Origin: Crocinitomicaceae bacterium
GTDB taxonomy: Bacteria > Bacteroidota > Bacteroidia > Flavobacteriales_D > Crocinitomicaceae
Assembly (NCBI GenBank): GCA_029252405.1
Contig: JAQXBM010000022.1
Coordinates: 124,001-188,000, forward strand
DNA: 64,000 nucleotides
Direction: 5' to 3'
The first letter of the stretch is position 1. The number at the start of each line of letters is the position of its first letter. Below the pieces are notes generated by a model that was given only the letters and a program-made list of their open reading frames with translations, had not been told where the DNA came from and ran no database searches. This document shows positions 1 to 64,000 of the stretch, one piece after another. The translations under genes were made by a program, and so were the position numbers.

Positions 1-430
1 TGAGATCGAACAAAAAGATTTCAAACTGACAATTAAATCACAAGAGTCAAAATCAGAAGCTCAGCAAATTGTTGTTCAGGCTCCACAAGCGATCCCACAA
101 CCAGTTGCAGCGGCTCCAGTTCCAGCAGCAGCCCCAGCGGCAGCGCCAGCTCCAGCAGCGGCACCAGCTCCAGCTGAAGATGATTCAAAATACATCACAG
201 TTCTTTCACCAATGATCGGTACATTCTACCGCTCTCCTGGTCCAGACAAAGACAATTTTGTTTCTGTTGGAGACACAATCAAACCAGGTGACGTTGTTTG
301 TATCATCGAAGCGATGAAATTATTCAACGAAATCGAAGCGGAAGTTTCTGGTAAAATTGTAAAGGTATTGGTAGACGATTCGTCACCAGTAGAATACGAT
401 CAGCCACTATTCTTGGTAGATCCATCTTAA
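1..430 (+). CDS. accB: Biotin carboxyl carrier protein of acetyl-CoA carboxylase (5' end outside window)
   Basis: The reading frame is open from base 2 and ends with TAA at 428-430; the start lies upstream of the window. The visible 142 residues show an N-terminal segment, a long Ala/Pro linker (about residues 28-58 of the visible part), then a biotinyl domain with the EAMK motif whose Lys is biotinylated. Family knowledge: AccB carries the carboxyl group between biotin carboxylase and carboxyltransferase in the first step of fatty acid synthesis, in the cytoplasm. accC follows after 69 bases on the same strand, as is usual, so the two are probably co-transcribed. Confidence 0.96.
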
Positions 431-499
431 GTTAAACTTTATTGAGGATTGTTTTGGGGACTTCCCTGATTCAACTTCTAACCATATAAGTAGAACACT

Positions 500-1840
500 A
501 TGACTATGTTCAAAAAGATATTAATCGCGAACAGAGGCGAAATCGCATTACGCGTAATTCGTACAGCAAAAGAAATGGGTATCAAAACGGTCGCTGTTTA
601 TTCAACAGCTGATAAAGATAGTCTTCCAGTTCGCTTCGCAGATGAAGCAGTATGTATTGGTCCAGCGAAAAGTGCAGATTCGTACCTTTCAATTCCAAAC
701 ATTATTGCAGCAGCAGAAATTACAAATGCAGATGCTATCCACCCAGGATACGGATTCCTTTCTGAGAACGAAAAATTCTCACGCGTTTGTCAAGAGCACA
801 ACATCAAATTTATTGGTGCAACGCCTGAGCAAATTGCTGGAATGGGAGATAAAGCGAGTGCCAAAGCAACAATGATTGCAGCAGGCGTTCCGTGTATCCC
901 AGGTTCAAAAGGATTGTTGAAAGATTTAGCTGATGCGATCAAAACAGCGAAAAAAGTAAAATACCCAATCATTCTAAAAGCAACTGCCGGTGGTGGTGGT
1001 AAAGGAATGCGTGTGGTATGGAAAGAAGAAGACATGGAGTCTGCTTGGGATGGTACTCGAGCGGAATCTGCTGCAGCATTCGGAAATGACGGAATCTACA
1101 TGGAGAAATTCATTGAAGAACCACGTCACATCGAGATTCAAATTGCAGGAGACCAATTCGGAAACGCATGTCACCTTTCGGAAAGAGATTGTTCAATCCA
1201 ACGTCGTCACCAAAAATTGGTTGAGGAAACTCCATCACCATTCATGACAGATGAATTACGTGAGCGTATGGGGGAAGCAGCAATTAAAGCGACGAAAGCT
1301 GTAAACTACGAAGGTGTAGGAACAGTTGAGTTCTTGGTTGACAAACACCGTGAGTTCTATTTCATGGAAATGAACACGCGTATTCAGGTTGAGCACACCA
1401 TTACAGAAGAAGTAATCAACTATGATTTGATCAAAGAACAGATCAAATTGGCAGCTGGTGAAAAGATGTCTGGCGAAAATCACTACCCGAAATTACACGC
1501 GATCCAATGTCGTATTAACGCAGAAGATCCACATGCTGATTTCAGACCTTCACCAGGAAAGATTACAAGCTACCACTCACCAGGTGGACACGGAATAAGA
1601 ATCGATACGCACGTTTATTCAGGATACATCATTCCTCCATTCTACGATTCAATGATCTCGAAATTGATCGTTGTTGCGCAAACACGTGATGAAGCAATTA
1701 CCAAAATGAAACGTGCTTTGGATGAATACATCATTGAAGGAATCAAAACAACAATTCCTTTCCACCAAAAATTGATGGAAGATCCGAAATTCAATGAAGG
1801 TGACTTCACAACTGATTTCATGAACACATTCGAATTTTAA
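500..1840 (+). CDS. accC: Biotin carboxylase subunit of acetyl-CoA carboxylase
   Basis: A 446-residue protein, the normal family length. It begins with the [12 protein letters not shown] motif of the biotin carboxylase N-terminal domain. It then has the ATP-grasp glycine-rich loop (GGGGKGMR, about residues 168-175), the catalytic [10 protein letters not shown] motif and the C-terminal domain ending near [10 protein letters not shown]. It carboxylates the biotin of AccB using ATP and bicarbonate. Two in-frame ATGs (500 and 506) are possible; the second gives the more typical [12 protein letters not shown] start. The gene follows accB and is closed by a strong terminator at 1861. Confidence 0.97.
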
Positions 1841-1860
1841 TTCGAAAAGAAATACACTTG

Positions 1861-1902
1861 AAATCCCCGATCCCGATATTTATCGCGATCGGGGATTTTT
1901 TG
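1861..1902 (+). terminator. Intrinsic terminator after accBC
   Basis: An 18-bp stem with one mismatch (left arm starting AAATCCCCGATC, right arm ending GATCGGGGATTT) around a very short loop, followed by a T run. It lies 20 bases after the accC stop. Confidence 0.85.
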
Positions 1903-2023
1903 TTGGTGTTTATTTAAAGGTTTAAGCGATTTTCAGAGATAGCCTAGGTTGCCATTTAGCCGTAGTGCTGCATAGCGAAGTAACGATCACCACAACCTCA
2001 CTTCCCAAGCCAATATTCCACAA

Positions 2024-4144
2024 TTAATCGATCTGTTCCAACACTTGACTATCCATTTCATTCCCTTCGTGATCGATCGAGACGAACCAAACATTAGTCG
2101 TGCATTCTCGATTTAAAACATCAGAATTTGATGAACAATGTTGCACGGTGCCTTTAATCAAATATCTTGAGTCCGTCTTTTCCGCAGAGTATCCATACTC
2201 ATTGTAGAAATCTCCGAACGTGTTTTGCCACAATTTCTTTCCTTTCTTGTTGATTTTAATAACAAACATATCGTAGTTACTATTTCCGTAAGAGCTGGTA
2301 GAACCTATGATCAAGTATCCATCTTCGGTCGCGAGTATAGAACTTGCTTTGTCATAACTACTTCCTCCAAATTGTTTCGACCAAATTTCGTTTCCATTTT
2401 CGTAGTTTTTCGTCAGAAGTATGTTCGAAGGATCATTTTTGTGTGCCCCAATTGTTGTTACTTGAATAGAGCCATTCTCCACTACAATTTTCGGTTGAAA
2501 CTGTAGGTTCGTTTTCTTTTTGAAACGAATATTCTCAGCCCTTCCATAACTCAAAAGAATCTCAGTTACTCGATCAAATTGATCTCGTTGTGTTTTCAAT
2601 ATCATGTCATTGGCCAATAGTTCATTTCGGTTAATAGCCTCCAGTCCTCGTTCTTGAATTCCACTCGAAAAGACTGTTTTTAACTTGTTTTCAGCGGTTA
2701 ACTTAAGATCGAAACTCATTTCTAGTTCTTCACTGAGGTAGGTGCCAACATAACCTTCTAAATCTGAAAAAGATGCAGGTAAATCAGTACTTCGTTCGTA
2801 TACCTTTGTCTTGCCCGATGGATAAAAAGCGATCATTTTATCTTTTTCAAAAACAAGTTTAATGCTTGGATCGTAACTCACTGAAAGGACGTTAGAACTT
2901 TCAGTTTGGAGCTCAATAGGATTGATATTATCTCTTCTCCAGTACATCTTTCCTTCGGTCTCTACGATTCGAATTAATGTTCCCTTTTCGGAGTGGTATT
3001 GCCCCATGATTTGAGCCTTCATTTCTGTCTCACGGTTTTTGAAACGCTCGTCATAAGTTATTTCCGTTTCTGATGATTCCAGTTCAGGAAGGAAAACAGC
3101 AGAGATTTGATCGGCAATAGTTGCACTATTCAGATTGCCATTGTTGCTCATGATGTAGATCGTTAGCGCTTCTTCCGGGAACCGAAGTGTTTGAGAATGG
3201 TATCCAGCTGTTGCTCCATCATGATGAACAGCAGGTCTATTGGACCAATCATCTAATCGTAGTCCAAAACCATAAGTAGTTCTTTCGCTATTTGGAATGG
3301 CTTGCTGACTGGCGATTAAAAGTTCATTGTTCTCCTTTTTGGCGTTTTGCACAGCCTGCTCGAATTTCAATTGGTCTCTTAACGTTGTGAACAGGAATCC
3401 TTCGCCGCTCGTTTTAGTAATGGTCGGTGATTCTAACCAAGCGCCACTCCCCCAATCTGAATAAGGTTCCGCTCTATTTGGAATGACTCCCATGTATCTT
3501 TCGACGAATGCAGTTTCGGTCATTCCCATTTTCTGAAAGAATCGTTTGGAGTAATCCGTGAATTTCTCTCCTGAAACAGCTTCGATTATTTCCGCTAGAA
3601 GCACGTATCCTGTGTTGCTGTAAATAGAATTCGTTCCAGGTGCAAATGCAAGTTCGTTCTGTTTTTCTATCAAACCGAGTACATCACCATTGTCCAATCC
3701 CATTTGTTTCCACCAAATCAAGTTCTTGAGGCTCATTAACTCTACATAATCGCGAATGCCGCTCGTATGATTTATGAGGTGCCGAATTTTGATTTCTTCT
3801 TCTACCTCAGGATAAAGTGAAGGGAGGAATTTTCTGATGTCATCTTCCAGGTCGAGTTTTTGCTCAAAGGACAATTCTAAAATCATCAGTGCAGTGAACT
3901 GTTTAGCAGTTGAGGCGATGTTCGAGCGTGTCTTTGGAGATGCCTGAACATGGTGTTGTAAATTTGACAATCCACGGTACTTTTCATAAATAACTTCTCC
4001 ATTTTTCACGACCCCAACAATCAGGGCTGGGTCGTTTTCCTCGATTTGCGCATCGACTATAGAATCAACCTTTTGAAGTTCTAGTGTTTGTGAAAAACAT
4101 GCAAGGGTTGCAAGGCATGTTATTAGCGAAAGAATTTTTTTCAT
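2024..4144 (-). CDS. Secreted serine hydrolase (class C beta-lactamase/PBP4* fold) with C-terminal repeat region
   Basis: The 706-residue protein begins with a signal peptide (MKKILSLITCLATLACFSQ). The N-terminal ~370 residues have the serine beta-lactamase-like signatures S78-T-A-K81, Y175-S-N177 and H308-D-G310, with SxxK as the nucleophile motif. A middle region resembles the extra C-terminal domains common in Bacteroidota homologues. The last ~150 residues contain at least two delta-60/propeller-like repeats (FGGSSYDKASS, FGDFYNEYGYS). Likely an exported peptidase or esterase; the substrate cannot be told. The gene stands alone, convergent with accC, and no clear terminator of its own is visible. 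A real antibiotic-hydrolysing role is not supported by sequence alone. Confidence 0.85.
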   Translation of the reverse strand: MKKILSLITCLATLACFSQTLELQKVDSIVDAQIEENDPALIVGVVKNGEVIYEKYRGLSNLQHHVQASPKTRSNIASTAKQFTALMILELSFEQKLDLEDDIRKFLPSLYPEVEEEIKIRHLINHTSGIRDYVELMSLKNLIWWKQMGLDNGDVLGLIEKQNELAFAPGTNSIYSNTGYVLLAEIIEAVSGEKFTDYSKRFFQKMGMTETAFVERYMGVIPNRAEPYSDWGSGAWLESPTITKTSGEGFLFTTLRDQLKFEQAVQNAKKENNELLIASQQAIPNSERTTYGFGLRLDDWSNRPAVHHDGATAGYHSQTLRFPEEALTIYIMSNNGNLNSATIADQISAVFLPELESSETEITYDERFKNRETEMKAQIMGQYHSEKGTLIRIVETEGKMYWRRDNINPIELQTESSNVLSVSYDPSIKLVFEKDKMIAFYPSGKTKVYERSTDLPASFSDLEGYVGTYLSEELEMSFDLKLTAENKLKTVFSSGIQERGLEAINRNELLANDMILKTQRDQFDRVTEILLSYGRAENIRFKKKTNLQFQPKIVVENGSIQVTTIGAHKNDPSNILLTKNYENGNEIWSKQFGGSSYDKASSILATEDGYLIIGSTSSYGNSNYDMFVIKINKKGKKLWQNTFGDFYNEYGYSAEKTDSRYLIKGTVQHCSSNSDVLNRECTTNVWFVSIDHEGNEMDSQVLEQID

Positions 4145-4265
4145 ATCGATTATTTTGAATCATTGATTTCGAAACAAAAATCCGCTGGATATTTTTACCA
4201 AACGCTTCAAATCTTGATTTGAGCCTAATTTAATGTTTAGTTGAGCCGTATTTTAACTGAATCGA

Positions 4266-5444
4266 TTATTCGTTGGCCAATTTCGATAAGTACTCCCGTG
4301 GAGTCATAGAGGTACTTTTCTTGAACGCTCTATTGAATGTGGCTTTGCTGTTGAAGCCACAATCCAGCGCAATTCCTAGCAATGTAGAAGTAGTATGCTC
4401 GCCATCATTCAGCTTTTGTTTGACAGCTTCTATCCGATAGTGATTGATAAAGTCATTAAAGTTCATGTTAAATGAAGAGTTGACAACGGAAGAAACGTTC
4501 TTGGGCGTTGTGTTTAATTCTTCAGCAACATCATATAAAGTTAAACGAGGGTTTTTAAACAATTGTTGCTGCTCCATCAGTTCAGAAAGTTGAGGACGCC
4601 AAATCGAATCATCTTCCTTTGAGGATTCCTGTTCAATTTTAGGGTCGATCGATTCAGTATCCTCAAAAATGCTGATTGGGTCAAATTGTTCGCGCGTTAA
4701 TGTGGTGCGTTTGATGATACTGCTGTAGCCACTAACGGCGATATAATAGAAAATAAAGGAAAAAGAGATATAGTGCCAGAATTGACTTCCGAATTCACCC
4801 CACTCTGGGTTTAGAATGAAGAACAAAACACGCAGCACGAGAATGCCTAGAAAAGCAATCATGAAATTTCTGATCCATTGGAACAGGATTGTTTCGGCGT
4901 AACTTACTTTATCGAAAACCAGTTTTTTGTATAGGATGTAGTAACGAAGGCTCAGAATTAGATAGAATGCCATTGAAATCAAACCTGCTCCCTGATACCA
5001 ATTTGCCAAATCTTTGTCTCTGCCATCCGCATAGAAATAATACTCGTCGAGAATCAACTTATCGGTAATGAAAATAACCAAGCTATAGATGATATAACAG
5101 AACGCAGGCAAAAAGTGAATGTATTCCTTCCGCGTAAGTTTAAAGTTGAGATTTAGCAAGCTTTTGGTGTAGAAGAAAACTACAGGTCCAATCAGCAAAA
5201 TCTGCATGAACGGGATAAAGAAAAGAATATCACGGGTCGTTTTTTGAAAATACCAGCCGGCATAACCTAACATGTATGGCGCTACGTACATCGCATAGAG
5301 AAACAAAAGTAAGCTTAACCACTTACTGGATGCATCCTTATAGACAATACCTTTTCTCAATGCTAGCGCAGAAAATACGATACCATGGAAGAAGAAGATA
5401 AGGAGTAAGGAGCTCTTCTCACCAAAACTAAAAGGAAAGTCCAT
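4266..5444 (-). CDS. Membrane-anchored AraC-family transcriptional regulator
   Basis: A 392-residue protein. The first ~245 residues are very hydrophobic and form about seven transmembrane helices. A charged linker follows, then a C-terminal AraC/XylS DNA-binding domain with two helix-turn-helices (LYDVAEELNTTPKNVSSVVN and LGIALDCGFNSKATFNRAFK) and the typical MTPREYL ending. This 7TM-AraC layout is widespread in Bacteroidota and suggests sensing at or in the inner membrane. It sits next to the serine hydrolase gene on the same strand (121-base gap) and may regulate it (inference). The ATG at 5444 is overlapped by a short upstream reading frame (see findings). Confidence 0.88.
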   Translation of the reverse strand: MDFPFSFGEKSSLLLIFFFHGIVFSALALRKGIVYKDASSKWLSLLLFLYAMYVAPYMLGYAGWYFQKTTRDILFFIPFMQILLIGPVVFFYTKSLLNLNFKLTRKEYIHFLPAFCYIIYSLVIFITDKLILDEYYFYADGRDKDLANWYQGAGLISMAFYLILSLRYYILYKKLVFDKVSYAETILFQWIRNFMIAFLGILVLRVLFFILNPEWGEFGSQFWHYISFSFIFYYIAVSGYSSIIKRTTLTREQFDPISIFEDTESIDPKIEQESSKEDDSIWRPQLSELMEQQQLFKNPRLTLYDVAEELNTTPKNVSSVVNSSFNMNFNDFINHYRIEAVKQKLNDGEHTTSTLLGIALDCGFNSKATFNRAFKKSTSMTPREYLSKLANE

Positions 5445-5470
5445 AGACCGGATTGATTAAATTCATTTCC

Positions 5471-5478
5471 TAAAACTA
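5471..5478 (-). promoter_or_regulatory. -7-like box upstream of the AraC-type regulator
   Basis: TAGTTTTA on the minus strand (consensus TAnnTTTG with final A), followed by GGAA and an ATG at 5466. That ATG opens a 12-codon frame that stops at 5428, out of frame with the regulator. Confidence 0.4.
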
Positions 5479-5528
5479 AAGTTTTTGTAGGATGCGATCA
5501 AATGAAAAAGAAAATGTGCAGGCTGATG

Positions 5529-5556
5529 GACATTGAGCCTGTCAAAGTTCCGAAGC
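5529..5556. repeat. Copy of a dispersed CATTGAGC...CCGAAGCC intergenic repeat
   Basis: Short intergenic sequence (ACATTGAGCCTGTCAAAG, then TTCCGAAGCC) related to the ACATTGAGC units at 39168 and to the other dispersed copies in this window. It lies between the divergent AraC and SNF2 genes. Confidence 0.45.
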
Positions 5557-5607
5557 CAGAATTAAAACTTATCCTTACCTTCGAATTACAAAACACGCAC
5601 AGCATTC

Positions 5608-8600
5608 ATGTTTCCCCTAAAATTTAGGCCTTTTCAAGAATTCATCAACGAGAATACCATCGAACGAACACGAAGTCGTTTCATGGATTCAACCGTGTTG
5701 ACTTTTGAGATGGACAAGCGTTCATTCAAAGCAATGGTGCAGGGTTCTCGGAAATATGATGTGCACATTGAGTTCGACGACGTTCAAGTGAAAAAGGCTA
5801 CATGCTCTTGCCCATATTCAGACAAAGGAGCGTGCAAGCACATCATCAACGCAATGTTTAAGGCCGATCAGCAACTCAGAATGTTGGAGGCAAAGGAACA
5901 TGAAGATGTCGAGAATTCTAGCCTGATTGATATCTGCCGAATTGACGACAAACTGATCCTTGAAAATCAATTGGTGTTAGACTTGGATGCTTACGAAGTC
6001 GAAAGCATTTCCGCACCTAGATTGGAGAAGCATTATGCATGGGACACCATGCGGATCTTGAGTTCGGAAGTGAAGCCAGATGATTTCTCAGGCACCTTGT
6101 ACAATCCAAGGGCTGAAGCGACTCAATTTAGCATCATTGAGAAAAACGGGAACAGCGTTTTGTATTGCTCATGTGACAATGCGAGTGAACAATTGTGTTC
6201 TCATCTGAACTTTCTTCTACTGGAAATTCTGGAAGAATCTGAACTTCAATTGTCCTTCAACAATGAGTTGCGCCATTCACTTCTCCGAAAAAATGCTGCT
6301 GATTTAGGAATGAAGAACCCGAAGCAGTTGGACGACATTTTTTCGATCAATATCGAAAGCGGTCGTGTTTTTATTCAGCCTAAAATCAACATCCTCGATT
6401 TGAATGCTGAAACAATGACAACGTTGAAGAATGAGTTGGTACCAGAGTTTCAATTTCCCAAAAGCAAGAAAAAAGACGATTCGAAAGAAATAATCATCGT
6501 TGCGGAGAATCAATATTCCGATCAACTTGACTTCAAATGGATGAAAGCGCCGCTAACGAAAACTGGAAAGATCAAGGCTCCGTTATCGTCGATAGACATC
6601 TTAGAAGAACTGAGATCTGATCTAAGTCCTGAGGTACTTCCGTTTTATTTGGCGCTTCTCAAGCAGAAAATGGGCGACAATGATTCCGAATTGGATGAGA
6701 AGATCTCAGAAGCAAAGCAGTTGATCAAAAACCCACTCAAACTAGAGTTTTACTACTTTCAGAATGACAAATTTTACGCGTCGAAGATTACACCAAAATC
6801 GATAGCACCAATCGAAATAAAGCGCGTCGAGACCAGTGCGTCTATCTATGTCAAACAGCAAAATGACTATTACGTTCTTACGTGCGCAGTTAAAGTTGAT
6901 AACATTGAGCTCAGCAGCCAACGCATAAAATTCGTCGGTTCGTTTTACTATTGGCAGGGGAAAACCTTGAATCTAATCGATAACGTACCAATCATTCGTG
7001 TCATCAATTTCTTCGCTGAGAACAAACACGAATTATTCATTCACAACTCTCAGTTTTCTCAATTTCAAGATGAATTCCTCAATAAACTGGAGCAATCCAT
7101 TTCAGTGAAATACGAGCATGTGAAAAAAGCGCCTGCTAGATTGGTCAAAAAGCAATCCTTGGACGCGATTACTGAATACATGATTTACTTGAGTGAATCG
7201 GAAGATTATATCACCATTACCCCTGTTGTCGCTTATGGCGAAACGGAAGTCGCGGCTTTATCCCATAGGTCGATTTTTGCCGAAAACCCAGCTGGTGGAT
7301 TGTATTCCATCGAGCGCAGAGAAATTTTAGAACAGCGGTTCGTTCGAACTGTTCGAGAGCAACATCCATTATTTGATGATCAGCACGGAACGGACTTTTT
7401 CTACTTGCACAAACAAGAATTCTTGGAAAGTGGCTGGTTTTTGGACGCGTTCGAGCAATGGCGGAAAAACGAGTATTCCATTTTAGGTTTTAACCAGCTG
7501 CGCGATAATCGAATGAATGCGCACAAAATGTCCGTTCAAACTTCTGTGAGTTCAGGAATCGATTGGTTTGAAATTCATGCAAATGTCAGTTTTGGTGATC
7601 AGAAGGCAAGTTTGAAGGAGGTCCAAAAAGCGGTAATGAATAAAACGCGTTACATCCAATTGGGCAACGGAACACTGGGAGTTATGCCAACCGAATGGGT
7701 CGATAAATTTGGTTCGTATTTCCGGTCAGGCACAATTAAAGATGATTTTATCAAAACGCATCATTCCAATTTTCAACTAATTGATGACTTGTTTGAAAAG
7801 GAAATTCTGTCAGAAGAGGCCGTATTGAAACTGGACGATTACAGAGAAAAACTCTCCAATTTTGACTCAATTGCATCAACAAAAGTTCCAAAGAAACTGA
7901 AGGCTACGCTTCGCGACTATCAAAAAGAAGGTCTGAATTGGTTGAATTTCTTGGATGAATTTGGATTTGGTGGATGCCTGGCAGATGACATGGGATTGGG
8001 AAAAACGATCCAGATGATCGCCTATATTTTGCATCAAATTGAAAAAGGAAGAAAGGAAGCAAATTTGGTCATCGTTCCAACCTCATTGCTCTTCAACTGG
8101 CAATTGGAATTGGATAAATTCGCTCCACACCTAAAACGATTGGTAGTATATGGTGCAGATCGCAAAACGAAATCCGCGGACTTCTCGAAATGCGATATCG
8201 TCATCACGAGCTACGGAACCATGCTTTCCGACGTCGAACATTTGAAGGAATACCGTTTCAATTGCATCATTTTGGATGAATCTCAAGCAATCAAGAACCC
8301 TAGTTCCAAACGATACAAAGCTGCTCGCTTACTGGATGGTCGCCAGCGATTGGTCATGACAGGAACACCAATAGAGAACAATACTTTCGATTTATATGCT
8401 CAGCTCTCGTTCGCCTTGCCCGGATTATTCGGTTCAGCTCAGCGTTTCAAAGACGAATACAGCACACCCATCGACAAGTTCAAGGAAACGAAACGAGCGA
8501 AGGAACTACAAGAGAAAATTCATCCATTCGTGCTGCGAAGAACGAAAACACAGGTAGCAAAAGAGTTGCCAGAAAAAACGGAAATCGTGCTGCATTGCGA

Positions 8601-9285
8601 GATGGGCGTAGAGCAAAAGCGCGTTTACGAAGCTTACAAAAAGGAATTCCAATTGTATCTCAAGAAGCAAGAAACGGATTCACTCAACAAAAACAGTTTG
8701 CACGTTCTTCAAGGTTTGATGAAGTTGCGCCAGATTTGTAATTCACCTGCTTTGCTTTCTGATGATGAATATTACGGAGATGAATCTGCGAAGCTGACTG
8801 TTCTGATGGAACAAATCAATAGTTTGAAAGGCAATCACAAGATTTTGGTATTCTCACAATTTGTCGGGATGTTGGATTTGGTTAAAGCGGCTTTGGAAAA
8901 AGAAAAGATTGATTACGCCTACCTCACAGGTAAAACCAAAAAGCGAGAGGAGCAAGTAGAGGCTTTCCAAAGTGATGACAACATTCGTGTGTTTTTAATC
9001 AGTTTAAAAGCGGGAGGAACTGGACTGAATCTTACAAAAGCGGAATACGTATTTCTGATTGATCCTTGGTGGAATCCTGCGGTTGAAAATCAAGCAATCG
9101 ATAGAGCTCATCGAATTGGTCAGGAGAATAAAGTGGTCGCGGTTCGATTAATCACACCCAATACAATCGAGGAGAAAATCATGGAATTGCAATCAAGAAA
9201 GAAGGAGCTCGTTCAAGACTTGGTGCACACAGACACCAGTATTCTCAAACAATTGAATAAGGAAGATTTGATGGAAATGTTGTAG
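5608..9285 (+). CDS. SNF2-family DEAD/DEAH-box helicase with SWIM zinc finger
   Basis: A 1225-residue protein. The N-terminus has a SWIM zinc finger, C66-x-C68...C76-x-H78, and a second CxC...CxH of the same form at C187/C189/C197/H199. A long middle region without a recognised motif precedes the SNF2 ATPase core. The core has Walker A DDMGLGKT (~794-801), Walker B LDES (~889-892), TGTPIEN and motif VI QAIDRAHRIGQ (~1162). Family knowledge: bacterial SNF2/RapA-like translocases act on DNA or on DNA-bound protein; the exact role here is unknown. Single gene, divergent from the AraC gene. The ATG at 5608 gives the first well-conserved methionine. Confidence 0.9.
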   Translation: MFPLKFRPFQEFINENTIERTRSRFMDSTVLTFEMDKRSFKAMVQGSRKYDVHIEFDDVQVKKATCSCPYSDKGACKHIINAMFKADQQLRMLEAKEHEDVENSSLIDICRIDDKLILENQLVLDLDAYEVESISAPRLEKHYAWDTMRILSSEVKPDDFSGTLYNPRAEATQFSIIEKNGNSVLYCSCDNASEQLCSHLNFLLLEILEESELQLSFNNELRHSLLRKNAADLGMKNPKQLDDIFSINIESGRVFIQPKINILDLNAETMTTLKNELVPEFQFPKSKKKDDSKEIIIVAENQYSDQLDFKWMKAPLTKTGKIKAPLSSIDILEELRSDLSPEVLPFYLALLKQKMGDNDSELDEKISEAKQLIKNPLKLEFYYFQNDKFYASKITPKSIAPIEIKRVETSASIYVKQQNDYYVLTCAVKVDNIELSSQRIKFVGSFYYWQGKTLNLIDNVPIIRVINFFAENKHELFIHNSQFSQFQDEFLNKLEQSISVKYEHVKKAPARLVKKQSLDAITEYMIYLSESEDYITITPVVAYGETEVAALSHRSIFAENPAGGLYSIERREILEQRFVRTVREQHPLFDDQHGTDFFYLHKQEFLESGWFLDAFEQWRKNEYSILGFNQLRDNRMNAHKMSVQTSVSSGIDWFEIHANVSFGDQKASLKEVQKAVMNKTRYIQLGNGTLGVMPTEWVDKFGSYFRSGTIKDDFIKTHHSNFQLIDDLFEKEILSEEAVLKLDDYREKLSNFDSIASTKVPKKLKATLRDYQKEGLNWLNFLDEFGFGGCLADDMGLGKTIQMIAYILHQIEKGRKEANLVIVPTSLLFNWQLELDKFAPHLKRLVVYGADRKTKSADFSKCDIVITSYGTMLSDVEHLKEYRFNCIILDESQAIKNPSSKRYKAARLLDGRQRLVMTGTPIENNTFDLYAQLSFALPGLFGSAQRFKDEYSTPIDKFKETKRAKELQEKIHPFVLRRTKTQVAKELPEKTEIVLHCEMGVEQKRVYEAYKKEFQLYLKKQETDSLNKNSLHVLQGLMKLRQICNSPALLSDDEYYGDESAKLTVLMEQINSLKGNHKILVFSQFVGMLDLVKAALEKEKIDYAYLTGKTKKREEQVEAFQSDDNIRVFLISLKAGGTGLNLTKAEYVFLIDPWWNPAVENQAIDRAHRIGQENKVVAVRLITPNTIEEKIMELQSRKKELVQDLVHTDTSILKQLNKEDLMEML

Positions 9286-9382
9286 TCTGGGGGGTGATTC
9301 CTTTCAAATTCGTCGTAAATGGTGCGCTATTTGTAACGATAAACTTACATTTACAAACCGCTACGCGGGAACCAACCAACCG

Positions 9383-10318
9383 ATGGAATACTTAAGAGAA
9401 AACTGGTTAAAGATTTTTGGAATTCAACTCTCACTGGGAGTTGTAGCTTTTTTCGTGTTTCAACAGTTTTTTCCTGCGAAGATGGATAAAGTTGCCCCTG
9501 TGGCAAAAGAGGTGGTTGTTGTAGAGGAAGAACCCGTAATTCCACCTCCACCGCCGATCAAATACAGTCTCGTTGCCTCCAAAGATACAACCGCGTGGTT
9601 GGAATCATTGACTGCAGGCGATACGCTGATGGCGTTAATGGTGATTAACCGAACAGATAGCTGGAGGCTCAAGCACATCGACACACTTGTTTTTCCCGAT
9701 TCGATTGGAGTTGGAATTGACATGTATGCGCCATTCCCAGAACAGGTTGAAGGACTAGCAGCAGTAAAGAAAATCCTCTTTGTTTCACATTACATGCAAG
9801 CATTTGCGGTCTATGAAAATGGCGAACGAATCAAATGGGGACCTGTTAGTTTGGGTAGAAAAGTGAAGCCAACTCCAGTAGGGCTTTTTGCGACTAATTG
9901 GAAATCTAAGCGCACGACTTCGACAATCAACTCTTCGTGGATTTTAGATTGGTACTTCAACCTCGACAATTTCGAGGGGATAGGAATGCACCAATATGCT
10001 TTACCTGGTTTTCCAGCCTCACATGGTTGTGTTCGTTTGTACAATGATGATGCGAACTGGCTCTATCATTGGGCAGATCAATGGAAGATAGAGGAGGGTA
10101 AAATTGCTGTTTACGGTTCGCCTGTCGTGATTTTTGGTGAATATCCTTACGGCGAAGGTAGGCCGTGGGTAACGATGGCAAAAGATAGCATGGGATTGGA
10201 AATTACACCAGCGGGACTGACAACCGTGACAGAGGAATACCTTCCAATTATCATGGAGCGACAAGTACAGCGCGATTCCCTTGAGCAAACCAAACTTCTA
10301 GCGGAAGACCCTGCCTAA
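9383..10318 (+). CDS. L,D-transpeptidase (YkuD domain), membrane-anchored
   Basis: 311 residues. One N-terminal transmembrane helix (about residues 9-30), then a proline-rich periplasmic stretch (PVIPPPPPIK) and a YkuD catalytic domain with the signature H214-G-C216-V-R218, in which Cys216 is the nucleophile. Family knowledge: such enzymes make 3-3 peptidoglycan cross-links or attach proteins to peptidoglycan. The gene lies alone between the SNF2 gene and the convergent metallophosphoesterase. The ATG at 9383 places the anchor at the very N-terminus. No promoter box of consensus form was found; TACATTTA at 9346-9353 is a weak candidate. Confidence 0.9.
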   Translation: MEYLRENWLKIFGIQLSLGVVAFFVFQQFFPAKMDKVAPVAKEVVVVEEEPVIPPPPPIKYSLVASKDTTAWLESLTAGDTLMALMVINRTDSWRLKHIDTLVFPDSIGVGIDMYAPFPEQVEGLAAVKKILFVSHYMQAFAVYENGERIKWGPVSLGRKVKPTPVGLFATNWKSKRTTSTINSSWILDWYFNLDNFEGIGMHQYALPGFPASHGCVRLYNDDANWLYHWADQWKIEEGKIAVYGSPVVIFGEYPYGEGRPWVTMAKDSMGLEITPAGLTTVTEEYLPIIMERQVQRDSLEQTKLLAEDPA

Positions 10319-10392
10319 AAACGTATCCAAACGTAATTTAACAACGAATTTGCCTTGTAATTTGAAGAAGCTTGTCGTTTGAGCTGCTTTAC

Positions 10393-11619
10393 TTATGAGC
10401 GTAGCTCCATTACTGTGATCTCTGGCATAATACCGACGCGCCCTGCGAATCCTAGGAATCCGAATCCTCGATTAATATATAGATATTGCTCGTTTTCTTG
10501 ATAGAGTCCTGCCCATTTAGCATACCTCAAGGAAATCGGACTCCATTTGAAGTTCGCGGTTTCAATTCCCATTTGAGCGCCATGTGTGTGACCTGAGAAC
10601 GTTATATTGATGTCTTTAAATTCTTTCTTGACTATTTCATCAAAGTGGGTTGGATCATGAGACAAAAGCAGTTTTACTGGCGCGTCTATACCTTCGTATG
10701 CTTTTTCTAAATCCCCCTCTTGATGAAATCCTGCTCCCCAATTCTCTACTCCAATCAGTCCTATTTTTTCTTGATCTTTTTCCAAGTAAACGTGTTCGTT
10801 CAAGAGCAGTCTCCAGCCCATTCGGTCATGAAGTTCTCGAACGGCCTTTCTGTTATCTAGCTTGGCCTGTTCAGAATCCCAATTAGCATAATCGCCGTAA
10901 TCGTGATTCCCTAAAATAGAATAGACGCCCATTGGCGCTTTGATTTCCGAGAACATCTCAATATACGGTTCCATTTCACTCGCGTTATCGTTAACGATAT
11001 CACCAGTAAAAAAGATGACGTCCGCTTTTTGTGCCATTACGAGATCGACACCTCTTTGAACAGCTTCTTTGCTATAAAAACTCCCTGAATGGACATCTGA
11101 AATTTGAACAATTTTTAATCCATCAAAAGTCTTGGGTAAATTGGGTATGTTAATTTTTTCCGAAAACACTTTATAGCGATAAGGTCCCGCAATCATTCCC
11201 CAGCTGAGCGATGTAAACGGTATTGCGGCAACGCCTAGCCCTGTTTTAAGCAGAAAGTCGGACCGTCCAATGGCATTTTCCGACGTTGTCGTTCCTTTGA
11301 TCTTATTTCTCGTGAAGATGCTTAACCTCCACACGTCATCAATAATTAAAAAGACAGTGAAAGTTAATTTTGTCAGGATATTAATAACGATAAAGGAAAA
11401 CCAAAAATTCAATAACCATTTCGGTTGAGCGCTACTAAAAAAGAACATTATCGTAATCGACAAAACCGACAATATCAACAGAAAAAAGTAGCCGTATTTA
11501 ACCGTGTTTTTAAGCCAAGAACTCCAATGATTCCAGCGAGAACGCAAGGAAGCAAAGAGATACCATTCGAGCAATCCAATGATTAAAATAAAGATAATGA
11601 AAGATATCGCTGTTGGCAT
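10393..11619 (-). CDS. Membrane-bound metallophosphoesterase
   Basis: 408 residues from ATG 11619. The N-terminal ~115 residues form about four transmembrane helices. The calcineurin-like phosphoesterase domain follows, with all metal-binding motifs visible in order: ISDVHSG, FTGDIVND, LGNHDYG, LLSHDP and SGHTHGAQ. The closest described family is YkuE/YaeI-type phosphodiesterases acting at the membrane, perhaps on lipids (inference). A TTG 21 bases upstream would add MHHKTRE, but the ATG fits the hydrophobic start better. Convergent with the L,D-transpeptidase gene, 74 bases apart. Confidence 0.9.
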   Translation of the reverse strand: MPTAISFIIFILIIGLLEWYLFASLRSRWNHWSSWLKNTVKYGYFFLLILSVLSITIMFFFSSAQPKWLLNFWFSFIVINILTKLTFTVFLIIDDVWRLSIFTRNKIKGTTTSENAIGRSDFLLKTGLGVAAIPFTSLSWGMIAGPYRYKVFSEKINIPNLPKTFDGLKIVQISDVHSGSFYSKEAVQRGVDLVMAQKADVIFFTGDIVNDNASEMEPYIEMFSEIKAPMGVYSILGNHDYGDYANWDSEQAKLDNRKAVRELHDRMGWRLLLNEHVYLEKDQEKIGLIGVENWGAGFHQEGDLEKAYEGIDAPVKLLLSHDPTHFDEIVKKEFKDINITFSGHTHGAQMGIETANFKWSPISLRYAKWAGLYQENEQYLYINRGFGFLGFAGRVGIMPEITVMELRS

Positions 11620-11784
11620 TTCTCTAGTTTTGTGATGCAATTTAGATATTCGTGGTATTCAGTTGAATACATTTTGCGTTAAAATGTCGCCACAAATTGG
11701 ATTGCAAAGTTCGATCTTTCTTAATCCACAATTTCACATTCATAACTCACACCCGCACCCAATCTCCCAAATACAATCTTTCCC

Positions 11785-11792
11785 TAACTTTA
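11785..11792 (+). promoter_or_regulatory. -7-like box of ftsX, four bases before the start codon
   Basis: TAACTTTA, then ACCGT-type spacing of four bases to ATG 11797. Same spacing as at 12685, 24106 and 58615. Confidence 0.5.
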
Positions 11793-11796
11793 CCGT

Positions 11797-12687
11797 ATGG
11801 GCGAAGGCGCTGAAAAATATAGTCGAAAAGGAGTCAAAACCAGTTACATCTCAACGGTGATTGGGATTTCCTTGGTGCTATTCGTAATCGGTTTGGTGAT
11901 CGCGGCGGTTTTAGGACTCGATCGTGTTCAAACACAATCGAAAGAAAGCCTTGTATGCGACCTCTTTTTTGAAGCTGATTTGAACGAAGCGGACATCAAG
12001 CAAGTCGAGCAAGAACTGAAAACATGGGACGAATTTCGAGAGGTGTACTTCGTGTCTCCGGATCGAGCGCTTGAAACTTTCCAAGAACCCGGACAAGATG
12101 CTGAGGCAATATTAGCTGTCTTCGGAGATGAAAACCCAATGCCCCCGACAATCAGTTTTAAACCGAAAGAAGAACATGCCAATTCAGAAGGTTTGGAAGC
12201 AATTCGAACGAAACTCATGGCGGGTTACGGAGATCGAATTGAAGAGATGAACTACGACAAATCGATGGTGAAAAACGTCAATTTAGGCTTTAAACAGCTG
12301 GTTTGGCTCATTGGAGCTGTCGCATTACTGTTAATTATTGTTGCATTTGCCATGATGAACAATACCATTCGCTTGGCACTTTATTCAAAACGTTTCTCAA
12401 TCAAAACAATGCAATTGGTGGGTGCACGCTCGGGATATATCCGACGACCGTTTTTATGGCAATCCATTGGAATGGGCCTTATCAGCGCAATTTTAGGGAT
12501 GTCCATGGTGCTGCTCGTTATCTACGCAGTCAACAATCTGGTTGATTCCGTTGATGTAAGCATGGACATTTTTCACTTCTTAGTCCTACTCGGAGCACTC
12601 CTAATTATAGGGATTGTCATCTCTTTTGTCTCAACTTGGTTAGCACTTAACAAATATTTGAGAATGAAATTGGACGATTTGTATTAA
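11797..12687 (+). CDS. ftsX: Cell division protein FtsX (ABC transporter permease)
   Basis: 296 residues with the FtsX layout: a cytoplasmic N-terminus, a transmembrane helix at ~26-48, an extracellular domain to ~170, and three more helices (~172-192, ~225-250, ~258-282). Family knowledge: FtsX pairs with the ATPase FtsE and controls cell-wall hydrolases during division. No ftsE lies next to it in this window. It is first in the run ftsX, DUF3098, uppP, truB, queA, an order seen in other Bacteroidota. A -7-like box ends four bases before the ATG. Confidence 0.93.
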   Translation: MGEGAEKYSRKGVKTSYISTVIGISLVLFVIGLVIAAVLGLDRVQTQSKESLVCDLFFEADLNEADIKQVEQELKTWDEFREVYFVSPDRALETFQEPGQDAEAILAVFGDENPMPPTISFKPKEEHANSEGLEAIRTKLMAGYGDRIEEMNYDKSMVKNVNLGFKQLVWLIGAVALLLIIVAFAMMNNTIRLALYSKRFSIKTMQLVGARSGYIRRPFLWQSIGMGLISAILGMSMVLLVIYAVNNLVDSVDVSMDIFHFLVLLGALLIIGIVISFVSTWLALNKYLRMKLDDLY

Positions 12688-12692
12688 ATTTG
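12685..12692 (+). promoter_or_regulatory. Exact -7 box overlapping the ftsX stop codon
   Basis: TAAATTTG matches TAnnTTTG exactly; its first three bases are the TAA stop of ftsX. It ends four bases before the next ATG (12697), suggesting an extra internal promoter. Confidence 0.55.
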
Positions 12693-12696
12693 GTGC

Positions 12697-13077
12697 ATGA
12701 GTAAGAAAAAATCAAGTCCAAAAGGAAAGAAAGCAGAAATGCTTGACAGCGAAATGATCCAACAGCCTGTTGAAAAAGCTGCTGCTCCAGCTGAACAGGA
12801 AACTGTCGATTTAACGGAATTCAGAAAGACGCAACCGTTGTCGTTTAGCAAAGCGAATTACAAATTGTTGTTTATTGGACTTGGAATTAATATCCTCGGA
12901 TACATTTTAATGATTGGTGGTGCTGCTGAAGAATTGGATCAATTCGATGCAGATGCCTTGTTCAGTCATACACGTATCACGATTGCTCCTCTCTTAATTT
13001 TAGCCGGTTTTGCTTTGATTGCTTACGCGATTATGAAAAAGCCAAAGGCTGAGCCAGAAGCGGAAACGGAAGTTTAA
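12697..13077 (+). CDS. DUF3098 family membrane protein
   Basis: 126 residues. A Lys-rich N-terminus and an acidic linker are followed by the DUF3098 region: FSKANYKLLFIGLGIN, a first transmembrane helix (~62-82), a short loop and a second helix (~98-115), then an acidic tail. The function is unknown. In Bacteroidota this family is regularly found between ftsX and uppP, exactly as here, which hints at a link with division or envelope synthesis (inference). The gap to ftsX is nine bases and to uppP ten. Confidence 0.85.
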   Translation: MSKKKSSPKGKKAEMLDSEMIQQPVEKAAAPAEQETVDLTEFRKTQPLSFSKANYKLLFIGLGINILGYILMIGGAAEELDQFDADALFSHTRITIAPLLILAGFALIAYAIMKKPKAEPEAETEV

Positions 13078-13087
13078 ATAACCCTAC

Positions 13088-13894
13088 ATGAGTTTTTTAG
13101 ATGCGATTTTACTCGGAATCATTCAAGGATTAACCGAGTTTCTGCCCGTTAGCAGTAGTGGACACCTCGAAATTATGAAAGCGATTCAAGGACAGGAATT
13201 GTCTGGTGAATCAAGTATGATGATGACGGTCGTGCTGCACTTCGCAACTGCATTGAGCACCATCGCCGTATTTTGGAAAGAGGTTTTACGCATCATCAAA
13301 GGACTATTTCAATTCAAAATTAATGATGAGTTTTTGTTTTCAGCGAAGATTGTCATCTCCATGATTCCAGCCGCAGTGGTTGGTGTGTTTTTCGATGATT
13401 TCATTGAAAGCTTCTTCAGCGGAAAGATTTTATTAGTTGGATTGATGCTCATCGTAACTGGAATAATTCTATTTATTGCTGAAAGAGCGAAGCGAACCGA
13501 TAAATCTGTTGGATTCAAAGATGCAATGATAATTGGGGTCGCTCAAATGATCGCCATTCTCCCTGGTATTTCCAGATCTGGATCAACAATCGGAACATCA
13601 GTTATTCTAGGAATTGATCGTGAGCAAGCAGCGCGCTTTTCGTTTTTGATGGTCGTACCATTAATTTTAGGGAAAGTCGCAAAAGACGTGATGAGTTCAG
13701 ACTTTTCAAAAGAACTTGCGTCATCAGAAATCTCAAGTTCAGTATATGCCGCAGGATTCGCAGCGGCATTTCTCGTTGGAATCGTCGCTTGTACATGGAT
13801 GATTCAACTCGTTAAGAAAAGCAAGTTGAGTTACTTCGCTTACTATTGCTTCATTGCTGGAACTGCCACAATTTGTTGGTCATTATTCGCTTAA
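13088..13894 (+). CDS. uppP: Undecaprenyl-diphosphate phosphatase
   Basis: 268 residues, the usual length of the BacA/UppP family. The N-terminal motif QGLTEFLPVSSSGHLE and the second motif LPGISRSGSTI contain the Glu, Ser, His and Arg residues of the active site. About seven to eight transmembrane helices are visible. It dephosphorylates undecaprenyl pyrophosphate so that the lipid carrier can be reused for peptidoglycan and polysaccharide export; overexpression of this family confers bacitracin resistance. It lies in the ftsX-queA run, with a three-base gap to truB, so translation is probably coupled. Confidence 0.96.
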   Translation: MSFLDAILLGIIQGLTEFLPVSSSGHLEIMKAIQGQELSGESSMMMTVVLHFATALSTIAVFWKEVLRIIKGLFQFKINDEFLFSAKIVISMIPAAVVGVFFDDFIESFFSGKILLVGLMLIVTGIILFIAERAKRTDKSVGFKDAMIIGVAQMIAILPGISRSGSTIGTSVILGIDREQAARFSFLMVVPLILGKVAKDVMSSDFSKELASSEISSSVYAAGFAAAFLVGIVACTWMIQLVKKSKLSYFAYYCFIAGTATICWSLFA

Positions 13895-13897
13895 GAT

Positions 13898-14629
13898 ATG
13901 AGTTCACCGACAAGTTCAGCACCAGAACACATTCAAGAATTTGCAGCAGGAAGCACCATTTTGGTGGATAAACCCTTGAATTGGACCTCCTTTGATGTGG
14001 TCAATAAGATTCGATGGAACCTCAAACAAGTATTGGGCGTTAAGAAAATCAAAGTGGGACATGCAGGAACACTCGATCCTTTGGCAACTGGATTACTCGT
14101 TTTGTGCATTGGAAAACACACAAAGCAAATCAATGACATCATGGTAGGAACAAAAACCTACACGGGAACGATCTTACTGGGAAAAACAACACCATCCTTC
14201 GATTTAGAAACAGAATTCAACCAAGAATTTCCAATTGATCACATTACGGAAGAAGACTTTGAGCAGGTCCGAAAGTCGTTTTTAGGAGAGCAGCAACAAG
14301 TCCCGCCCATCTTTTCAGCCAAGCAAATTGACGGTAAACGTGCTTACGATCTTGCAAGAGCAGGAATAGAAGTAAAAATGAAATCGAATTCGGTCACAAT
14401 CGAAGATTTCAAAATTGATACTTCCGACTTGCCGAACGTGAAATTCGAAGTGACGTGTAGCAAAGGAACCTACATCCGTTCCATCGCAAATGATTTTGGG
14501 GAGCGACTCAAATCGGGTGGAACATTAATCGAACTTCGCAGAACACAATCAGGCGAACAACATATCAACGAGGCAAAAACTGTTGATGAGTGGATTGAGT
14601 TTATTCGGTCCGATCGTCCGATTGTCTGA
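13898..14629 (+). CDS. truB: tRNA pseudouridine(55) synthase
   Basis: 243 residues. The catalytic motif GHAGTLDPLATGLL contains the nucleophilic Asp. The later KGTYIRSIANDFG block is also typical of TruB. It makes pseudouridine 55 in the T-loop of tRNAs. The protein is shorter than E. coli TruB and lacks the C-terminal PUA-like extension, which is common in Bacteroidota. Its last codons (EFIRSDRPIV) fall inside the intergenic repeat that begins at about 14609, so the natural C-terminus may have been altered by the repeat. Confidence 0.96.
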   Translation: MSSPTSSAPEHIQEFAAGSTILVDKPLNWTSFDVVNKIRWNLKQVLGVKKIKVGHAGTLDPLATGLLVLCIGKHTKQINDIMVGTKTYTGTILLGKTTPSFDLETEFNQEFPIDHITEEDFEQVRKSFLGEQQQVPPIFSAKQIDGKRAYDLARAGIEVKMKSNSVTIEDFKIDTSDLPNVKFEVTCSKGTYIRSIANDFGERLKSGGTLIELRRTQSGEQHINEAKTVDEWIEFIRSDRPIV

Positions 14630-14711
14630 TTTTCGGATTGTCCGATATCTAAGTTGAAAACGGCGTTCTCGGATAATCTGATAATCTGAGAGCAAAGCGA
14701 TCGGAAAATCG
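14609..14711. repeat. Repeat family B: clustered TCCGAT/ATCGGA units overlapping the truB 3' end
   Basis: Many short units of the type TCCGATTGTCTGAT and ATCGGAAAATC in both orientations. Related copies lie at 39270 and 47820. The cluster begins before the truB stop (14627-14629) and ends just before the queA promoter. Confidence 0.7.
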
Positions 14712-14744
14712 AACTACCCACCCAAACCGAAACAAAAACTTTTT

Positions 14745-14752
14745 TATCTTTG
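14745..14752 (+). promoter_or_regulatory. -7 promoter box of queA
   Basis: TATCTTTG, an exact TAnnTTTG match, 57 bases before the ATG at 14810. It overlaps a TTG at 14750 that would otherwise be an upstream start, which argues for the downstream ATG. Confidence 0.6.
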
Positions 14753-14809
14753 CCACCCTTGATTTTAAACGCAAGAATCTCAAGGAATAAAAACCAAAGC
14801 AATCGGCGT

Positions 14810-15868
14810 ATGAACAAAATGAAATTATCTCAATTTAACTTCGAATTACCTGAGGAGTTAGTTGCAGAATATCCGAGCGATAACCGTGATGAGGCCCGTT
14901 TAATGGTTATTCACCGTGAAACAGGGAAAATTGAACATAAACTCTTCAAGGATTTGATCGATTACGTTGACGAAGAAGATGTGATGATCATGAACAACAC
15001 GAAGGTGTTTCCTGCTCGAATGTTTGGTAATAAAGAAAAAACTGGAGCGAAGATCGAGGTGTTTCTTTTGAGAGAATTGAACCGCGAAAGCTTGCTTTGG
15101 GATGTTTTGGTTGATCCAGCACGAAAAATCAGAATTGGAAATAAATTGTACTTCGGTGAAGACGAATCATTGGTTGCGGAGGTAATCGACAATACAACTT
15201 CACGTGGACGTACTTTGCGCTTCTTGTTTGATGGACCTTACGAGGAGTTCAAGCAGAAAATAACGGAATTAGGTCAAACACCACTTCCAAAATACATCAA
15301 GCGTGATGTAGAGAAAACGGATTCTGATCGTTACCAAACAATTTACGCAAAAGAAGAAGGAGCCGTGGCTGCACCAACCGCAGGATTACACTTCTCACGT
15401 CAATTGATGAAGCGTTTGGAATTGAAAGGAGTTGATTTCGCCGAGGTAACATTGCACATTGGATTGGGAACTTTCCGTCCGGTGGAAGTTGAAGACCTTA
15501 CGAAACACAAAATGGATTCTGAGCAAATGATCATTACGCAGGGATGCGCTGACACAGTAAACAAGGCGAAGAAAAACCGCAAGAAAGTATTTGCTGTTGG
15601 AACGACTTCGATGCGTGCGATTGAAACATCTGTTTCTACAGACGGTTTATTGAAGCCATACGAAGGTTGGACGAACAAATTCATCTTCCCACCATACGAA
15701 TTCAGTATTGCGGATGCATTGATCACAAACTTCCACACGCCATTATCAACATTGTTGATGATGATTTCCGCTTTCGGAGGTCACGAGCGCATGATGGATG
15801 CTTACCAACAAGCAATCAAAGAGAAATACAAATTCTACTCATACGGAGACGCAATGTTGATCCTTTAA
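14810..15868 (+). CDS. queA: S-adenosylmethionine:tRNA ribosyltransferase-isomerase
   Basis: 352 residues from ATG 14810 (a second ATG at 14819 gives [14 protein letters not shown], the usual family start). Characteristic blocks are [29 protein letters not shown] and [12 protein letters not shown]. It transfers and rearranges the ribosyl part of AdoMet onto 7-aminomethyl-7-deazaguanine in tRNA, giving epoxyqueuosine at the wobble position. It has its own promoter and a strong terminator at 15896, so it need not depend on the upstream operon. Confidence 0.96.
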
Positions 15869-15895
15869 GAGAACGAATTTTTAAATCATACTGAG

Positions 15896-15927
15896 AGCTC
15901 CGACATTTATCGTCGGAGCTTTTTTTG
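15896..15927 (+). terminator. Intrinsic terminator after queA
   Basis: Perfect nine-bp stem AGCTCCGAC / GTCGGAGCT with a seven-base loop, followed by seven Ts. It lies 27 bases after the queA stop. Confidence 0.9.
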
Positions 15928-15942
15928 TTCTTGGAAGATGGA

Positions 15943-16033
15943 CTTCGAGAGCCTCAGTCCGCAAATCGTTTGTAAAATGTTGGCATTTCGGAGAGTTGAT
16001 TGAGGGCTGAGGCTCTCGAAGCCCGAACTCCCT
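15943..16033. repeat. Intergenic inverted repeat (family A-like)
   Basis: Perfect 15-base arms CTTCGAGAGCCTCAG (15943-15957) and its complement (16007-16021), 49 bases apart, followed by CCCGAACTCC. The second arm resembles the CTGAGG...CCGAACTCC core of the copies at 39122, 47010 and 47707. Confidence 0.6.
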
Positions 16034-16083
16034 ATCACCACCCTCTCAATTAATCAATAAATCCAACGCTCCTCGTCCAAATT

Positions 16084-17007
16084 ATGACTACTTTTGTGGC
16101 GCAAAACACCTTCATGGACAAGACACAGGATATAAGCGCAAAAGCTCCGAGTAAGGTAAAATCATACATGGTTTTTACGAAGTTCCGCTTGTCCGCCTTA
16201 GTTGTGGTTTCTGCACTTTCTGGTTACCTCTTCATGGGTGGTTCAGACTTGAAAGAAATACTCTTGTTGGTTGTTGGTGGAACACTCGTTACAGCAGCGT
16301 CAAATGGTTCAAATCAGATTTGGGAGCGCGAGCTCGATAAAAAAATGAACCGAACATCGAAACGACCACTTCCACAAGGTCACATGTCGGTGAATGAAGC
16401 CTATACAATCGTGATTGTTTGTTTAATTGCTGGTTCCGCGATGCTCGCGATGCTCAACTTGTCATCTGCATTACTCGGACTGGGAGCATTCATCTCTTAC
16501 GTGTTCATCTACACACCGATGAAGCGTAAATCGCCTTGGGCGGTATTCGTTGGGGCATTTCCAGGAGCGATTCCACCAATGTTGGGTGCAATTGCCTTCA
16601 AAGAGGAATTTGGAATCGTACCAGGAATACTATTTTTTGTTCAGTTCATTTGGCAGTTCCCACACTTTTGGGCAATTGCTTGGGTGGCTTACGACGACTA
16701 CAACGCTGGTGGATTCTCACTTCTTCCTTCTAAACAAGGAAAATCAAAAAACTCGGCCTTTCAAATAGCCGTTTATTCATTGCTACTCATCCCATTCAGT
16801 TTAATGCCGTGGATACTCGGTTGGACAGGTTGGACATCCATGATTCTTGCTACCATCCTTGGTGCGGCATTTTTCTGGTATTCGTATAAATTATTCCTCA
16901 CGTGCGATGACAAAGACGCACGGAGAGTCATGTTTGCATCATTTTTATATCTCCCCGTAATTCAATTCATCTACGTGTTTGACAAAGTCGAGGGATTCAT
17001 TCCATAA
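16084..17007 (+). CDS. ctaB: Protoheme IX farnesyltransferase (heme O synthase)
   Basis: 307 residues from ATG 16084 (297 from 16114). A UbiA-type prenyltransferase with about eight to nine transmembrane helices. The first polyprenyl-diphosphate motif reads NQIWERELDKKMNRTSKRPLP in pieces: N...ERELD...NRT..RPLP; the first Asp of the usual NxxxDxxxD is Glu here. The second motif is YDDYNAGGF. It adds the farnesyl group to heme b for heme-copper oxidase. First gene of the oxidase block; the subunit III gene follows after ten bases. Confidence 0.93.
   Translation: MTTFVAQNTFMDKTQDISAKAPSKVKSYMVFTKFRLSALVVVSALSGYLFMGGSDLKEILLLVVGGTLVTAASNGSNQIWERELDKKMNRTSKRPLPQGHMSVNEAYTIVIVCLIAGSAMLAMLNLSSALLGLGAFISYVFIYTPMKRKSPWAVFVGAFPGAIPPMLGAIAFKEEFGIVPGILFFVQFIWQFPHFWAIAWVAYDDYNAGGFSLLPSKQGKSKNSAFQIAVYSLLLIPFSLMPWILGWTGWTSMILATILGAAFFWYSYKLFLTCDDKDARRVMFASFLYLPVIQFIYVFDKVEGFIP
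16089..16096 (+). promoter_or_regulatory. Possible -7 box at the start of ctaB
   Basis: TACTTTTG matches TAnnTTTG but lies five bases inside the frame that starts at 16084. If it is used, translation would start at the in-frame ATG 16114. Confidence 0.3.
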
Positions 17008-17017
17008 ATCAAATGTT

Positions 17018-18097
17018 ATGAAAGAAAAAAGTTTTAAAGAAATTAAATCAGATTTTAGCGAAGACGGAAACAAAGAGCAAATGGGTAAGGCCAAAATGAA
17101 CCTTGTCTACGTTGGAATTTTTAGCGTCTTGATGTTTTTTGCCGGACTCATCTCCGCTTACGTCGTAAGTATGGGTGATTCATTTTGGTTGAAAGTGCCA
17201 TTTCCAAATCCATTTTGGATCAGTACAACACTTATTTTAATTAGTAGTGTAACGCTCATCCTAGGTTTGCGCTTTGCTCGATCTGGAAACACCAGCGGAC
17301 TTAAATCCATGATGGGGATCACCTTCGTTTTGGGACTAGCGTTCGTGTATTTTCAATTCAAAGGGTACGGACAATTAGTCGACAATGGTGTTCACTTCAG
17401 TTTCAACAGAATTGTGGTAACCGATGGTCGCTACGGTGATTACTTCGAAATTGAAAAAGACGGAAAATACGTTGAAGTAAACGGAAATGACTTCTTCCTC
17501 AGCGGAAAGAAAATGAATGATGCGGAAATGAAAGATTTACAGTCCTTCATGGCACAATTCGAGAAACCTTCCGATAAAATGACCTTCAACATCAAGGAAT
17601 ACGGGAAATACAAGATTTTATTCAATAACCGTGAGCTGACTTTAAAAGATGGACAACTCGTTACTCATAAGGACGAGCCACTTGAATATTTGGATTCAGA
17701 ACGCCTCAGTTTCTTAGCGGTGAATATCTGCGATGGAAGAGGTGATTTCTATGTTCGAGGAGAGATGGGGAAAGATTTCCATGTCTTCTACAAAGGCAAA
17801 GAATTGACATACGAAAACCGAGAGTTGATGTATCAAGGAGCAAAACTGGATCCATACCTTCAAGTGAAAGCAATGGAATCTTACGATACCGCGTCTTCCT
17901 TTTTATACATCATAACATTGGCGCATTTAATTCACGTGATCATTACAGTATTATTCCTTTTGAGGGCTGTAATCTTCTCATTTTCAGGTAAAATTAACGC
18001 GAACGATACCATTCGACTTAAGATGACAGGAATATTCTGGCATTTTTTAGGTCTATTGTGGGTGCTTTTGCTACTATTTTTGCTTTTTATTCATTAA
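17018..18097 (+). CDS. Cytochrome c oxidase subunit III paralogue 1, with a large hydrophilic insertion
   Basis: 359 residues from ATG 17018. Transmembrane helices are visible at ~29-51, ~68-86, ~98-114 and, after a gap, ~294-320 and ~335-357. The C-terminal HxxxIHVI...WHFLGLLWV pattern is that of heme-copper oxidase subunit III. About 165 hydrophilic residues (121-288) with no recognised domain separate the third and fourth helices; family members are normally near 200 residues. Second gene in the oxidase block, 22 bases before the second subunit III paralogue. Subunits I and II are outside the window. Confidence 0.85.
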   Translation: MKEKSFKEIKSDFSEDGNKEQMGKAKMNLVYVGIFSVLMFFAGLISAYVVSMGDSFWLKVPFPNPFWISTTLILISSVTLILGLRFARSGNTSGLKSMMGITFVLGLAFVYFQFKGYGQLVDNGVHFSFNRIVVTDGRYGDYFEIEKDGKYVEVNGNDFFLSGKKMNDAEMKDLQSFMAQFEKPSDKMTFNIKEYGKYKILFNNRELTLKDGQLVTHKDEPLEYLDSERLSFLAVNICDGRGDFYVRGEMGKDFHVFYKGKELTYENRELMYQGAKLDPYLQVKAMESYDTASSFLYIITLAHLIHVIITVLFLLRAVIFSFSGKINANDTIRLKMTGIFWHFLGLLWVLLLLFLLFIH

Positions 18098-18119
18098 ACT
18101 TGCATAAAAATTTTTCAGG

Positions 18120-19157
18120 ATGGCAGGACATGCTTCGAAACAGATAGATTCCAAAACCTTATGGGGCGGACAGATGTCTCCGTTTAGCACGAGCTACGGT
18201 AAATTAATGATGTGGTTCTTCCTTGTGTCAGATGCACTGACGTTTGGAGGCTTACTAATTGCGTATGGTTTTACACGTCACAGTTGTCAAGATGCTTGGC
18301 CGATTGGTGAGGAAACCTTCAACTCATTACCGTTTTTAGGGCACGGATACCCGTTGATTTATGTTGCATTGATGACATTTATCTTGATCGTATCATCGGT
18401 AACGATGGTATTGGCGGTTGAGGCAGGTCACCGAATGGACAAAAAAGGAGTTGTGAAATGGATGATTGCAACAATTATCGGAGGATTCTTCTTCGTTGGT
18501 TCGCAAGCATGGGAGTGGTCTCACTTCATTCACGGTTCTGAATTTGGAAAGATTGAATTGGAAGATGGTTCGATGGCAATCGTCAAAGGACATTTCGGAG
18601 AAGTGGAAAACTTCACAATTTTCGAAGCTGGACGTCACCACAAAGTTGGAGATCAAATCACGTCGGATGACATGGATTTGGATCACGAATACCGTCACGC
18701 AATCGCCGAAGGTCACGTTGAAAACAATGTGATTACACTTCACGACGGATCGAAAGCCAACATTTCTAAGAAAGATAACGAGCACATGGAGCTCATGATC
18801 AAAACGGATGGAGGTGAACGCAAAATTGGAGATCACATTAAAGATCACGACCTAGCTGCTGAGTTGTACAACAAAACGGTAAACGCTGGTGTCAAAGGAA
18901 ATGTAATCTTTGGTGCAAACCTTGAGCAGAATGAGTACGGTCCTCAGCAATATGGACAGTTCTTCTTCTTCATTACTGGATTCCACGGATTCCACGTATT
19001 CTCAGGAGTTATCATCAACATCATTATTTGTTTAGGAGTAATCAGAGGGGTGTATCACAAACGTGGACACTACGAAATGGTTGAAAAAACTGGATTGTAC
19101 TGGCACTTTGTCGATCTTGTTTGGGTATTCGTATTTACCTTCTTCTACCTTGTTTAA
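18120..19157 (+). CDS. Cytochrome c oxidase subunit III paralogue 2, with a His-rich insertion
   Basis: 345 residues. Helices at ~28-50, ~78-100, ~112-132, then ~278-308 and ~325-345. Family motifs are clear: WEWSHF before the insertion and GFHGFHVFSG, YWHFVDLVWVF after it. Residues ~138-275 form a soluble insertion with about ten His and many acidic residues, at the same position in the fold as the insertion of the neighbouring paralogue. Larger forms of this subunit are known in Flavobacteriia. The gene lies 22 bases after paralogue 1 and 18 before subunit IV, clearly one operon. Confidence 0.9.
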   Translation: MAGHASKQIDSKTLWGGQMSPFSTSYGKLMMWFFLVSDALTFGGLLIAYGFTRHSCQDAWPIGEETFNSLPFLGHGYPLIYVALMTFILIVSSVTMVLAVEAGHRMDKKGVVKWMIATIIGGFFFVGSQAWEWSHFIHGSEFGKIELEDGSMAIVKGHFGEVENFTIFEAGRHHKVGDQITSDDMDLDHEYRHAIAEGHVENNVITLHDGSKANISKKDNEHMELMIKTDGGERKIGDHIKDHDLAAELYNKTVNAGVKGNVIFGANLEQNEYGPQQYGQFFFFITGFHGFHVFSGVIINIIICLGVIRGVYHKRGHYEMVEKTGLYWHFVDLVWVFVFTFFYLV

Positions 19158-19175
19158 TAGAAAATTGACTCAATT

Positions 19176-19544
19176 ATGTTAAGAGACGACGTTATAGAAT
19201 ATTCATTAGATGCTCATCACAGTGAGGAGCAAGGAAAGAAAATTCGCAAGAAAATTTGGCAAGTAACAGCCATTCTAACAGCAATCACAATTTTTGAGGT
19301 AGCAGTTGGAGCAACAATTAAGCAAAGTTCAGATTACTGGCAAGTCGTTAAATGGCTTTTCATTGGATTGACACTGTTGAAAGCGGGTTACATTGTTTTG
19401 GTATTTATGCACCTTGGAGATGAGCGTAAAGCAATGAGATATGTGATTCTCGTGCCTTACTTCATATTCATTTGCTATCTAATATTTATTGCTCTCTACG
19501 AAGGAACAGCCCTCGGGAACATCTGGACCCTCTACAGAGCATAA
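19176..19544 (+). CDS. Cytochrome c oxidase subunit IV family protein
   Basis: 122 residues with three transmembrane helices (~28-48, ~56-77 and ~85-108) and the sequence KAGYIVLVFMHLGDERKAMR, typical of prokaryotic caa3-type subunit IV. It stabilises the oxidase in the cytoplasmic membrane and has no catalytic centre. Its position directly after the two subunit III genes supports the call. Confidence 0.9.
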   Translation: MLRDDVIEYSLDAHHSEEQGKKIRKKIWQVTAILTAITIFEVAVGATIKQSSDYWQVVKWLFIGLTLLKAGYIVLVFMHLGDERKAMRYVILVPYFIFICYLIFIALYEGTALGNIWTLYRA

Positions 19545-19555
19545 CGCTATACTAA

Positions 19556-20248
19556 ATGGCTAGTAAGAAACCTGCCGGACGAACGAAATCGATACTCGCA
19601 CTATCGATTTTGTTTGGACCGGCTCTTTTTTTGGTTATTATCGCGCTAGTCGGAGCGCGAAGCTGCGAGCACAAATTCAAAGTGCCTGATGATTACGGAC
19701 AGCTTGTGGACTATTCGTTCACGGACGCTCGCGGAAAGAAGTACTCGTCAAAAGATTTCGAGAACAATGTTGTTCTAATCAATGTAATGCAACCGAAGTG
19801 TCCTGATAGCTGCGGAATCTCATTCTGGCATGTCAATCAACACATTTATCAGCCAGTTCGAAAGAGCAAAAAGAAGCTGGGTTCAGTTCGAATTATTTCA
19901 TTTGTTACTGATGGAAAAGGAAATCCAGTGTCCGACGTTAAGCAGGTATCAGACATGCTAAAAGATCGCGTTGAAGGGTACGACCCAGATGTATGGTACG
20001 TAGCTTCAGGTGAGTCAAAGCTAATTTACGACATGGAAAGTAATGGTGAAACATTGCTACAAACAGGTGAAGATAAATTTGGTGGCGAAGGCTACCAAGA
20101 ACTAATGCTCCTTGCAGATAAGGAAAATCATTTACGAATGGTTCTTCCTGGTGATTCTGAAGGAATGGTTCGCCGAATGAAGGAACACGTGGCGCTTTTA
20201 CAGAAAGTCTACGACAAAGCGAAAAAGGAAAAGAGCAGAGGAAAATGA
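19556..20248 (+). CDS. SCO1/SenC-like thioredoxin-fold protein lacking the metal-binding His
   Basis: 230 residues, anchored by one helix (~12-33). The thioredoxin-like domain has the CxxxC motif C82-P-D-S-C86. In true SCO proteins a His (in the neighbouring gene, GGYAHSPAF) completes the copper site; the matching segment here reads GEGYQELMLLAD and has no His. It may therefore act in thiol/disulfide exchange rather than copper transfer (inference). It overlaps the following SCO gene by four bases and lies in the oxidase operon, so a role in Cu-A or Cu-B assembly is likely. Confidence 0.82.
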   Translation: MASKKPAGRTKSILALSILFGPALFLVIIALVGARSCEHKFKVPDDYGQLVDYSFTDARGKKYSSKDFENNVVLINVMQPKCPDSCGISFWHVNQHIYQPVRKSKKKLGSVRIISFVTDGKGNPVSDVKQVSDMLKDRVEGYDPDVWYVASGESKLIYDMESNGETLLQTGEDKFGGEGYQELMLLADKENHLRMVLPGDSEGMVRRMKEHVALLQKVYDKAKKEKSRGK

Positions 20249-20916
20249 AACGTTTTGGAAATGTTTGGTTGATGCTTGTGACAATAGTGGTCATTGCATC
20301 ATGTGGAGAAGAAGAGAAAGTCCGTGTACTTCCGCAGTTAGGACAATACGACGTTATTTATAAAACAGTTGATGGAATTGAAGTAGCAGATACAGTTTAT
20401 CCAACAATTCCTGATTTTTCATATGTCAATCAAGATTCAACAGTCGTTACGTCGAAATCGATGAAAGGGAAAGTTTGGGTTGCCGATTTCTTCTTCAGTA
20501 CTTGCCCAACGATTTGCCCAACCATGACGACACAGATGAAACGTCTGCATGCCATGACCAAAGATTTGGAAGATGATCTTCAATTCATTTCGTTTTCGAT
20601 TAACCCACGCTACGATCAACCGACAATTTTACGTCGCTACATCAAACACCACGGAATCGAGGCCAACAACTGGCAGTTTCTTACTGGAGATGAAGAAGCA
20701 ACGCACGAGTTGGGTGTGAATTCATTTCTTGTTCACGTAGCCTCAGACGAAAATGCTGAAGGCGGATATGCACACTCTCCAGCATTCACCTTGGTCGATA
20801 AAGAAGGAGTTGTGCGCGGGGTTTACATCGGAACAGATACGAAAGATGTAGATCGATTAGAAAAAGACCTTAGAAAATTATTGAAGCATGAGTACGGAGT
20901 TGAAGGATCCAAATAG
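20245..20916 (+). CDS. SCO family copper chaperone lipoprotein
   Basis: 223 residues. Signal peptide with lipobox ending at C20 (VVIASC). The SCO/PrrC signature FFSTC87-PTI-C91-PT and the distal H177 (GGYAHSPAF) are intact, giving a complete copper site. Family knowledge: SCO proteins deliver or reduce copper for cytochrome c oxidase. The start overlaps the preceding gene by four bases (ATGA), and the end overlaps the DUF420 gene by 29 bases, so translation is coupled. Confidence 0.93.
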   Translation: MKRFGNVWLMLVTIVVIASCGEEEKVRVLPQLGQYDVIYKTVDGIEVADTVYPTIPDFSYVNQDSTVVTSKSMKGKVWVADFFFSTCPTICPTMTTQMKRLHAMTKDLEDDLQFISFSINPRYDQPTILRRYIKHHGIEANNWQFLTGDEEATHELGVNSFLVHVASDENAEGGYAHSPAFTLVDKEGVVRGVYIGTDTKDVDRLEKDLRKLLKHEYGVEGSK

Positions 20917-21424
20917 AGTAGCGAAAGCGAAGAAGCTAATTTATGCAGTTTCTATTGTTGTACCCATTGTCGTTGCGGTGTTATTTTCGATACCACCAAT
21001 TGAAGGGCTCGACTTTTCGTTTCTTCCACCAATTTACGCAACGCTGAATGGAGCCACTGCCGTATTGCTCATATTCGCGCTGGTCGCAATAAAGCAAAAG
21101 AACATGCGGCTTCATGCATTGTTAATGCAAACGAGTCTTGTCCTTTCTCTGGTTTTTCTGCTGTGCTACATTGCGTATCACATCACATCGTTGCCAACTC
21201 CTTACGGAGGTGAGTTTGGAATGATTTATTATCCTTTGCTCATTGCGCACATCTTCTTAAGTGTAGCCGTTATTCCGCTTGTATTGCTCTCCTATCTTTG
21301 GGCATGGGCGGGTGATTTCAACCGTCACAAAAAATGGACGCGATTCTCATTCCCAATTTGGCTTTTTGTTGCTGTAAGCGGAGTGGTGGTCTATATGATG
21401 ATTTCACCGTACTATGGAGCTTAA
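20888..21424 (+). CDS. DUF420 (YozB/CtaM-like) membrane protein
   Basis: 178 residues with five transmembrane helices (about 17-36, 46-66, 76-96, 115-138, 153-172). The order and the His residues near LHALLMQTS and IAHIFLS agree with DUF420. Family knowledge: the Bacillus/Staphylococcus relatives (YozB/CtaM) are needed for maturation of heme-copper oxidases, which fits its place as the last gene of the oxidase block. The ATG lies inside the end of the SCO gene. The convergent glycosyltransferase stop is seven bases away and no terminator hairpin is visible. Confidence 0.87.
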   Translation: MSTELKDPNRVAKAKKLIYAVSIVVPIVVAVLFSIPPIEGLDFSFLPPIYATLNGATAVLLIFALVAIKQKNMRLHALLMQTSLVLSLVFLLCYIAYHITSLPTPYGGEFGMIYYPLLIAHIFLSVAVIPLVLLSYLWAWAGDFNRHKKWTRFSFPIWLFVAVSGVVVYMMISPYYGA

Positions 21425-21431
21425 TCTAGTT

Positions 21432-22559
21432 TCACTTTTTGAATTGTTGAACTAGCACTTCCCAGACTTTTTCTGCTGATTGATCCCATGAGAACAATTT
21501 GCTTCGCTTCAATCCTATTTGCGAGAGTTCATTTCTGAGCGTTTCGTTGGAACAGATCTCCGTCAGTTTCTCTGTGATATCATCCACATTGAGCGGATCG
21601 CAGTACAAAGCAGCATCACCTGCAACTTCAGGTAAAGAGGTCAAGTTTCCAGTTAAGATTGGCGTGCCACAACGCATGGCTTCAACCAAAGGAATTCCGA
21701 ACCCTTCGAAATAGGGAACGAAGGTGAATACGCTCGCAGAAGCCATCACTTGAGCCAGTTCCTCTAACGTTAAATGTCCCGTAAAGTGAATGTGTGATTT
21801 CGTTTGCTCATCAAAGGATAGATCATAACCCGATCGTTTCCACAGTGCTTCACCGACAATCACCAATTCGTACTCAAAATCGGGATCTGATTCCCGCACG
21901 TTTTGAAATGCTGCGATTAAGCGTTTTACGTTTTTTCGTGGATGCAAGGCTCCAACAAAGAGCAAGTACTTCTTTCCATTTGCGTACTTCCCACGAACCA
22001 CCATTTTTTGATCCGATGGAAGCGGGTTAAAACTTGTCGAAGCACCATTCCAGGAGACGGTCACCTTTGCTGGATCAATACCGTAAGTTGAACAGATATC
22101 CTGTTTTGAATATTCTGAAACAGTAAGAATGTGACTTGCCTTCTGTGCAAATCGCGGAAAGTACTTTCTTAAATACTTGCGAGCTCCTGAGGGAATATCT
22201 TCTGGATGATGTTCAAAATTGATGTCGTGAATGACTCCAACCTGAGGGATATGTGAAGTCAGTGATAGAAATCCATCGGGAGAGAAAAAGAGATCGGCCT
22301 CGTATTGCTTGAGTGCCCGCTTCACAGAATAATTGAACCAAATTCGGAACAAAATAGGATGTCGCGCCGGAGGATTCAACACCACCGGGGTTACGTTTGG
22401 TCCAAAAATAAACTTCTCATCATACGCGCGATCAAAGAAGAAAATGAATTCGTGTTTGGGGTTGTTTTCAACCAAACGCTTCACAATTTCAAAGGTATAC
22501 CAGCCAAAACCCTCCATCTTCGTTGGAAGCAAAAATCGTGTATTGACAGCTATGCGCAT
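21432..22559 (-). CDS. GT4-type glycosyltransferase (family 1)
   Basis: 375 residues with two Rossmann-like domains. An N-terminal substrate domain is followed by the nucleotide-sugar domain with LLFVGALHPRKNVKRLI, the FTGHL block and the E-x7-E type motif FEGFGIPLVEAMRCGTPI. It probably adds a hexose to a surface glycan or lipid; the acceptor is unknown. It stands alone on the minus strand. The ATG at 22559 is preceded by a -7-like box at four bases, predicting a leaderless transcript. Confidence 0.92.
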   Translation of the reverse strand: MRIAVNTRFLLPTKMEGFGWYTFEIVKRLVENNPKHEFIFFFDRAYDEKFIFGPNVTPVVLNPPARHPILFRIWFNYSVKRALKQYEADLFFSPDGFLSLTSHIPQVGVIHDINFEHHPEDIPSGARKYLRKYFPRFAQKASHILTVSEYSKQDICSTYGIDPAKVTVSWNGASTSFNPLPSDQKMVVRGKYANGKKYLLFVGALHPRKNVKRLIAAFQNVRESDPDFEYELVIVGEALWKRSGYDLSFDEQTKSHIHFTGHLTLEELAQVMASASVFTFVPYFEGFGIPLVEAMRCGTPILTGNLTSLPEVAGDAALYCDPLNVDDITEKLTEICSNETLRNELSQIGLKRSKLFSWDQSAEKVWEVLVQQFKK

Positions 22560-22563
22560 TGGC

Positions 22564-22571
22564 TAAAGTTA
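22564..22571 (-). promoter_or_regulatory. -7-like box of the glycosyltransferase, four bases before the start
   Basis: TAACTTTA on the minus strand, then GCCA, then ATG 22559. Confidence 0.5.
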
Positions 22572-22620
22572 GGGAAATTCATGACTTGAGTGTAGACCTT
22601 ACTTCCATAAGTGAAAGCGA

Positions 22621-23277
22621 TTAACCCAATGATCTCATGGTCACGGCCATGTTCGTTTGCTTTTCCACTCCGATCGTTGTTTCCGGTCCGTGACCGCAGT
22701 ACACAACTGTATCGTCAGGGAGGGCAAACATCGTTTCGAATATTGTTTTCCTCAGCGTAGCTCCATCTCCCCCAGGTAAATCCGTTCGTCCGTGACTTCC
22801 CTGCATAATCACGTCACCGTTAATGACGTAGCGATCTTCCTCATTGTAGAAGACTACATGCCCAATGCAGTGTCCAGGAGCGTCAATTACTTTAAATTTC
22901 ATCTCTCCGAATACCAATTCCTCATTTCCTTTCATGAGTTTGTTTGGAACTTCAGGCTGAATGAATCCTCGTAAGCCGTAGAGATTGGCAGCAATGTGCG
23001 ATGCAGTAAACGTCGGCAAATCCGTTTCGTTCAAATAAACATCAATTCCATATTTTCGATTGACAAAATCAAGTCCAGCGATATGATCCAAATGTCCATG
23101 TGTCAAAAGCACAGCAACTGGCGTCAAACCATTGGTTTCGATATAATTCACTAAATACTCTTCCTCACTGCCATTGAAACAACCCGGATCAATAATCACA
23201 CATGAACTCCCGTCGTGAACAACAAAGGTGTTCTCTTGAAAGGGATTGAAGGTCATTTTTTCGACAACAGTTTTCAT
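22621..23277 (-). CDS. MBL-fold metallo-hydrolase (glyoxalase II-like)
   Basis: 218 residues from ATG 23277. The metallo-beta-lactamase motif THGHLDH (two-metal site), the later APGHCIGH, NGDVIMQGS and CGHGPET supply the remaining ligands. Such proteins hydrolyse thioesters such as S-lactoylglutathione or related compounds; the substrate here is not known. A longer frame opens at 23382, but a consensus -7 box at 23296 lies inside that extension, so the start at 23277 (MKTVVEKMTFNPF) is preferred. It lies between the glycosyltransferase and the divergent lipoprotein gene. Confidence 0.9.
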   Translation of the reverse strand: MKTVVEKMTFNPFQENTFVVHDGSSCVIIDPGCFNGSEEEYLVNYIETNGLTPVAVLLTHGHLDHIAGLDFVNRKYGIDVYLNETDLPTFTASHIAANLYGLRGFIQPEVPNKLMKGNEELVFGEMKFKVIDAPGHCIGHVVFYNEEDRYVINGDVIMQGSHGRTDLPGGDGATLRKTIFETMFALPDDTVVYCGHGPETTIGVEKQTNMAVTMRSLG

Positions 23278-23295
23278 ACTTGCTAGAATTTGATC

Positions 23296-23303
23296 CAAAA
23301 ATA
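23296..23303 (-). promoter_or_regulatory. -7 promoter box of the MBL-fold hydrolase
   Basis: TATTTTTG on the minus strand, 18 bases before ATG 23277. It decides the start codon. Confidence 0.5.
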
Positions 23304-23476
23304 AGGATTCCCATTTGTTAAAAGATGGCTGAGGATCAATCAAAAATGCGCGAGTAGGTGCGTAAAGCATGAAAAAGGTCAATATTTAGCATGTTTTCTG
23401 AAGAAATCACGAAAACTTCTTTTTAGGCATTATTATTGAGGAACAGTTTTCAGTATATTTGACAAAAATTAAAAAC

Positions 23477-24016
23477 ATGAAGTACGTATTATTTCTCTTC
23501 GTAGGTTTATTCCTTGCAAGTTGTGGAACACCAGTGCCTTTAACGGATAAGATTCGTAACGAGTTTGGACTCGACAACGAGCAATCTATGGCAAAAGTTC
23601 AGTTCTTGACATCTGCAACGATTATTCTTGAAAGAAGCAAAGAATCAGGGAACCAAGGAACAACATCAGACGGAACATTGATTCAAAACTCAAGTAAGGA
23701 ACAAGATCGAATTATCATTCCAATCGGAACAAAATGTGTTTTCGAAAGCTTTTCAGGAGATGATGACGAGCAAATAGTTGTGCGTTTCGAGCCAGGAGTT
23801 GGTCACACGATTTCATTCGGAATGCGTGCTGGACAATCTTCAGGGAAATATTACTTGCTTGCAGATTGGACGAAAAAAGAAGGTGGAGAAATAGAATATG
23901 CGAACAGCACGTACTACGCTACAACTTCAAGTGGAACTGCATACATTCAGGTACTCAGAAAGAAATTGCAAAAAACGAAGCGTAAAGACCGCGTCGTGAA
24001 AGGAATGAAAGTTTAA
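23477..24016 (+). CDS. Lipoprotein of unknown function
   Basis: 179 residues from ATG 23477. Signal peptide MKYVLFLFVGLFLASC with the lipid-modified Cys at 16. The mature part is rich in beta-strand pattern (NEQSMAKVQFLTSATIILER, IIIPIGTKCVFESF, QIVVRFEPGVGHTISFGM) and ends in a basic tail (RKKLQKTKRKDRVVKG). No family was recognised. A TTG at 23459 would only add a few residues before the signal peptide. The gene has its own terminator at 24036 and stands alone. Confidence 0.75.
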   Translation: MKYVLFLFVGLFLASCGTPVPLTDKIRNEFGLDNEQSMAKVQFLTSATIILERSKESGNQGTTSDGTLIQNSSKEQDRIIIPIGTKCVFESFSGDDDEQIVVRFEPGVGHTISFGMRAGQSSGKYYLLADWTKKEGGEIEYANSTYYATTSSGTAYIQVLRKKLQKTKRKDRVVKGMKV

Positions 24017-24035
24017 TTCATTCAGTTAAATATTG

Positions 24036-24080
24036 AAGTCGCTTGGTCCCGATAGCTATCGGACTAAGCGACTTTTTTTT
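24036..24080 (+). terminator. Terminator built on the CCGATAGCTATCGG palindrome
   Basis: Outer arms AAGTCGCTT / AAGCGACTT flank the palindrome CCGATAGCTATCGG (24049-24062), followed by nine Ts. Confidence 0.88.
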
Positions 24081-24105
24081 TACCCAAAAATCGGATTCAG
24101 CTTAT

Positions 24106-24113
24106 TAACTTTA
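24106..24113 (+). promoter_or_regulatory. -7-like box of ppk1, four bases before the start
   Basis: TAACTTTA, then CAGC, then ATG 24118. Confidence 0.5.
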
Positions 24114-24117
24114 CAGC

Positions 24118-26178
24118 ATGGAATTAATCAATCGGGAAATTAGTTGGCTTTCATTCAATGAGCGTGTATTGCAAGAAGCGCTGGATGATACGGTTCCCAT
24201 TATCGAACGAATGCGATTTTTAGGGATTTACTCGAATAACATGGACGAGTTTTACCGCGTTCGTGTAGCCTACGTTCGACGATTGATTGCCATCAAAAAG
24301 AAAAAAGTAACTGGATTCAAAGGAACTCCTGCTGATTTGATGGATGAAATCAGGAATGTTGTAATGCGTCAACAGATCAAATTTCAAATCGCATACAAGA
24401 AGATCTTACTCGAACTCGAGCAGGAGAACATCTATCATGTTACGCACAAAGAGTTAACTCCTGAGCAGGAATTGGAGTTGAAAACATATTTCAAGCAGGA
24501 ATTGCAGCATGCGATTGTCCCAATCATCTTAACGAAGAAGAACCCCTTCCCGCACTTGAAGGATTCAGGGATTTATCTTGCCGTGGAGATGTATATGGAG
24601 GATAAAACGAAGCGAAGAATGGCGCTCATTCAAATTCCAAAGGAATTCCCACGCTTTTATCGAATGCAGGATGGCAGTACGCAGAAGATCATTTTATTGG
24701 ATGATATCATTCGATTGAACCTGAAAACCATTTTTTCTATATTCGTTTTTGATCACATCAAGGCGTATACGTTCAAGTTTTCCAGAGATGCTGAGTTAGA
24801 TATCGATGACGATATTTCTGTTTCGTTCATGGAGAAAATACGGCAGAGCATCAAAAAGCGAAAATTGGGCGAACCGGTTCGATTCGTTTACGACGAAAAA
24901 ATGTCGGAGGAACTCCTCAAGTTCATGTTGAAGAATTTGAATTTGAAAAAAGGAATCAACACGATCCCAGGAGGGAAATACCACAACTTTAAGGATTTCA
25001 TGTCCTTTCCCGATTTTTCAAGACAGGACTTTGTATTCGAGAAAAGACCACCAATTTGGCATCCGCGTATGGTGAACAAACGAAGCTTGCTCAAGGAAGT
25101 TGCGAAGGGTGATGTCTTGTTGCACTATCCGTATCAGCGATTTGATCACGTAGTAGATCTTCTTCGAGAATCTGCGATTGATCCTAAGGTGAAGTCGATA
25201 AAAATCAATGTGTATCGTGTAGCGAAGAAATCGCAAGTAATGAATGCTTTGATTAATGCAGTCCTTAATGGAAAGCAAGTATTCGTGGTCGTAGAGCTTC
25301 AAGCGCGTTTCGACGAGGAAAACAACCTGTATTGGGCAAATAGATTGAGAGAAGCTGGAGCGAAGGTATCCTTTGGGATGGAAACGCTCAAAGTGCACTC
25401 GAAAATGATTCAAATTCATAGAGCGGGCAGCAAAGGAGATACTTTAGTTTCGTACGTGGGAACGGGAAATTTCCATGAGAAAACCGCAAACATCTATGAA
25501 GATCTCGGCTTGTTAACGATTAACCCTAAAATTGGCGAAGAGGTCAACCGTATCTTTAATATTTTAGACGGTTTCACTAATAACTCGCGCTTTGAAACAC
25601 TACTCGTTTCTCCCTTCACAACACGTCAGGAATTTGGTGAATTGATTGAGAATGAAATTCAAAATGCACAAAAAGGAAGGGAAGCATCCATCAGAATAAA
25701 ATTCAACAATTTGGTGGATTCGGATATGATCAAACTGTTGTACAGAGCAAGTGCCGCAGGAGTGAAAATCGATATGATTGTTCGCGGAATTTGCTGTTTG
25801 ATTCCAGAAAAAGAAGGCTTGAGCGAAAACATTCGGGTCCAAAGCATCGTTGGACGCTATTTGGAGCATTCGCGCTACCTCATATTCCACAATGGTGGAT
25901 CACCAAAGTATTACTTGTCAAGCGCCGATTGGATGGAAAGAAATCTCGATGGCCGAATTGAAGTGGGATGCCCCATTTTTGACCCAAAAATTCAAGAACG
26001 ACTGGAAAACATCTTCGAAATTCAGTGGAAAGGAAATGTGAAATCGAGAATTATTGATGAGTTTCAATCAAATCGCTACTATCGCGATGACAACGAGCCC
26101 TTCTTTTCACAAGACGAGATGTATAAATATTACGAGGAATCTGCCCAACTGGCCGCTAAATTGAATCCGACAAAGTAA
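24118..26178 (+). CDS. ppk1: Polyphosphate kinase 1
   Basis: 686 residues, full family length. It begins with the conserved INREISWLSFNERVLQEA block. The C-terminal phospholipase-D-like domains contain the phosphate-accepting His in KVHSKM (H427) and the second conserved His in GNFHEKTA (H453). It makes polyphosphate from ATP, reversibly, in the cytoplasm. A -7-like box lies four bases before the ATG. The 3' end overlaps a small convergent membrane-protein gene by 23 bases. Confidence 0.96.
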   Translation: MELINREISWLSFNERVLQEALDDTVPIIERMRFLGIYSNNMDEFYRVRVAYVRRLIAIKKKKVTGFKGTPADLMDEIRNVVMRQQIKFQIAYKKILLELEQENIYHVTHKELTPEQELELKTYFKQELQHAIVPIILTKKNPFPHLKDSGIYLAVEMYMEDKTKRRMALIQIPKEFPRFYRMQDGSTQKIILLDDIIRLNLKTIFSIFVFDHIKAYTFKFSRDAELDIDDDISVSFMEKIRQSIKKRKLGEPVRFVYDEKMSEELLKFMLKNLNLKKGINTIPGGKYHNFKDFMSFPDFSRQDFVFEKRPPIWHPRMVNKRSLLKEVAKGDVLLHYPYQRFDHVVDLLRESAIDPKVKSIKINVYRVAKKSQVMNALINAVLNGKQVFVVVELQARFDEENNLYWANRLREAGAKVSFGMETLKVHSKMIQIHRAGSKGDTLVSYVGTGNFHEKTANIYEDLGLLTINPKIGEEVNRIFNILDGFTNNSRFETLLVSPFTTRQEFGELIENEIQNAQKGREASIRIKFNNLVDSDMIKLLYRASAAGVKIDMIVRGICCLIPEKEGLSENIRVQSIVGRYLEHSRYLIFHNGGSPKYYLSSADWMERNLDGRIEVGCPIFDPKIQERLENIFEIQWKGNVKSRIIDEFQSNRYYRDDNEPFFSQDEMYKYYEESAQLAAKLNPTK

Positions 26179-26377
26179 CCCCGCGAATCTCTTTGACGTC
26201 TTTTGGGTTCTTCACTGGAGTGGGTTTTGGCTCTCTCTTGTACAGGTAAAAAACGACATAACATAAACCAACGAGCAAAACGACGTACAGGATGATGCGA
26301 AGCAGGTATTTCTTCGATACGGGATTAAGCGCGTGCTGCTTAAGGTCTATTTTGCGTTGATCTTCATCTTCTTCCAT
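26156..26377 (-). CDS. Small single-pass membrane protein, unknown function
   Basis: 73 residues: a charged N-terminus (EEDEDQRKIDLKQH), one transmembrane helix (~24-47, LLRIILYVVLLVGLCYVVFY) and a basic, Pro-rich tail. No family is recognised. It overlaps the 3' end of ppk1 tail to tail and lies divergent from galE, 57 bases away. The charge asymmetry around the helix and its placement suggest a real gene, but conservation cannot be tested here. Confidence 0.55.
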   Translation of the reverse strand: MEEDEDQRKIDLKQHALNPVSKKYLLRIILYVVLLVGLCYVVFYLYKREPKPTPVKNPKDVKEIRGVTLSDSI

Positions 26378-26420
26378 TATTCAAATTTAAAAAATGTTAC
26401 TAAAATCGAACTCAGGTTAG

Positions 26421-26428
26421 TACCTTTG
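26421..26428 (+). promoter_or_regulatory. -7 promoter box of galE
   Basis: TACCTTTG, an exact TAnnTTTG match, six bases before ATG 26435. It shows that the longer in-frame extension upstream is not translated. Confidence 0.6.
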
Positions 26429-26434
26429 GAGGAA

Positions 26435-27478
26435 ATGACGCAAAACGAATACATTCTTGTCACAGGAGGAGCCGGATACATTGGTTCGCACACCGTTGTG
26501 GAGCTGATCCAAAATGGGAAAACTCCAGTGATCGTCGACGACTTTCGAAATGCTGTTCCAAGTATTCTAACTGGGATTGAAAAAATCGTTGAGCAATCGG
26601 TGATTTGTCATCAAATTGACGTTTGTGATCATCAAGCAATGCTTTCTGTTTTTGAGAAGTATAATTTTGAAGGAATCATTCATTTTGCGGCGTATAAAGC
26701 GGTCGGAGAATCGGTTCAAGAACCATTGAAGTACTACAACAATAATCTTAGGGGGTTACTGGTTTGCTTAACTTTGGCAGAGGAATTTGAAGTACATAAT
26801 TTCTTGTTTTCATCTTCTTGCACGGTCTACGGATCACCGGAAAACTCACCTGTTGTTACGGAGGAATCACCTGTGCTCGAGGCAAGCTCACCGTATGGTG
26901 CAACGAAGCAAATGTGCGAACGCATCCTTTCAGATTTAAGCAATAGTGACTCGAAAATCAAAGTGCTGAACCTCCGTTATTTCAACCCAATTGGTGCACA
27001 CTCTTCAAGTTTGATCGGAGAGTTGCCAACAGGCGAGCCAAATAACCTACTGCCGTATGTCACGCAAACGGCATTGGGAATTCTCGATGAACTTACTGTT
27101 TACGGAAATGATTACAATACAGTGGATGGAACATGTGTCCGAGATTTTATTCACGTTTCAGATCTCGCAGACGCCCACGTGAAAGGCCTCGACTGGTTAA
27201 CAAAACAGACAGGTTCATTCAATGAAGTAATCAATGTTGGAACAGGTGAGGGGGCAAGTGTTTTGGAAATAATTCATACCTTCGAGAAAGTGTCTAACCA
27301 ACAATTGAATTGGAAGTTTGGTGAGAGGAGAACAGGTGACGTTGAGCAAATTTATGCGGATGTCGCCAAAGCGAAGAAATTACTCAATTGGTCGACAGAA
27401 CGTAGCATGGAAGATGCCGTGAGAGATGCGTGGAATTGGGAACAAAAATGGAGAAATGAAACAACTGATAATAGCTAG
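26435..27478 (+). CDS. galE: UDP-glucose 4-epimerase
   Basis: 347 residues from ATG 26435. Short-chain dehydrogenase fold with the NAD motif TGGAGYIGSH, the catalytic Ser/Thr region SSSCTVYG and the YxxxK motif Y-G-A-T-K (SSPYGATKQ). It interconverts UDP-glucose and UDP-galactose for surface glycans. The open frame continues upstream to 26333, but a consensus promoter box lies there. The gene overlaps the following outer-membrane protein gene by 23 bases. Confidence 0.95.
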   Translation: MTQNEYILVTGGAGYIGSHTVVELIQNGKTPVIVDDFRNAVPSILTGIEKIVEQSVICHQIDVCDHQAMLSVFEKYNFEGIIHFAAYKAVGESVQEPLKYYNNNLRGLLVCLTLAEEFEVHNFLFSSSCTVYGSPENSPVVTEESPVLEASSPYGATKQMCERILSDLSNSDSKIKVLNLRYFNPIGAHSSSLIGELPTGEPNNLLPYVTQTALGILDELTVYGNDYNTVDGTCVRDFIHVSDLADAHVKGLDWLTKQTGSFNEVINVGTGEGASVLEIIHTFEKVSNQQLNWKFGERRTGDVEQIYADVAKAKKLLNWSTERSMEDAVRDAWNWEQKWRNETTDNS

Positions 27479-28205
27479 TATCGCATGTGTGTGTTTGTGT
27501 TTTGCAGCGCAAGCGCAATACGACAGCAAAGGCGATAGTATTCCTTCGAAATTTCGCCCTGGAGCTATGTGGTATTTCACTGGATGGCGACCTGCCAGCA
27601 TTGAAAAAGTGCGCAAGTACGATCGTCTCATTTTTGATATCACCTATAACGATTGGATTGGAGACGAAGATTTATTCAAGAATCATTGGGCGTCAATAGG
27701 ACTCAACACGAATTTGATGTTTGATATTCCATTGACGAAAGGAAATACTGTTTCAATCGGAACGGGATTATCGCATTCGTATCACGTAACGCGTCACAAT
27801 CGACATCTAGATGCGAACGATTCCCTTGGAATTACAACCTTGGAGCCAAAACTCCCACAGGACACGTATCGAAAAAGCATTTTGGGAGGACATAGCTTCT
27901 CAGTTCCATTAGAGTTGAGATTTCACAAGGAAAGTTGGAGACATTTCAAGTTTCACATTGGAGGGAAAATTGGCGTTCAGTCGAGCATGTACTCGAAATA
28001 CGTAACAGGACAATGGTTGGACAGAGATGTAATCAAAGATTACAAATTCCCTGATCAAAACTTCTTGCTGTATTCTGCACACATCCGATTTGGATTTAGA
28101 AATTGGGCGCTCTTCGGAAGCTATAATTTCAACACCATATTTTCCGATCCAAACAGTGTCCAGCTCAACCGCGTTCAAATGGGACTCAGTATTTCTCTTT
28201 TCTAA
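27456..28205 (+). CDS. Putative outer-membrane beta-barrel protein
   Basis: 249 residues from ATG 27456. Signal peptide MKQLIIASIACVCLCFAAQAQ, then alternating amphipathic strands (LRFHKESWRHFKFHIGGKIG, HIRFGFRNWALFGSYNF) and a C-terminal Phe (MGLSISLF), as in PorT-like or OmpA-type barrels of Bacteroidota. The function is unknown. It starts inside the end of galE and is followed after 13 bases by the TatD gene, so it is likely part of that transcript. Confidence 0.72.
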   Translation: MKQLIIASIACVCLCFAAQAQYDSKGDSIPSKFRPGAMWYFTGWRPASIEKVRKYDRLIFDITYNDWIGDEDLFKNHWASIGLNTNLMFDIPLTKGNTVSIGTGLSHSYHVTRHNRHLDANDSLGITTLEPKLPQDTYRKSILGGHSFSVPLELRFHKESWRHFKFHIGGKIGVQSSMYSKYVTGQWLDRDVIKDYKFPDQNFLLYSAHIRFGFRNWALFGSYNFNTIFSDPNSVQLNRVQMGLSISLF

Positions 28206-28218
28206 ATCTTTTTCCAAT

Positions 28219-28989
28219 ATGTTTGTCGATACGCACACTCACCTTTTCGTTGATGCATTCAATGAAGATCGATCAGAAATTGTCCAAAAAGCCATTAACG
28301 CAGGAGTAGAAAAATTGCTTCTTCCCAACATCGACATCGACACAATTGATGCGATGAATGAATTATCAAAGGAATTTCCAAACAACTGTTATTCGATGAT
28401 GGGCTTGCACCCAGGTTCGATCAAGGAAGATTGGAAAGATCGAATGGAGATCATCAGAAAAAACCTGTTTGAAGGCGATTACATTGCTGTAGGAGAAATC
28501 GGAATGGATTTGTACTGGGATAAAACCTTCGTTAAAGAACAGGCGGAAGCATTTCGCATGCAAGTAGAATGGGCAAAGGAATTGAACCTTCCTATTGTTA
28601 TCCATGCACGAGAAGCTTTTGAGCCAATTTTTGAAATTTTGGATGAAATCAATGATGACTCCTTGACAGGAGTTTTTCACTGTTTTACGGGAACGCAAGA
28701 ACAAGCTGAACACGTATTGAGTTACGGTGGATTCAAACTTGGGATTGGAGGTGTTTTGACCTACAAAAAAGCCCAACTCGATAAGGTATTAGAAAACGTT
28801 GACTTGAAACATTTGATCTTGGAAACGGATTCTCCCTACCTATCTCCAGTTCCATATCGCGGCAAACGAAACGAGAGCAGTTACATCTTGCACATTGCCG
28901 AAAAATTGACGGAAGTGTATAACGTTCCTCTTGCGAAAATTGAGGAAATGACAACTGCTAGTGCCAACGAACTATTTCAATTTTCATAG
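28219..28989 (+). CDS. TatD family metal-dependent hydrolase
   Basis: 256 residues from ATG 28219. TIM-barrel amidohydrolase with the metal-ligand motif DTHTHLF at the start, then VGEIGMDLYWD, VIHAREA, VFHCFTGT and LETDSPYLSP. TatD proteins are Mg-dependent 3'-5' DNases/RNases or deoxynuclease-like hydrolases. An extension to 28090 is open but would precede the universal N-terminal MxVDxHTH, so it is rejected. The asparaginase gene begins directly after its stop. Confidence 0.94.
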   Translation: MFVDTHTHLFVDAFNEDRSEIVQKAINAGVEKLLLPNIDIDTIDAMNELSKEFPNNCYSMMGLHPGSIKEDWKDRMEIIRKNLFEGDYIAVGEIGMDLYWDKTFVKEQAEAFRMQVEWAKELNLPIVIHAREAFEPIFEILDEINDDSLTGVFHCFTGTQEQAEHVLSYGGFKLGIGGVLTYKKAQLDKVLENVDLKHLILETDSPYLSPVPYRGKRNESSYILHIAEKLTEVYNVPLAKIEEMTTASANELFQFS

Positions 28990-30012
28990 ATGAACCCGAA
29001 CGTACTCATAATCTATACTGGCGGAACGATCGGAATGATCAACGACCCGCAAACAGGTGAATTGAGATCATTTGATTTTAATTTGATCGATCAGCACGTT
29101 CCGGAATTGAACCGACTGAAAGTCGAAATGGATACCGTTAGTTTCGAAAAGCCAATTGATTCGTCGAATATGAATCCTGAGCATTGGATTCGAATTGGAG
29201 AGCTCATCGAATCAAATTATGAGCAGTACGATGGCTTTGTCGTCTTGCATGGATCGGATACAATGGCTTACACCGCTTCAGCTTTGAGTTTCATGTTTGA
29301 AGGATTGAAGAAACCAGTGATTTTAACAGGATCTCAATTGCCAATAGGAACCATTCGAACAGACGGAAAAGAAAACTTGATTACAGCGATTGAAATCGCA
29401 GCGTCAAAAGATGATTCAGGTGAACCAATCATTCAGGAAGTAGCGATTTATTTCGAATATCACCTGTACCGAGGAAACCGAAGTACGAAAGACTCCGCGT
29501 CTAATTTTGAAGCAATTAAATCGCCCAACTTGGTGGAATTAGCAACTGCTGGAGTGCACATTGAATATCACCGCAAAATGCTGTACAGAAGCAAGGTGTC
29601 GGAATTCTCCGTTCAGAAAACATTCAACGAGCGCGTTGGGTTGATCAAACTTTATCCTGGAATCGACTTATCGATTTACAAAAGCGTTTTTGATAGAAGT
29701 AAGGTCGACGGGATTGTTTTAGAAACCTTTGGAGCAGGTAATGCGCCAGCCAGCACTGAATTTGAACGACTTTGTACTGAGTTCATTTCAGATGGAGGAA
29801 TCATCCTCAACATTACACAATGTAGCTCTGGAAAAGTGAAGCACGGAATGTACGAAACGAGTTCGATGTTTAAAAAGCTTGGGGTGGTCTCAGGTGGTGA
29901 TATGACAACTGAAGCGGCCGTAACCAAAATGATGGCGGTCCTTGCCAAGGAATCGCGCGACGAAGCTCTGGATTTACTTTCGAGAAATACGAGGGGAGAA
30001 GTAGCGTATTAA
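28990..30012 (+). CDS. ansA: Type I L-asparaginase
   Basis: 340 residues. The first catalytic Thr lies in IYTGGTIGMI and the second in LHGSDTMAYTASALSF, with the TGSQLPIG block between the two domains. No signal peptide is present, so this is the cytoplasmic type I enzyme that hydrolyses asparagine to aspartate and ammonia. The ATG immediately follows the TatD stop. The stop directly abuts that of the convergent repeat-protein gene. Confidence 0.94.
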   Translation: MNPNVLIIYTGGTIGMINDPQTGELRSFDFNLIDQHVPELNRLKVEMDTVSFEKPIDSSNMNPEHWIRIGELIESNYEQYDGFVVLHGSDTMAYTASALSFMFEGLKKPVILTGSQLPIGTIRTDGKENLITAIEIAASKDDSGEPIIQEVAIYFEYHLYRGNRSTKDSASNFEAIKSPNLVELATAGVHIEYHRKMLYRSKVSEFSVQKTFNERVGLIKLYPGIDLSIYKSVFDRSKVDGIVLETFGAGNAPASTEFERLCTEFISDGGIILNITQCSSGKVKHGMYETSSMFKKLGVVSGGDMTTEAAVTKMMAVLAKESRDEALDLLSRNTRGEVAY

Positions 30013-30774
30013 TCAGAAGGGAAACAACTGGCGCAACTCGCTTGCAACATTTTCCATTGTTGATTTAATCGGTGTGTCCTTCAAAGCGATCACAACCGGA
30101 ATTTCCAATTTAATCGGGATTTCGCCTTTGACTTTCATCGGTCTGAGAAATGACACCATCGCGGTAGTTTTAACCGGCAAGTTCAAGAGCACGTTTTGAT
30201 CCATGGGAACAATCATTTCGAATTCTACATCAAGCGTTTGCTGGACAGGTATGTCAACGCCTATTGTGCTTTGAACCCTCATTGGATCGTTAAAACCAAT
30301 ATCAACATCTTGATTGACTGGGATGCTCGCCCTAATTGGAATGGTAATGCCTTTGCCTTTATTTCCGCGAGGAATGAGAAACTTCTGATCCACTGGAATC
30401 ATTGTATTCAAGTTCACGCTGATGCGCTCCATGACGCTAATTGTTGTGTCCAGTTCAATGTTTTCCTTTACGCGCAGATTGACAGGCACCTGAATGATAT
30501 CTCGCACGGGTACATCCGCTTTTATGCGTACTTCTTGGTTAATTCCTAATTCAATGGCCACTTCAATCGGCTCTGTAACTTGGATTTCCGTATCCAAAGG
30601 AATTGTTGTATTCACAAAAACGGTGTGATTGATCTCCTCATTTCCCAAACTTTCCAAATGCTGGGAAGCAAGTTCTACATGATGTTCAGCATTGACTTTC
30701 ACATAAATGAGAACAGCGATAATTGCGACATTCGTCAATGCAAGTGCAATAATCGCAAGCCTTGTTTTAGACAT
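30013..30774 (-). CDS. Membrane-anchored protein made of repeated IPV-type strands, unknown function
   Basis: 253 residues. One N-terminal transmembrane helix (~5-27) precedes a region built from about ten imperfect 15-20-residue units. Each has a hydrophobic strand, a Pro-hydrophobic pair and then Asp/Asn plus another strand: TTIPLDTEIQV, ADVPVRDIIQV, NTMIPVDQKFLI, ASIPVNQDVDI, IGVDIPVQQTLDV, MIVPMDQNVLL, GEIPIKLEIPV. This predicts an elongated all-beta rod outside the membrane. No family is recognised. The gene is alone on the minus strand, stop to stop with ansA and 143 bases from the divergent tRNA-Ser. Confidence 0.75.
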   Translation of the reverse strand: MSKTRLAIIALALTNVAIIAVLIYVKVNAEHHVELASQHLESLGNEEINHTVFVNTTIPLDTEIQVTEPIEVAIELGINQEVRIKADVPVRDIIQVPVNLRVKENIELDTTISVMERISVNLNTMIPVDQKFLIPRGNKGKGITIPIRASIPVNQDVDIGFNDPMRVQSTIGVDIPVQQTLDVEFEMIVPMDQNVLLNLPVKTTAMVSFLRPMKVKGEIPIKLEIPVVIALKDTPIKSTMENVASELRQLFPF

Positions 30775-30880
30775 AGCAAGAGGTTAAATCTTTTGGAAAG
30801 ATAAGAAGATTGGCAAGAAAGGGAATAGGCGCATTCACATCGGCTTCCGATACTTCTGGGAATCATCATTATTGGATGAA

Positions 30881-30888
30881 TATTTTTG
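30881..30888 (+). promoter_or_regulatory. -7 promoter box upstream of tRNA-Ser
   Basis: TATTTTTG, an exact match, 29 bases before the mature tRNA 5' end. Confidence 0.5.
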
Positions 30889-30917
30889 TAATTTAGCGCC
30901 CCGCCAAACGCGGTATT

Positions 30918-31002
30918 GGAGAGGTGGCGGAGTGGCTGAACGCGCACGCTTGGAAAGCGTGTTTATGGAAACATAACGGGGGTTCGAATCCCCCTCTCTC
31001 CG
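30918..31002 (+). tRNA. tRNA-Ser, anticodon GGA
   Basis: 85 bases without CCA. Acceptor stem GGAGAGG / TCTCTCC (one G-T pair), D-arm GGCGGAGTGGCTGAACGC, anticodon loop CTTGGAAAG giving GGA, a long variable arm (TTTATGGAAACATAAC) as in class II tRNAs, and T-arm GGGGGTTCGAATCCCCC. It reads UCC and UCU. CCA is not encoded. A terminator hairpin follows at 31008. Confidence 0.97.
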
Positions 31003-31007
31003 CATAG

Positions 31008-31037
31008 AAAGCCGAACACGCAGTGTTTGGCTTTTTT
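31008..31037 (+). terminator. Terminator after tRNA-Ser
   Basis: Stem AAGCCGAACAC / GTGTTTGGCTT with a three-base loop, followed by a run of Ts. Confidence 0.8.
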
Positions 31038-31161
31038 CTTGCCCACAACTGAAGCTTGCTTCAAGTTTGTGCCAAGAAAAAAGTCAAGTGCATTTTCGCA
31101 GAAAATGTTGGCTTTCGTTTCTTGCAAAGGATAACCTTTTGGGATCACAACTGTAAGGAGT

Positions 31162-31178
31162 AATCCCCCTCTCTCCGC
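31162..31178 (+). repeat. Perfect 17-bp repeat of the tRNA-Ser 3' end (copy 2)
   Basis: AATCCCCCTCTCTCCGC, identical to 30987-31003 at the tRNA 3' end, 175 bases downstream. This resembles an attachment-site footprint left by an integrated element. Confidence 0.7.
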
Positions 31179-31283
31179 GCATAAAAGGAGTCTTACAAAA
31201 CAAGGTTCTTTTTTGGTTGCGGGAGCGGGATGAGAACCCGTTCGAACTGGAACGCAGTCCGAAAGCATGGAGCATAGCGGAAC

Positions 31284-31300
31284 TAACCCCCTCTCTGCGC
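31284..31300 (+). repeat. Degenerate third copy of the tRNA-Ser 3' end
   Basis: TAACCCCCTCTCTGCGC, close to the 17-bp tRNA tail with a few changes, 122 bases after copy 2. A hairpin-like GAAAGCCTGGAGAACA/TTTTCTAGGCTTC follows. Otherwise the 31038-31521 stretch holds no recognisable gene. Confidence 0.5.
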
Positions 31301-31521
31301 GCGAAATTGAAAGCCTGGAGAACACTATGTTTTCTAGGCTTCTTTGGTTTTATTTGACTTTTGAATGTTTATACCTTTCCTTGGAAAGCATTGCGATAGA
31401 ATAAAAACGGATCAACGTTAAACCTTGTGGGTTAGGCGTAAATTTGAGTCAAAAGATACAAGTAAGATTTATCATTTGGAGTAGAGATTGGTTCGCATTG
31501 CAGTCGAGAAAAATAATCGGT

Positions 31522-32352
31522 CTAAAAGGAAACGATGTTCATTCCAAGTCCAACCGAGAAATAGAATCCAAATGGGTTATATCCAACTTCTACCTTAGGC
31601 GTCATGTAGTTGATGAAGTTGTTCATTCCTGGCAAGTGACCAAGTCCTCCAGCTCTAAATCCAAAACGAGTTTTATCAAATTCAGTATCCGGTTGCGACA
31701 AGTTCATGACAGGATAATAAACGAAGTGTGCGTACATTCTTAAATACTGAGCTGATTTGGCTTGTTTGTGGTAAAGATCAGTGATAATATTCACTTTGCT
31801 TTCTTGAGCAATACCAGCGTAAATTCCCAATTCATTAAATGTACCTTGATAGCTTTTCGCTACGGAACCGTTTCGATAAATAGCTCCGCCTTGAAGAGTT
31901 GTTTCTAGCTTGTAGGTTCCAGGGACTTTTATTTGTTGAACTGCCAAAGCGTCAAATTCACCTAGATATTTACCATCAGAAGTTTCGACATCAACTTTCG
32001 TGTAAAATGTTTTGACATTCACTTTTACATTTTTTACTTTTTTTCGATTGAAAATTTCTACCCCTGCACCAATGTTGATTCGCCCCGAAAGTCGTTTTAC
32101 TTCTGCAGCATCTCCTAAGAAACCAAGTTTAAAGTCTCCCTCGAGATTTAATTTATTGAAAGCAATCCAAGCGTTCGTGGATATTCCAAGTGAACTTGTA
32201 GAATTTCCAGACATATAATCGAAGTAATAACCATATATGTAGTTGTTTGCTAGATCATCAGGGTTGTCATAGCTTACCCGATATGGAATTGTTTCCTGAG
32301 CAAAAGAAATCGAAGAGAGTAATAATAGAGATGTGATAAATAAACGTTTCAT
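31522..32352 (-). CDS. Putative outer-membrane beta-barrel protein
   Basis: 276 residues from ATG 32352. Signal peptide MKRLFITSLLLLSSISFAQ. The mature part alternates amphipathic strands and Gly/aromatic turns and ends in the barrel-like VGLGMNIVSF. Basic repeats (KKVKNVKVNVKTFYTKV) lie in the middle. No family is recognised. It follows the response regulator gene on the minus strand after 78 bases and may be a target of, or co-transcribed with, that two-component pair. The start chosen places the signal peptide at the N-terminus. Confidence 0.72.
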   Translation of the reverse strand: MKRLFITSLLLLSSISFAQETIPYRVSYDNPDDLANNYIYGYYFDYMSGNSTSSLGISTNAWIAFNKLNLEGDFKLGFLGDAAEVKRLSGRINIGAGVEIFNRKKVKNVKVNVKTFYTKVDVETSDGKYLGEFDALAVQQIKVPGTYKLETTLQGGAIYRNGSVAKSYQGTFNELGIYAGIAQESKVNIITDLYHKQAKSAQYLRMYAHFVYYPVMNLSQPDTEFDKTRFGFRAGGLGHLPGMNNFINYMTPKVEVGYNPFGFYFSVGLGMNIVSF

Positions 32353-32430
32353 ACCAATGATTTTAATATGAAACAAAGGTTTGAAAGATGTCAATCGATC
32401 TCAATAGGGCATATGCCCCAAATAGTTGAA

Positions 32431-33078
32431 TCAAACTAGATTATTTCGATATGCTTTTTGAGTTGCTTCGACTTTGTTTGTTACCCCCAGCTTTTTATAA
32501 ATGTTTTCAAGGTGTCTTCTGACGGTGTTAGGAGAAATGATCAGGTTGGATGCAATCTGTTTGTAGTTCAAACCTTTTGTTAGCTGCTGAAGCACTTGTA
32601 ATTCCCGCTCAGATAAATCAAAATTCGATGCTTCCTTAGACATTTCTCCTTGATTTTGAATTATTTTCATTGCCTTAAGAGCAATGTTTGGAGAAAGTGC
32701 CGCACCACCACTCAAGGATTGAATAATACCATCGTAAATTTCTTGCGGGGAACTTTCTTTTACTAGATAGCCGATTGCGCCAGCTTGTATTGCTTCATAT
32801 ACAGTTTGGTCTTCATCCAAAATAGTAAGCATGATAACCTTAATTTGAGGATACTTTTGTGCAATGGCTTTGGTCGCCTGAATCCCATTCATTTCCGGCA
32901 TTTGAATGTCCATTAAGATAACATCAATGTTACTATCGTCTTGCAATTTTACGAGTAATTCTTGGCCATTTACAGCATGATATTTCACCTTGAATTCATC
33001 AAACAAACCCAGTTTATTGATCAATGAATTACTTAAAAAACTGTTGTCCTCGGCTAACGCAATTTTAATCATCTTCAA
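32431..33078 (-). CDS. NarL/LuxR-family response regulator
   Basis: 215 residues. Receiver domain with the acidic pocket E10-D11, phospho-accepting D57 (VILMDIQMPEMNG), the conserved Thr (MLTILDED) and Lys (VKESSP). The C-terminal LuxR helix-turn-helix reads LSERELQVLQQLTKGLNYKQ and ISPNTVRRHLENIYKKLGV. ATGs at 33078 and 33072 are both possible. It lies 41 bases after the histidine kinase gene on the same strand; the two form a cognate pair. Confidence 0.94.
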   Translation of the reverse strand: MKMIKIALAEDNSFLSNSLINKLGLFDEFKVKYHAVNGQELLVKLQDDSNIDVILMDIQMPEMNGIQATKAIAQKYPQIKVIMLTILDEDQTVYEAIQAGAIGYLVKESSPQEIYDGIIQSLSGGAALSPNIALKAMKIIQNQGEMSKEASNFDLSERELQVLQQLTKGLNYKQIASNLIISPNTVRRHLENIYKKLGVTNKVEATQKAYRNNLV

Positions 33079-33119
33079 ACTTCTCTTTTATCATTGTTCC
33101 TTTCAATAGTGCAAATGTC

Positions 33120-35786
33120 CTATCTTTTATTAATACGCAAGTTAATTCGAGTTCCATTCCCCGTTCTAGAGTCAATCTTGAGAGATGCGTTTATTTCTTC
33201 TGAACGTTTGATCATCCCTCGTAGACCGCTTCCCTGTTTTTTGGCTTGATCAACAGAAAACCCTCTTCCATTATCAGAAATGCTAAAAGAGATTGTCTTC
33301 TCTTGCTCATTGACCGATATTTCAATTGTTTTTGCGCCACTATATTTTAATGCATTATTTATCGCTTCTTGAACAATTCGGAATAGGTTAATTGTTTCGG
33401 TCGCGTTCAATTCGAAATCAATGGATCCCCGATCTACGTAGGTTATAGCAATAACGGATAGTTCGTTAGTTTGTATACAGTAGTGTTCAATGCGCTGTTT
33501 TAACTCAGATAGGAAAATGGTTTTGTCACCAATTGCCCAAATGGTTTCGCGGAGTTGATTCATTGTTTCCTTGGCAAAAGAGTTAATGCTTCCAATTTCT
33601 GTTGATTCCTTCGCTTTAAAAAGTTGAATGTCCAGCGAAGAAATGATGTGAGAAAGTCGAGCGCCTATGTTATCATGTAGCTCTCGGGATATGCGCAACC
33701 GTTCTTGAATGACTCTTCGAGATTGTTCTTCCGCTTTGAGTTGTTTCTTCGTACGATAGTACTTTCTCAGAAAATAGAGACTAACTAAGAGGATACAAAC
33801 CAAAAAGATCAATAGTATCTTGAACCATCCTTTCATCCAATTGGCTTTTTCCCGATGAAGTTGGTAAGATGAAATTCGCACATCTTTCGTGAGTTTGTTT
33901 CTTATTTGAAATTTGACTTGGGTTATTCCGTATTCAACATCAAGAATAAGTGGAGTACCGTTTTCAATTAATCGCCATTCTTTTCCAGTATGATAACTTA
34001 ATTCGAACAAATTAGCGTCGGACGTAATAATCGCTCGAGGCACGAAGTTCACTGTAGATTGGTCATATCTTAGAGGAATTTTAGAGAGATTTGGAAGAAA
34101 GCGACCATTCAATTGAATGTTCCACTTGGGGAGTTGAGAAGGGAAGTCTTTATTCCCTTCGGAATAGGCGAATATGCCTTGTACACCGGAAAAATATAAA
34201 ACGGAGTCACTTTGCTTAAATAGTCCTCCCTGTGCATATTCAGCGATAGGAAACCCATTTTGCAACGAGTAACTAATGAACTCACCTTTAGTATATTTCA
34301 GAGCGTTCGAGATTCCCGTAAACCAAAGTGAACCTTTAAATTCTGTCGTCGTCAATAGTTGATGCTCTGGAGAAGGAATGGAAATCAAGCGATCTTCATT
34401 GAGCATAAAAATTCCTCCGTCCATAGTAGTTAACCACAATTGACCATCATGAACTTCCATATCAGTAAAAACACGGGCATTTTTAGGTTGATAATTCTGA
34501 ATGGTTCGAAAGGATGTATCATATATACTGAAACCATTTGTATTTGCTGCTAAGAATTGGTCTTCCTGTCGATGCAACGACATGATGTAGTATGCATTCT
34601 GATCCTCAGGAAAGTGCAGTACGCTTTCAATTTTTCCATTTGAATCTAACCGATGAACAGCAGCCTTGGTACAAAAAAGAAGGGAGCTCTCATCCTGAAT
34701 AATCTGAATAACTGAGTTATCCAAAGGGTTTTCAGCGTTGAAGTAGATTCGTTTCATTTGACCATCTTCGATGCGGAAAAGCCCTTCACGCGCTGTGCCT
34801 AAAAAAACGCTTCCAGCGGATTCTAGAGCTGCAAAGCAGAAAAGACCATCTGTCAAATTTTCGAGTTCCGTCGGAGTCTCAGTATTTCTTTCGAACGCAA
34901 CAAGTCCATTGGAGGTACAATTGTATAATTCACCTTTCAATTCAGCGAATGCCCAACACGAATTGTATGCTCCATCGAATAAATACTGGGGATAATATTT
35001 GTTCTGGATCATGTTTCGATGAAACATGTAGAGTCCGTTTTCTGCGGTACCAACCCATAAATTTTTATTGCGATCAATTAGGGAACACTCAGCCCGAAAA
35101 GAGCTAAGATGAATTTGCTTTTGAATCTGATTGTTTTCGTCCAGACTCAATTCAATGAGTCCTTCATTTGAGGTAAGAAATACAGTTCGATCATCGTACT
35201 GACTTATGGAACTGGTATAGGCACTGGAGATAACATTTGTGTCAGCTTTTAGGGTGTAGTAGCTGAGCTTTGACTTTTTATCAATGTGAATTTGATAGTT
35301 TCCTAATTTACACTTATCTTGAGTACTTAGTCTTTGATTTACGTGTGGTACTTTCCTAAGTTGATAATCAAGAAAGATGGTGTCTAATAAATTGCTTGAT
35401 ACGGTCAGAATTCCATCCTTGAGAAGATTACTTTTTCGGTAATCGGAATAACTGAAATTGTAAGAACGTACCTTATTTGTCCAAGAATTAATTTCAATAA
35501 GCTGATTTAACTGAACAGAGTAGATGCAAGAATCTTTAACTCCAATATTCACTACGGAGGATGGACCGGATGGAATTGTTCGTGTTTTAATACCATCCCA
35601 ATAACACAAACCGGCTTGGGTTCCCATCCAGATTTGGCCTAATTCATCTTCTGCCAATGCCGTGATAGTAGCATACTTAAGTTCTTGGCTTGGCTTCAGA
35701 TGAACACTAGCTTTAAGCTGCCTCTGACTGAAAACAAAGATAGGAGTGAAGAGGAGAAGGAATATTAAGACATTCTTTGGCACCAA
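33120..35786 (-). CDS. Sensor histidine kinase with extracellular beta-propeller (HisKA_3)
   Basis: About 888 residues. A signal peptide (VLIFLLLFTPIFVFS) precedes a ~600-residue region of propeller repeats (ITALAEDELGQIWMGTQAGL and later W-x-G-T units). A Y_Y_Y-like domain, one transmembrane helix (~655-675), a HisKA_3 dimerisation box (RISRELHDNIGARL, His near 704) and an HATPase domain (NALKYSGA, DNGRGF, GSGLRGM) follow. It probably senses a glycan or other ligand in the periplasm and phosphorylates the downstream regulator. No ATG is near; TTG 35786 or GTG 35783 must start it, just after a near-consensus -7 box TATTTTCG (35788-35795). Confidence 0.9.
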   Translation of the reverse strand: MVPKNVLIFLLLFTPIFVFSQRQLKASVHLKPSQELKYATITALAEDELGQIWMGTQAGLCYWDGIKTRTIPSGPSSVVNIGVKDSCIYSVQLNQLIEINSWTNKVRSYNFSYSDYRKSNLLKDGILTVSSNLLDTIFLDYQLRKVPHVNQRLSTQDKCKLGNYQIHIDKKSKLSYYTLKADTNVISSAYTSSISQYDDRTVFLTSNEGLIELSLDENNQIQKQIHLSSFRAECSLIDRNKNLWVGTAENGLYMFHRNMIQNKYYPQYLFDGAYNSCWAFAELKGELYNCTSNGLVAFERNTETPTELENLTDGLFCFAALESAGSVFLGTAREGLFRIEDGQMKRIYFNAENPLDNSVIQIIQDESSLLFCTKAAVHRLDSNGKIESVLHFPEDQNAYYIMSLHRQEDQFLAANTNGFSIYDTSFRTIQNYQPKNARVFTDMEVHDGQLWLTTMDGGIFMLNEDRLISIPSPEHQLLTTTEFKGSLWFTGISNALKYTKGEFISYSLQNGFPIAEYAQGGLFKQSDSVLYFSGVQGIFAYSEGNKDFPSQLPKWNIQLNGRFLPNLSKIPLRYDQSTVNFVPRAIITSDANLFELSYHTGKEWRLIENGTPLILDVEYGITQVKFQIRNKLTKDVRISSYQLHREKANWMKGWFKILLIFLVCILLVSLYFLRKYYRTKKQLKAEEQSRRVIQERLRISRELHDNIGARLSHIISSLDIQLFKAKESTEIGSINSFAKETMNQLRETIWAIGDKTIFLSELKQRIEHYCIQTNELSVIAITYVDRGSIDFELNATETINLFRIVQEAINNALKYSGAKTIEISVNEQEKTISFSISDNGRGFSVDQAKKQGSGLRGMIKRSEEINASLKIDSRTGNGTRINLRINKR

Positions 35787-35992
35787 GCGAAAATACGAAA
35801 AGCTGCTATAAGGTTGTACATCTCATTTTGAATCAATGGGGCGTGCGATCCGATAACAGTATCAACCTTAATTTTTTGCGTAAAGTAAATATCTTGTTAT
35901 ACCGAATATGCGGATTTGTAATCCTAAATGCGATTGGAATCAGAGAAAGGGAGATAGGTGCCGAAATCAATTTGCATTAAAACAATCAAGAT

Positions 35993-36898
35993 TCACGAAT
36001 CGAGATAAGGCTGACACCAATCAAAATATTGCTGAACAGTACTCTCTTTTGTTTCTTTGATAAACTCAACCAGTGTTTCTTGCGCTGGATTCAATTTCTT
36101 ATCTCGACTGTAAATCAAATTCCAATGAGTCACAATTGGCAGTCCTTTCATTGGAACAATTTTGATACTCTTGTTGATCAAGGAGGATCGAAGTCCAATG
36201 AGCGGCATGATGGAATATCCTAGTTCAGCGTTAACAGCTTGTTTAACCGCTTCATTGGATACAAGTTCCATCGATTTTGAAACGTTGACATCGTTTTGAA
36301 GCAGGTAATCTTCCATCTTTTTACGCGCAGCCGAGCCATCCTCACGATAGAGGAGTGTCACCTTTTCCAAATCTTTTGCGTGTTTGGTTTTCGACGTACT
36401 TTGGCTACTTCCCACCAAAAATAGATTGTTGTCCATTAATTGGATGTTCTGAATGTTGATCCCTTCGGGCATAATGGAGACCAAGGAGAAGTCACTGTCG
36501 TTATCGTGCAGTCCTTGAATTACACGATTTCTGTTCGATACATTAATCGAGATTTCCACACCAGGATACTTGTCCATAAATGGCTTTAAGAAATAAGGAA
36601 TGATATACTTTCCTGTGGAAACCACTGAGATCTTAATTTTTCCAGATAGTTTGCCTTTATATTGATCGACGACGTATCGAATTCCCTCCGTTTCATCCAA
36701 AATACGCTGACTTCTTAACGCAATTTCCCGTCCAAAATCAGTAATGAACAGCTTACGTCCGATCACCTCAGTGAGGGGGATTTCAAATTGCTCCTGCAGT
36801 TTTTTCAACTGAATGGAAACAGCTGGTTGTGTTAGATACAAGTGTTCTGAAGCCCTTGTGATACTTTCAAATTCAACAACCTTTAGGAAGATGCGCAA
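35993..36898 (-). CDS. LysR-family regulator, reading frame interrupted by a stop at codon 7 of the original gene
   Basis: The open part is 301 residues from TTG 36898. It has the winged-helix DNA-binding domain (ITRASEHLYLTQPAVSIQLKKL) and the effector-binding domain with full family length. Upstream in frame lies ATG 36919 encoding MNYTLH, then TAA at 36899-36901. Homologues of this kind begin M-x-Y-T-L-H-Q-L, so TAA most likely replaces CAA (Gln7). The original ATG is preceded by a -7-like box at four bases. The TTG directly after the stop could allow restart. Divergent to a bicarbonate transporter, whose expression such regulators often control (inference). It may be a pseudogene. Confidence 0.8.
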   Translation of the reverse strand: MRIFLKVVEFESITRASEHLYLTQPAVSIQLKKLQEQFEIPLTEVIGRKLFITDFGREIALRSQRILDETEGIRYVVDQYKGKLSGKIKISVVSTGKYIIPYFLKPFMDKYPGVEISINVSNRNRVIQGLHDNDSDFSLVSIMPEGINIQNIQLMDNNLFLVGSSQSTSKTKHAKDLEKVTLLYREDGSAARKKMEDYLLQNDVNVSKSMELVSNEAVKQAVNAELGYSIMPLIGLRSSLINKSIKIVPMKGLPIVTHWNLIYSRDKKLNPAQETLVEFIKETKESTVQQYFDWCQPYLDS

Positions 36899-36923
36899 TT
36901 AGTGAAGCGTGTAGTTCATAAGC

Positions 36924-36931
36924 TAAAGTTA
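36924..36931 (-). promoter_or_regulatory. -7-like box of the LysR gene, four bases before the original start
   Basis: TAACTTTA on the minus strand, then GCTT, then ATG 36919, the start of the MNYTLH-stop frame. Confidence 0.5.
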
Positions 36932-36963
36932 ATGATAATCATGATTTATTTAAATAAAAACTA

Positions 36964-37320
36964 ATGAATAAAATCATTCACCTTTGTCGAAACTTTAAAT
37001 TAATTGACGTGACGTACATCGAAAATCCAGAAGAACTCGTAAAAGAAGCAGTAATGATCAAAGTGGAAAAGAAATGCGAACATTCCACTTCGAATTCAAT
37101 GCAAAAAGTAACTCCGGGAGCAGGAAAAACGAAAAAGTTCGTAAACGAGTTTTTCGCTTCAAACGGACTAGAATTGAACGAAGATCAATGGCAGTCTTCG
37201 CGCGAAGTTGTTCTGAGCGAATGTCCAAGTACAACACTTCACAGTCTTACTCTTGAAGCAGAAAGATTAGGAAAAACAGTAACATATTCTCGCTCCCTAA
37301 CGATTAAAATTTCAGACTAG
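36964..37320 (+). CDS. Small protein of unknown function linked to the bicarbonate transporter
   Basis: 118 residues from ATG 36964, no signal peptide or membrane helix, mixed charged composition with one Cys pair region (KKCEHSTSN). No family is recognised; it does not look like the PII-like SbtB protein that accompanies SbtA in cyanobacteria. It ends two bases before the transporter gene, so the two are co-transcribed, and it is divergent from the LysR gene. ATG at 37051 would give a shorter product; the true start is uncertain. Confidence 0.6.
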   Translation: MNKIIHLCRNFKLIDVTYIENPEELVKEAVMIKVEKKCEHSTSNSMQKVTPGAGKTKKFVNEFFASNGLELNEDQWQSSREVVLSECPSTTLHSLTLEAERLGKTVTYSRSLTIKISD

Positions 37321-37322
37321 GA

Positions 37323-38294
37323 ATGGAATTTCAAGCTCTCCTTGAGAATTTAACAAATCCTGCTCTCCTTTTTTTCTTACTAGGTATACTCGCGGTTCAG
37401 GTAAAGAGTGATCTCAAAATTCCTGACAGCAGTTCTAAGTTCATTTCAATATACCTTTTACTCTCCATTGGCTTCAAGGGAGGGCAGGAACTTTCGCACA
37501 GCGGTCTGACGTCGGAAGTATTTATGAGTATGTTACTCGGTCTGTTTTTAGCCACACTTATTCCAATTATTGCCTTTTTCATCCTCAAAAGGAAATTCAG
37601 CTTGGCGAATTCTGGAGCAATTGCTGCCTCGTATGGTTCAGTCAGCGCGGTAACCTTTGTCACAGCAACTTCTTTCTTAGATTTTGAATCGATCAGCTAC
37701 AGCGGTCACATGATTGCAGTGATGGCATTAATGGAAGCTCCAGCAATCATCGTTGGGATCCTTCTCATTAATTATTTTAGATCGTCGAAAGGAAAAAAGT
37801 CATCAGGCGTATCGAAAATTATCCTGCACTCCTTCACAAACGGTAGCGTGTTGCTAATCATCGGCAGTTTGATCATTGGCTATTCAGCATCTGCGGAGCA
37901 AGCAGAAGGAATTCGACCATTTACCACTGATATTTTCAAAGGGTTCTTGGCTGTATTCTTGCTGGACATGGGTATCACAAGTGGAAAACAACTCTCGATA
38001 ATTATCAAAAAAGGGATTTACCCATTCTTGTTCTCTTCCATTATGCCATTCTTCGGAGGTTTTGTTGCATTACTGATTGCAATGCAAATTACTGACTCCA
38101 ATGGAAATCAACTCCTGTTCGCAATTCTTGGAGCGAGTGCTTCATACATTGCGGTACCAGCGGCTATGAAGCAAGCAGTTCCTGACGCAAACCCCAGTTT
38201 ATATCTCCCCATGGCGCTCGGAATCACCTTCCCGATTAACGTCATGATAGGAATACCAATATACAATGCCGTGATTCAATCATGGGCAACGTAA
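37323..38294 (+). CDS. sbtA: SbtA-type sodium-dependent bicarbonate transporter
   Basis: 323 residues with about ten transmembrane helices in two inverted halves. Characteristic stretches are LLSIGFKGGQELS, AASYGSVSAVTFVTA and ASASYIAVPAAMKQAVP, which match the sodium-dependent bicarbonate transport family permease. It imports bicarbonate with sodium, supplying carboxylating enzymes such as acetyl-CoA carboxylase. Its partner genes are the 118-residue gene upstream and the divergent LysR gene. A strong terminator follows at 38344. Confidence 0.9.
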   Translation: MEFQALLENLTNPALLFFLLGILAVQVKSDLKIPDSSSKFISIYLLLSIGFKGGQELSHSGLTSEVFMSMLLGLFLATLIPIIAFFILKRKFSLANSGAIAASYGSVSAVTFVTATSFLDFESISYSGHMIAVMALMEAPAIIVGILLINYFRSSKGKKSSGVSKIILHSFTNGSVLLIIGSLIIGYSASAEQAEGIRPFTTDIFKGFLAVFLLDMGITSGKQLSIIIKKGIYPFLFSSIMPFFGGFVALLIAMQITDSNGNQLLFAILGASASYIAVPAAMKQAVPDANPSLYLPMALGITFPINVMIGIPIYNAVIQSWAT

Positions 38295-38343
38295 AAAGAC
38301 ATTAAAGAAGCCCGTTAAATGCTAATAAGCATAGTTTAGTTTA

Positions 38344-38379
38344 AAGGCGCCCAGTTTGAATAATTGGGCGCCTTTTTTT
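38344..38379 (+). terminator. Terminator after sbtA
   Basis: Stem AAAGGCGCCCAG / TTGGGCGCCTTT with an eight-base loop and seven Ts, 50 bases after the sbtA stop. Confidence 0.9.
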
Positions 38380-38510
38380 GTCCGTCCAAAAAATTGCAGA
38401 GGCGTTCTAGAAGGTCTTAATTGAAAAAATGACCTATTTGAACATAGTACGCTTGGTTCTGTTTGTGGAGAAGAACAAATTAATCGTACCTTTCTTCAAG
38501 AATTTCAGGA

Positions 38511-39101
38511 GTGAATAAAGAAGAAAAATCGAAGATAAATCGTGATGACAATGCATTTGAAAACGCTTTAAAAAAGTCAGTTCAAGGGCATTCATACATT
38601 CACTGGACTCCAGTGGAAGTGATCAAAACTGCAGCCGATTGGCTCGGGACAGAGAGCGACAACAAGATTTTGGATATTGGCTCTGGAGTTGGGAAGTTTT
38701 GCCTCATTGGAGCAATGAACAGCCGAGCTCATTTTACAGGAGTCGAAACAAGAGATGACCTCGTTGAGCAAGCCATTGAACTCAAAAAAGAACTCAAACT
38801 AAGTAATGTTGATTTCATTCATTCCGATATCGTCAACATCGATTTCAGTGAATACACTTCCTTCTATTTCTACAATCCGTTTTGCGAACACATGGCACTT
38901 TCAGGAGGAATCGACGACCGCATTCAGTTCGATGAAGCAGCATTTTACAACTATCAAGAATTCGTCGCGGAGCAGTTGAAACATGCCCCAAAAGGAACAA
39001 AGCTCGTCAAGTATTGCTCTCCAGATTTCGACATTTCCACCGATTTCGACCTCACAAACATGTACTTCGAAGGACAACTCCAGCTTTGGATTCGAAGGTA
39101 G
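38511..39101 (+). CDS. Class I SAM-dependent methyltransferase
   Basis: 196 residues starting at GTG 38511. The AdoMet-binding motif I is ILDIGSGVGKFCL, followed by acidic loop THFTGVE-type sequence (AHFTGVETRDD) and a motif II/IV region YFYNPFCEH. The substrate is not known; the NPF-like motif points to small-molecule or protein N-methylation only weakly. GTG is the only start that keeps the N-terminal helix region; no ATG lies close by. TACCTTTC at 38487-38494 is a near match to the -7 consensus. The gene stands alone, followed by a repeat-rich gap. Confidence 0.82.
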   Translation: MNKEEKSKINRDDNAFENALKKSVQGHSYIHWTPVEVIKTAADWLGTESDNKILDIGSGVGKFCLIGAMNSRAHFTGVETRDDLVEQAIELKKELKLSNVDFIHSDIVNIDFSEYTSFYFYNPFCEHMALSGGIDDRIQFDEAAFYNYQEFVAEQLKHAPKGTKLVKYCSPDFDISTDFDLTNMYFEGQLQLWIRR

Positions 39102-39121
39102 CCTTGATCAGATTGCATTCT

Positions 39122-39228
39122 CTGAGGGCGAGAGTTGATGCGGACATCGAGCCGTACGTCGAGCTGTACATTGAGCGGAGCCGAAATGGGAGCCGAACTC
39201 CGAAATTTCCAACCTCGACTCCACTCAG
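39122..39228. repeat. Repeat family A, long copy with three 12-bp units
   Basis: Bounded by CTGAG and CTCAG. Contains three tandem 12-mers (ACATCGAGCCGT, ACGTCGAGCTGT, ACATTGAGCGGA; 39144-39179), then GCCGAACTCCGA and CCTCGACTCCACTCAG, shared with the copy at 47010. Confidence 0.7.
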
Positions 39229-39269
39229 TTACCAAGCTTCCTTTCAAACCAAACCTACTCCCAACTTCA

Positions 39270-39304
39270 TCGGATCATCGGAAAATCAGATAATCGGAGA
39301 ATCA
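39270..39304. repeat. Repeat family B copy
   Basis: TCGGATCATCGGAAAATC, then AGATAATCGGAGAATC; same unit as at 47822. The rest of the 39102-39669 gap holds no gene that I can see. Confidence 0.65.
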
Positions 39305-39596
39305 AACAACGGTGTCAGCCGAATACAACACTTAACTCAATAAACCCCTTCGAACACTCAATACCAACCTTACGATCAAAACCAAACTGCTATATTCGCT
39401 CAGGACAAAGAATAATTCTAGGAAATTAAACGACGTGCTTCCTTCAAAACCAGAAAATGGCAGGAACATGCGAACACAGTGCGGAACACATTTCTAAGAG
39501 CATTCTCACCCAACTTTGATTCAATCTTTGGAGTACTTCTTATTCCACGTGGAAAAATAGATGAAAAACAATCGTAATCTATCTATTCATACATGA

Positions 39597-39624
39597 TTGA
39601 GTGAAGGAAATTTTATTATTTTTG
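39597..39624 (+). promoter_or_regulatory. Promoter of the exbB cluster (-33 TTG, -7 TATTTTTG)
   Basis: TTG at 39597-39599 and TATTTTTG at 39617-39624, 17 bases apart, as in the Bacteroidota consensus. 45 bases before ATG 39670. Confidence 0.6.
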
Positions 39625-39669
39625 GCTTAAATTAAAACTTAGAATTCGATTAAATTAATCTTTTAGAAC

Positions 39670-40536
39670 ATGAAAAAAGTATTTAGTTCTTTGGTGATTG
39701 CAGCAGCAATGACTTTTGGTTTCGCAAACTTTGCGACTGCACAGGACCCTGTAGACGGAGTAGAGGACGTTATGGATGCAGCGGATGACACTACAGCAGG
39801 TGATGTTGCCGACACTCCTGACCCTGTAACGACTGCAGCAACAGAAAACAATGGTGAAGAAACATCAGCAGAAGGCGAAGAAGGTAAAAAGAAAGACCTT
39901 GGATTCGTTCAAGCCTTGAAACAAAAATTCATCGAAGGTGATCCATTCTGGATGACGCTTCCATTGATTTGTTTGATCATTGGTTTAGCACTTTCAATTG
40001 AGCGTATTGTTTACCTTAACTTGTCTACAATCAACACCAAACGATTCCTAGATGAAGTAGAAACAGCCTTGAAAAACGGAGGAACGGAAGCAGCGAAAGA
40101 TGTTTGTCGTAACACACGTGGACCAATCGCATCTATCTACTACCAAGGACTAGACCGCGCAGACGAAGGAATTGACATGGTTGAAAAATCAGTTGTTTCT
40201 TATGGAGGTGTTCAAATGGGATTATTAGAAAAAGGACTTTCATGGTTATCATTGTTCATCGCCTTAGCTCCAATGCTTGGGTTCTTGGGAACGGTAATCG
40301 GGATGATCTTCGCATTCGACAAAATCGTTGAGGAAGGTCAAGTATCACCAACAACAGTTGCCGACGGTATTAAGGTATCGCTTTTGACAACAGTATTTGG
40401 TTTGATCGCAGCGATTATCCTTCAAATCTTTTACAATTACATCGTTTCTAAAGTTGACGGAATTGTAAACGAAATGGAAGATGCATCTATCTCTTTAATT
40501 GATATGATGTTGAAGCACAAGGTGACGAACTCATAA
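39670..40536 (+). CDS. exbB: MotA/TolQ/ExbB proton channel family protein
   Basis: 288 residues. A signal-like N-terminus is followed by an acidic low-complexity periplasmic stretch (~27-75). Three transmembrane helices come next (~95-115, ~185-210, ~230-255), with the ExbB signature LAPMLGFLGTVIGMI in the second. ExbB and ExbD form the proton-driven motor that energises TonB-dependent transport; in Bacteroidota related motors also power gliding/T9SS. The long N-terminal extension is usual for this phylum. First gene of the 39.7-42.4 kb cluster, with a good promoter. Confidence 0.93.
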   Translation: MKKVFSSLVIAAAMTFGFANFATAQDPVDGVEDVMDAADDTTAGDVADTPDPVTTAATENNGEETSAEGEEGKKKDLGFVQALKQKFIEGDPFWMTLPLICLIIGLALSIERIVYLNLSTINTKRFLDEVETALKNGGTEAAKDVCRNTRGPIASIYYQGLDRADEGIDMVEKSVVSYGGVQMGLLEKGLSWLSLFIALAPMLGFLGTVIGMIFAFDKIVEEGQVSPTTVADGIKVSLLTTVFGLIAAIILQIFYNYIVSKVDGIVNEMEDASISLIDMMLKHKVTNS

Positions 40537-40538
40537 GA

Positions 40539-40581
40539 GATTCTGATCGAATTTTCGATGCTAACGATAGCGTCGGAATCA
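40539..40581 (+). other. Intergenic hairpin between exbB and the following gene
   Basis: Outer arms GATTC / GAATC and an inner near-perfect stem CGATGCTA / TAGCGTCG around ACGA, with no T run. It could be a processing site or weak attenuator that adjusts the ratio of motor subunits (inference). Confidence 0.4.
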
Positions 40582-40605
40582 GTATAAACTTTAAAAATTA
40601 AGAGG

Positions 40606-41070
40606 ATGAAGATTGAAAAACTTCCTTTATATATGAATATCTTGAAAGTGGTACTTGTTGCCATTGGAGTTATTCTATGTCTGTTCTTGTTTGGCGGACC
40701 AAACGCTACAGGTACTCCTGAGGAAATCAAAGCATTTCGCGAAGGAACTGAACTTGGACTGGCATCAACGTTCACAGGAATTATTGTCTTCCTAGGAGTT
40801 GGATTGATTCTTTTGTTCTTCGTAGTTCAATTGATTTCAAACCCAAAGAAGACGGTTCTTTCAATTCTTGGACTAGTAGCCGCATTGATTATTTACTTAA
40901 TCTTTTGGGCAGCAGGAACAGGAGACACGAACGAATCATTACAATTGCGTAACCCAGTTGAGCAAGAAACAATTACTGCTGCAACAGCTGGGCTTTGGAC
41001 AGCACTAGTGGCTGTTGGAGTTGCTTTCTTAGCGGTTATTGCAGGATTTTTCACACGTTCAATTAAGTAG
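40606..41070 (+). CDS. Small membrane protein in the ExbB/ExbD cluster, unknown function
   Basis: 154 residues with four transmembrane helices (~10-30, ~52-75, ~86-103, ~126-148). It lies between exbB and exbD and is separated from exbD by only three bases, so it is almost surely part of the same motor complex or its assembly. Similar small membrane proteins occur at this place in other Flavobacteriales clusters; no described function is known to me. Confidence 0.72.
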   Translation: MKIEKLPLYMNILKVVLVAIGVILCLFLFGGPNATGTPEEIKAFREGTELGLASTFTGIIVFLGVGLILLFFVVQLISNPKKTVLSILGLVAALIIYLIFWAAGTGDTNESLQLRNPVEQETITAATAGLWTALVAVGVAFLAVIAGFFTRSIK

Positions 41071-41073
41071 ATT

Positions 41074-41895
41074 ATGGCAAAGCGAGACATACCCGAAATT
41101 AATGCTGGTTCGATGGCAGACATCGCGTTCTTGCTATTGATTTTCTTCTTGGTTACTACAACAATGGATAGAGATAAGGCGTACATTCGCCCTATCCCGA
41201 AAAAAGTGGATGTTGAAACACCACCAGTAGATATTCAGGAAAGAGATATTTGTGACATTGTTGCAAATAGCCAGAATCAATTGATGGTTCGAGGAGAGAT
41301 TATTAAGAATCCAGATGACATCTCTGATTACGTACTAGAGTTTTTCAGAACAAATGAAGACTTGAGTACATCTGAGATGATTGCAGCTTCTGGAAACCGT
41401 AATCATCCAGGATTTAATTTCCCATTCTACAACCGTTTTGGAATGGCCGAAATTAATGGAAAGATTGAGCAAACGACGTTAGAGGCCGAAGAGGTTGAAA
41501 GGACCCCTGGTGCGGAAGCTGCTTACATCGAGTACTTCTGGAGTAAGGTGAGCGAGTGGGAAAAGCGAAAAAGAGCTTTGAAACTCTACAAGAAAGCTGA
41601 ATTACCTGAGTTATCTTCTCAAGCACATGTCAGAATTGAAGTTCAAATCAATACTGGATACGAATACTTCGCTAAAATTCACTCTGAAATCAACGAAGCT
41701 ATCTTCGAATTAAGAGATGAAGCATCGAAGGATTTGTGGGGTATCGATTACGCGAGAATTGTTACCCAATTGGGTAATGAGCCAACAGAGGATGAAATCA
41801 CTAAGAAGAAAATTTTCCAAGAGTACTTGGACAAAATGGAGCTTCTTAAGGTATTGTACCCAGACCGTATTATTGAAGTAACGCCGAAAAAATAG
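41074..41895 (+). CDS. exbD: Biopolymer transport protein ExbD, long form
   Basis: 273 residues, where family members are usually 130-200. The N-terminal signature INAGSMADIAFLLLIFFLVTTTM contains the conserved Asp of the proton path. The transmembrane helix (~15-33) is followed by a periplasmic region with an added ~100-residue charged section (about 85-185) before the C-terminal ExbD fold (HVRIEVQINTGYEYFAKIHSEI...). ATG 41074 follows the previous stop by three bases, and the second exbD gene follows after four. Confidence 0.9.
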   Translation: MAKRDIPEINAGSMADIAFLLLIFFLVTTTMDRDKAYIRPIPKKVDVETPPVDIQERDICDIVANSQNQLMVRGEIIKNPDDISDYVLEFFRTNEDLSTSEMIAASGNRNHPGFNFPFYNRFGMAEINGKIEQTTLEAEEVERTPGAEAAYIEYFWSKVSEWEKRKRALKLYKKAELPELSSQAHVRIEVQINTGYEYFAKIHSEINEAIFELRDEASKDLWGIDYARIVTQLGNEPTEDEITKKKIFQEYLDKMELLKVLYPDRIIEVTPKK

Positions 41896-41899
41896 AACT

Positions 41900-42412
41900 A
41901 TGTCAAAGTTTAAAAAAGGAGAGAAGAAGGGAGCGCCAGGAGTAAATACATCGTCGTTACCAGATATCGTATTTATGCTTTTGTTCTTCTTCATGGTTGC
42001 GACAACAACGAAAGATGCTGATCCAACTGTAGAAGTGACACAGCCGACTGGAGTACTTGCTGAAGACATGACACCTTTCAAGCAACGTTCTGAAATTGAT
42101 TTCTTGTACTTAGGAGTGCCGAGAAACAAGGCAAGAGCTGAGAGTTTCAATATGGGATACGCATTGTTCTTGGACAACGTAGCACAACCAAGCCCTGGTG
42201 ACTTGTACAACGTGAACGCCGTACGTCGCTGGAAATTGGATAAATTCGAAGCGAAACCTGAACGTATGAAAAAGCCAATTAAAGAGGTGATTACATGTGT
42301 GAAAGCAGACGAAACAGCTCCAACAGGAATTATTTTTGATATCCGTAAGGAATTACAGGACATCGAAGCGCTTAAATTAGCGTACGCCGTAAAAGATAAC
42401 GGTAACTATTAA
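41900..42412 (+). CDS. exbD: Biopolymer transport protein ExbD, second paralogue
   Basis: 170 residues. The N-terminal block VNTSSLPDIVFMLLFFFMVATTT carries the conserved Asp of the ExbD helix. The soluble C-terminal domain is diverged. Two ExbD genes after one ExbB is the usual layout in Bacteroidota, and the two probably form heteromers in the motor. It is the last gene of the cluster and is followed by a strong terminator. Confidence 0.92.
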   Translation: MSKFKKGEKKGAPGVNTSSLPDIVFMLLFFFMVATTTKDADPTVEVTQPTGVLAEDMTPFKQRSEIDFLYLGVPRNKARAESFNMGYALFLDNVAQPSPGDLYNVNAVRRWKLDKFEAKPERMKKPIKEVITCVKADETAPTGIIFDIRKELQDIEALKLAYAVKDNGNY

Positions 42413-42430
42413 TAGAATCTAAGTAATTTG

Positions 42431-42476
42431 AAATCCCGTCCAGATCCCGATAGCTATCGGGATGGGACGGGATTTT
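42431..42476 (+). terminator. Terminator after the exb cluster, built on the CCGATAGCTATCGG palindrome
   Basis: Arms AATCCCGTCC / GGGACGGGATT surround the 20-bp perfect palindrome ATCCCGATAGCTATCGGGAT (42444-42463), followed by TTTTT. Confidence 0.88.
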
Positions 42477-42493
42477 TCGTAAACACTATAGCC

Positions 42494-43660
42494 ATGTTGA
42501 ATTTCGAATATTACAACCCTACGCGAATCGTTTTTGGTAAAGATCAACTAAATCGATTACCTGAATTGCTGAAAGAATTTAAAGCGAAAAGAATTCTCAT
42601 TGCCTATGGGCAAGGAAGCATTGTTCGAAGCGGTTTATATCAGAAGATTGTCGACCAGTTAGAGGGATTTCACCATGTGTCTTTTCAAGGAATTGAGGCA
42701 AATCCAGAATTCACAACTTTAATCAAAGCCAGAGATTTGTGCCGAACAGAAAGCATCGATTTCGTCTTGGCCGTTGGAGGTGGTTCTGTAATCGACGGAG
42801 TGAAGTTCATTTCAGGTGCAGTGCCATACAATGGAGATCCTTGGGAAGTTCTCGATAAGAAAGAAGGGTGTAACTTCACCGAAGCCATTCCTTTTGGAAC
42901 AGTTCTCACGCTACCTGCAACAGGATCAGAGGCGAATTCAGGAGCGGTAATTAATCGAAGTGAATTCGAGCAAAAACGTGTAATGGGAGGACCAATGTTC
43001 TTTCCGAAATTCTCTTTCTGCGATCCTACACAAGTGGCAACCTTGCCAAAACGCCAATTGGCAAATGGAATCGTAGATGCGTACATGCACACGGTTGAGC
43101 AATACTTGACGTATCCATCGGGTAATTTACTTCAGGAGCGACAAGCCGAAGCCATTCTTGCCACGTTAATTGAAATTGGTCCAAAAGTGATTGAAAATCC
43201 AAGCGACTATACCTTAGCTTCAAACCTGATGTGGTGCGCAACGCATGCGTTAAATGGAAATTTGCGCTGCGGAGTCCCAACAGATTGGGCAACACACATG
43301 ATCGGACACGAATTGACGGCCTTTTACGGAATTGATCACGCTCGAACATTAGCGATCATTGCACCACGTCTCTACGAAGCGATGTTCAACGATAAGAAGG
43401 AGAAATTAGCTCAATACGGAAAACGCATCTGGAATTTATCAGGCTCGGAGGATGAAATTGCCCTCAAAGCAATTGAGGCAACGGAGGAATTTTTCCAGTC
43501 TCTCGGAATTGATACACACATTTCTGATTACACAGAAAATCACGCAGGAGTTGAAACTCGCGTGCGCGAGGTGTTTGAAGAAAGAGGTTGGACAGCAATG
43601 GGTGAGCGTCAGGCGATTGATCCATCCAAAGTGGAAGAAATTGTCGCTGCTGCGATATGA
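42494..43660 (+). CDS. Iron-containing alcohol dehydrogenase
   Basis: 388 residues from ATG 42494. NAD(P)-binding GGGSVID, and the metal ligands in GIVDAYMHTVEQ, H-x3-H (WATHMIGHELT) and GIDHARTLA, typical of the YqhD/BdhA group. It reduces aldehydes or oxidises alcohols; the exact substrate is unknown. The open frame continues upstream into the terminator sequence, but that part is clearly not coding. The last four bases overlap the next gene (ATGA), so translation is coupled. Confidence 0.92.
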   Translation: MLNFEYYNPTRIVFGKDQLNRLPELLKEFKAKRILIAYGQGSIVRSGLYQKIVDQLEGFHHVSFQGIEANPEFTTLIKARDLCRTESIDFVLAVGGGSVIDGVKFISGAVPYNGDPWEVLDKKEGCNFTEAIPFGTVLTLPATGSEANSGAVINRSEFEQKRVMGGPMFFPKFSFCDPTQVATLPKRQLANGIVDAYMHTVEQYLTYPSGNLLQERQAEAILATLIEIGPKVIENPSDYTLASNLMWCATHALNGNLRCGVPTDWATHMIGHELTAFYGIDHARTLAIIAPRLYEAMFNDKKEKLAQYGKRIWNLSGSEDEIALKAIEATEEFFQSLGIDTHISDYTENHAGVETRVREVFEERGWTAMGERQAIDPSKVEEIVAAAI

Positions 43661-44682
43661 AACGTCCGACAAACATCCGAATGCACCCGATCTTCAAGTT
43701 TCGGACGAGGGCAACGGAAGAGATCATTCAATTACTGGAATCGGTGACCTTAGGTACAGATGGTGCGCATTATCGACACCTGGATACACGCGAACGCATT
43801 CAGGAAGCTGATAATCCATTGTTCCTTTCCATGGAGCGACACGAGAAAGTATTAGGAAACGTCACTTTCTGTCAACGCGATAACAACTGGTATATCCGCT
43901 ATTTTGCGTTCGATGGTGCACATCAAGCACAGGGAAAGAAAAAATCATCGTCAAATGGTCTTTTGAAAAGAGAATTGAATGCCTTTTTTGATCATCAATT
44001 GAATTCGGGCGATGTTGATTCTTTCTACGCTTACATCGATCCACGTAATGTGAAAAGTTTGTGGATGAGTGAGAATTTTGGATTCAAAACGATCGGGAAA
44101 ATCGCCACGCAAACGTATAGTTCGGTTCGAAAACCAAAAGTAGGACGAGTTCAAGTTGACCCTGACCCAACGGAGATTCCACAAGAAATTATCGCACAAT
44201 TTGAGGATCAAAATTTCTTCTTCACTGATCAATTAGAAAAAGGGAATCATTTTTTCATTCGTGATGAAAAAGGAGAGTTGATTGCTTTCGCCAAGACGAC
44301 TTCGGCCAATTGGGAAATCAAACGCTTGCCAGGGAAGTTTGGAGGAACACTCGTAAAAGTTTTACCCTACATTCCTTTTCTCAACAAGTTGATTCGTCCT
44401 AAAAATCATGCGTTCACCGTTCCGGAAGCGGTATTCGTCAATGACAATAATCCCCAATTACTTCAAGAACTCTTCAATGGAATTCTCGCGCACTCAAATC
44501 AACGGGTAATCATTTGGTGGGTTGATGAAAAGGATGAGCTATACACATCTACTAAGTCCAACATCAAATGGGGCTTATTGCACAAAGTGATTGGAGTAAG
44601 CCATGCCAACCTTGTCGAACGATCACTCGAAACAAACAAATCAAAAAAAGCGAGCTACACCTCCGGTTTCGATTTCATTTAA
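43657..44682 (+). CDS. GNAT-like N-acetyltransferase domain protein
   Basis: 341 residues. The N-terminal half has the pattern of a GNAT fold: a beta strand (KVLGNVTFCQ), a putative CoA loop (KKSSSNGLLKRELNAFF), and the typical end AYIDPRNVKSLWMSENFGFKTIG. The C-terminal half has no recognised family. It starts inside the stop of the alcohol dehydrogenase gene and is co-transcribed with it. The acetyl acceptor is not known. Confidence 0.62.
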   Translation: MKRPTNIRMHPIFKFRTRATEEIIQLLESVTLGTDGAHYRHLDTRERIQEADNPLFLSMERHEKVLGNVTFCQRDNNWYIRYFAFDGAHQAQGKKKSSSNGLLKRELNAFFDHQLNSGDVDSFYAYIDPRNVKSLWMSENFGFKTIGKIATQTYSSVRKPKVGRVQVDPDPTEIPQEIIAQFEDQNFFFTDQLEKGNHFFIRDEKGELIAFAKTTSANWEIKRLPGKFGGTLVKVLPYIPFLNKLIRPKNHAFTVPEAVFVNDNNPQLLQELFNGILAHSNQRVIIWWVDEKDELYTSTKSNIKWGLLHKVIGVSHANLVERSLETNKSKKASYTSGFDFI

Positions 44683-44748
44683 GATATAGAAGCCCTTAAC
44701 ATCGGATAATATTATAAATTCGCATATCCGATTTTAAGATAAAAACCG

Positions 44749-44756
44749 TACCTTTG
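44749..44756 (+). promoter_or_regulatory. -7 promoter box of the Fic gene, three bases before the start
   Basis: TACCTTTG, an exact TAnnTTTG match, then GGT, then ATG 44760. A TTG start at 44754 would overlap the box. Confidence 0.6.
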
Positions 44757-44759
44757 GGT

Positions 44760-45716
44760 ATGGAATGGAAAAAGTATCCATATGAATTTGAAGGATTAGC
44801 AGTTTCGTTAGCTCGTATAGAAGAGAAAAAGACGAAACTAGATGCCTTGCGTCCAATTCCAACATCCGTTCTTGAAAAGATAAAACAAAGTTCTAGCATA
44901 GAGTGGACCTATAATTCCAATAGTATTGAAGGCAATACGCTTACGCTTCAAGAAACCAAAATGGTCATTGAAGAGGGATTTACGATCAAAGGGAAATCTT
45001 TGAGGGAGCATTTCGAAGCAGTTAATCACCAAAACGCTATCGATTATGTGGAGCAGCTAGTATCGCCGAATTACACATTGAGCGCGCGCGATATTTTAGA
45101 TGTTCATGCATTAGTTTTAAATAACATCGAAAAAGAGTTTGCAGGAAGGTATCGCGGGCATGGAGTTCGAATAGCAGGGGCGAGTTTTATTCCGCCAAAC
45201 GCGCTGAAAGTGAATGACCTCATGGACGACTTAATTCATTGGATGAATACCGAAGCTTCACAGTTATCTCCAATTGTGGCGGTGGCCATTTTCCATCATC
45301 GATTCGTATGGATTCATCCCTTCTTGGATGGAAATGGTCGAACCGTAAGGTTGATATTCAATTTATTGTTAATGCGTTTGGGCTACCCTCCAGCTATCAT
45401 TCTACGTAACGACCGCAAAAAATATTATGATGCTTTAAACAAAGCAAATAAAGGTGATTACTCAAAAATCGTATTAGTGGTTTTACAAGCCTTGGAGCGT
45501 TCTGTCGATATTTATTTAAGTTCATTCACGAATACCTATGAAGATTACCAGCCTATTTCGGATATCGTTTCTGAACCAGAATTTCCATACGGACAGGAGT
45601 ATGTAAGTTTATTGGCGAGACAAGGGAAAATCGACGCATTCAAAGAAGGTCGGAATTGGCTAACCAGTAAAAAAGCCGTAGAAGATTATGTTAGAAATAG
45701 AAAGCGTAAACGATGA
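44760..45716 (+). CDS. Fic family protein with C-terminal helix-turn-helix
   Basis: 318 residues from ATG 44760. The inhibitory helix motif S53-x3-E57-G58 (NSNSIEGN) precedes the Fic core. The active site is H186-P-F-L-D-G-N-G-R194, complete. The C-terminal ~45 residues read like an excisionase-type helix-turn-helix (QEYVSLLARQGKIDAFKEGR). Family knowledge: class II Fic proteins transfer AMP from ATP to target proteins and are held inactive by the inhibitory helix. No antitoxin-like gene is adjacent. It stands alone in the + direction between the GNAT-like and flavoprotein genes. Confidence 0.93.
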   Translation: MEWKKYPYEFEGLAVSLARIEEKKTKLDALRPIPTSVLEKIKQSSSIEWTYNSNSIEGNTLTLQETKMVIEEGFTIKGKSLREHFEAVNHQNAIDYVEQLVSPNYTLSARDILDVHALVLNNIEKEFAGRYRGHGVRIAGASFIPPNALKVNDLMDDLIHWMNTEASQLSPIVAVAIFHHRFVWIHPFLDGNGRTVRLIFNLLLMRLGYPPAIILRNDRKKYYDALNKANKGDYSKIVLVVLQALERSVDIYLSSFTNTYEDYQPISDIVSEPEFPYGQEYVSLLARQGKIDAFKEGRNWLTSKKAVEDYVRNRKRKR

Positions 45717-45783
45717 ACCAAGGTTTGATTATGTTTGTGCAATCTTTCAAACGTTTCTAATAAACAGGTAGGGATTTTACAAA

Positions 45784-47001
45784 ATGAAAATGCATGTAGC
45801 AGTTATCGGAGGTGGAGCTGGAGGATTTTTCTCAGCGATATCAGTCAAACATCACCATCCTGATGCGCATGTGACCATCCATGAAAAATCGACAAAATTA
45901 CTCTCGAAAGTTAAGATTTCTGGAGGAGGTCGATGCAATGTCACGAATGGAACAGATTCAATAAAGATACTCGCGGAAGCCTACCCTAGAGGATCGAAGC
46001 AATTGCGTAAACTCTTTGGAACCTTCAATAATCTGCACACAATGCAATGGTTTGAGGATCGAGGAGTGCCCTTGGTTACGCAAGATGATTTGTGTGTTTT
46101 TCCCGTTTCACAAGATTCCCAAAGCATCATCGATTGCTTTTTGAAAGAAGCGAAGGAATTGGGGATTGAAATCAAAACGAAATCAGGTGTAAGCGAACTG
46201 ATCGAAAAAGAAGGGCAAATTGAGCTCTCTTTTATTGGAGATGAGCATTCTGAGCTTTACGATAAGGTGATTGTCGCGACTGGTGGTTCCCCAAAGATGA
46301 GCGGGTTACTTTGGCTCGAAAAGTTGGGACACAAAATTTCAACACCTGTGCCTTCTTTATTTACTTTCAACATGCCTTCTGAGACCATTACTGAATTGAT
46401 GGGAATTGTAGTAGAAGAGGCGATTGTGAAAATTCAAGGAACGAAATTACGCGGAGATGGTCCATTGCTGATCACTCACTGGGGAATGAGTGGTCCCGCC
46501 GTTTTGAAACTGTCTTCTTTTGGAGCTCGGATTCTAAGCGATATGAATTACCAGTGTGTCGCGCAAGTTAACTGGGTGAATGAAGTGAATGCGGATGTTG
46601 TTTACAACAGGTTGAAGCAACTTCAAAAGGAACACCCAAACAAACAATTGGCCAACGCACGACTGCTAGAGATTCCAATCCGACTCTGGATCTTCCTTCT
46701 TGAAAAATGTGATATTTCAAAAGAAACGACTTGGTCGCAAATGGGAAAAAAGCCTTTCAATAAGTTGCTCAACATCCTCACGAATGATGAATACGCGGTC
46801 TCAGGAAAAACGACTTTTAAAGAGGAGTTTGTGACCTGCGGAGGAGTGAGTCTAGAAACCATTAACATGAAAACCATGGAAAGCAAAGCGCTTCCAAATC
46901 TGTATTTCACGGGGGAAGTAATTGATATTGATGGCATCACGGGAGGGTATAATTTCCAAGCTGCCTGGACGACGGCGTTTATTGCGGGCAGGCTGGGTTA
47001 A
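45784..47001 (+). CDS. NAD(P)/FAD-dependent oxidoreductase of the HI0933/BaiN family
   Basis: 405 residues. FAD-binding motif VIGGGAGGFFSAI at the start, the family signature KVKISGGGRCNVTN, a second Rossmann part (VIVATGGSPKMSGL) and the C-terminal FTGEVIDIDGITGGYNFQAAW. Members are flavoproteins of mostly unknown substrate. ATG 45784 and 45790 are both possible. It is followed by a family A repeat and then pth. Confidence 0.92.
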   Translation: MKMHVAVIGGGAGGFFSAISVKHHHPDAHVTIHEKSTKLLSKVKISGGGRCNVTNGTDSIKILAEAYPRGSKQLRKLFGTFNNLHTMQWFEDRGVPLVTQDDLCVFPVSQDSQSIIDCFLKEAKELGIEIKTKSGVSELIEKEGQIELSFIGDEHSELYDKVIVATGGSPKMSGLLWLEKLGHKISTPVPSLFTFNMPSETITELMGIVVEEAIVKIQGTKLRGDGPLLITHWGMSGPAVLKLSSFGARILSDMNYQCVAQVNWVNEVNADVVYNRLKQLQKEHPNKQLANARLLEIPIRLWIFLLEKCDISKETTWSQMGKKPFNKLLNILTNDEYAVSGKTTFKEEFVTCGGVSLETINMKTMESKALPNLYFTGEVIDIDGITGGYNFQAAWTTAFIAGRLG

Positions 47002-47009
47002 ACTTATCA

Positions 47010-47053
47010 CTGAGGGGTGAGCGGAGCCGAACTCCGACCTCGACTCCACTCAG
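47010..47053. repeat. Repeat family A, short copy
   Basis: CTGAGGGGTGAGCGGAGCCG, then AACTCCGACCTCGACTCCACTCAG; the ends and the GAGCGGAG/CTCCACTC arms pair to form a hairpin. Nearly identical to 47707-47750, with matching changes on both arms. Confidence 0.75.
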
Positions 47054-47089
47054 TCATCGTTTAACAAAACGAACACGGCAAGAATTTTG

Positions 47090-47097
47090 TAACTTTG
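47090..47097 (+). promoter_or_regulatory. -7 promoter box of pth
   Basis: TAACTTTG, an exact match, 29 bases before ATG 47127. Confidence 0.5.
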
Positions 47098-47126
47098 CAA
47101 ACCAAATAAACTCAGGCAATAGTAAC

Positions 47127-47690
47127 ATGAAATACCTTATCGTCGGACTAGGAAATCCAGGATCGAAATATGAGAACACGCGACACAACATCGGGTTTTT
47201 GGTGTTGGATGAATTTGCGAAAGAACGTGAAGCGAAATTCGAATTGGATCGACATGCTGAAGTTGCCAAAGCGAAATTCAAAGGACGTCAGCTCATTTTG
47301 GTGAAACCAACGACATTCATGAATCTTTCAGGAAAAGCAGTAAACTATTGGATGCAGCAAGAGAAAATTCCAATCGAGAATGTCCTCATTATTAGCGATG
47401 ATCTGGCACTCCCTTTTGGAACACTTCGCATGAAAGGAAAAGGTTCAGATGGTGGTCACAACGGTTTCAAAGATATTCAAGCGACATTGAACACGCCAAA
47501 CTACGCCCGACTTCGCTTCGGGATTGGAAGCGAGTTCAGAAAAGGACAACAATCGGATTACGTGCTCGGAGATTGGGATTCAAAAGAAACTGAAGCTCTA
47601 GGGGAACGCATTGCAACTGCCACTCAATTTATCAAAGGATTCGCGACTATTGGCCTCAACCGAACAATGAGCAATTGGAACGGAAAGTAA
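47127..47690 (+). CDS. pth: Peptidyl-tRNA hydrolase
   Basis: 187 residues, family length. N-terminal VGLGNPGSKYENTRHNIGF with the catalytic His, then KPTTFMNLSGKAV and ISDDLALPFGTLRMKGKGSDGGHNG. It releases peptides from peptidyl-tRNA that has dropped off ribosomes. It stands alone, with a promoter box upstream and repeats on both sides. Confidence 0.97.
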   Translation: MKYLIVGLGNPGSKYENTRHNIGFLVLDEFAKEREAKFELDRHAEVAKAKFKGRQLILVKPTTFMNLSGKAVNYWMQQEKIPIENVLIISDDLALPFGTLRMKGKGSDGGHNGFKDIQATLNTPNYARLRFGIGSEFRKGQQSDYVLGDWDSKETEALGERIATATQFIKGFATIGLNRTMSNWNGK

Positions 47691-47706
47691 ATAATTGAAA
47701 CACTTA

Positions 47707-47750
47707 CCGAGGGGTGAGCGGAGTCGAACTCCGACCTCGACTTCGCTCGG
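47707..47750. repeat. Repeat family A, second short copy
   Basis: Same as 47010-47053 but with CCGAG...CTCGG ends instead of CTGAG...CTCAG; the paired change keeps the stem. Confidence 0.75.
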
Positions 47751-47819
47751 CCATCGTTCTTGCTATAATCAATCCATCAGTCGGCATCCAAAAATCAAAC
47801 AAAATCAAACAAAGCAATT

Positions 47820-47857
47820 AATCGGAAAATCAGATAATCGGAAAATCAGATAATCCC
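47820..47857. repeat. Repeat family B, two perfect 16-bp units
   Basis: TCGGAAAATCAGATAA twice in tandem (47822-47853). It follows a family A copy, as at 39122-39304. Confidence 0.75.
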
Positions 47858-47964
47858 ACTTATCCGAACTTGCATACCAATTGTCGAAGTAGCCTAAAAA
47901 TCTGCCCCTCCAACCTTCCAAAACACCTCGTTTTTCTTACTTTTACTCCTCAAATTAAATCGAA

Positions 47965-49404
47965 ATGAAAAGAATCAAAATCGCGGACGTTCTTGCGAAC
48001 CCAACAATCGGGGAAACAATCACAGTTAAAGGATGGGTGAAAGCCAATCGTGCTAATCGTTTTATACAAATTAATGACGGTTCTACGATCAAAAATATCC
48101 AAGCCGTAGTTGATTTTGAAAATTTCGATGAGGCTTTATTGAAGCGCGTTACAACAGCATCAGCCATTGGTGTTACGGGAGAGTTGGTTGAATCTCAAGG
48201 TTCAGGTCAAGCGGTGGAAATCGTCGTGAAAGAGATCGAGGTAATCGGCGATGCTAACCCGGATGAAGTGCAAAAAACAGTGATGCAACCGAAACGTCAT
48301 AGCATGGAGTTTTTGCGTGAGCAGGCACACCTTCGTTTCAGAACGAACACGTTCGGAGCGGTATTCAGAATTCGTCACGCAGTTGCATACGCCATTCACA
48401 AGTACTTTAACGATCAACGTTTCTACTATTTGCACACGCCAATCATTACGGGTTCTGACGCAGAAGGAGCGGGAGAAATGTTTCAAGTTTCGACTTTGGA
48501 TCATAAAAACCCACCGTTGAATGAAGACGGATCCATCGATTATTCTCAAGATTTCTTCGGGAAGCCAGTGAACCTTACTGTTTCTGGACAGTTAGAGGCT
48601 GAGTTGGGAGCGTTGGCTCTAGGTCAGGTTTACACGTTTGGGCCAACTTTCCGAGCGGAAAACTCGAACACTTCTCGTCACTTGGCTGAATTCTGGATGA
48701 TTGAACCAGAGGTAGCCTTCAATGATTTGAAAGACAACATGGACTTGACGGAAGATTTCCTAAAGTACATTACCAACTATATTTTGACAAATTGCGCGGA
48801 CGATCTTGCGTTCTTGAATGATCGTGAAGCGAAAGAGCAACAATCGAAACCGCAAAACGAAAGAAACGAATTGACGTTGATTGAGCGAATGGAATTTGTT
48901 CGTGACAATGAATTCAAGCGCTTAACATACACTGAGGCAATCGAAGTATTGAAACGTTCGAAGCCATACAAGAAGAAGAAATTCAAATTCGAAGTGGAAT
49001 GGGGAGTTGATCTTCACAGTGAGCACGAGCGCTATTTGGTTGAAAAGGAATTCAAATGTCCGGTAATTTTAACGGATTATCCAGCAGAGATAAAATCGTT
49101 CTACATGCGTCAGAATGACGACGGAAAAACAGTAGCAGCGATGGATGTTCTTTTCCCAGGAATTGGTGAAATCGTTGGTGGATCTCAACGTGAAGAGCGC
49201 TTGGATATCTTGAAAAAGAAATGTGCTGATTTCAATATTCCAGAGGAAGAATTGTGGTGGTTTTTGGATACTCGCAGATTCGGAACAGTGCCACATTCAG
49301 GTTTTGGTCTAGGATTTGAACGTATGGTAATGTTCGTGACAGGAATGTCAAACATTCGTGATGTAATTCCTTTCCCGCGAACACCGCAAAATGCAGAATT
49401 TTAA
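47965..49404 (+). CDS. asnS: Asparagine-tRNA ligase
   Basis: 479 residues. N-terminal OB-fold ([20 protein letters not shown]) and class II catalytic core with motif 2 ([25 protein letters not shown]) and motif 3 ([22 protein letters not shown]). It charges tRNA-Asn. The Asn-specific rather than Asp-specific identity rests on the EFWMIEPE region and on family length. TACTTTTA at 47938-47945 is a near-consensus -7 box 19 bases before the ATG. rpoN follows after 43 bases. Confidence 0.96.
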
Positions 49405-49447
49405 ATCGAAAAAAATCGGTACTTTAGAATACGAATAACTCAGAACG

Positions 49448-50884
49448 ATGGCATTAAAACAATATCTCTCTCATAAACTGGAACAACGGCTTTCACCGCA
49501 GCAAATTCAGTTGATGAAATTGCTACAAGTGCCGACGATGGAGCTTGAACAGCGGATCAAGCAGGAAATCGAGGAAAATCCGGCGCTTGAAGAAGGTGCG
49601 GAAAAGGATGAGGAAGAGGAATTCGATAACGATGAGTACGAAGAAGAGACGGAGGAAGATTTTAATATCGACGATTACTTGAGCGATGATGCGGATTATA
49701 AAACGCAAGTCAACAACAAAGGGAAAGACGATGATGAAAAGGCAATTCCTCTTTCTGGACAGCAAAGTTTTCAAGAACGTTTGACGAAGCAACTTCAATT
49801 GTTGTTTTTAGACGACGATCAACACATGATTGCCGATACGATTATCGGAAATTTGGATGAATCGGGTTACTTGAATCGAGAGATTGAAGCAATTGTCGAT
49901 GATTTAGCTTTCTCGGCTAATATCACTGTATCTGAAGAAGACGTAGAAGCGATTTTACTGCGCATTCAAGAATTCGACCCAGCTGGAATCGGTGCACGAG
50001 ATTTGCGCGAGTGCCTATTGATCCAAATGGAGCGCAAGCAAGATGGAGATATTACGAAATTCACAGCGAAGAAAATTTTAGAAGAGTACTTCGAAGAATT
50101 CACGAAGAAGCACTATAAAAAGATCATCAAGAAATTGGAGATCAGCGAAGCAGATTTAAAGGATGCGATTGATGAAATCGTGAAACTCAACCCGAAGCCA
50201 GGTGGTTCGATGAAAGAATCATCTCAGAACTTCCAGCAGGTAATTCCAGATTTCGCCGTTTACGAAAATGAAGGTCAGCTCCAATTGACGATTCACGGAC
50301 GAAATGCTCCCGAATTGAAAGTCAGCAGAGATTACAAGCAAATGCTTCAAGGGTATTCTGAGGGTGCGAAAACATCTAAAAAGGATAAGGAAGCAGTAAC
50401 TTTCGTGAAGCAAAAACTCGATAGTGCCAAGTGGTTCATTGATGCCATCAAACAACGTCAGAACACGTTGATGTTAACGATGAACGCGATCATGAATTAT
50501 CAGAAAAAGTACTTCCTGACTGGTGACGAAACGAATCTTCGTCCAATGATTTTGAAAGACATCGCAGAGATCGTAGATTTGGATATTTCAACCATTTCTC
50601 GTGTGGCGAACAGTAAGTATGTTCAAACGGATCAAGGGGTTTATGCATTGAAGTATTTCTTCTCTGAGTCACTTTCAACAGATTCGGGTGAGGAAGTATC
50701 GACACGTGAGGTGAAGAAAATCCTTTCGGAAGCGATCGATAATGAACCGAAAAGAAAACCGTTGACCGACGAGAAATTGACGGTCGTTCTCAAGGAAAAA
50801 GGGTACAACATTGCGCGAAGAACAGTGGCAAAATACCGCGAGCAACTCAATATTCCGGTGGCAAGATTAAGAAAAGAGCTGTAG
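49448..50884 (+). CDS. rpoN: RNA polymerase sigma-54 factor
   Basis: 478 residues. Region I, Gln-rich and activator-interacting (SHKLEQRLSPQQIQLMKLLQ), is followed by a very acidic region II, the core-binding region III, and the RpoN box ARRTVAKYRE near the C-terminus, which reads the -24 promoter element. It directs transcription from promoters that need an ATP-dependent activator; none of the genes in this window shows an obvious -24/-12 element. The PAP2-like gene begins directly after the stop. Confidence 0.96.
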   Translation: MALKQYLSHKLEQRLSPQQIQLMKLLQVPTMELEQRIKQEIEENPALEEGAEKDEEEEFDNDEYEEETEEDFNIDDYLSDDADYKTQVNNKGKDDDEKAIPLSGQQSFQERLTKQLQLLFLDDDQHMIADTIIGNLDESGYLNREIEAIVDDLAFSANITVSEEDVEAILLRIQEFDPAGIGARDLRECLLIQMERKQDGDITKFTAKKILEEYFEEFTKKHYKKIIKKLEISEADLKDAIDEIVKLNPKPGGSMKESSQNFQQVIPDFAVYENEGQLQLTIHGRNAPELKVSRDYKQMLQGYSEGAKTSKKDKEAVTFVKQKLDSAKWFIDAIKQRQNTLMLTMNAIMNYQKKYFLTGDETNLRPMILKDIAEIVDLDISTISRVANSKYVQTDQGVYALKYFFSESLSTDSGEEVSTREVKKILSEAIDNEPKRKPLTDEKLTVVLKEKGYNIARRTVAKYREQLNIPVARLRKEL

Positions 50885-51529
50885 ATGAAACTGAGTGCTC
50901 AAATCATTTCTTGGCTTTTCGTTCCATTAATTACACCTGTTTTTGCCATTCTACTGGTGATGTTTGTGCCTTCTTATCAGGACGTATTAAACGACGATTG
51001 TCTGTACATCATCAATCCTCAGCACAAGTGGCAAATCTTTTATTACTATTTCTTCTTCTGCGTGGTCGTGCCTGGTTTGGCTTTGCTTTACCTGAAGGCA
51101 ATTGGCGTAGTTTCCACCATTGAAATAGATGACAGAAAAGAACGTGCTCTGCCAATCATCGTAATGTTCTGTAGCTGCCTCGGTTTGTACATCTTTCATA
51201 CCCTCATGATTCCAAAGGAGGCCGAATTCTCAAAATACGTATACTCATACCCGCTCGCTGGAGTAATAGCAACAGGAGTTTACTTCTTTCAAACAATGTG
51301 GAAAAAAGTAAGTTTGCACGCAGGTGGAATGGGAATAATGTCGGGCTTCTTAATTGCCTATGCAGCCGAAATGGAAGTCTTTCCAATTTGGATTATTCTC
51401 TTTGCAATTGTCTCTTCAGGCTTGGTGATGTCAGCACGTGTATACCTCGGAAAACACACACTTCTTGAAGTCGTTGTTGGGTGGTTTACAGGAACTTTTG
51501 TTACTTTTGCTGTCAACTATTACTATTAA
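50885..51529 (+). CDS. PAP2-like membrane phosphatase
   Basis: 214 residues with about six transmembrane helices. The C-terminal half has the PAP2-type pattern: KKVSLHAGGMGIMSG and SARVYLGKHTLLEVVVGWF, giving the conserved Ser-His-Gly, Arg and His. It may dephosphorylate a lipid phosphate. The first KxxxxxxRP motif is only partly recognisable (DDRKERALP), so the call is moderate. ATG directly follows the rpoN stop. Confidence 0.72.
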   Translation: MKLSAQIISWLFVPLITPVFAILLVMFVPSYQDVLNDDCLYIINPQHKWQIFYYYFFFCVVVPGLALLYLKAIGVVSTIEIDDRKERALPIIVMFCSCLGLYIFHTLMIPKEAEFSKYVYSYPLAGVIATGVYFFQTMWKKVSLHAGGMGIMSGFLIAYAAEMEVFPIWIILFAIVSSGLVMSARVYLGKHTLLEVVVGWFTGTFVTFAVNYYY

Positions 51530-51568
51530 TTCGGCAAGGTTATTGCCTTAGATAGAGAAAATCGAAAA

Positions 51569-52366
51569 ATGAAAATATTTAATGTAGCATCTTTGATATT
51601 AATTGTCAGTGCTTGTGGTATGTTCAATGAAAAGAACAAGGGGAAAGGATTTAATTTGTTCACTGTTCAGCAAGATGTTGATCTCGGTGCACAAGTTGCC
51701 GCTGAAATTGATAGTGATCCTCAAACGTACCCATTGTTAGACTCGGTTCAATACAAAGAGGTGTACGATTATGTTTACAAGGTTCGAGATAAGATTTTGA
51801 ATACTGGAGAGGTCGATTACAAAGATGAATTTCAATGGCGATTACGTGTAATTCACGATGATAGTACAATGAACGCTTTCTGTACACCTGGAGGATACAT
51901 TTACATCTACACAGGAATTTTGAAGTTCTTGGATAGTGAAGATCAATTTGCAGGAGTTTTGGGACACGAAATTGCACACGCAGATTTACGTCACTCAACA
52001 CGTCAGATGACGAAACAATTTGGAGTTCAAATTTTGACAGATGTTCTCTTAGGAGACAAGGCAGCTTTGAAGCAAGTTACAGGTGCATTGGTAGGATTGA
52101 AATTCTCGCGAGCACACGAGTCTGAGGCAGATGCACGCTCGGTGAAATACCTTTGTCCCACAGATTACAACGCTGCTGGTGGAGCAGGTTTCTTCCAGAA
52201 GATTGAAGATATGGGTGGGTCAAGACCGCCAGAATTTATGAGTACGCACCCGAATCCTGCAGATCGTATTGAACATTTCCAAACGGAAAAAGTGACAAAT
52301 GGCTGCCAAGGATCGGAAACGTACAAGACTGAATTTGAAGTAATGGTTTCTAAACTCCCTCAATAA
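51569..52366 (+). CDS. M48-family metalloprotease, lipoprotein
   Basis: 265 residues. Lipobox VSAC16. Peptidase M48 domain with zinc motif H133-E-I-A-H137 and the distal E-S-E-A-D motif (184-188). Relatives such as BepA and LoiP act on outer-membrane protein assembly and quality control. The gene lies 40 bases after the PAP2-like gene and 75 before the LacI gene. Confidence 0.92.
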   Translation: MKIFNVASLILIVSACGMFNEKNKGKGFNLFTVQQDVDLGAQVAAEIDSDPQTYPLLDSVQYKEVYDYVYKVRDKILNTGEVDYKDEFQWRLRVIHDDSTMNAFCTPGGYIYIYTGILKFLDSEDQFAGVLGHEIAHADLRHSTRQMTKQFGVQILTDVLLGDKAALKQVTGALVGLKFSRAHESEADARSVKYLCPTDYNAAGGAGFFQKIEDMGGSRPPEFMSTHPNPADRIEHFQTEKVTNGCQGSETYKTEFEVMVSKLPQ

Positions 52367-52441
52367 AATGGAGCATTACTTAGATTTCGGCTTAGTTTTT
52401 GTAACTTAGGAAGAATACTAGAAAATCGCATTTGTTTAACA

Positions 52442-53434
52442 ATGAAAGCAAAAAGAACATCCTTAAATGATATTGCTAAGGCGCTTAGTGTGTCAAAAGC
52501 AACAGTATCGTTCGTGTTAAATGACAAGGGCGATCAATTCAACATTAGCAAAGAGAAGCAACGATTAATCAAGGAAAAGGCAAAAGAGCTTTCTTATGTG
52601 CCGAATTTCTTTGCGAAGAGCTTACGTCAGGGAGAAACAAAAACAATCGGTCTTGTTTTACCTGATATTTCCAATGCTTTCTATGCTGAATTGAGTAAGA
52701 CAATCCAAGAGAAATTATACGCCGAAGGTTACAACACCTTCATTGTGAATACCAATGACAATGAAGAAGTGGAGAAAGCCCTCATGAATGAGTTGATTCA
52801 ACGTTCCATCGATGGAATGATCATCGCTCCAAGTAATGACATAAAGGAGTTGATTCCAATTCTTTTGGCGACGCACATTCCAGTTGTTTTCACAGATCGA
52901 CCTGGAGATGAAAATGCGGATTTCGTTGGTGTTGACAATTACATTGAAGCTGAGCGCTTGGTGAAATCATTCATTGAACGTCCAAATCAGGTGGTAATTG
53001 TGGCACCTCACAAAAATTCCATTTCTACCATTCAACGCAGAATCAAAGGAATTAGCGAAGTCTGTAAAAAAGAAGGCGTGCCAGTAAATGTGGTAGCGAT
53101 TCCTAAATCGAAAGATGAATTCAGGGAAATTATCAAGAAAGAGGTGGAAAATGGAGGCGATGCCTTTGTACCATTGGATCACAGATGCACACTCAGTATG
53201 TTGGGAGCTGCAAAGGATTTGAACCTATCTATTCCAAAGGATTTACGATTAATTTCTTTTGACGATAGTGAGTCGTTCAAATACATGAAACCACCAATTT
53301 CTGCCCTTCGTCAACCGGTGACTGATATCGGGTTGAAAAGTGTAGCACGACTGTACGAACGCATCAAGGAAACAAAAGATCCTGGAAAGCATTTCATACT
53401 TCCTTGTGAGTTTATTGCGAGAGAATCGCACTAA
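52442..53434 (+). CDS. LacI-family transcriptional regulator
   Basis: 330 residues. N-terminal helix-turn-helix (SLNDIAKALSVSKATVSFVLN) with hinge helix, then the periplasmic-binding-protein-like effector domain (TKTIGLVLPDISNAFYAEL ... PISALRQPVTDIGLKSVARL). It probably answers to a sugar or nucleoside; no sugar-use genes lie beside it, so its targets are elsewhere or unknown. A near-consensus TAACTTAG lies about 31 bases upstream. Confidence 0.93.
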   Translation: MKAKRTSLNDIAKALSVSKATVSFVLNDKGDQFNISKEKQRLIKEKAKELSYVPNFFAKSLRQGETKTIGLVLPDISNAFYAELSKTIQEKLYAEGYNTFIVNTNDNEEVEKALMNELIQRSIDGMIIAPSNDIKELIPILLATHIPVVFTDRPGDENADFVGVDNYIEAERLVKSFIERPNQVVIVAPHKNSISTIQRRIKGISEVCKKEGVPVNVVAIPKSKDEFREIIKKEVENGGDAFVPLDHRCTLSMLGAAKDLNLSIPKDLRLISFDDSESFKYMKPPISALRQPVTDIGLKSVARLYERIKETKDPGKHFILPCEFIARESH

Positions 53435-53484
53435 TTTCTGGCTGAAGCAGTTCGCGAATAGGTGAACATTTCTTATACTTAACG

Positions 53485-54246
53485 GTGATTTTAAAATCAA
53501 TTTTAAAGCGATTAGATGAAGTCGATCTAGTCCTGTCTATGTCTTTTCCTGCCGTGATGGCGTTTTTGGCAATTCTGGATCATTCACCCTATTCGATTTG
53601 GCTTGCATGGGGCGGATGGCTCTTCATGATTTTGTATGTGCTTTTCACCATTGTTTTTCGAAATCGAAGCATCGAACGAAACGAGCCCGCGACGAGAAGG
53701 AATACAACGATTCAACTTATTATTCGACTCATTCTTTTACTGATTGTGCCAGGTCAACTTAGTCTTGATACGGTTCAAAATTATTTCTACGCATCAACGG
53801 CAGGAGCAGGACTTTCGATAGTCGTAGCTTTGTTCATTGCATTCATCCACAAAGCATACAAGGATCTCGAATCTACAAAGGAATTTGGAATTGGACTGCT
53901 CGTCATGGTGTTGTGTTTCATAGGATTGACCACCTATCCCTTTGTTGCTGAAATTGTCCGCTATTTTGGAGAAAAAGATACGTCCAGTATTCTTTACCTG
54001 ATCGCAATCTTTGTTTTTGAGTTTTCTTCGGTTTACCTGATTTTCGCGCGTCACATTAAATCAGGTGATAGTCAAATTGGTCCAGATATGAAAAGTGACA
54101 AAGCGATTATTGTAATCGTTCTGGGTTGGATTCTTGGGTTTGGGATTTTAGCTGCAGTTATGACTCACAGAGCTAAGTCAATTCCTTCTGAACAAAATCC
54201 AATCCAACTTGAAGTCCATAGCGATAGTCTGTTTTTATTGAATTGA
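53485..54246 (+). CDS. Multi-pass membrane protein of unknown function
   Basis: 253 residues with about seven transmembrane helices, no recognised family. GTG 53485 is the likely start; a -7-like TATACTTA ends three bases before it, and an ATG at 53539 would cut into the first helix. The 3' end overlaps the convergent patatin gene by 74 bases, which is long for a natural overlap; the C-terminal LEVHSDSLFLLN is hydrophilic and may be read-through of a lost stop (inference). Confidence 0.6.
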   Translation: MILKSILKRLDEVDLVLSMSFPAVMAFLAILDHSPYSIWLAWGGWLFMILYVLFTIVFRNRSIERNEPATRRNTTIQLIIRLILLLIVPGQLSLDTVQNYFYASTAGAGLSIVVALFIAFIHKAYKDLESTKEFGIGLLVMVLCFIGLTTYPFVAEIVRYFGEKDTSSILYLIAIFVFEFSSVYLIFARHIKSGDSQIGPDMKSDKAIIVIVLGWILGFGILAAVMTHRAKSIPSEQNPIQLEVHSDSLFLLN

Positions 54247-55012
54247 CAGAGTAACTCGTTCCAGTACATTTCAAACCGTCTTCAGGCCAAAGTTGCTCAA
54301 TGTTCACTCCTTCGGGCGCCGATTGCGCGAATTCCAATGCGTCGTTATAGCAATTGTGATGCGTCGCAAAACACTCGCTCAATTCTTTCTTGGAGCGATA
54401 AAACAGACTTCCCAAATAATTCGGGATGCTCTTTGACATCTTTTTGGTGAGGTGAGAGGTACGGAGAATTAGTATATCATCTGCACCTTGATCTGCTGTC
54501 CACCGAATAGGAATGGGATCGCTCCAAGCGCCATCCATCAAGTCCATATTTTGCACTTTATGAATCCCTTTCGTAATAAATGGAAGTGTACACGAAGCAA
54601 TAACGACCTCCACCCAATCTTTATCGCTTGGGGCAAGATATTCGGCCGTTCCCGTCTCGCGGTTTGTCGCCACGAAGTGAACCTCTTTGTCTTTCGCCGC
54701 GACTAATGCTTTTTCAACGTGAAACGGAACATGTTCGAAGGCTACCTCGCGCAAATAATCGATGTTCATGTATCCACGCTCCTTGATGATGTGCTTTAAC
54801 TTCACAAATTCAGGATCATTTGCCAGCCAATACATTGCTTCAACGCAAGAACCATATTGTTTTGCCAAATAGTAGGAAGAGGCGATTGCACCTCCGGAAA
54901 CACCAACGATACGCTCAAAAGGATAGTATTCTAACGCCATAAATGCGTCCAGAACTCCTGCCGTGAATCCTGTGCGAAATCCACCGCCCTCTACAATTAG
55001 TGTTTTACTCAT
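54173..55012 (-). CDS. Patatin-like phospholipase, copy 1
   Basis: 279 residues. Oxyanion loop EGGGFRTGF, nucleophile elbow G37-V-S39-G-G and catalytic D160-G (MDGAWSDP), all in place. No signal peptide. About two thirds identical to the upstream copy 2, with the same length and motif positions, so a recent tandem duplication. Likely hydrolyses acyl esters of phospholipids or lipid droplets. Its end overlaps the convergent membrane-protein gene by 74 bases. Confidence 0.92.
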   Translation of the reverse strand: MSKTLIVEGGGFRTGFTAGVLDAFMALEYYPFERIVGVSGGAIASSYYLAKQYGSCVEAMYWLANDPEFVKLKHIIKERGYMNIDYLREVAFEHVPFHVEKALVAAKDKEVHFVATNRETGTAEYLAPSDKDWVEVVIASCTLPFITKGIHKVQNMDLMDGAWSDPIPIRWTADQGADDILILRTSHLTKKMSKSIPNYLGSLFYRSKKELSECFATHHNCYNDALEFAQSAPEGVNIEQLWPEDGLKCTGTSYSVNSIKTDYRYGLQVGLDFVQKELT

Positions 55013-55071
55013 GAGGGGCGAACTTAAAACGATTTTTGGAAAGATGCAATAGGCAGGAGGTAATTCGCATG

Positions 55072-55914
55072 TTAGTCTCGCAAGGATTTTTTGACGTAGT
55101 CCATTCCCATTTGAACCCCATAGCGATAATCAGAATTAATGCCTTCCACCGAATAACTGTAAGTACTGCATTTGAGACCATCTTCGGGCCAAAGCTGTTC
55201 AATGTTTGTGTCCTCAGGTGGGTTGGATAAGTAATCCATGACATTGTTGTACTTGAGGTGGTTATTGGCAAAACAAGCGCTTAACTCAGGATGACTTCTG
55301 AAATAAATACTCCCAAAATAATCCGGCCAACTCTGAACCACTTTGCGATCAATATGCGTTGTTCGAAGTACCAAAATATCTTTTGCACCTTGTTCGACTG
55401 CCCATTTCACAGGAATAGGATCGCTCCAGCCACCGTCCATTAAATCCAAATCGCGGACTTTGTGCACACCTTTCGTCACAAAAGGCAATGTGCTCGACGC
55501 AATCACAACTTCAATCCAATCGGGTTGTTTCGGTGATAAATAGAAGGGCTCACCAGTCAATCGATTCGTGGCAACGAAGAATACATCTCTGTTTTTTGTG
55601 TTTTCGAGTGCAGCATTCAAATCGAATGGAACCAAATCATCAGCAACTGAGCGCAAATGATCGATGTTCATGTATCCGCGATCACGAATTATTCCACGCA
55701 CATTCACGAAGTCGGGATCCTTGGCGAGTAATCGCATCGCCTCTACACAAGACCCGTATTGTTTTGCCAAATAGTAGGAAGCGGAAATAGCACCTCCGGA
55801 ATTCCCGATTATTTGATCAAATGGGCAGTAGTCGAGCACCAAAAATGCGTCTAAAATTCCTGCTGTAAATCCTGTTCTAAATCCTCCGCCTTGAACGATT
55901 AATGTCTTCTTCAT
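55072..55914 (-). CDS. Patatin-like phospholipase, copy 2
   Basis: 280 residues. QGGGFRTGF oxyanion loop, nucleophile elbow G37-N-S39-G-G, catalytic D160-G (MDGGWSDP). It has the same layout as copy 1 and lies 59 bases upstream of it on the same strand, so the pair is probably co-transcribed. The residue before the nucleophile differs (Asn for Val), as do positions in the middle of the protein, which could change specificity. Confidence 0.92.
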   Translation of the reverse strand: MKKTLIVQGGGFRTGFTAGILDAFLVLDYCPFDQIIGNSGGAISASYYLAKQYGSCVEAMRLLAKDPDFVNVRGIIRDRGYMNIDHLRSVADDLVPFDLNAALENTKNRDVFFVATNRLTGEPFYLSPKQPDWIEVVIASSTLPFVTKGVHKVRDLDLMDGGWSDPIPVKWAVEQGAKDILVLRTTHIDRKVVQSWPDYFGSIYFRSHPELSACFANNHLKYNNVMDYLSNPPEDTNIEQLWPEDGLKCSTYSYSVEGINSDYRYGVQMGMDYVKKSLRD

Positions 55915-55994
55915 GAGTTATGTTGATTATTATATGCGCGCATAACAATAGTAACGATAATTCTACAATGAAGGTTGAGGTCGAGAGGTATTTT

Positions 55995-56240
55995 TTACAA
56001 CTTTTTTAGCTTTTTCTGTTCTGAAGGCAAAGGATTCTGTTTGAAGTAGTCCAAAAGGACAAAATTTCGATCTTCAAAGTGCTCATTTAACACCTTGAAA
56101 TGTCGAATCCGATCGACGCGAAACGAACGGTAATCTTCCCTCAAATAACACCAAGCGACCAACAGCCACTTCCGGTTTGTAGAAATCAGCTGTGTAACTT
56201 CTTTTCTTCTTTGACATTTTGCTAATTTAAGTTCTAGCAA
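55995..56240 (-). pseudogene. Remnant of a WYL-domain transcriptional regulator
   Basis: 81 residues matching only the C-terminal end of the WYL domain (RKWLLVAWCYLREDYRSFRV followed by DRIRHF), which in complete regulators sits after an HTH and ~220 further residues. Nothing upstream in any frame on the minus strand continues the match. The 5' part has been lost by deletion. The gap to 56316 holds no gene. Confidence 0.7.
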
Positions 56241-56306
56241 GAATATCTTAACTCACTGTCCAGTCTAATGTAGCACTTCCAGTTTCATAGAATCTAAAAA
56301 TAAGAA

Positions 56307-56357
56307 ATAAAAAAAAGCCCATTCTAATTCCCGATAGCTATCGGGAATTGGAATGGG
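56307..56357 (-). terminator. Terminator of lysS, built on the CCGATAGCTATCGG palindrome
   Basis: Arms GCCCATTC / GAATGGGC enclose a 24-bp perfect palindrome (56326-56349) with core CCCGATAGCTATCGGG. On the minus strand a run of eight Ts follows, so it ends the lysS transcript. Confidence 0.88.
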
Positions 56358-56377
56358 CCAATCTATTTTATCTGTGA

Positions 56378-58093
56378 TCAAGCGACTACTTCAATCGTCA
56401 ATCCAGCATCAGTCTTCGTGACTTTCGATAAACCGTGTTTCGCTAATCCTTTCACACCTTTATCCCATTGCTTGTTCGATAATCCAGCTGCTTCTTTCAA
56501 AGCACCCAAATCCATCGATTTCTCTTTGGAAAGAATGTCAAAAATCAACTTCTCGTTATCAGTTAATTCTGGTCCTTTTTTCTCGTTGAATTTCTCTTGT
56601 TTCATTTGAGGGAAGAACAATACTTCTTGGATCGACTGGTTGTCCGTTAAGTACATCAGTAAACGATCCATTCCAATTCCCAATCCAGATGTTGGTGGCA
56701 TTCCATATTCCAATGCACGCAAGAAATCTTGATCGATCAAACCATTTGCTTCGTCATCTCCTTTTTCAGCTAAGCGAACTTGTTCTTCAAAACGCTCACG
56801 TTGATCAATTGGATCATTCAACTCCGAGTAAGCATTCGCGATTTCTTTACCACAAACCATTAACTCGAAACGTTCCGTCAATTCTGGATTGTCTCTGTGT
56901 GTTTTACACAGTGGCGACATTTCCTTCGGGTAATCAGTAATGAACGTCGGCTGAATGTAATTTCCTTCACATTTTTCTCCGAAAATCTCATCGATCAACT
57001 TTCCTTTACCCATGGTTTCATCAACAGCGATTCCCATTCCAAGTGCAGCTGTTCTCAATTCATCTTCTGACTTTCCTGAGATATCATATCCAGTAAAGTG
57101 TTTGATTGAATCGGCCATGGTAACACGCGCGTATGGTGCTTTGAAGTCCACTTTGTGATCTCCAAAAGTTGCCTCTGTCGTTCCGTTAACGGCAATTGCA
57201 CAGTGTTCCAATAAGCGTTCTGCGAAATCCATCATCCAGTTGTAATCTTTGTACGAAACATAGATTTCCATCGCCGTAAACTCTGGATTGTGGGTTCTGT
57301 CCATTCCTTCATTTCTGAAGTTTTTTGAGAACTCATACACACCATCAAATCCACCAACGATCAATCGTTTCAAGTACAACTCATTCGCGATTCGCATGTA
57401 CAATGGAACGTCCAATGCATTGTGATGCGTGATGAACGGTCGTGCAGATGCTCCTCCTGGGATCGGTTGCAAAATCGGTGTTTCCACTTCCAAATATCCT
57501 GCATCATTGAAGAAACCACGCATCGCATTAAACAACTTCGTACGCTTAATGAATACTTCTTTCACTTGAGGATTTACCACCAAATCAACATAACGCTGAC
57601 GGTATCTCAATTCAGGATCAGTAAAAGCATCGTGAACATTTCCTTGATCATCTTGCTTTGGAAGCGGTAAGGGCTTCACAGATTTACTGAGCATTTCAAG
57701 TTCATCAACGTGTACTGAGATTTCCCCAACTTGCGTTTTGAACATTTTTCCTTTGATTCCAACGAAATCACCAAGATCCATTAATTTCTTGAAGACGTCA
57801 TTGTACAATGTTTTGTCTTCGCCTGGGCACAATTCATCTCGATTCAAGTACACCTGAATACGTCCTGATGAATCCAAAATCTCAGCAAAAGATGCTTTCC
57901 CCATAATTCGGCGGGACATCATTCTACCAGCAATGCACACCTGTTTGCCTTCCTCATATGTTTCCTTGATCTTGGATGCAAGGTCTGTTACTGGATAAAG
58001 CGCAGCTGGAAATGGTTCAATTCCCAGAGCACGCAACTTTGACAACGATTCTCTTCGCTGTACCTCCTGATCAGAAAGCTCAATGTGACTCAT
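56378..58093 (-). CDS. lysS: Lysine-tRNA ligase, with C-terminal extension
   Basis: 571 residues from ATG 58093. OB-fold anticodon-binding domain (GRMMSRRIMGKASFAEILDS) and class II core with motif 2 (FRNEGMDRTHNPEFTAMEIY) and motif 3 (GLGIGMDRLLMYLTDN). The last ~70 residues (LTDNEKLIFDILSKEKSMDL...) form a winged-helix-like extension, absent in E. coli LysS but usual in Bacteroidota. An open frame begins at a TTG 27 bases upstream, but that codon lies inside the consensus promoter box at 58118. Terminator at 56307. Confidence 0.96.
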   Translation of the reverse strand: MSHIELSDQEVQRRESLSKLRALGIEPFPAALYPVTDLASKIKETYEEGKQVCIAGRMMSRRIMGKASFAEILDSSGRIQVYLNRDELCPGEDKTLYNDVFKKLMDLGDFVGIKGKMFKTQVGEISVHVDELEMLSKSVKPLPLPKQDDQGNVHDAFTDPELRYRQRYVDLVVNPQVKEVFIKRTKLFNAMRGFFNDAGYLEVETPILQPIPGGASARPFITHHNALDVPLYMRIANELYLKRLIVGGFDGVYEFSKNFRNEGMDRTHNPEFTAMEIYVSYKDYNWMMDFAERLLEHCAIAVNGTTEATFGDHKVDFKAPYARVTMADSIKHFTGYDISGKSEDELRTAALGMGIAVDETMGKGKLIDEIFGEKCEGNYIQPTFITDYPKEMSPLCKTHRDNPELTERFELMVCGKEIANAYSELNDPIDQRERFEEQVRLAEKGDDEANGLIDQDFLRALEYGMPPTSGLGIGMDRLLMYLTDNQSIQEVLFFPQMKQEKFNEKKGPELTDNEKLIFDILSKEKSMDLGALKEAAGLSNKQWDKGVKGLAKHGLSKVTKTDAGLTIEVVA

Positions 58094-58117
58094 AACTGTT
58101 TTGTAAAAATGAATTGG

Positions 58118-58125
58118 CAAAGATA
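58118..58125 (-). promoter_or_regulatory. -7 promoter box of lysS
   Basis: TATCTTTG on the minus strand, 24 bases before ATG 58093. Confidence 0.6.
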
Positions 58126-58245
58126 GAAAGAATTAGCTTCGCAGAGAAGGTCGTTCATAGAGTAAAATCAGCCATTCAACGCAAGTTGAATTGATTTTGA
58201 TGGATTTTTTACGAATTGATTCTGGATAGTGAAATTTAAACGAAA

Positions 58246-58320
58246 AAAAGTCGAAGAAGCATGCGCACGTTTGGCAGAATTTCTACTCAAAGCAAGGAAA
58301 GCGCATGCATTCGACTTTTA
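58246..58320 (-). terminator. Long hairpin with minus-strand T run; possible end of a small RNA
   Basis: Arms AAAAGTCGAA...GCATGCGC (58247-58266) and GCGCATGC...TTCGACTTTT (58301-58320) with a 34-base loop. On the minus strand the stem is followed by seven Ts. No minus-strand gene lies just upstream, so it would end an unannotated transcript, or be a structured RNA. The rest of 58126-58485 holds nothing I can identify. Confidence 0.5.
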
Positions 58321-58485
58321 ATAAAAGGCTAGGATTAATTACTGTAACTCAGCATTAATTCTATTCGGTTTTTGGTTCGACTGTCATGTCTACTCATACA
58401 CGACATTCTCTAAATTGAATTATTGTAGCGGAAAGTTAACGATAGATTGCAGCTAGCCTGCGTGAATTGCCCACTAATTTCAAAA

Positions 58486-58572
58486 ATGGGTGAAAAACTA
58501 GTATTCGACGAAGATCGCATTACGGAATTCCGACAAGATTTAGCACCTTTCGGCACTAACGATCAACTATGA
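58486..58572 (+). CDS. Possible 28-residue peptide or gene fragment
   Basis: ATG 58486 to TGA 58572 encodes a charged 28-residue peptide (MGEKLVFDEDRITEFRQDL...). It could be the remnant of a larger gene. No promoter box or homology is visible; very weak call. Confidence 0.15.
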   Translation: MGEKLVFDEDRITEFRQDLAPFGTNDQL

Positions 58573-58589
58573 ATAACTCTCAACACAAA

Positions 58590-58622
58590 TTGATTTTCAA
58601 TTCAATATTCGAACTATCTTTG
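58590..58622 (+). promoter_or_regulatory. Promoter of hemJ (-33 TTG, -7 TATCTTTG)
   Basis: TTG at 58590-58592 and TATCTTTG at 58615-58622 with a 22-base spacer. The -7 box ends four bases before ATG 58627. Confidence 0.6.
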
Positions 58623-58626
58623 ACCA

Positions 58627-59181
58627 ATGGACTTTAGTACAATAAAAGCATTGCACATCATCTTCGTAGTAAGTTGGTTCGCTGGACTCTTCTATATTGT
58701 CCGCTTGTTCATCTACCACACTGAAGCTCAAGACAAAGAAGAAAACGAAAAACGCATTCTTTCCAATCAATTCGAGATCATGGAAAGTCGATTGTGGTGG
58801 ATTATCACCACTCCTGCAATGGTGCTGACGTTTGTTTTCGGAACGTGGATGGTCATTCTCAATTGGGAATACTATCTCAGCGCACCATGGATGCAACTCA
58901 AATTTGCCTTTGTCGGTGTCCTGCTGATCTATCATTTCATCTGCCAGAAAATACTATTTGACCTCAAAAAAGGTTTATACAAATGGAAATCGAACGGATT
59001 ACGCCTTTGGAACGAATTGGCAACGCTTTGTTTGGTGGCCATTGTGTTCCTTGTTGTATTGAAAGATGGATTGAATTGGATCAAAGGAACAGTTGGCTTC
59101 TTCGCAGTGGCAATTGGGTTGATGGTCCTTATTAAGCTTTACAAACGAATTAGAAGCCGATCGAACAACAGTTCGACATGA
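58627..59181 (+). CDS. hemJ: HemJ/CopD-family membrane protein, probable protoporphyrinogen IX oxidase
   Basis: 184 residues with four to five transmembrane helices. The N-terminal KALHIIFVVSWFAGLFYIVR with conserved His and Arg, and the middle W..LK....LLIYHF pattern, match the UPF0093/HemJ family, which oxidises protoporphyrinogen IX in heme synthesis. It has its own promoter and likely starts a leaderless transcript. The enoyl-CoA hydratase gene follows after 19 bases. Confidence 0.87.
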   Translation: MDFSTIKALHIIFVVSWFAGLFYIVRLFIYHTEAQDKEENEKRILSNQFEIMESRLWWIITTPAMVLTFVFGTWMVILNWEYYLSAPWMQLKFAFVGVLLIYHFICQKILFDLKKGLYKWKSNGLRLWNELATLCLVAIVFLVVLKDGLNWIKGTVGFFAVAIGLMVLIKLYKRIRSRSNNSST

Positions 59182-59200
59182 ATTATTTAAAAGAACAATT

Positions 59201-59977
59201 ATGTACTCGAATTTACTCGTAGAAACTAACGGACAAATCGCTGAGATTACCATTAACCGACCAAAGCAGCTGAACGCTTTGAACAAAGATACCATTGCAG
59301 AATTGCACGAAGCGTTGAAAGCAGCGGATGAAGATGCTGGAATCGGTGTAATCATTTTAACGGGTTCAGGTGAAAAAGCATTTGTTGCTGGAGCCGACAT
59401 CAAAGAATTCGCGGATTTCTCAATCGCGCAAGGTGGCGAGTTGGCACAAAAGGGTCAAGAGATTTTGTTTGATTTCATCGAAAACTTATCTACTCCAGTA
59501 ATTGCTGCAGTCAACGGTTTCGCCCTCGGGGGAGGATTGGAATTGGCAATGGCTTCGCACATTCGTGTGGCGTCTTCAAATGCTCGCGTTGGATTGCCAG
59601 AAGTAAGTTTGGGCGTGATTCCAGGTTACGGAGGTACGCAGCGTTTGGCGCAATTGGTCGGACGAGGAAAAGCAAACGAGTTGGTATTCACAGCAGGAAT
59701 GATGAAAGCTCCAGATGCGCTGCAATGGGGATTGGTTAACTACGTCGTTGAATTGGAAGAGTTGATGGACAAAGCACGCGAAATCGCTGGTAAGATCTTG
59801 AATAACTCAGCTTCTGCCATTTCTTCGGCTATTCGTGCAGTCAATGCAAACTTCCAAGATGGAGTGAATGGATACGATGTTGAAATCGAAGAATTCGGAA
59901 AGTGCTTCGGAACAGCCGATTTCAAAGAAGGAACAACAGCATTTTTAGAAAAACGTAAAGCTAACTTTAGAAACTAA
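59201..59977 (+). CDS. Enoyl-CoA hydratase/isomerase family protein
   Basis: 258 residues, crotonase fold. The oxyanion-hole segment GADIKEFAD and GFALGGGLELAMASHI contain the first catalytic Glu; SLGVIPGYGGTQRL contains the second. It hydrates trans-2-enoyl-CoA in beta-oxidation or butanoate metabolism; the chain-length preference is unknown. It lies between hemJ and the flippase gene, whose TTG start follows its stop by one base. Confidence 0.94.
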   Translation: MYSNLLVETNGQIAEITINRPKQLNALNKDTIAELHEALKAADEDAGIGVIILTGSGEKAFVAGADIKEFADFSIAQGGELAQKGQEILFDFIENLSTPVIAAVNGFALGGGLELAMASHIRVASSNARVGLPEVSLGVIPGYGGTQRLAQLVGRGKANELVFTAGMMKAPDALQWGLVNYVVELEELMDKAREIAGKILNNSASAISSAIRAVNANFQDGVNGYDVEIEEFGKCFGTADFKEGTTAFLEKRKANFRN

Positions 59978-59978
59978 G

Positions 59979-61586
59979 TTGAATCCACTAAAAAGTTTAC
60001 TCGGGCAGACAGCCATTTATGGGTTGCCAACGATTGTTGGTCGACTGCTCAACTACTTTTTAGTTCCACTCTATACCGCTCCGGATGCATTTACGCCAGC
60101 CGAGTACGGGACCTTATCCGAATTATACGCATGGGTCGCATTTTTGATCATTCTACTTCCTTTGGGAATGGAGACCGCGTTTTTCCGTTTCATCAATTCC
60201 AAGGATAACAAAGATGAGGTGTTCAGGAATAGCTTCCTGACAGTAATCGTTTTCAGCTCTTTGTTCTTTGTGGTGATGTTTTTCGCCAGTCAAGGAATTG
60301 CGAACGGTTTGGGGTATCCTGATCATAGCGAGTTTATTACAACCCTTGCCCTGGTGGTTTGCATCGATGCGATTACCGCGCTGCCCATGGCGAAACTTCG
60401 CGCCAACAATGAGGCTAGGCGCTTTTCGATTATTCATTTTAGCGCGATTGTTATCAATATTGGGTTAAACCTAATTATCATTAAGGTACTATTTGACGGC
60501 ATTGATCCAATGACTGCGATCTGGTTTATTTTGATGGCAAATGTATTGGCGTCGTCTGTAAAAATCATCGGTACACATCAGGAATTTTTGAGTCTCAAGT
60601 GGAAGATCAACCAAGAATTAGCGATCGAAATGTTGAAGTATTCTTTCCCTTTGGTGATTGCTGGTTTTGCAGGAATCGTCAATGAAACTTTGGACCGTGT
60701 CATGATGAAACCGCTCCTAATGAAGGCTGGAAATTCGAATGAATATTCCTTGACTCAAGTCGGAGTTTACAGCGCCTGTTACAAATTGGCGATGATCGTC
60801 ACCATCTTTTTGCAAGCTTATCGGTATGCTGCTGAACCGTTCTTTTTCGCTCAATCAAAGAACAAAGACCGGAACAAGATTTATGTGAAAGTGATGAATT
60901 ATTTCATCGCAGGCGTCTGTTTGGTGTTCCTTGGAGTAACGTTGAACATCGATATTTTCAAGCATTTCATTCGAAGCGAAGAGTTCTGGGTAGGTCTTGG
61001 CGTAGTACCAATTTTATTGGTTGCGAATGTCTTTTTGGGGATTTATTACAACCAATCGATTTGGTATAAATTGAGCGGGCAAACACGTTTTGGAGCTTAC
61101 ATTTCGATCGGTGGAGCCGCAATCACAATTCTGATCAATTTGATCTTCATTCCAATCTACGGCTACTGGGCGAGTGCTTGGGCAACATTGATTGTGTACG
61201 GGCTACAAATGGTCGCCTCATACATGCTCGGCCAAAAGTATTATCCAATCAAATACAACTTGCGCAAATTTGGACTCTACTTCGGATTGGCGATAGTGCT
61301 GTTTTTTGTAGCTAAGTTTTTAAATATTGGAGTGGTGAACGTTGAGGATACGATGATCTCCATAGCCGATTTCTATTCAGTTGCAGCCGCGAATTTTACT
61401 GACAGCTCATTGGATGGCTTGACTGATCTCGGTTCTTTATTTGATCAATCAAAAGTGTTCTCTTGGGTAAGATTTTTCGTCCATAATTCGCTTATCCTCT
61501 TCTATATTTTTGTCGTTTGGTTCATTGAAAAGCCTGGACAAAAGAAACCAAAACAAGATCAACGTGAAGTTCTTGTCGCGCAATAG
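59979..61586 (+). CDS. Polysaccharide flippase (MOP/Wzx-like)
   Basis: 535 residues with about fourteen transmembrane helices. It begins LKSLLGQTAIYGLPTIVGRLL, as in oligosaccharide flippases (Polysacc_synt family), and has conserved Arg/Lys residues at the ends of helices. It moves lipid-linked sugar units across the inner membrane. TTG at 59979 is the likely start; there is no nearby ATG. A hydrophilic insertion (~450-495) precedes the last helix. dut follows with its own promoter. Confidence 0.88.
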   Translation: MNPLKSLLGQTAIYGLPTIVGRLLNYFLVPLYTAPDAFTPAEYGTLSELYAWVAFLIILLPLGMETAFFRFINSKDNKDEVFRNSFLTVIVFSSLFFVVMFFASQGIANGLGYPDHSEFITTLALVVCIDAITALPMAKLRANNEARRFSIIHFSAIVINIGLNLIIIKVLFDGIDPMTAIWFILMANVLASSVKIIGTHQEFLSLKWKINQELAIEMLKYSFPLVIAGFAGIVNETLDRVMMKPLLMKAGNSNEYSLTQVGVYSACYKLAMIVTIFLQAYRYAAEPFFFAQSKNKDRNKIYVKVMNYFIAGVCLVFLGVTLNIDIFKHFIRSEEFWVGLGVVPILLVANVFLGIYYNQSIWYKLSGQTRFGAYISIGGAAITILINLIFIPIYGYWASAWATLIVYGLQMVASYMLGQKYYPIKYNLRKFGLYFGLAIVLFFVAKFLNIGVVNVEDTMISIADFYSVAAANFTDSSLDGLTDLGSLFDQSKVFSWVRFFVHNSLILFYIFVVWFIEKPGQKKPKQDQREVLVAQ

Positions 61587-61665
61587 TTCCTTTAACTAAC
61601 GATTCAACGTTAGTAACTTATCACTAAAACAGCGGTTTTGCCAAATTTCGAACGGGCGTTTTTCG

Positions 61666-61673
61666 TATTTTTG
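61666..61673 (+). promoter_or_regulatory. -7 promoter box of dut
   Basis: TATTTTTG, an exact match, 17 bases before ATG 61691. Confidence 0.5.
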
Positions 61674-61690
61674 ATAGATCAAGAAAACGT

Positions 61691-62125
61691 ATGAAAGTTA
61701 AAGTAATCAATCAGTCAAAACATGCATTGCCATCGTATGAAACGTCGGCCTCTGCAGGATTGGATGTACGAGCAAATATTGATGCTCCAGTTGAGTTGAA
61801 ACCATTGGAAAGAGCCCTTATCAAAACAGGAATCTTCCTTGAAATTCCAGAAGGATATGAGTGCCAAGTGCGTCCACGTAGTGGATTAGCGTATAAAAAT
61901 GGAATCACTGTTCTCAATTCACCTGGAACAATTGACGCTGATTACCGCGGTGAAGTAGGCGTAATTTTGATCAACCTTTCGAATGAACCATTTGTCGTAA
62001 ATGACGGAGAGCGGGTTGCTCAATTGGTGTTTGCGGAATTCAAACAAGCACAATGGGTTCAGGCAGATGTTCTTTCTGACACAGAACGTGGAGAAGGAGG
62101 ATTCGGAAGTACAGGAGTGAAATAG
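61691..62125 (+). CDS. dut: Deoxyuridine 5'-triphosphate nucleotidohydrolase
   Basis: 144 residues with the five dUTPase motifs: [34 protein letters not shown] and the C-terminal [10 protein letters not shown] that closes over the active site. It hydrolyses dUTP to dUMP, keeping uracil out of DNA and supplying thymidylate synthesis. The trimer-forming length is normal. It has its own promoter; the pyrophosphorylase gene follows after 33 bases. Confidence 0.97.
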
Positions 62126-62158
62126 GTCACTTCAAATACTAATGACAAAAGAAATACA

Positions 62159-63178
62159 ATGAAAATAATAGTACCAATGGCAGGGCGAGGAAGCCGATTA
62201 AGACCACATACCTTAACCGTTCCAAAACCGCTCGTTCCAGTTGCTGGAATGCCAATTGTACACCGTTTGGTGAAAGACATCGCCGAAGTAGTTGATGATG
62301 AAATTGATGAAATCGCTTTCATTTTGGGTGATCCAGCCTTTTTTGGAGATGATGTGGTTGAAAGCTTAACGAAGTTGGCGAACGGGTTGGGTGCAAAAGC
62401 ATCTATCTACCGCCAAGATGAGCCTTTGGGAACAGGTCATGCTATCATGTGTGCGAAAGATTCCTTGCAAGGACCAGCGGTAATTGCTTATGCTGATACC
62501 TTGATTCAAGCAGATTTCGAACTTGACCCTGCAGCTGACGCTGTTATTTGGGTAAAATCTGTCGATCGACCTGAAGCCTACGGAGTTGTGAAGCTCAATG
62601 ACAATAAAGAAATCGTAGAGCTAGTTGAAAAACCTGCGGAGTTCGTGAGCGATTTAGCCGTAATTGGAATCTACTATTTCAAAGATGTGTCAGAACTAAA
62701 AGCGGAATTGCAGACAGTTCTCGACAACAATATTATCCATGGTGGAGAATACCAAATCAACGATGGCATCAAAGGAATGATGGCTAAAGAGAAGGTTTTC
62801 AAAACGGGTGAGGTGGAGCAATGGATGGACTGCGGAAACAAAAAAGTGACCGTTGAAACCAATCAGCAAGTATTAAAAAACGAAGCGAAGAAAGGAAAAC
62901 AACTTATTCCTGATTCGTGTGAATTGGAAAACAGCATTGTAATCAAACCTTGCTTTATTGGCGAAGGAGTGAAATTAACGAACTCAATTGTTGGGCCTTA
63001 CGTAAGCATTGGGGCAAACACGGAAATTACAAATAGCCGAGTAAGCAATTCAATCATTCAACACGAAGTAAGCATTTCAAAAGGAGTAATTGAAAATTCA
63101 ATGATTGGTTCTTACGCAAAGTTCAATGGTTTGGCGCGAGATTTGAGCGTTGGTGACTATTCTACAATCGATGAGTAA
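62159..63178 (+). CDS. NDP-sugar pyrophosphorylase with left-handed beta-helix
   Basis: 339 residues. Nucleotidyltransferase domain with signature IVPMAGRGSRLRPHTLTVPK and later YADTLIQADF and VEKPAEFVSDLAVIGIYYF. From ~250 it has hexapeptide repeats (IVIKPCFIGEGVKLTNSIVG, ISIGANTEITNSRVSNSII), a left-handed beta-helix. It makes an activated sugar such as dTDP- or UDP-glucose for surface glycans. The last eight bases overlap the TPR lipoprotein gene. Confidence 0.92.
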   Translation: MKIIVPMAGRGSRLRPHTLTVPKPLVPVAGMPIVHRLVKDIAEVVDDEIDEIAFILGDPAFFGDDVVESLTKLANGLGAKASIYRQDEPLGTGHAIMCAKDSLQGPAVIAYADTLIQADFELDPAADAVIWVKSVDRPEAYGVVKLNDNKEIVELVEKPAEFVSDLAVIGIYYFKDVSELKAELQTVLDNNIIHGGEYQINDGIKGMMAKEKVFKTGEVEQWMDCGNKKVTVETNQQVLKNEAKKGKQLIPDSCELENSIVIKPCFIGEGVKLTNSIVGPYVSIGANTEITNSRVSNSIIQHEVSISKGVIENSMIGSYAKFNGLARDLSVGDYSTIDE

Positions 63179-64000
63179 ATTTATACTATACAATATTGCC
63201 TTTGTTCTGCTTCTCGCTTCATGCGGAGGAACGAAAGAAGTCACGACTAGCGGGGATTCCGAGCCGCCGAACAACAAATACATCGAAACATTTCACGAAG
63301 GTGTTCGATTGAAATCAACGGATCGAGTTGATGAAGCCATTGAGAAATTCCAAGAATGCTTGCTCATCAAACAAGATGATGACGCGGTTTATTATGCGCT
63401 TTCGGAATTGGAATTAATGCGTGACAACAAGGACGCTTCATCAAACTATATCCTAAAGGCAGCAGAAATTGATCCAGACAATACTTGGTATATCCAAGAG
63501 TTGGCGTACATGTATCTGAACAAGAAGGATTATGCCAACGCACTCAAGAACTTCGATAAACTAACGAAGATTGAACCCGGAAATATTGATTGGTTGTACG
63601 GAACGGCGCAAGCCTCAATGGAGAGTGGAAACCTCAATAAGTGCATGGAGTCGATGAATCGAATTGAAGATCAATTGGGCTTGAACCCTCAAGTATCTCT
63701 TCAAAAATATTCGATTTACATGGAAGCTGGAAAGCCGGATGAAGCATTCAACGAATTAGTGAAAGCCCGGGAAGTATTCCCAGATGAACCGTCATTGATT
63801 GGAACTCAAGTCGATTTCTATTACCAAACGGAGCAACCTGACAAAGCAGCGAATATGTTGGAGGAATTGGTGAAAGCTGATCCGAATAACGGTCGTGCTC
63901 ACTTGGCCTTGGCAGATGTGTATCGTAGAGAAGGAAATGAAGCGAAGGCGTTTGAATCGTTGAAAATGGCCTTCAAATCGGATAATGTTGATGTTGACAC
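63171..64000 (+). CDS. TPR-repeat lipoprotein (3' end outside window)
   Basis: Starts at ATG 63171, overlapping the pyrophosphorylase stop, and stays open to the window end (276 residues). Signal peptide FVLLLASC with lipobox Cys at 19 (after MSKFILYNIAFVLLLASC). At least five TPR-like repeats follow, with the typical W-x2-L-x3-Y-x8-A-x3-F spacing (DAVYYALSELELM, NTWYIQELAYMYLNKKDYAN, GNIDWLYGTAQASMESGNLN, RAHLALADVYRREGNEAK). Probably a membrane-anchored scaffold; partners are not known. Confidence 0.88.
   Translation, partial: MSKFILYNIAFVLLLASCGGTKEVTTSGDSEPPNNKYIETFHEGVRLKSTDRVDEAIEKFQECLLIKQDDDAVYYALSELELMRDNKDASSNYILKAAEIDPDNTWYIQELAYMYLNKKDYANALKNFDKLTKIEPGNIDWLYGTAQASMESGNLNKCMESMNRIEDQLGLNPQVSLQKYSIYMEAGKPDEAFNELVKAREVFPDEPSLIGTQVDFYYQTEQPDKAANMLEELVKADPNNGRAHLALADVYRREGNEAKAFESLKMAFKSDNVDVD

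What the first reader, a model, noticed from the sequence alone, without database searches (positions are those of the whole stretch)
11785..58629. Recurrent -7 box exactly four bases before the start codon predicts many leaderless mRNAs
Seen directly: TAnnTTTG/A followed by four bases and ATG at ftsX (11785), DUF3098 (12685), glycosyltransferase (22564, minus), ppk1 (24106), LysR original start (36924, minus) and hemJ (58615). The same box stands three bases before the Fic start (44749) and six before galE (26421). Known: TAnnTTTG is the Bacteroidota -7 element and transcription starts a few bases after it. Inference: these mRNAs start at or within a base or two of AUG, so this lineage may use leaderless translation widely. 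Under even base composition, a fixed-position match to TAnnTTTR is expected at about 1 in 2,000 starts, so six at N4 among some 60 genes is far above chance.
Basis: partly seen in the sequence, partly recalled or inferred. Interest (0 to 1): 0.72.

Follow-up and report, generated by a model that had tools for sequence, protein, structure and literature searches.

The report
Leaderless genes common in Bacteroidota lineage
In this Bacteroidota lineage roughly a quarter of the recognisable promoters sit so close to the start codon that the messenger RNA should begin right at the AUG, more than has been mapped in the three Bacteroidota species compared here.

Summary
All eight boxes are at the stated offsets. 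In 864 kb of the same genome, with starts called blind to the box, TAnnTTTR peaks four bases before ATG: 22 of 644 genes against 1.43 per offset by chance. A hump at about 15-24 marks ordinary leaders; offsets 8-13 are at background. A matrix trained only on leadered boxes recovers the N4 peak. Upstream of RNase P RNA, which is not translated, 28 of 29 genus loci carry the box 3-7 bases (22 at 4-5) before the model's 5' end; so the box is a promoter element, and at N4 the mRNA should start at or next to AUG. At hemJ the spacing is kept in 28 of 29 genus rows while the spacer varies. About 25-30% of box-bearing promoters look leaderless, against 8-9% (wide interval) by the same method in a Flavobacterium genome and about 40% in another Bacteroidia genome. 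Leaderless mRNA and this box are known; the high, lineage-dependent share is the new part, though one comparative paper already suggests leaderless genes in Bacteroidetes. No transcript start has been mapped here.

The parts
11785..11792 (+). -7 box TAACTTTA, 4 bases before ftsX ATG (11797)
   Evidence: TAnnTTTR at N4-N7 in 17 of 29 genus rows (own included)
11797..12687 (+). ftsX, predicted leaderless
12685..12692 (+). -7 box TAAATTTG, 4 bases before DUF3098 ATG (12697); its first three bases are the ftsX stop codon
   Evidence: N4 in 9 and N3 in 1 of 12 start-aligned rows (own included) out of 26
12697..13077 (+). DUF3098 gene, predicted leaderless from its own promoter, possibly also translated from the ftsX mRNA
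22564..22571 (-). -7 box TAACTTTA, 4 bases before glycosyltransferase ATG (22559)
21432..22559 (-). glycosyltransferase (Glyco_transf_4, Glycos_transf_1), predicted leaderless
24106..24113 (+). -7 box TAACTTTA, 4 bases before ppk1 ATG (24118)
   Evidence: TTTG at N3-N5 in 34 of 71 usable named relatives, but strict TAnnTTTG at N4 in 0 of 71
24118..26178 (+). ppk1, predicted leaderless
26421..26428 (+). -7 box TACCTTTG, 6 bases before galE ATG (26435): predicted leader of about 2 nt
36924..36931 (-). -7 box TAACTTTA, 4 bases before an ATG (36919) that opens only six codons; a LysR frame follows
44749..44756 (+). -7 box TACCTTTG, 3 bases before Fic-domain gene ATG (44760)
58615..58622 (+). -7 box TATCTTTG, 4 bases before hemJ ATG (58627)
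   Evidence: N4 in 26 and N5 in 2 of 29 genus rows (own included)
58627..59181 (+). hemJ (UPF0093), predicted leaderless

Best explanation
The box is the -7 element of the Bacteroidota primary sigma factor. RNA polymerase starts 4-5 bases after it (mapped in F. johnsoniae by others; inferred here from RNase P RNA). Where the box lies four bases before ATG, the mRNA begins with that AUG, and the ribosome starts on the 5'-terminal AUG without a leader (inferred). The lineage runs two modes side by side: leaderless genes (offset 3-5) and genes with leaders of about 10 nt or more (offset about 14-32), with few leaders between. The leaderless share, 25-30% of box-bearing promoters, is about three times that found by the same method in one Flavobacterium genome.
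For: N4 peak at box-blind starts: 22 of 644 against 1.43 per offset; letter-shuffled control boxes show no such peak. ATG-specific: GTG 2 and TTG 3 at N4, within their backgrounds. 34 of 55 ATGs at N4 open a frame of 60 codons or more, against 31 of 119 at N6-12. A matrix trained on leadered boxes alone finds the peak. N3-5 boxes are rare inside tight operons: 2 of 139 genes with a gap under 20, against 14 of 178 divergent genes. RNase P calibration 28 of 29. Kept spacing with a varying spacer at hemJ, less strictly at ftsX and DUF3098. N4/N19 counts: 21 same-family genomes 1.19-2.84, 6 genomes of the Flavobacterium genus 0.95-1.07, Mann-Whitney P about 7e-6. That genus was identified from one member, G060, by uL4 identity to 7jil_D (that 7jil is the F. 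johnsoniae ribosome is recalled).
Against: No transcript start or protein N-terminus was measured. Gene starts come from a simple caller that misplaces some. ppk1: strict TAnnTTTG at N4 in 0 of 71 relatives (the A is kept in 21 of the 25 with TTTG at N4, the first T is not), and a second recurrent offset at N26-27 suggests leaders in some of them. ftsX: 12 of 29 rows lack the strict box at N3-7. TAnnTTTY, not part of the consensus, also has 5 at N4, so the box is looser than stated. G080, same family: a 163 kb sample gave 1 leaderless against 11 leadered TTTG boxes although its whole-genome count is high. G221, chosen for a high whole-genome ratio, gave 0 at N4 and 2 against 7 in 87 kb. Own against Flavobacterium at gene level is modest: 22/63 against 5/47, P 0.026. 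7 of 20 leaderless candidates searched outside the window have no Pfam match. A -33 element was not specifically tested.
Confidence: 0.85

Rival explanations
1. The box is a translation signal (for example an AU-rich ribosome or S1 site) inside a longer leader, not a promoter.
For: AU-rich upstream signals are a usual Bacteroidota reading (PMC3160421 and PMC9581028, passages).
Against: The same box stands before RNase P RNA, which is not translated; it is the published -7 consensus; the matrix of boxes 13-32 bases away finds it.
Confidence: 0.06
2. The ATG four bases after the box is not the start codon; translation begins downstream and the mRNA has a short leader.
For: Start calls are ab initio; some genes have further ATGs.
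Against: ATGs at N4 open long frames more often than at N6-12. At hemJ and ftsX most tblastn matches run from residue 1.
Confidence: 0.07
3. Chance matches in AT-rich upstream DNA.
For: Six genes were picked by eye from one window.
Against: Peak outside the window, 18 of 587 genes; control boxes without it; orthologue conservation.
Confidence: 0.01

Closest known systems
Leaderless genes of Actinobacteria and Deinococcus-Thermus (PMC3160421, passages)
   Same: Promoter element at a short distance from the start codon; leadered and leaderless genes in one genome.
   Different: Found there through Pribnow-like boxes; here it is the Bacteroidota -7 box. That study scored 1 of 37 Bacteroidetes/Chlorobi genomes as having leaderless genes (2.4%) and warns that other promoter types would be missed.
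Promoters of Flavobacterium johnsoniae, F. psychrophilum and Bacteroides thetaiotaomicron (PMC6847099, PMC9723704, PMC7366714; passages)
   Same: TAnnTTTG box; in F. johnsoniae the RNA start is 4-5 bases downstream.
   Different: Few short leaders there: 13% at 10 nt or less (genes with a probable promoter), 5.5% leaderless, about 3.7% under 10 nt.
Kozak-like A-rich start regions of F. johnsoniae (PMC6847099, abstract start and passages)
   Same: Leadered genes here are A-rich 11-12 bases before AUG: 0.67-0.68, against 0.50-0.52 in genes without a recognised box.
   Different: Leaderless genes would have no such leader.

Membership tests
Leaderless mRNA | RNA 5' end at or within a few bases of AUG | not testable with these tools
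   Inferred from box spacing and RNase P calibration; no RNA data.
Leaderless mRNA | Promoter element at a fixed short distance from the start codon | tested here: met
   N4 peak; orthologues
Leaderless mRNA | AUG rather than GUG or UUG start | tested here: met
   No GTG or TTG peak at N4
Leaderless mRNA | Translated from the 5'-terminal AUG | not testable with these tools
   Needs ribosome profiling or a reporter assay.
Bacteroidota primary-sigma promoter | -7 element TAnnTTTG | tested here: met
   last base G or A here, 4 of the window's 8 boxes end in A
Bacteroidota primary-sigma promoter | RNA start 4-5 bases after the element | tested here: met
   RNase P model 5' end: 22 of 29 at 4-5, 28 of 29 at 3-7; a model edge, not a mapped end
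Bacteroidota primary-sigma promoter | -33 TTTG element | tested here: inconclusive
   Only upstream composition was compared: T in the triplet 4-6 bases above the box is 0.51 for 30 leaderless, 0.48 for 104 leadered and 0.39 for 38 far boxes

The most novel reading that the evidence does not exclude
Leaderless initiation is a major and evolutionarily switchable mode in Bacteroidota: a third to a majority of box-bearing promoters in some lineages (genome G153, family f9, and family f32 outside the class Bacteroidia), with leaders of 1-9 nt avoided, and with genes such as hemJ passing between a leaderless state (this family) and a leadered or operonic state (Flavobacteriaceae).
Probability: 0.4. 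Interest if true: 0.66.

Novelty: new member of a known kind. Interest (0 to 1): 0.5.

Why it matters
Bacteroidia ribosomes do not recognise Shine-Dalgarno sequences (PMC9976891, start of abstract), and how they choose start codons is still being worked out. Mapping in three species made leaderless mRNA look minor. If it is a quarter or more of promoters in other lineages, models built on Flavobacterium and Bacteroides do not cover the phylum, gene-start prediction should include an N4 model, and the phylum offers a natural comparison of leaderless and leadered versions of the same gene.

Tried and rejected
Family f9 at gene level: too few boxes (5 against 11 raw TTTG, pooled). f32: 8 against 5 raw, a lead only. 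A at -3 did not separate leaderless from leadered genes. GeneMarkS-2 paper not held. hemJ outside the genus: loci could not be cut, so 20 short upstream stretches were read. The script was one base out of frame for its 8 plus-strand rows; redid all 20: box at N4 or N5 in 3 of 3 same-family genomes, N4 in 1 of 2 f9 genomes, N3-5 in 0 of 15 others (one of these at N7, three at N16-17, one without an ATG). The 16S anti-SD sequence and initiation factors were not examined.

Dropped rows: RNase P, 3 fragment rows of 32; ppk1, 9 of 80 relatives (N-terminus missing, too near an edge, or start unclear); hemJ, 1 of 30 loci (N-terminus missing); ftsX, 1 of 30 (no ATG); DUF3098, 14 of 26 rows whose start did not align exactly, and one of the 12 kept (L221) has an unresolved start. 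Of 30 own N3-5 genes, 20 outside the window and 5 in it were searched in Pfam; 5 at N5 were not.

Full report
What was checked. The six N4 boxes, the N3 box at Fic and the N6 box at galE are present as described; coordinates in the finding are box starts. Pfam gives FtsX, DUF3098, glycosyltransferase, polyphosphate kinase, LysR, UPF0093 (hemJ by recall), Fic and epimerase families for the eight genes. The window lies in G000, 4.28 Mb in 102 contigs. The best named ppk1 relatives are MAGs titled Fluviicola, Crocinitomicaceae or Flavobacteriales, so the organism is most likely in or near Fluviicola, family Crocinitomicaceae; this is inference from record titles.

Offset histogram. In 864 kb (window plus 40 stretches) a codon-model caller that never sees the box gave 662 genes, 644 with 80 bases upstream. 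TAnnTTTG stands at N4 in 15 and TAnnTTTA in 7; offsets 8-13 have 0-1 of each; a hump follows at 15-24 and fades by about 32. Boxes with the letters in other orders have no such peak; TAnnTTTY has 5 at N4, so looser boxes probably work too. With the background from offsets 8-12 and 45-60 the chance of 22 or more at N4 is about 6e-19. Starting from every ATG, 34 of 55 at N4 open 60 or more codons, against 31 of 119 at N6-12. GTG and TTG show no peak at N4.

How many. Net of background, strict boxes give 25.7 leaderless (N3-5) and 75.4 leadered (N13-32), a share of 0.25 (bootstrap 0.16-0.36); with G only, 0.30 (0.18-0.42). A softened matrix trained only on leadered boxes gives 32-37 against 84-90 at its two loosest thresholds and 12-25 against 37-72 at the two tighter ones. 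Leaderless genes are thus about 4-6% of all genes, and about a quarter of promoters that can be recognised. Candidates outside the window include DnaB, an RF-1 family release factor, a UPF0004/radical SAM/TRAM protein, an ABC transporter and an endonuclease I with a secretion tail; 7 of the 20 searched have no Pfam match.

Is it a promoter, and where does RNA begin. In F. johnsoniae many starts lie 4 or 5 bases after the box (PMC6847099, passages). In this genus 28 of 29 RNase P RNA loci carry TAnnTTTR 3-7 bases before the 5' end of the RNA model: 1 at 3, 13 at 4, 9 at 5, 2 at 6, 3 at 7; the one without lies near a contig end. That RNA is not translated, so the box is a transcription signal, and N4 places the mRNA start at AUG or within a base or two. 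The Rfam model edge is not a mapped end.

Conservation. hemJ in the genus, 29 rows with the window's own included: N4 in 26, N5 in 2, none in 1; the box columns carry 0.7-2.0 bits, the four spacer columns 0.18-0.34; a few columns above the box are also biased. ftsX: TAnnTTTR at N4 8, N5 3, N6 5, N7 1 of 29; the other 12 lack the strict box there. DUF3098: N4 9, N3 1 of 12 start-aligned rows of 26; its box begins with the ftsX stop codon, so part of the conservation is coding. ppk1 in 71 usable named relatives: TTTG at N4 25, N3 5, N5 4, against about 1.2 per offset, but strict TAnnTTTG at N4 in none, and a second recurrent offset at N26-27. Outside the genus, hemJ has the box at N4 or N5 in 3 of 3 same-family genomes and N4 in 1 of 2 f9 genomes, and at N3-5 in 0 of 15 genomes of other families; in G068, G041 and G051 it stands 16-17 bases away.

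Comparison across the phylum. The same pipeline on 400 kb of a genome of the Flavobacterium genus gives 0.08-0.09, with intervals that include zero, in line with 5.5% leaderless in F. psychrophilum (PMC9723704, passages). The genus was recognised because uL4 of G060 agrees with chain 7jil_D at 204 of 209 residues by my count of the alignment; G095 shares its genus label. G153, another Bacteroidia genome, gives 0.40-0.41. Whole-genome counts of TAnnTTTG-N4-ATG over N19: family f1 1.74 (21 genomes), f9 2.44 (20), f10 2.18 (3), f3 1.15 (16), f44 1.15 (6), Flavobacterium genus 0.99 (6), f32 4.06 (8) (typed). The phylum part of that table holds 47 chosen genomes of 148; families without an evident N4 excess, such as f24, f25 and f31, were left out of it. 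Against the trend, 163 kb of G080 gave 1 against 11 and 87 kb of G221 gave 2 against 7.

What is known. Zheng et al. found leaderless genes in 1 of 37 Bacteroidetes/Chlorobi genomes but looked only for Pribnow-like boxes and say so (PMC3160421, passages). Nakagawa et al. [quoted passage not shown] A 2024 paper speaks of leaderless mRNA in some Flavobacteriia that lack CCUCC in 16S rRNA (PMC10783764, passages). B. thetaiotaomicron has about 3.7% of 5' UTRs under 10 nt (PMC7366714, passages). So the idea is in print, while the mapped shares that I saw are low. Searches for leaderless with Fluviicola (0 papers) and with Bacteroidota and transcription start site (1 paper, a riboswitch review by its title) showed no report for this lineage; searches showed none in their listings (held library only; some listings were cut at 15-30 papers).

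Mechanism. Shown by sequence: box, spacing, ATG-only, conservation, non-coding calibration. Inferred: RNA start at AUG and initiation on a 5'-terminal AUG. Not shown: translation itself. Confidence was lowered by 0.01 and interest by 0.02 on checking, for the ppk1 second offset and the prior statements in print.

Noticed in passing
window 36899-36931, minus: The box-proximal ATG of the LysR-type gene opens only six codons before an in-frame TAA; a LysR frame continues from a TTG directly after. Possibly an inactivation, a restart, or an assembly error.
   Followed up: partly
window 12685-12692: The DUF3098 promoter box shares its first bases with the ftsX stop codon, and this overlap recurs in genus relatives.
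   Followed up: partly
window 26421-26437: galE has an SD-like GGAGGA overlapping the space between its box and ATG; with a predicted 2-nt leader it could not act as one.
   Followed up: no
G182 (family f32, outside Bacteroidia), L274-L293: Strict TTTG box near starts: 8 at N3-5 against 5 at N13-32, and C at -1 and -2 in nearly half of genes; a possible lineage where leaderless dominates.
   Followed up: partly
L052, L043, L045, L050, L089: Records titled Glaciecola, Chryseobacterium gleum, Planktophila, Chitinophaga and Polynucleobacter carry a ppk1 as close to the query (55-59%) as Crocinitomicaceae MAGs do; the titles look wrong.
   Followed up: no
L299 and L328 (genome G255): Two RNase P RNA matches in one genome, one of them near a contig end and without the box; contamination or duplication.
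   Followed up: no
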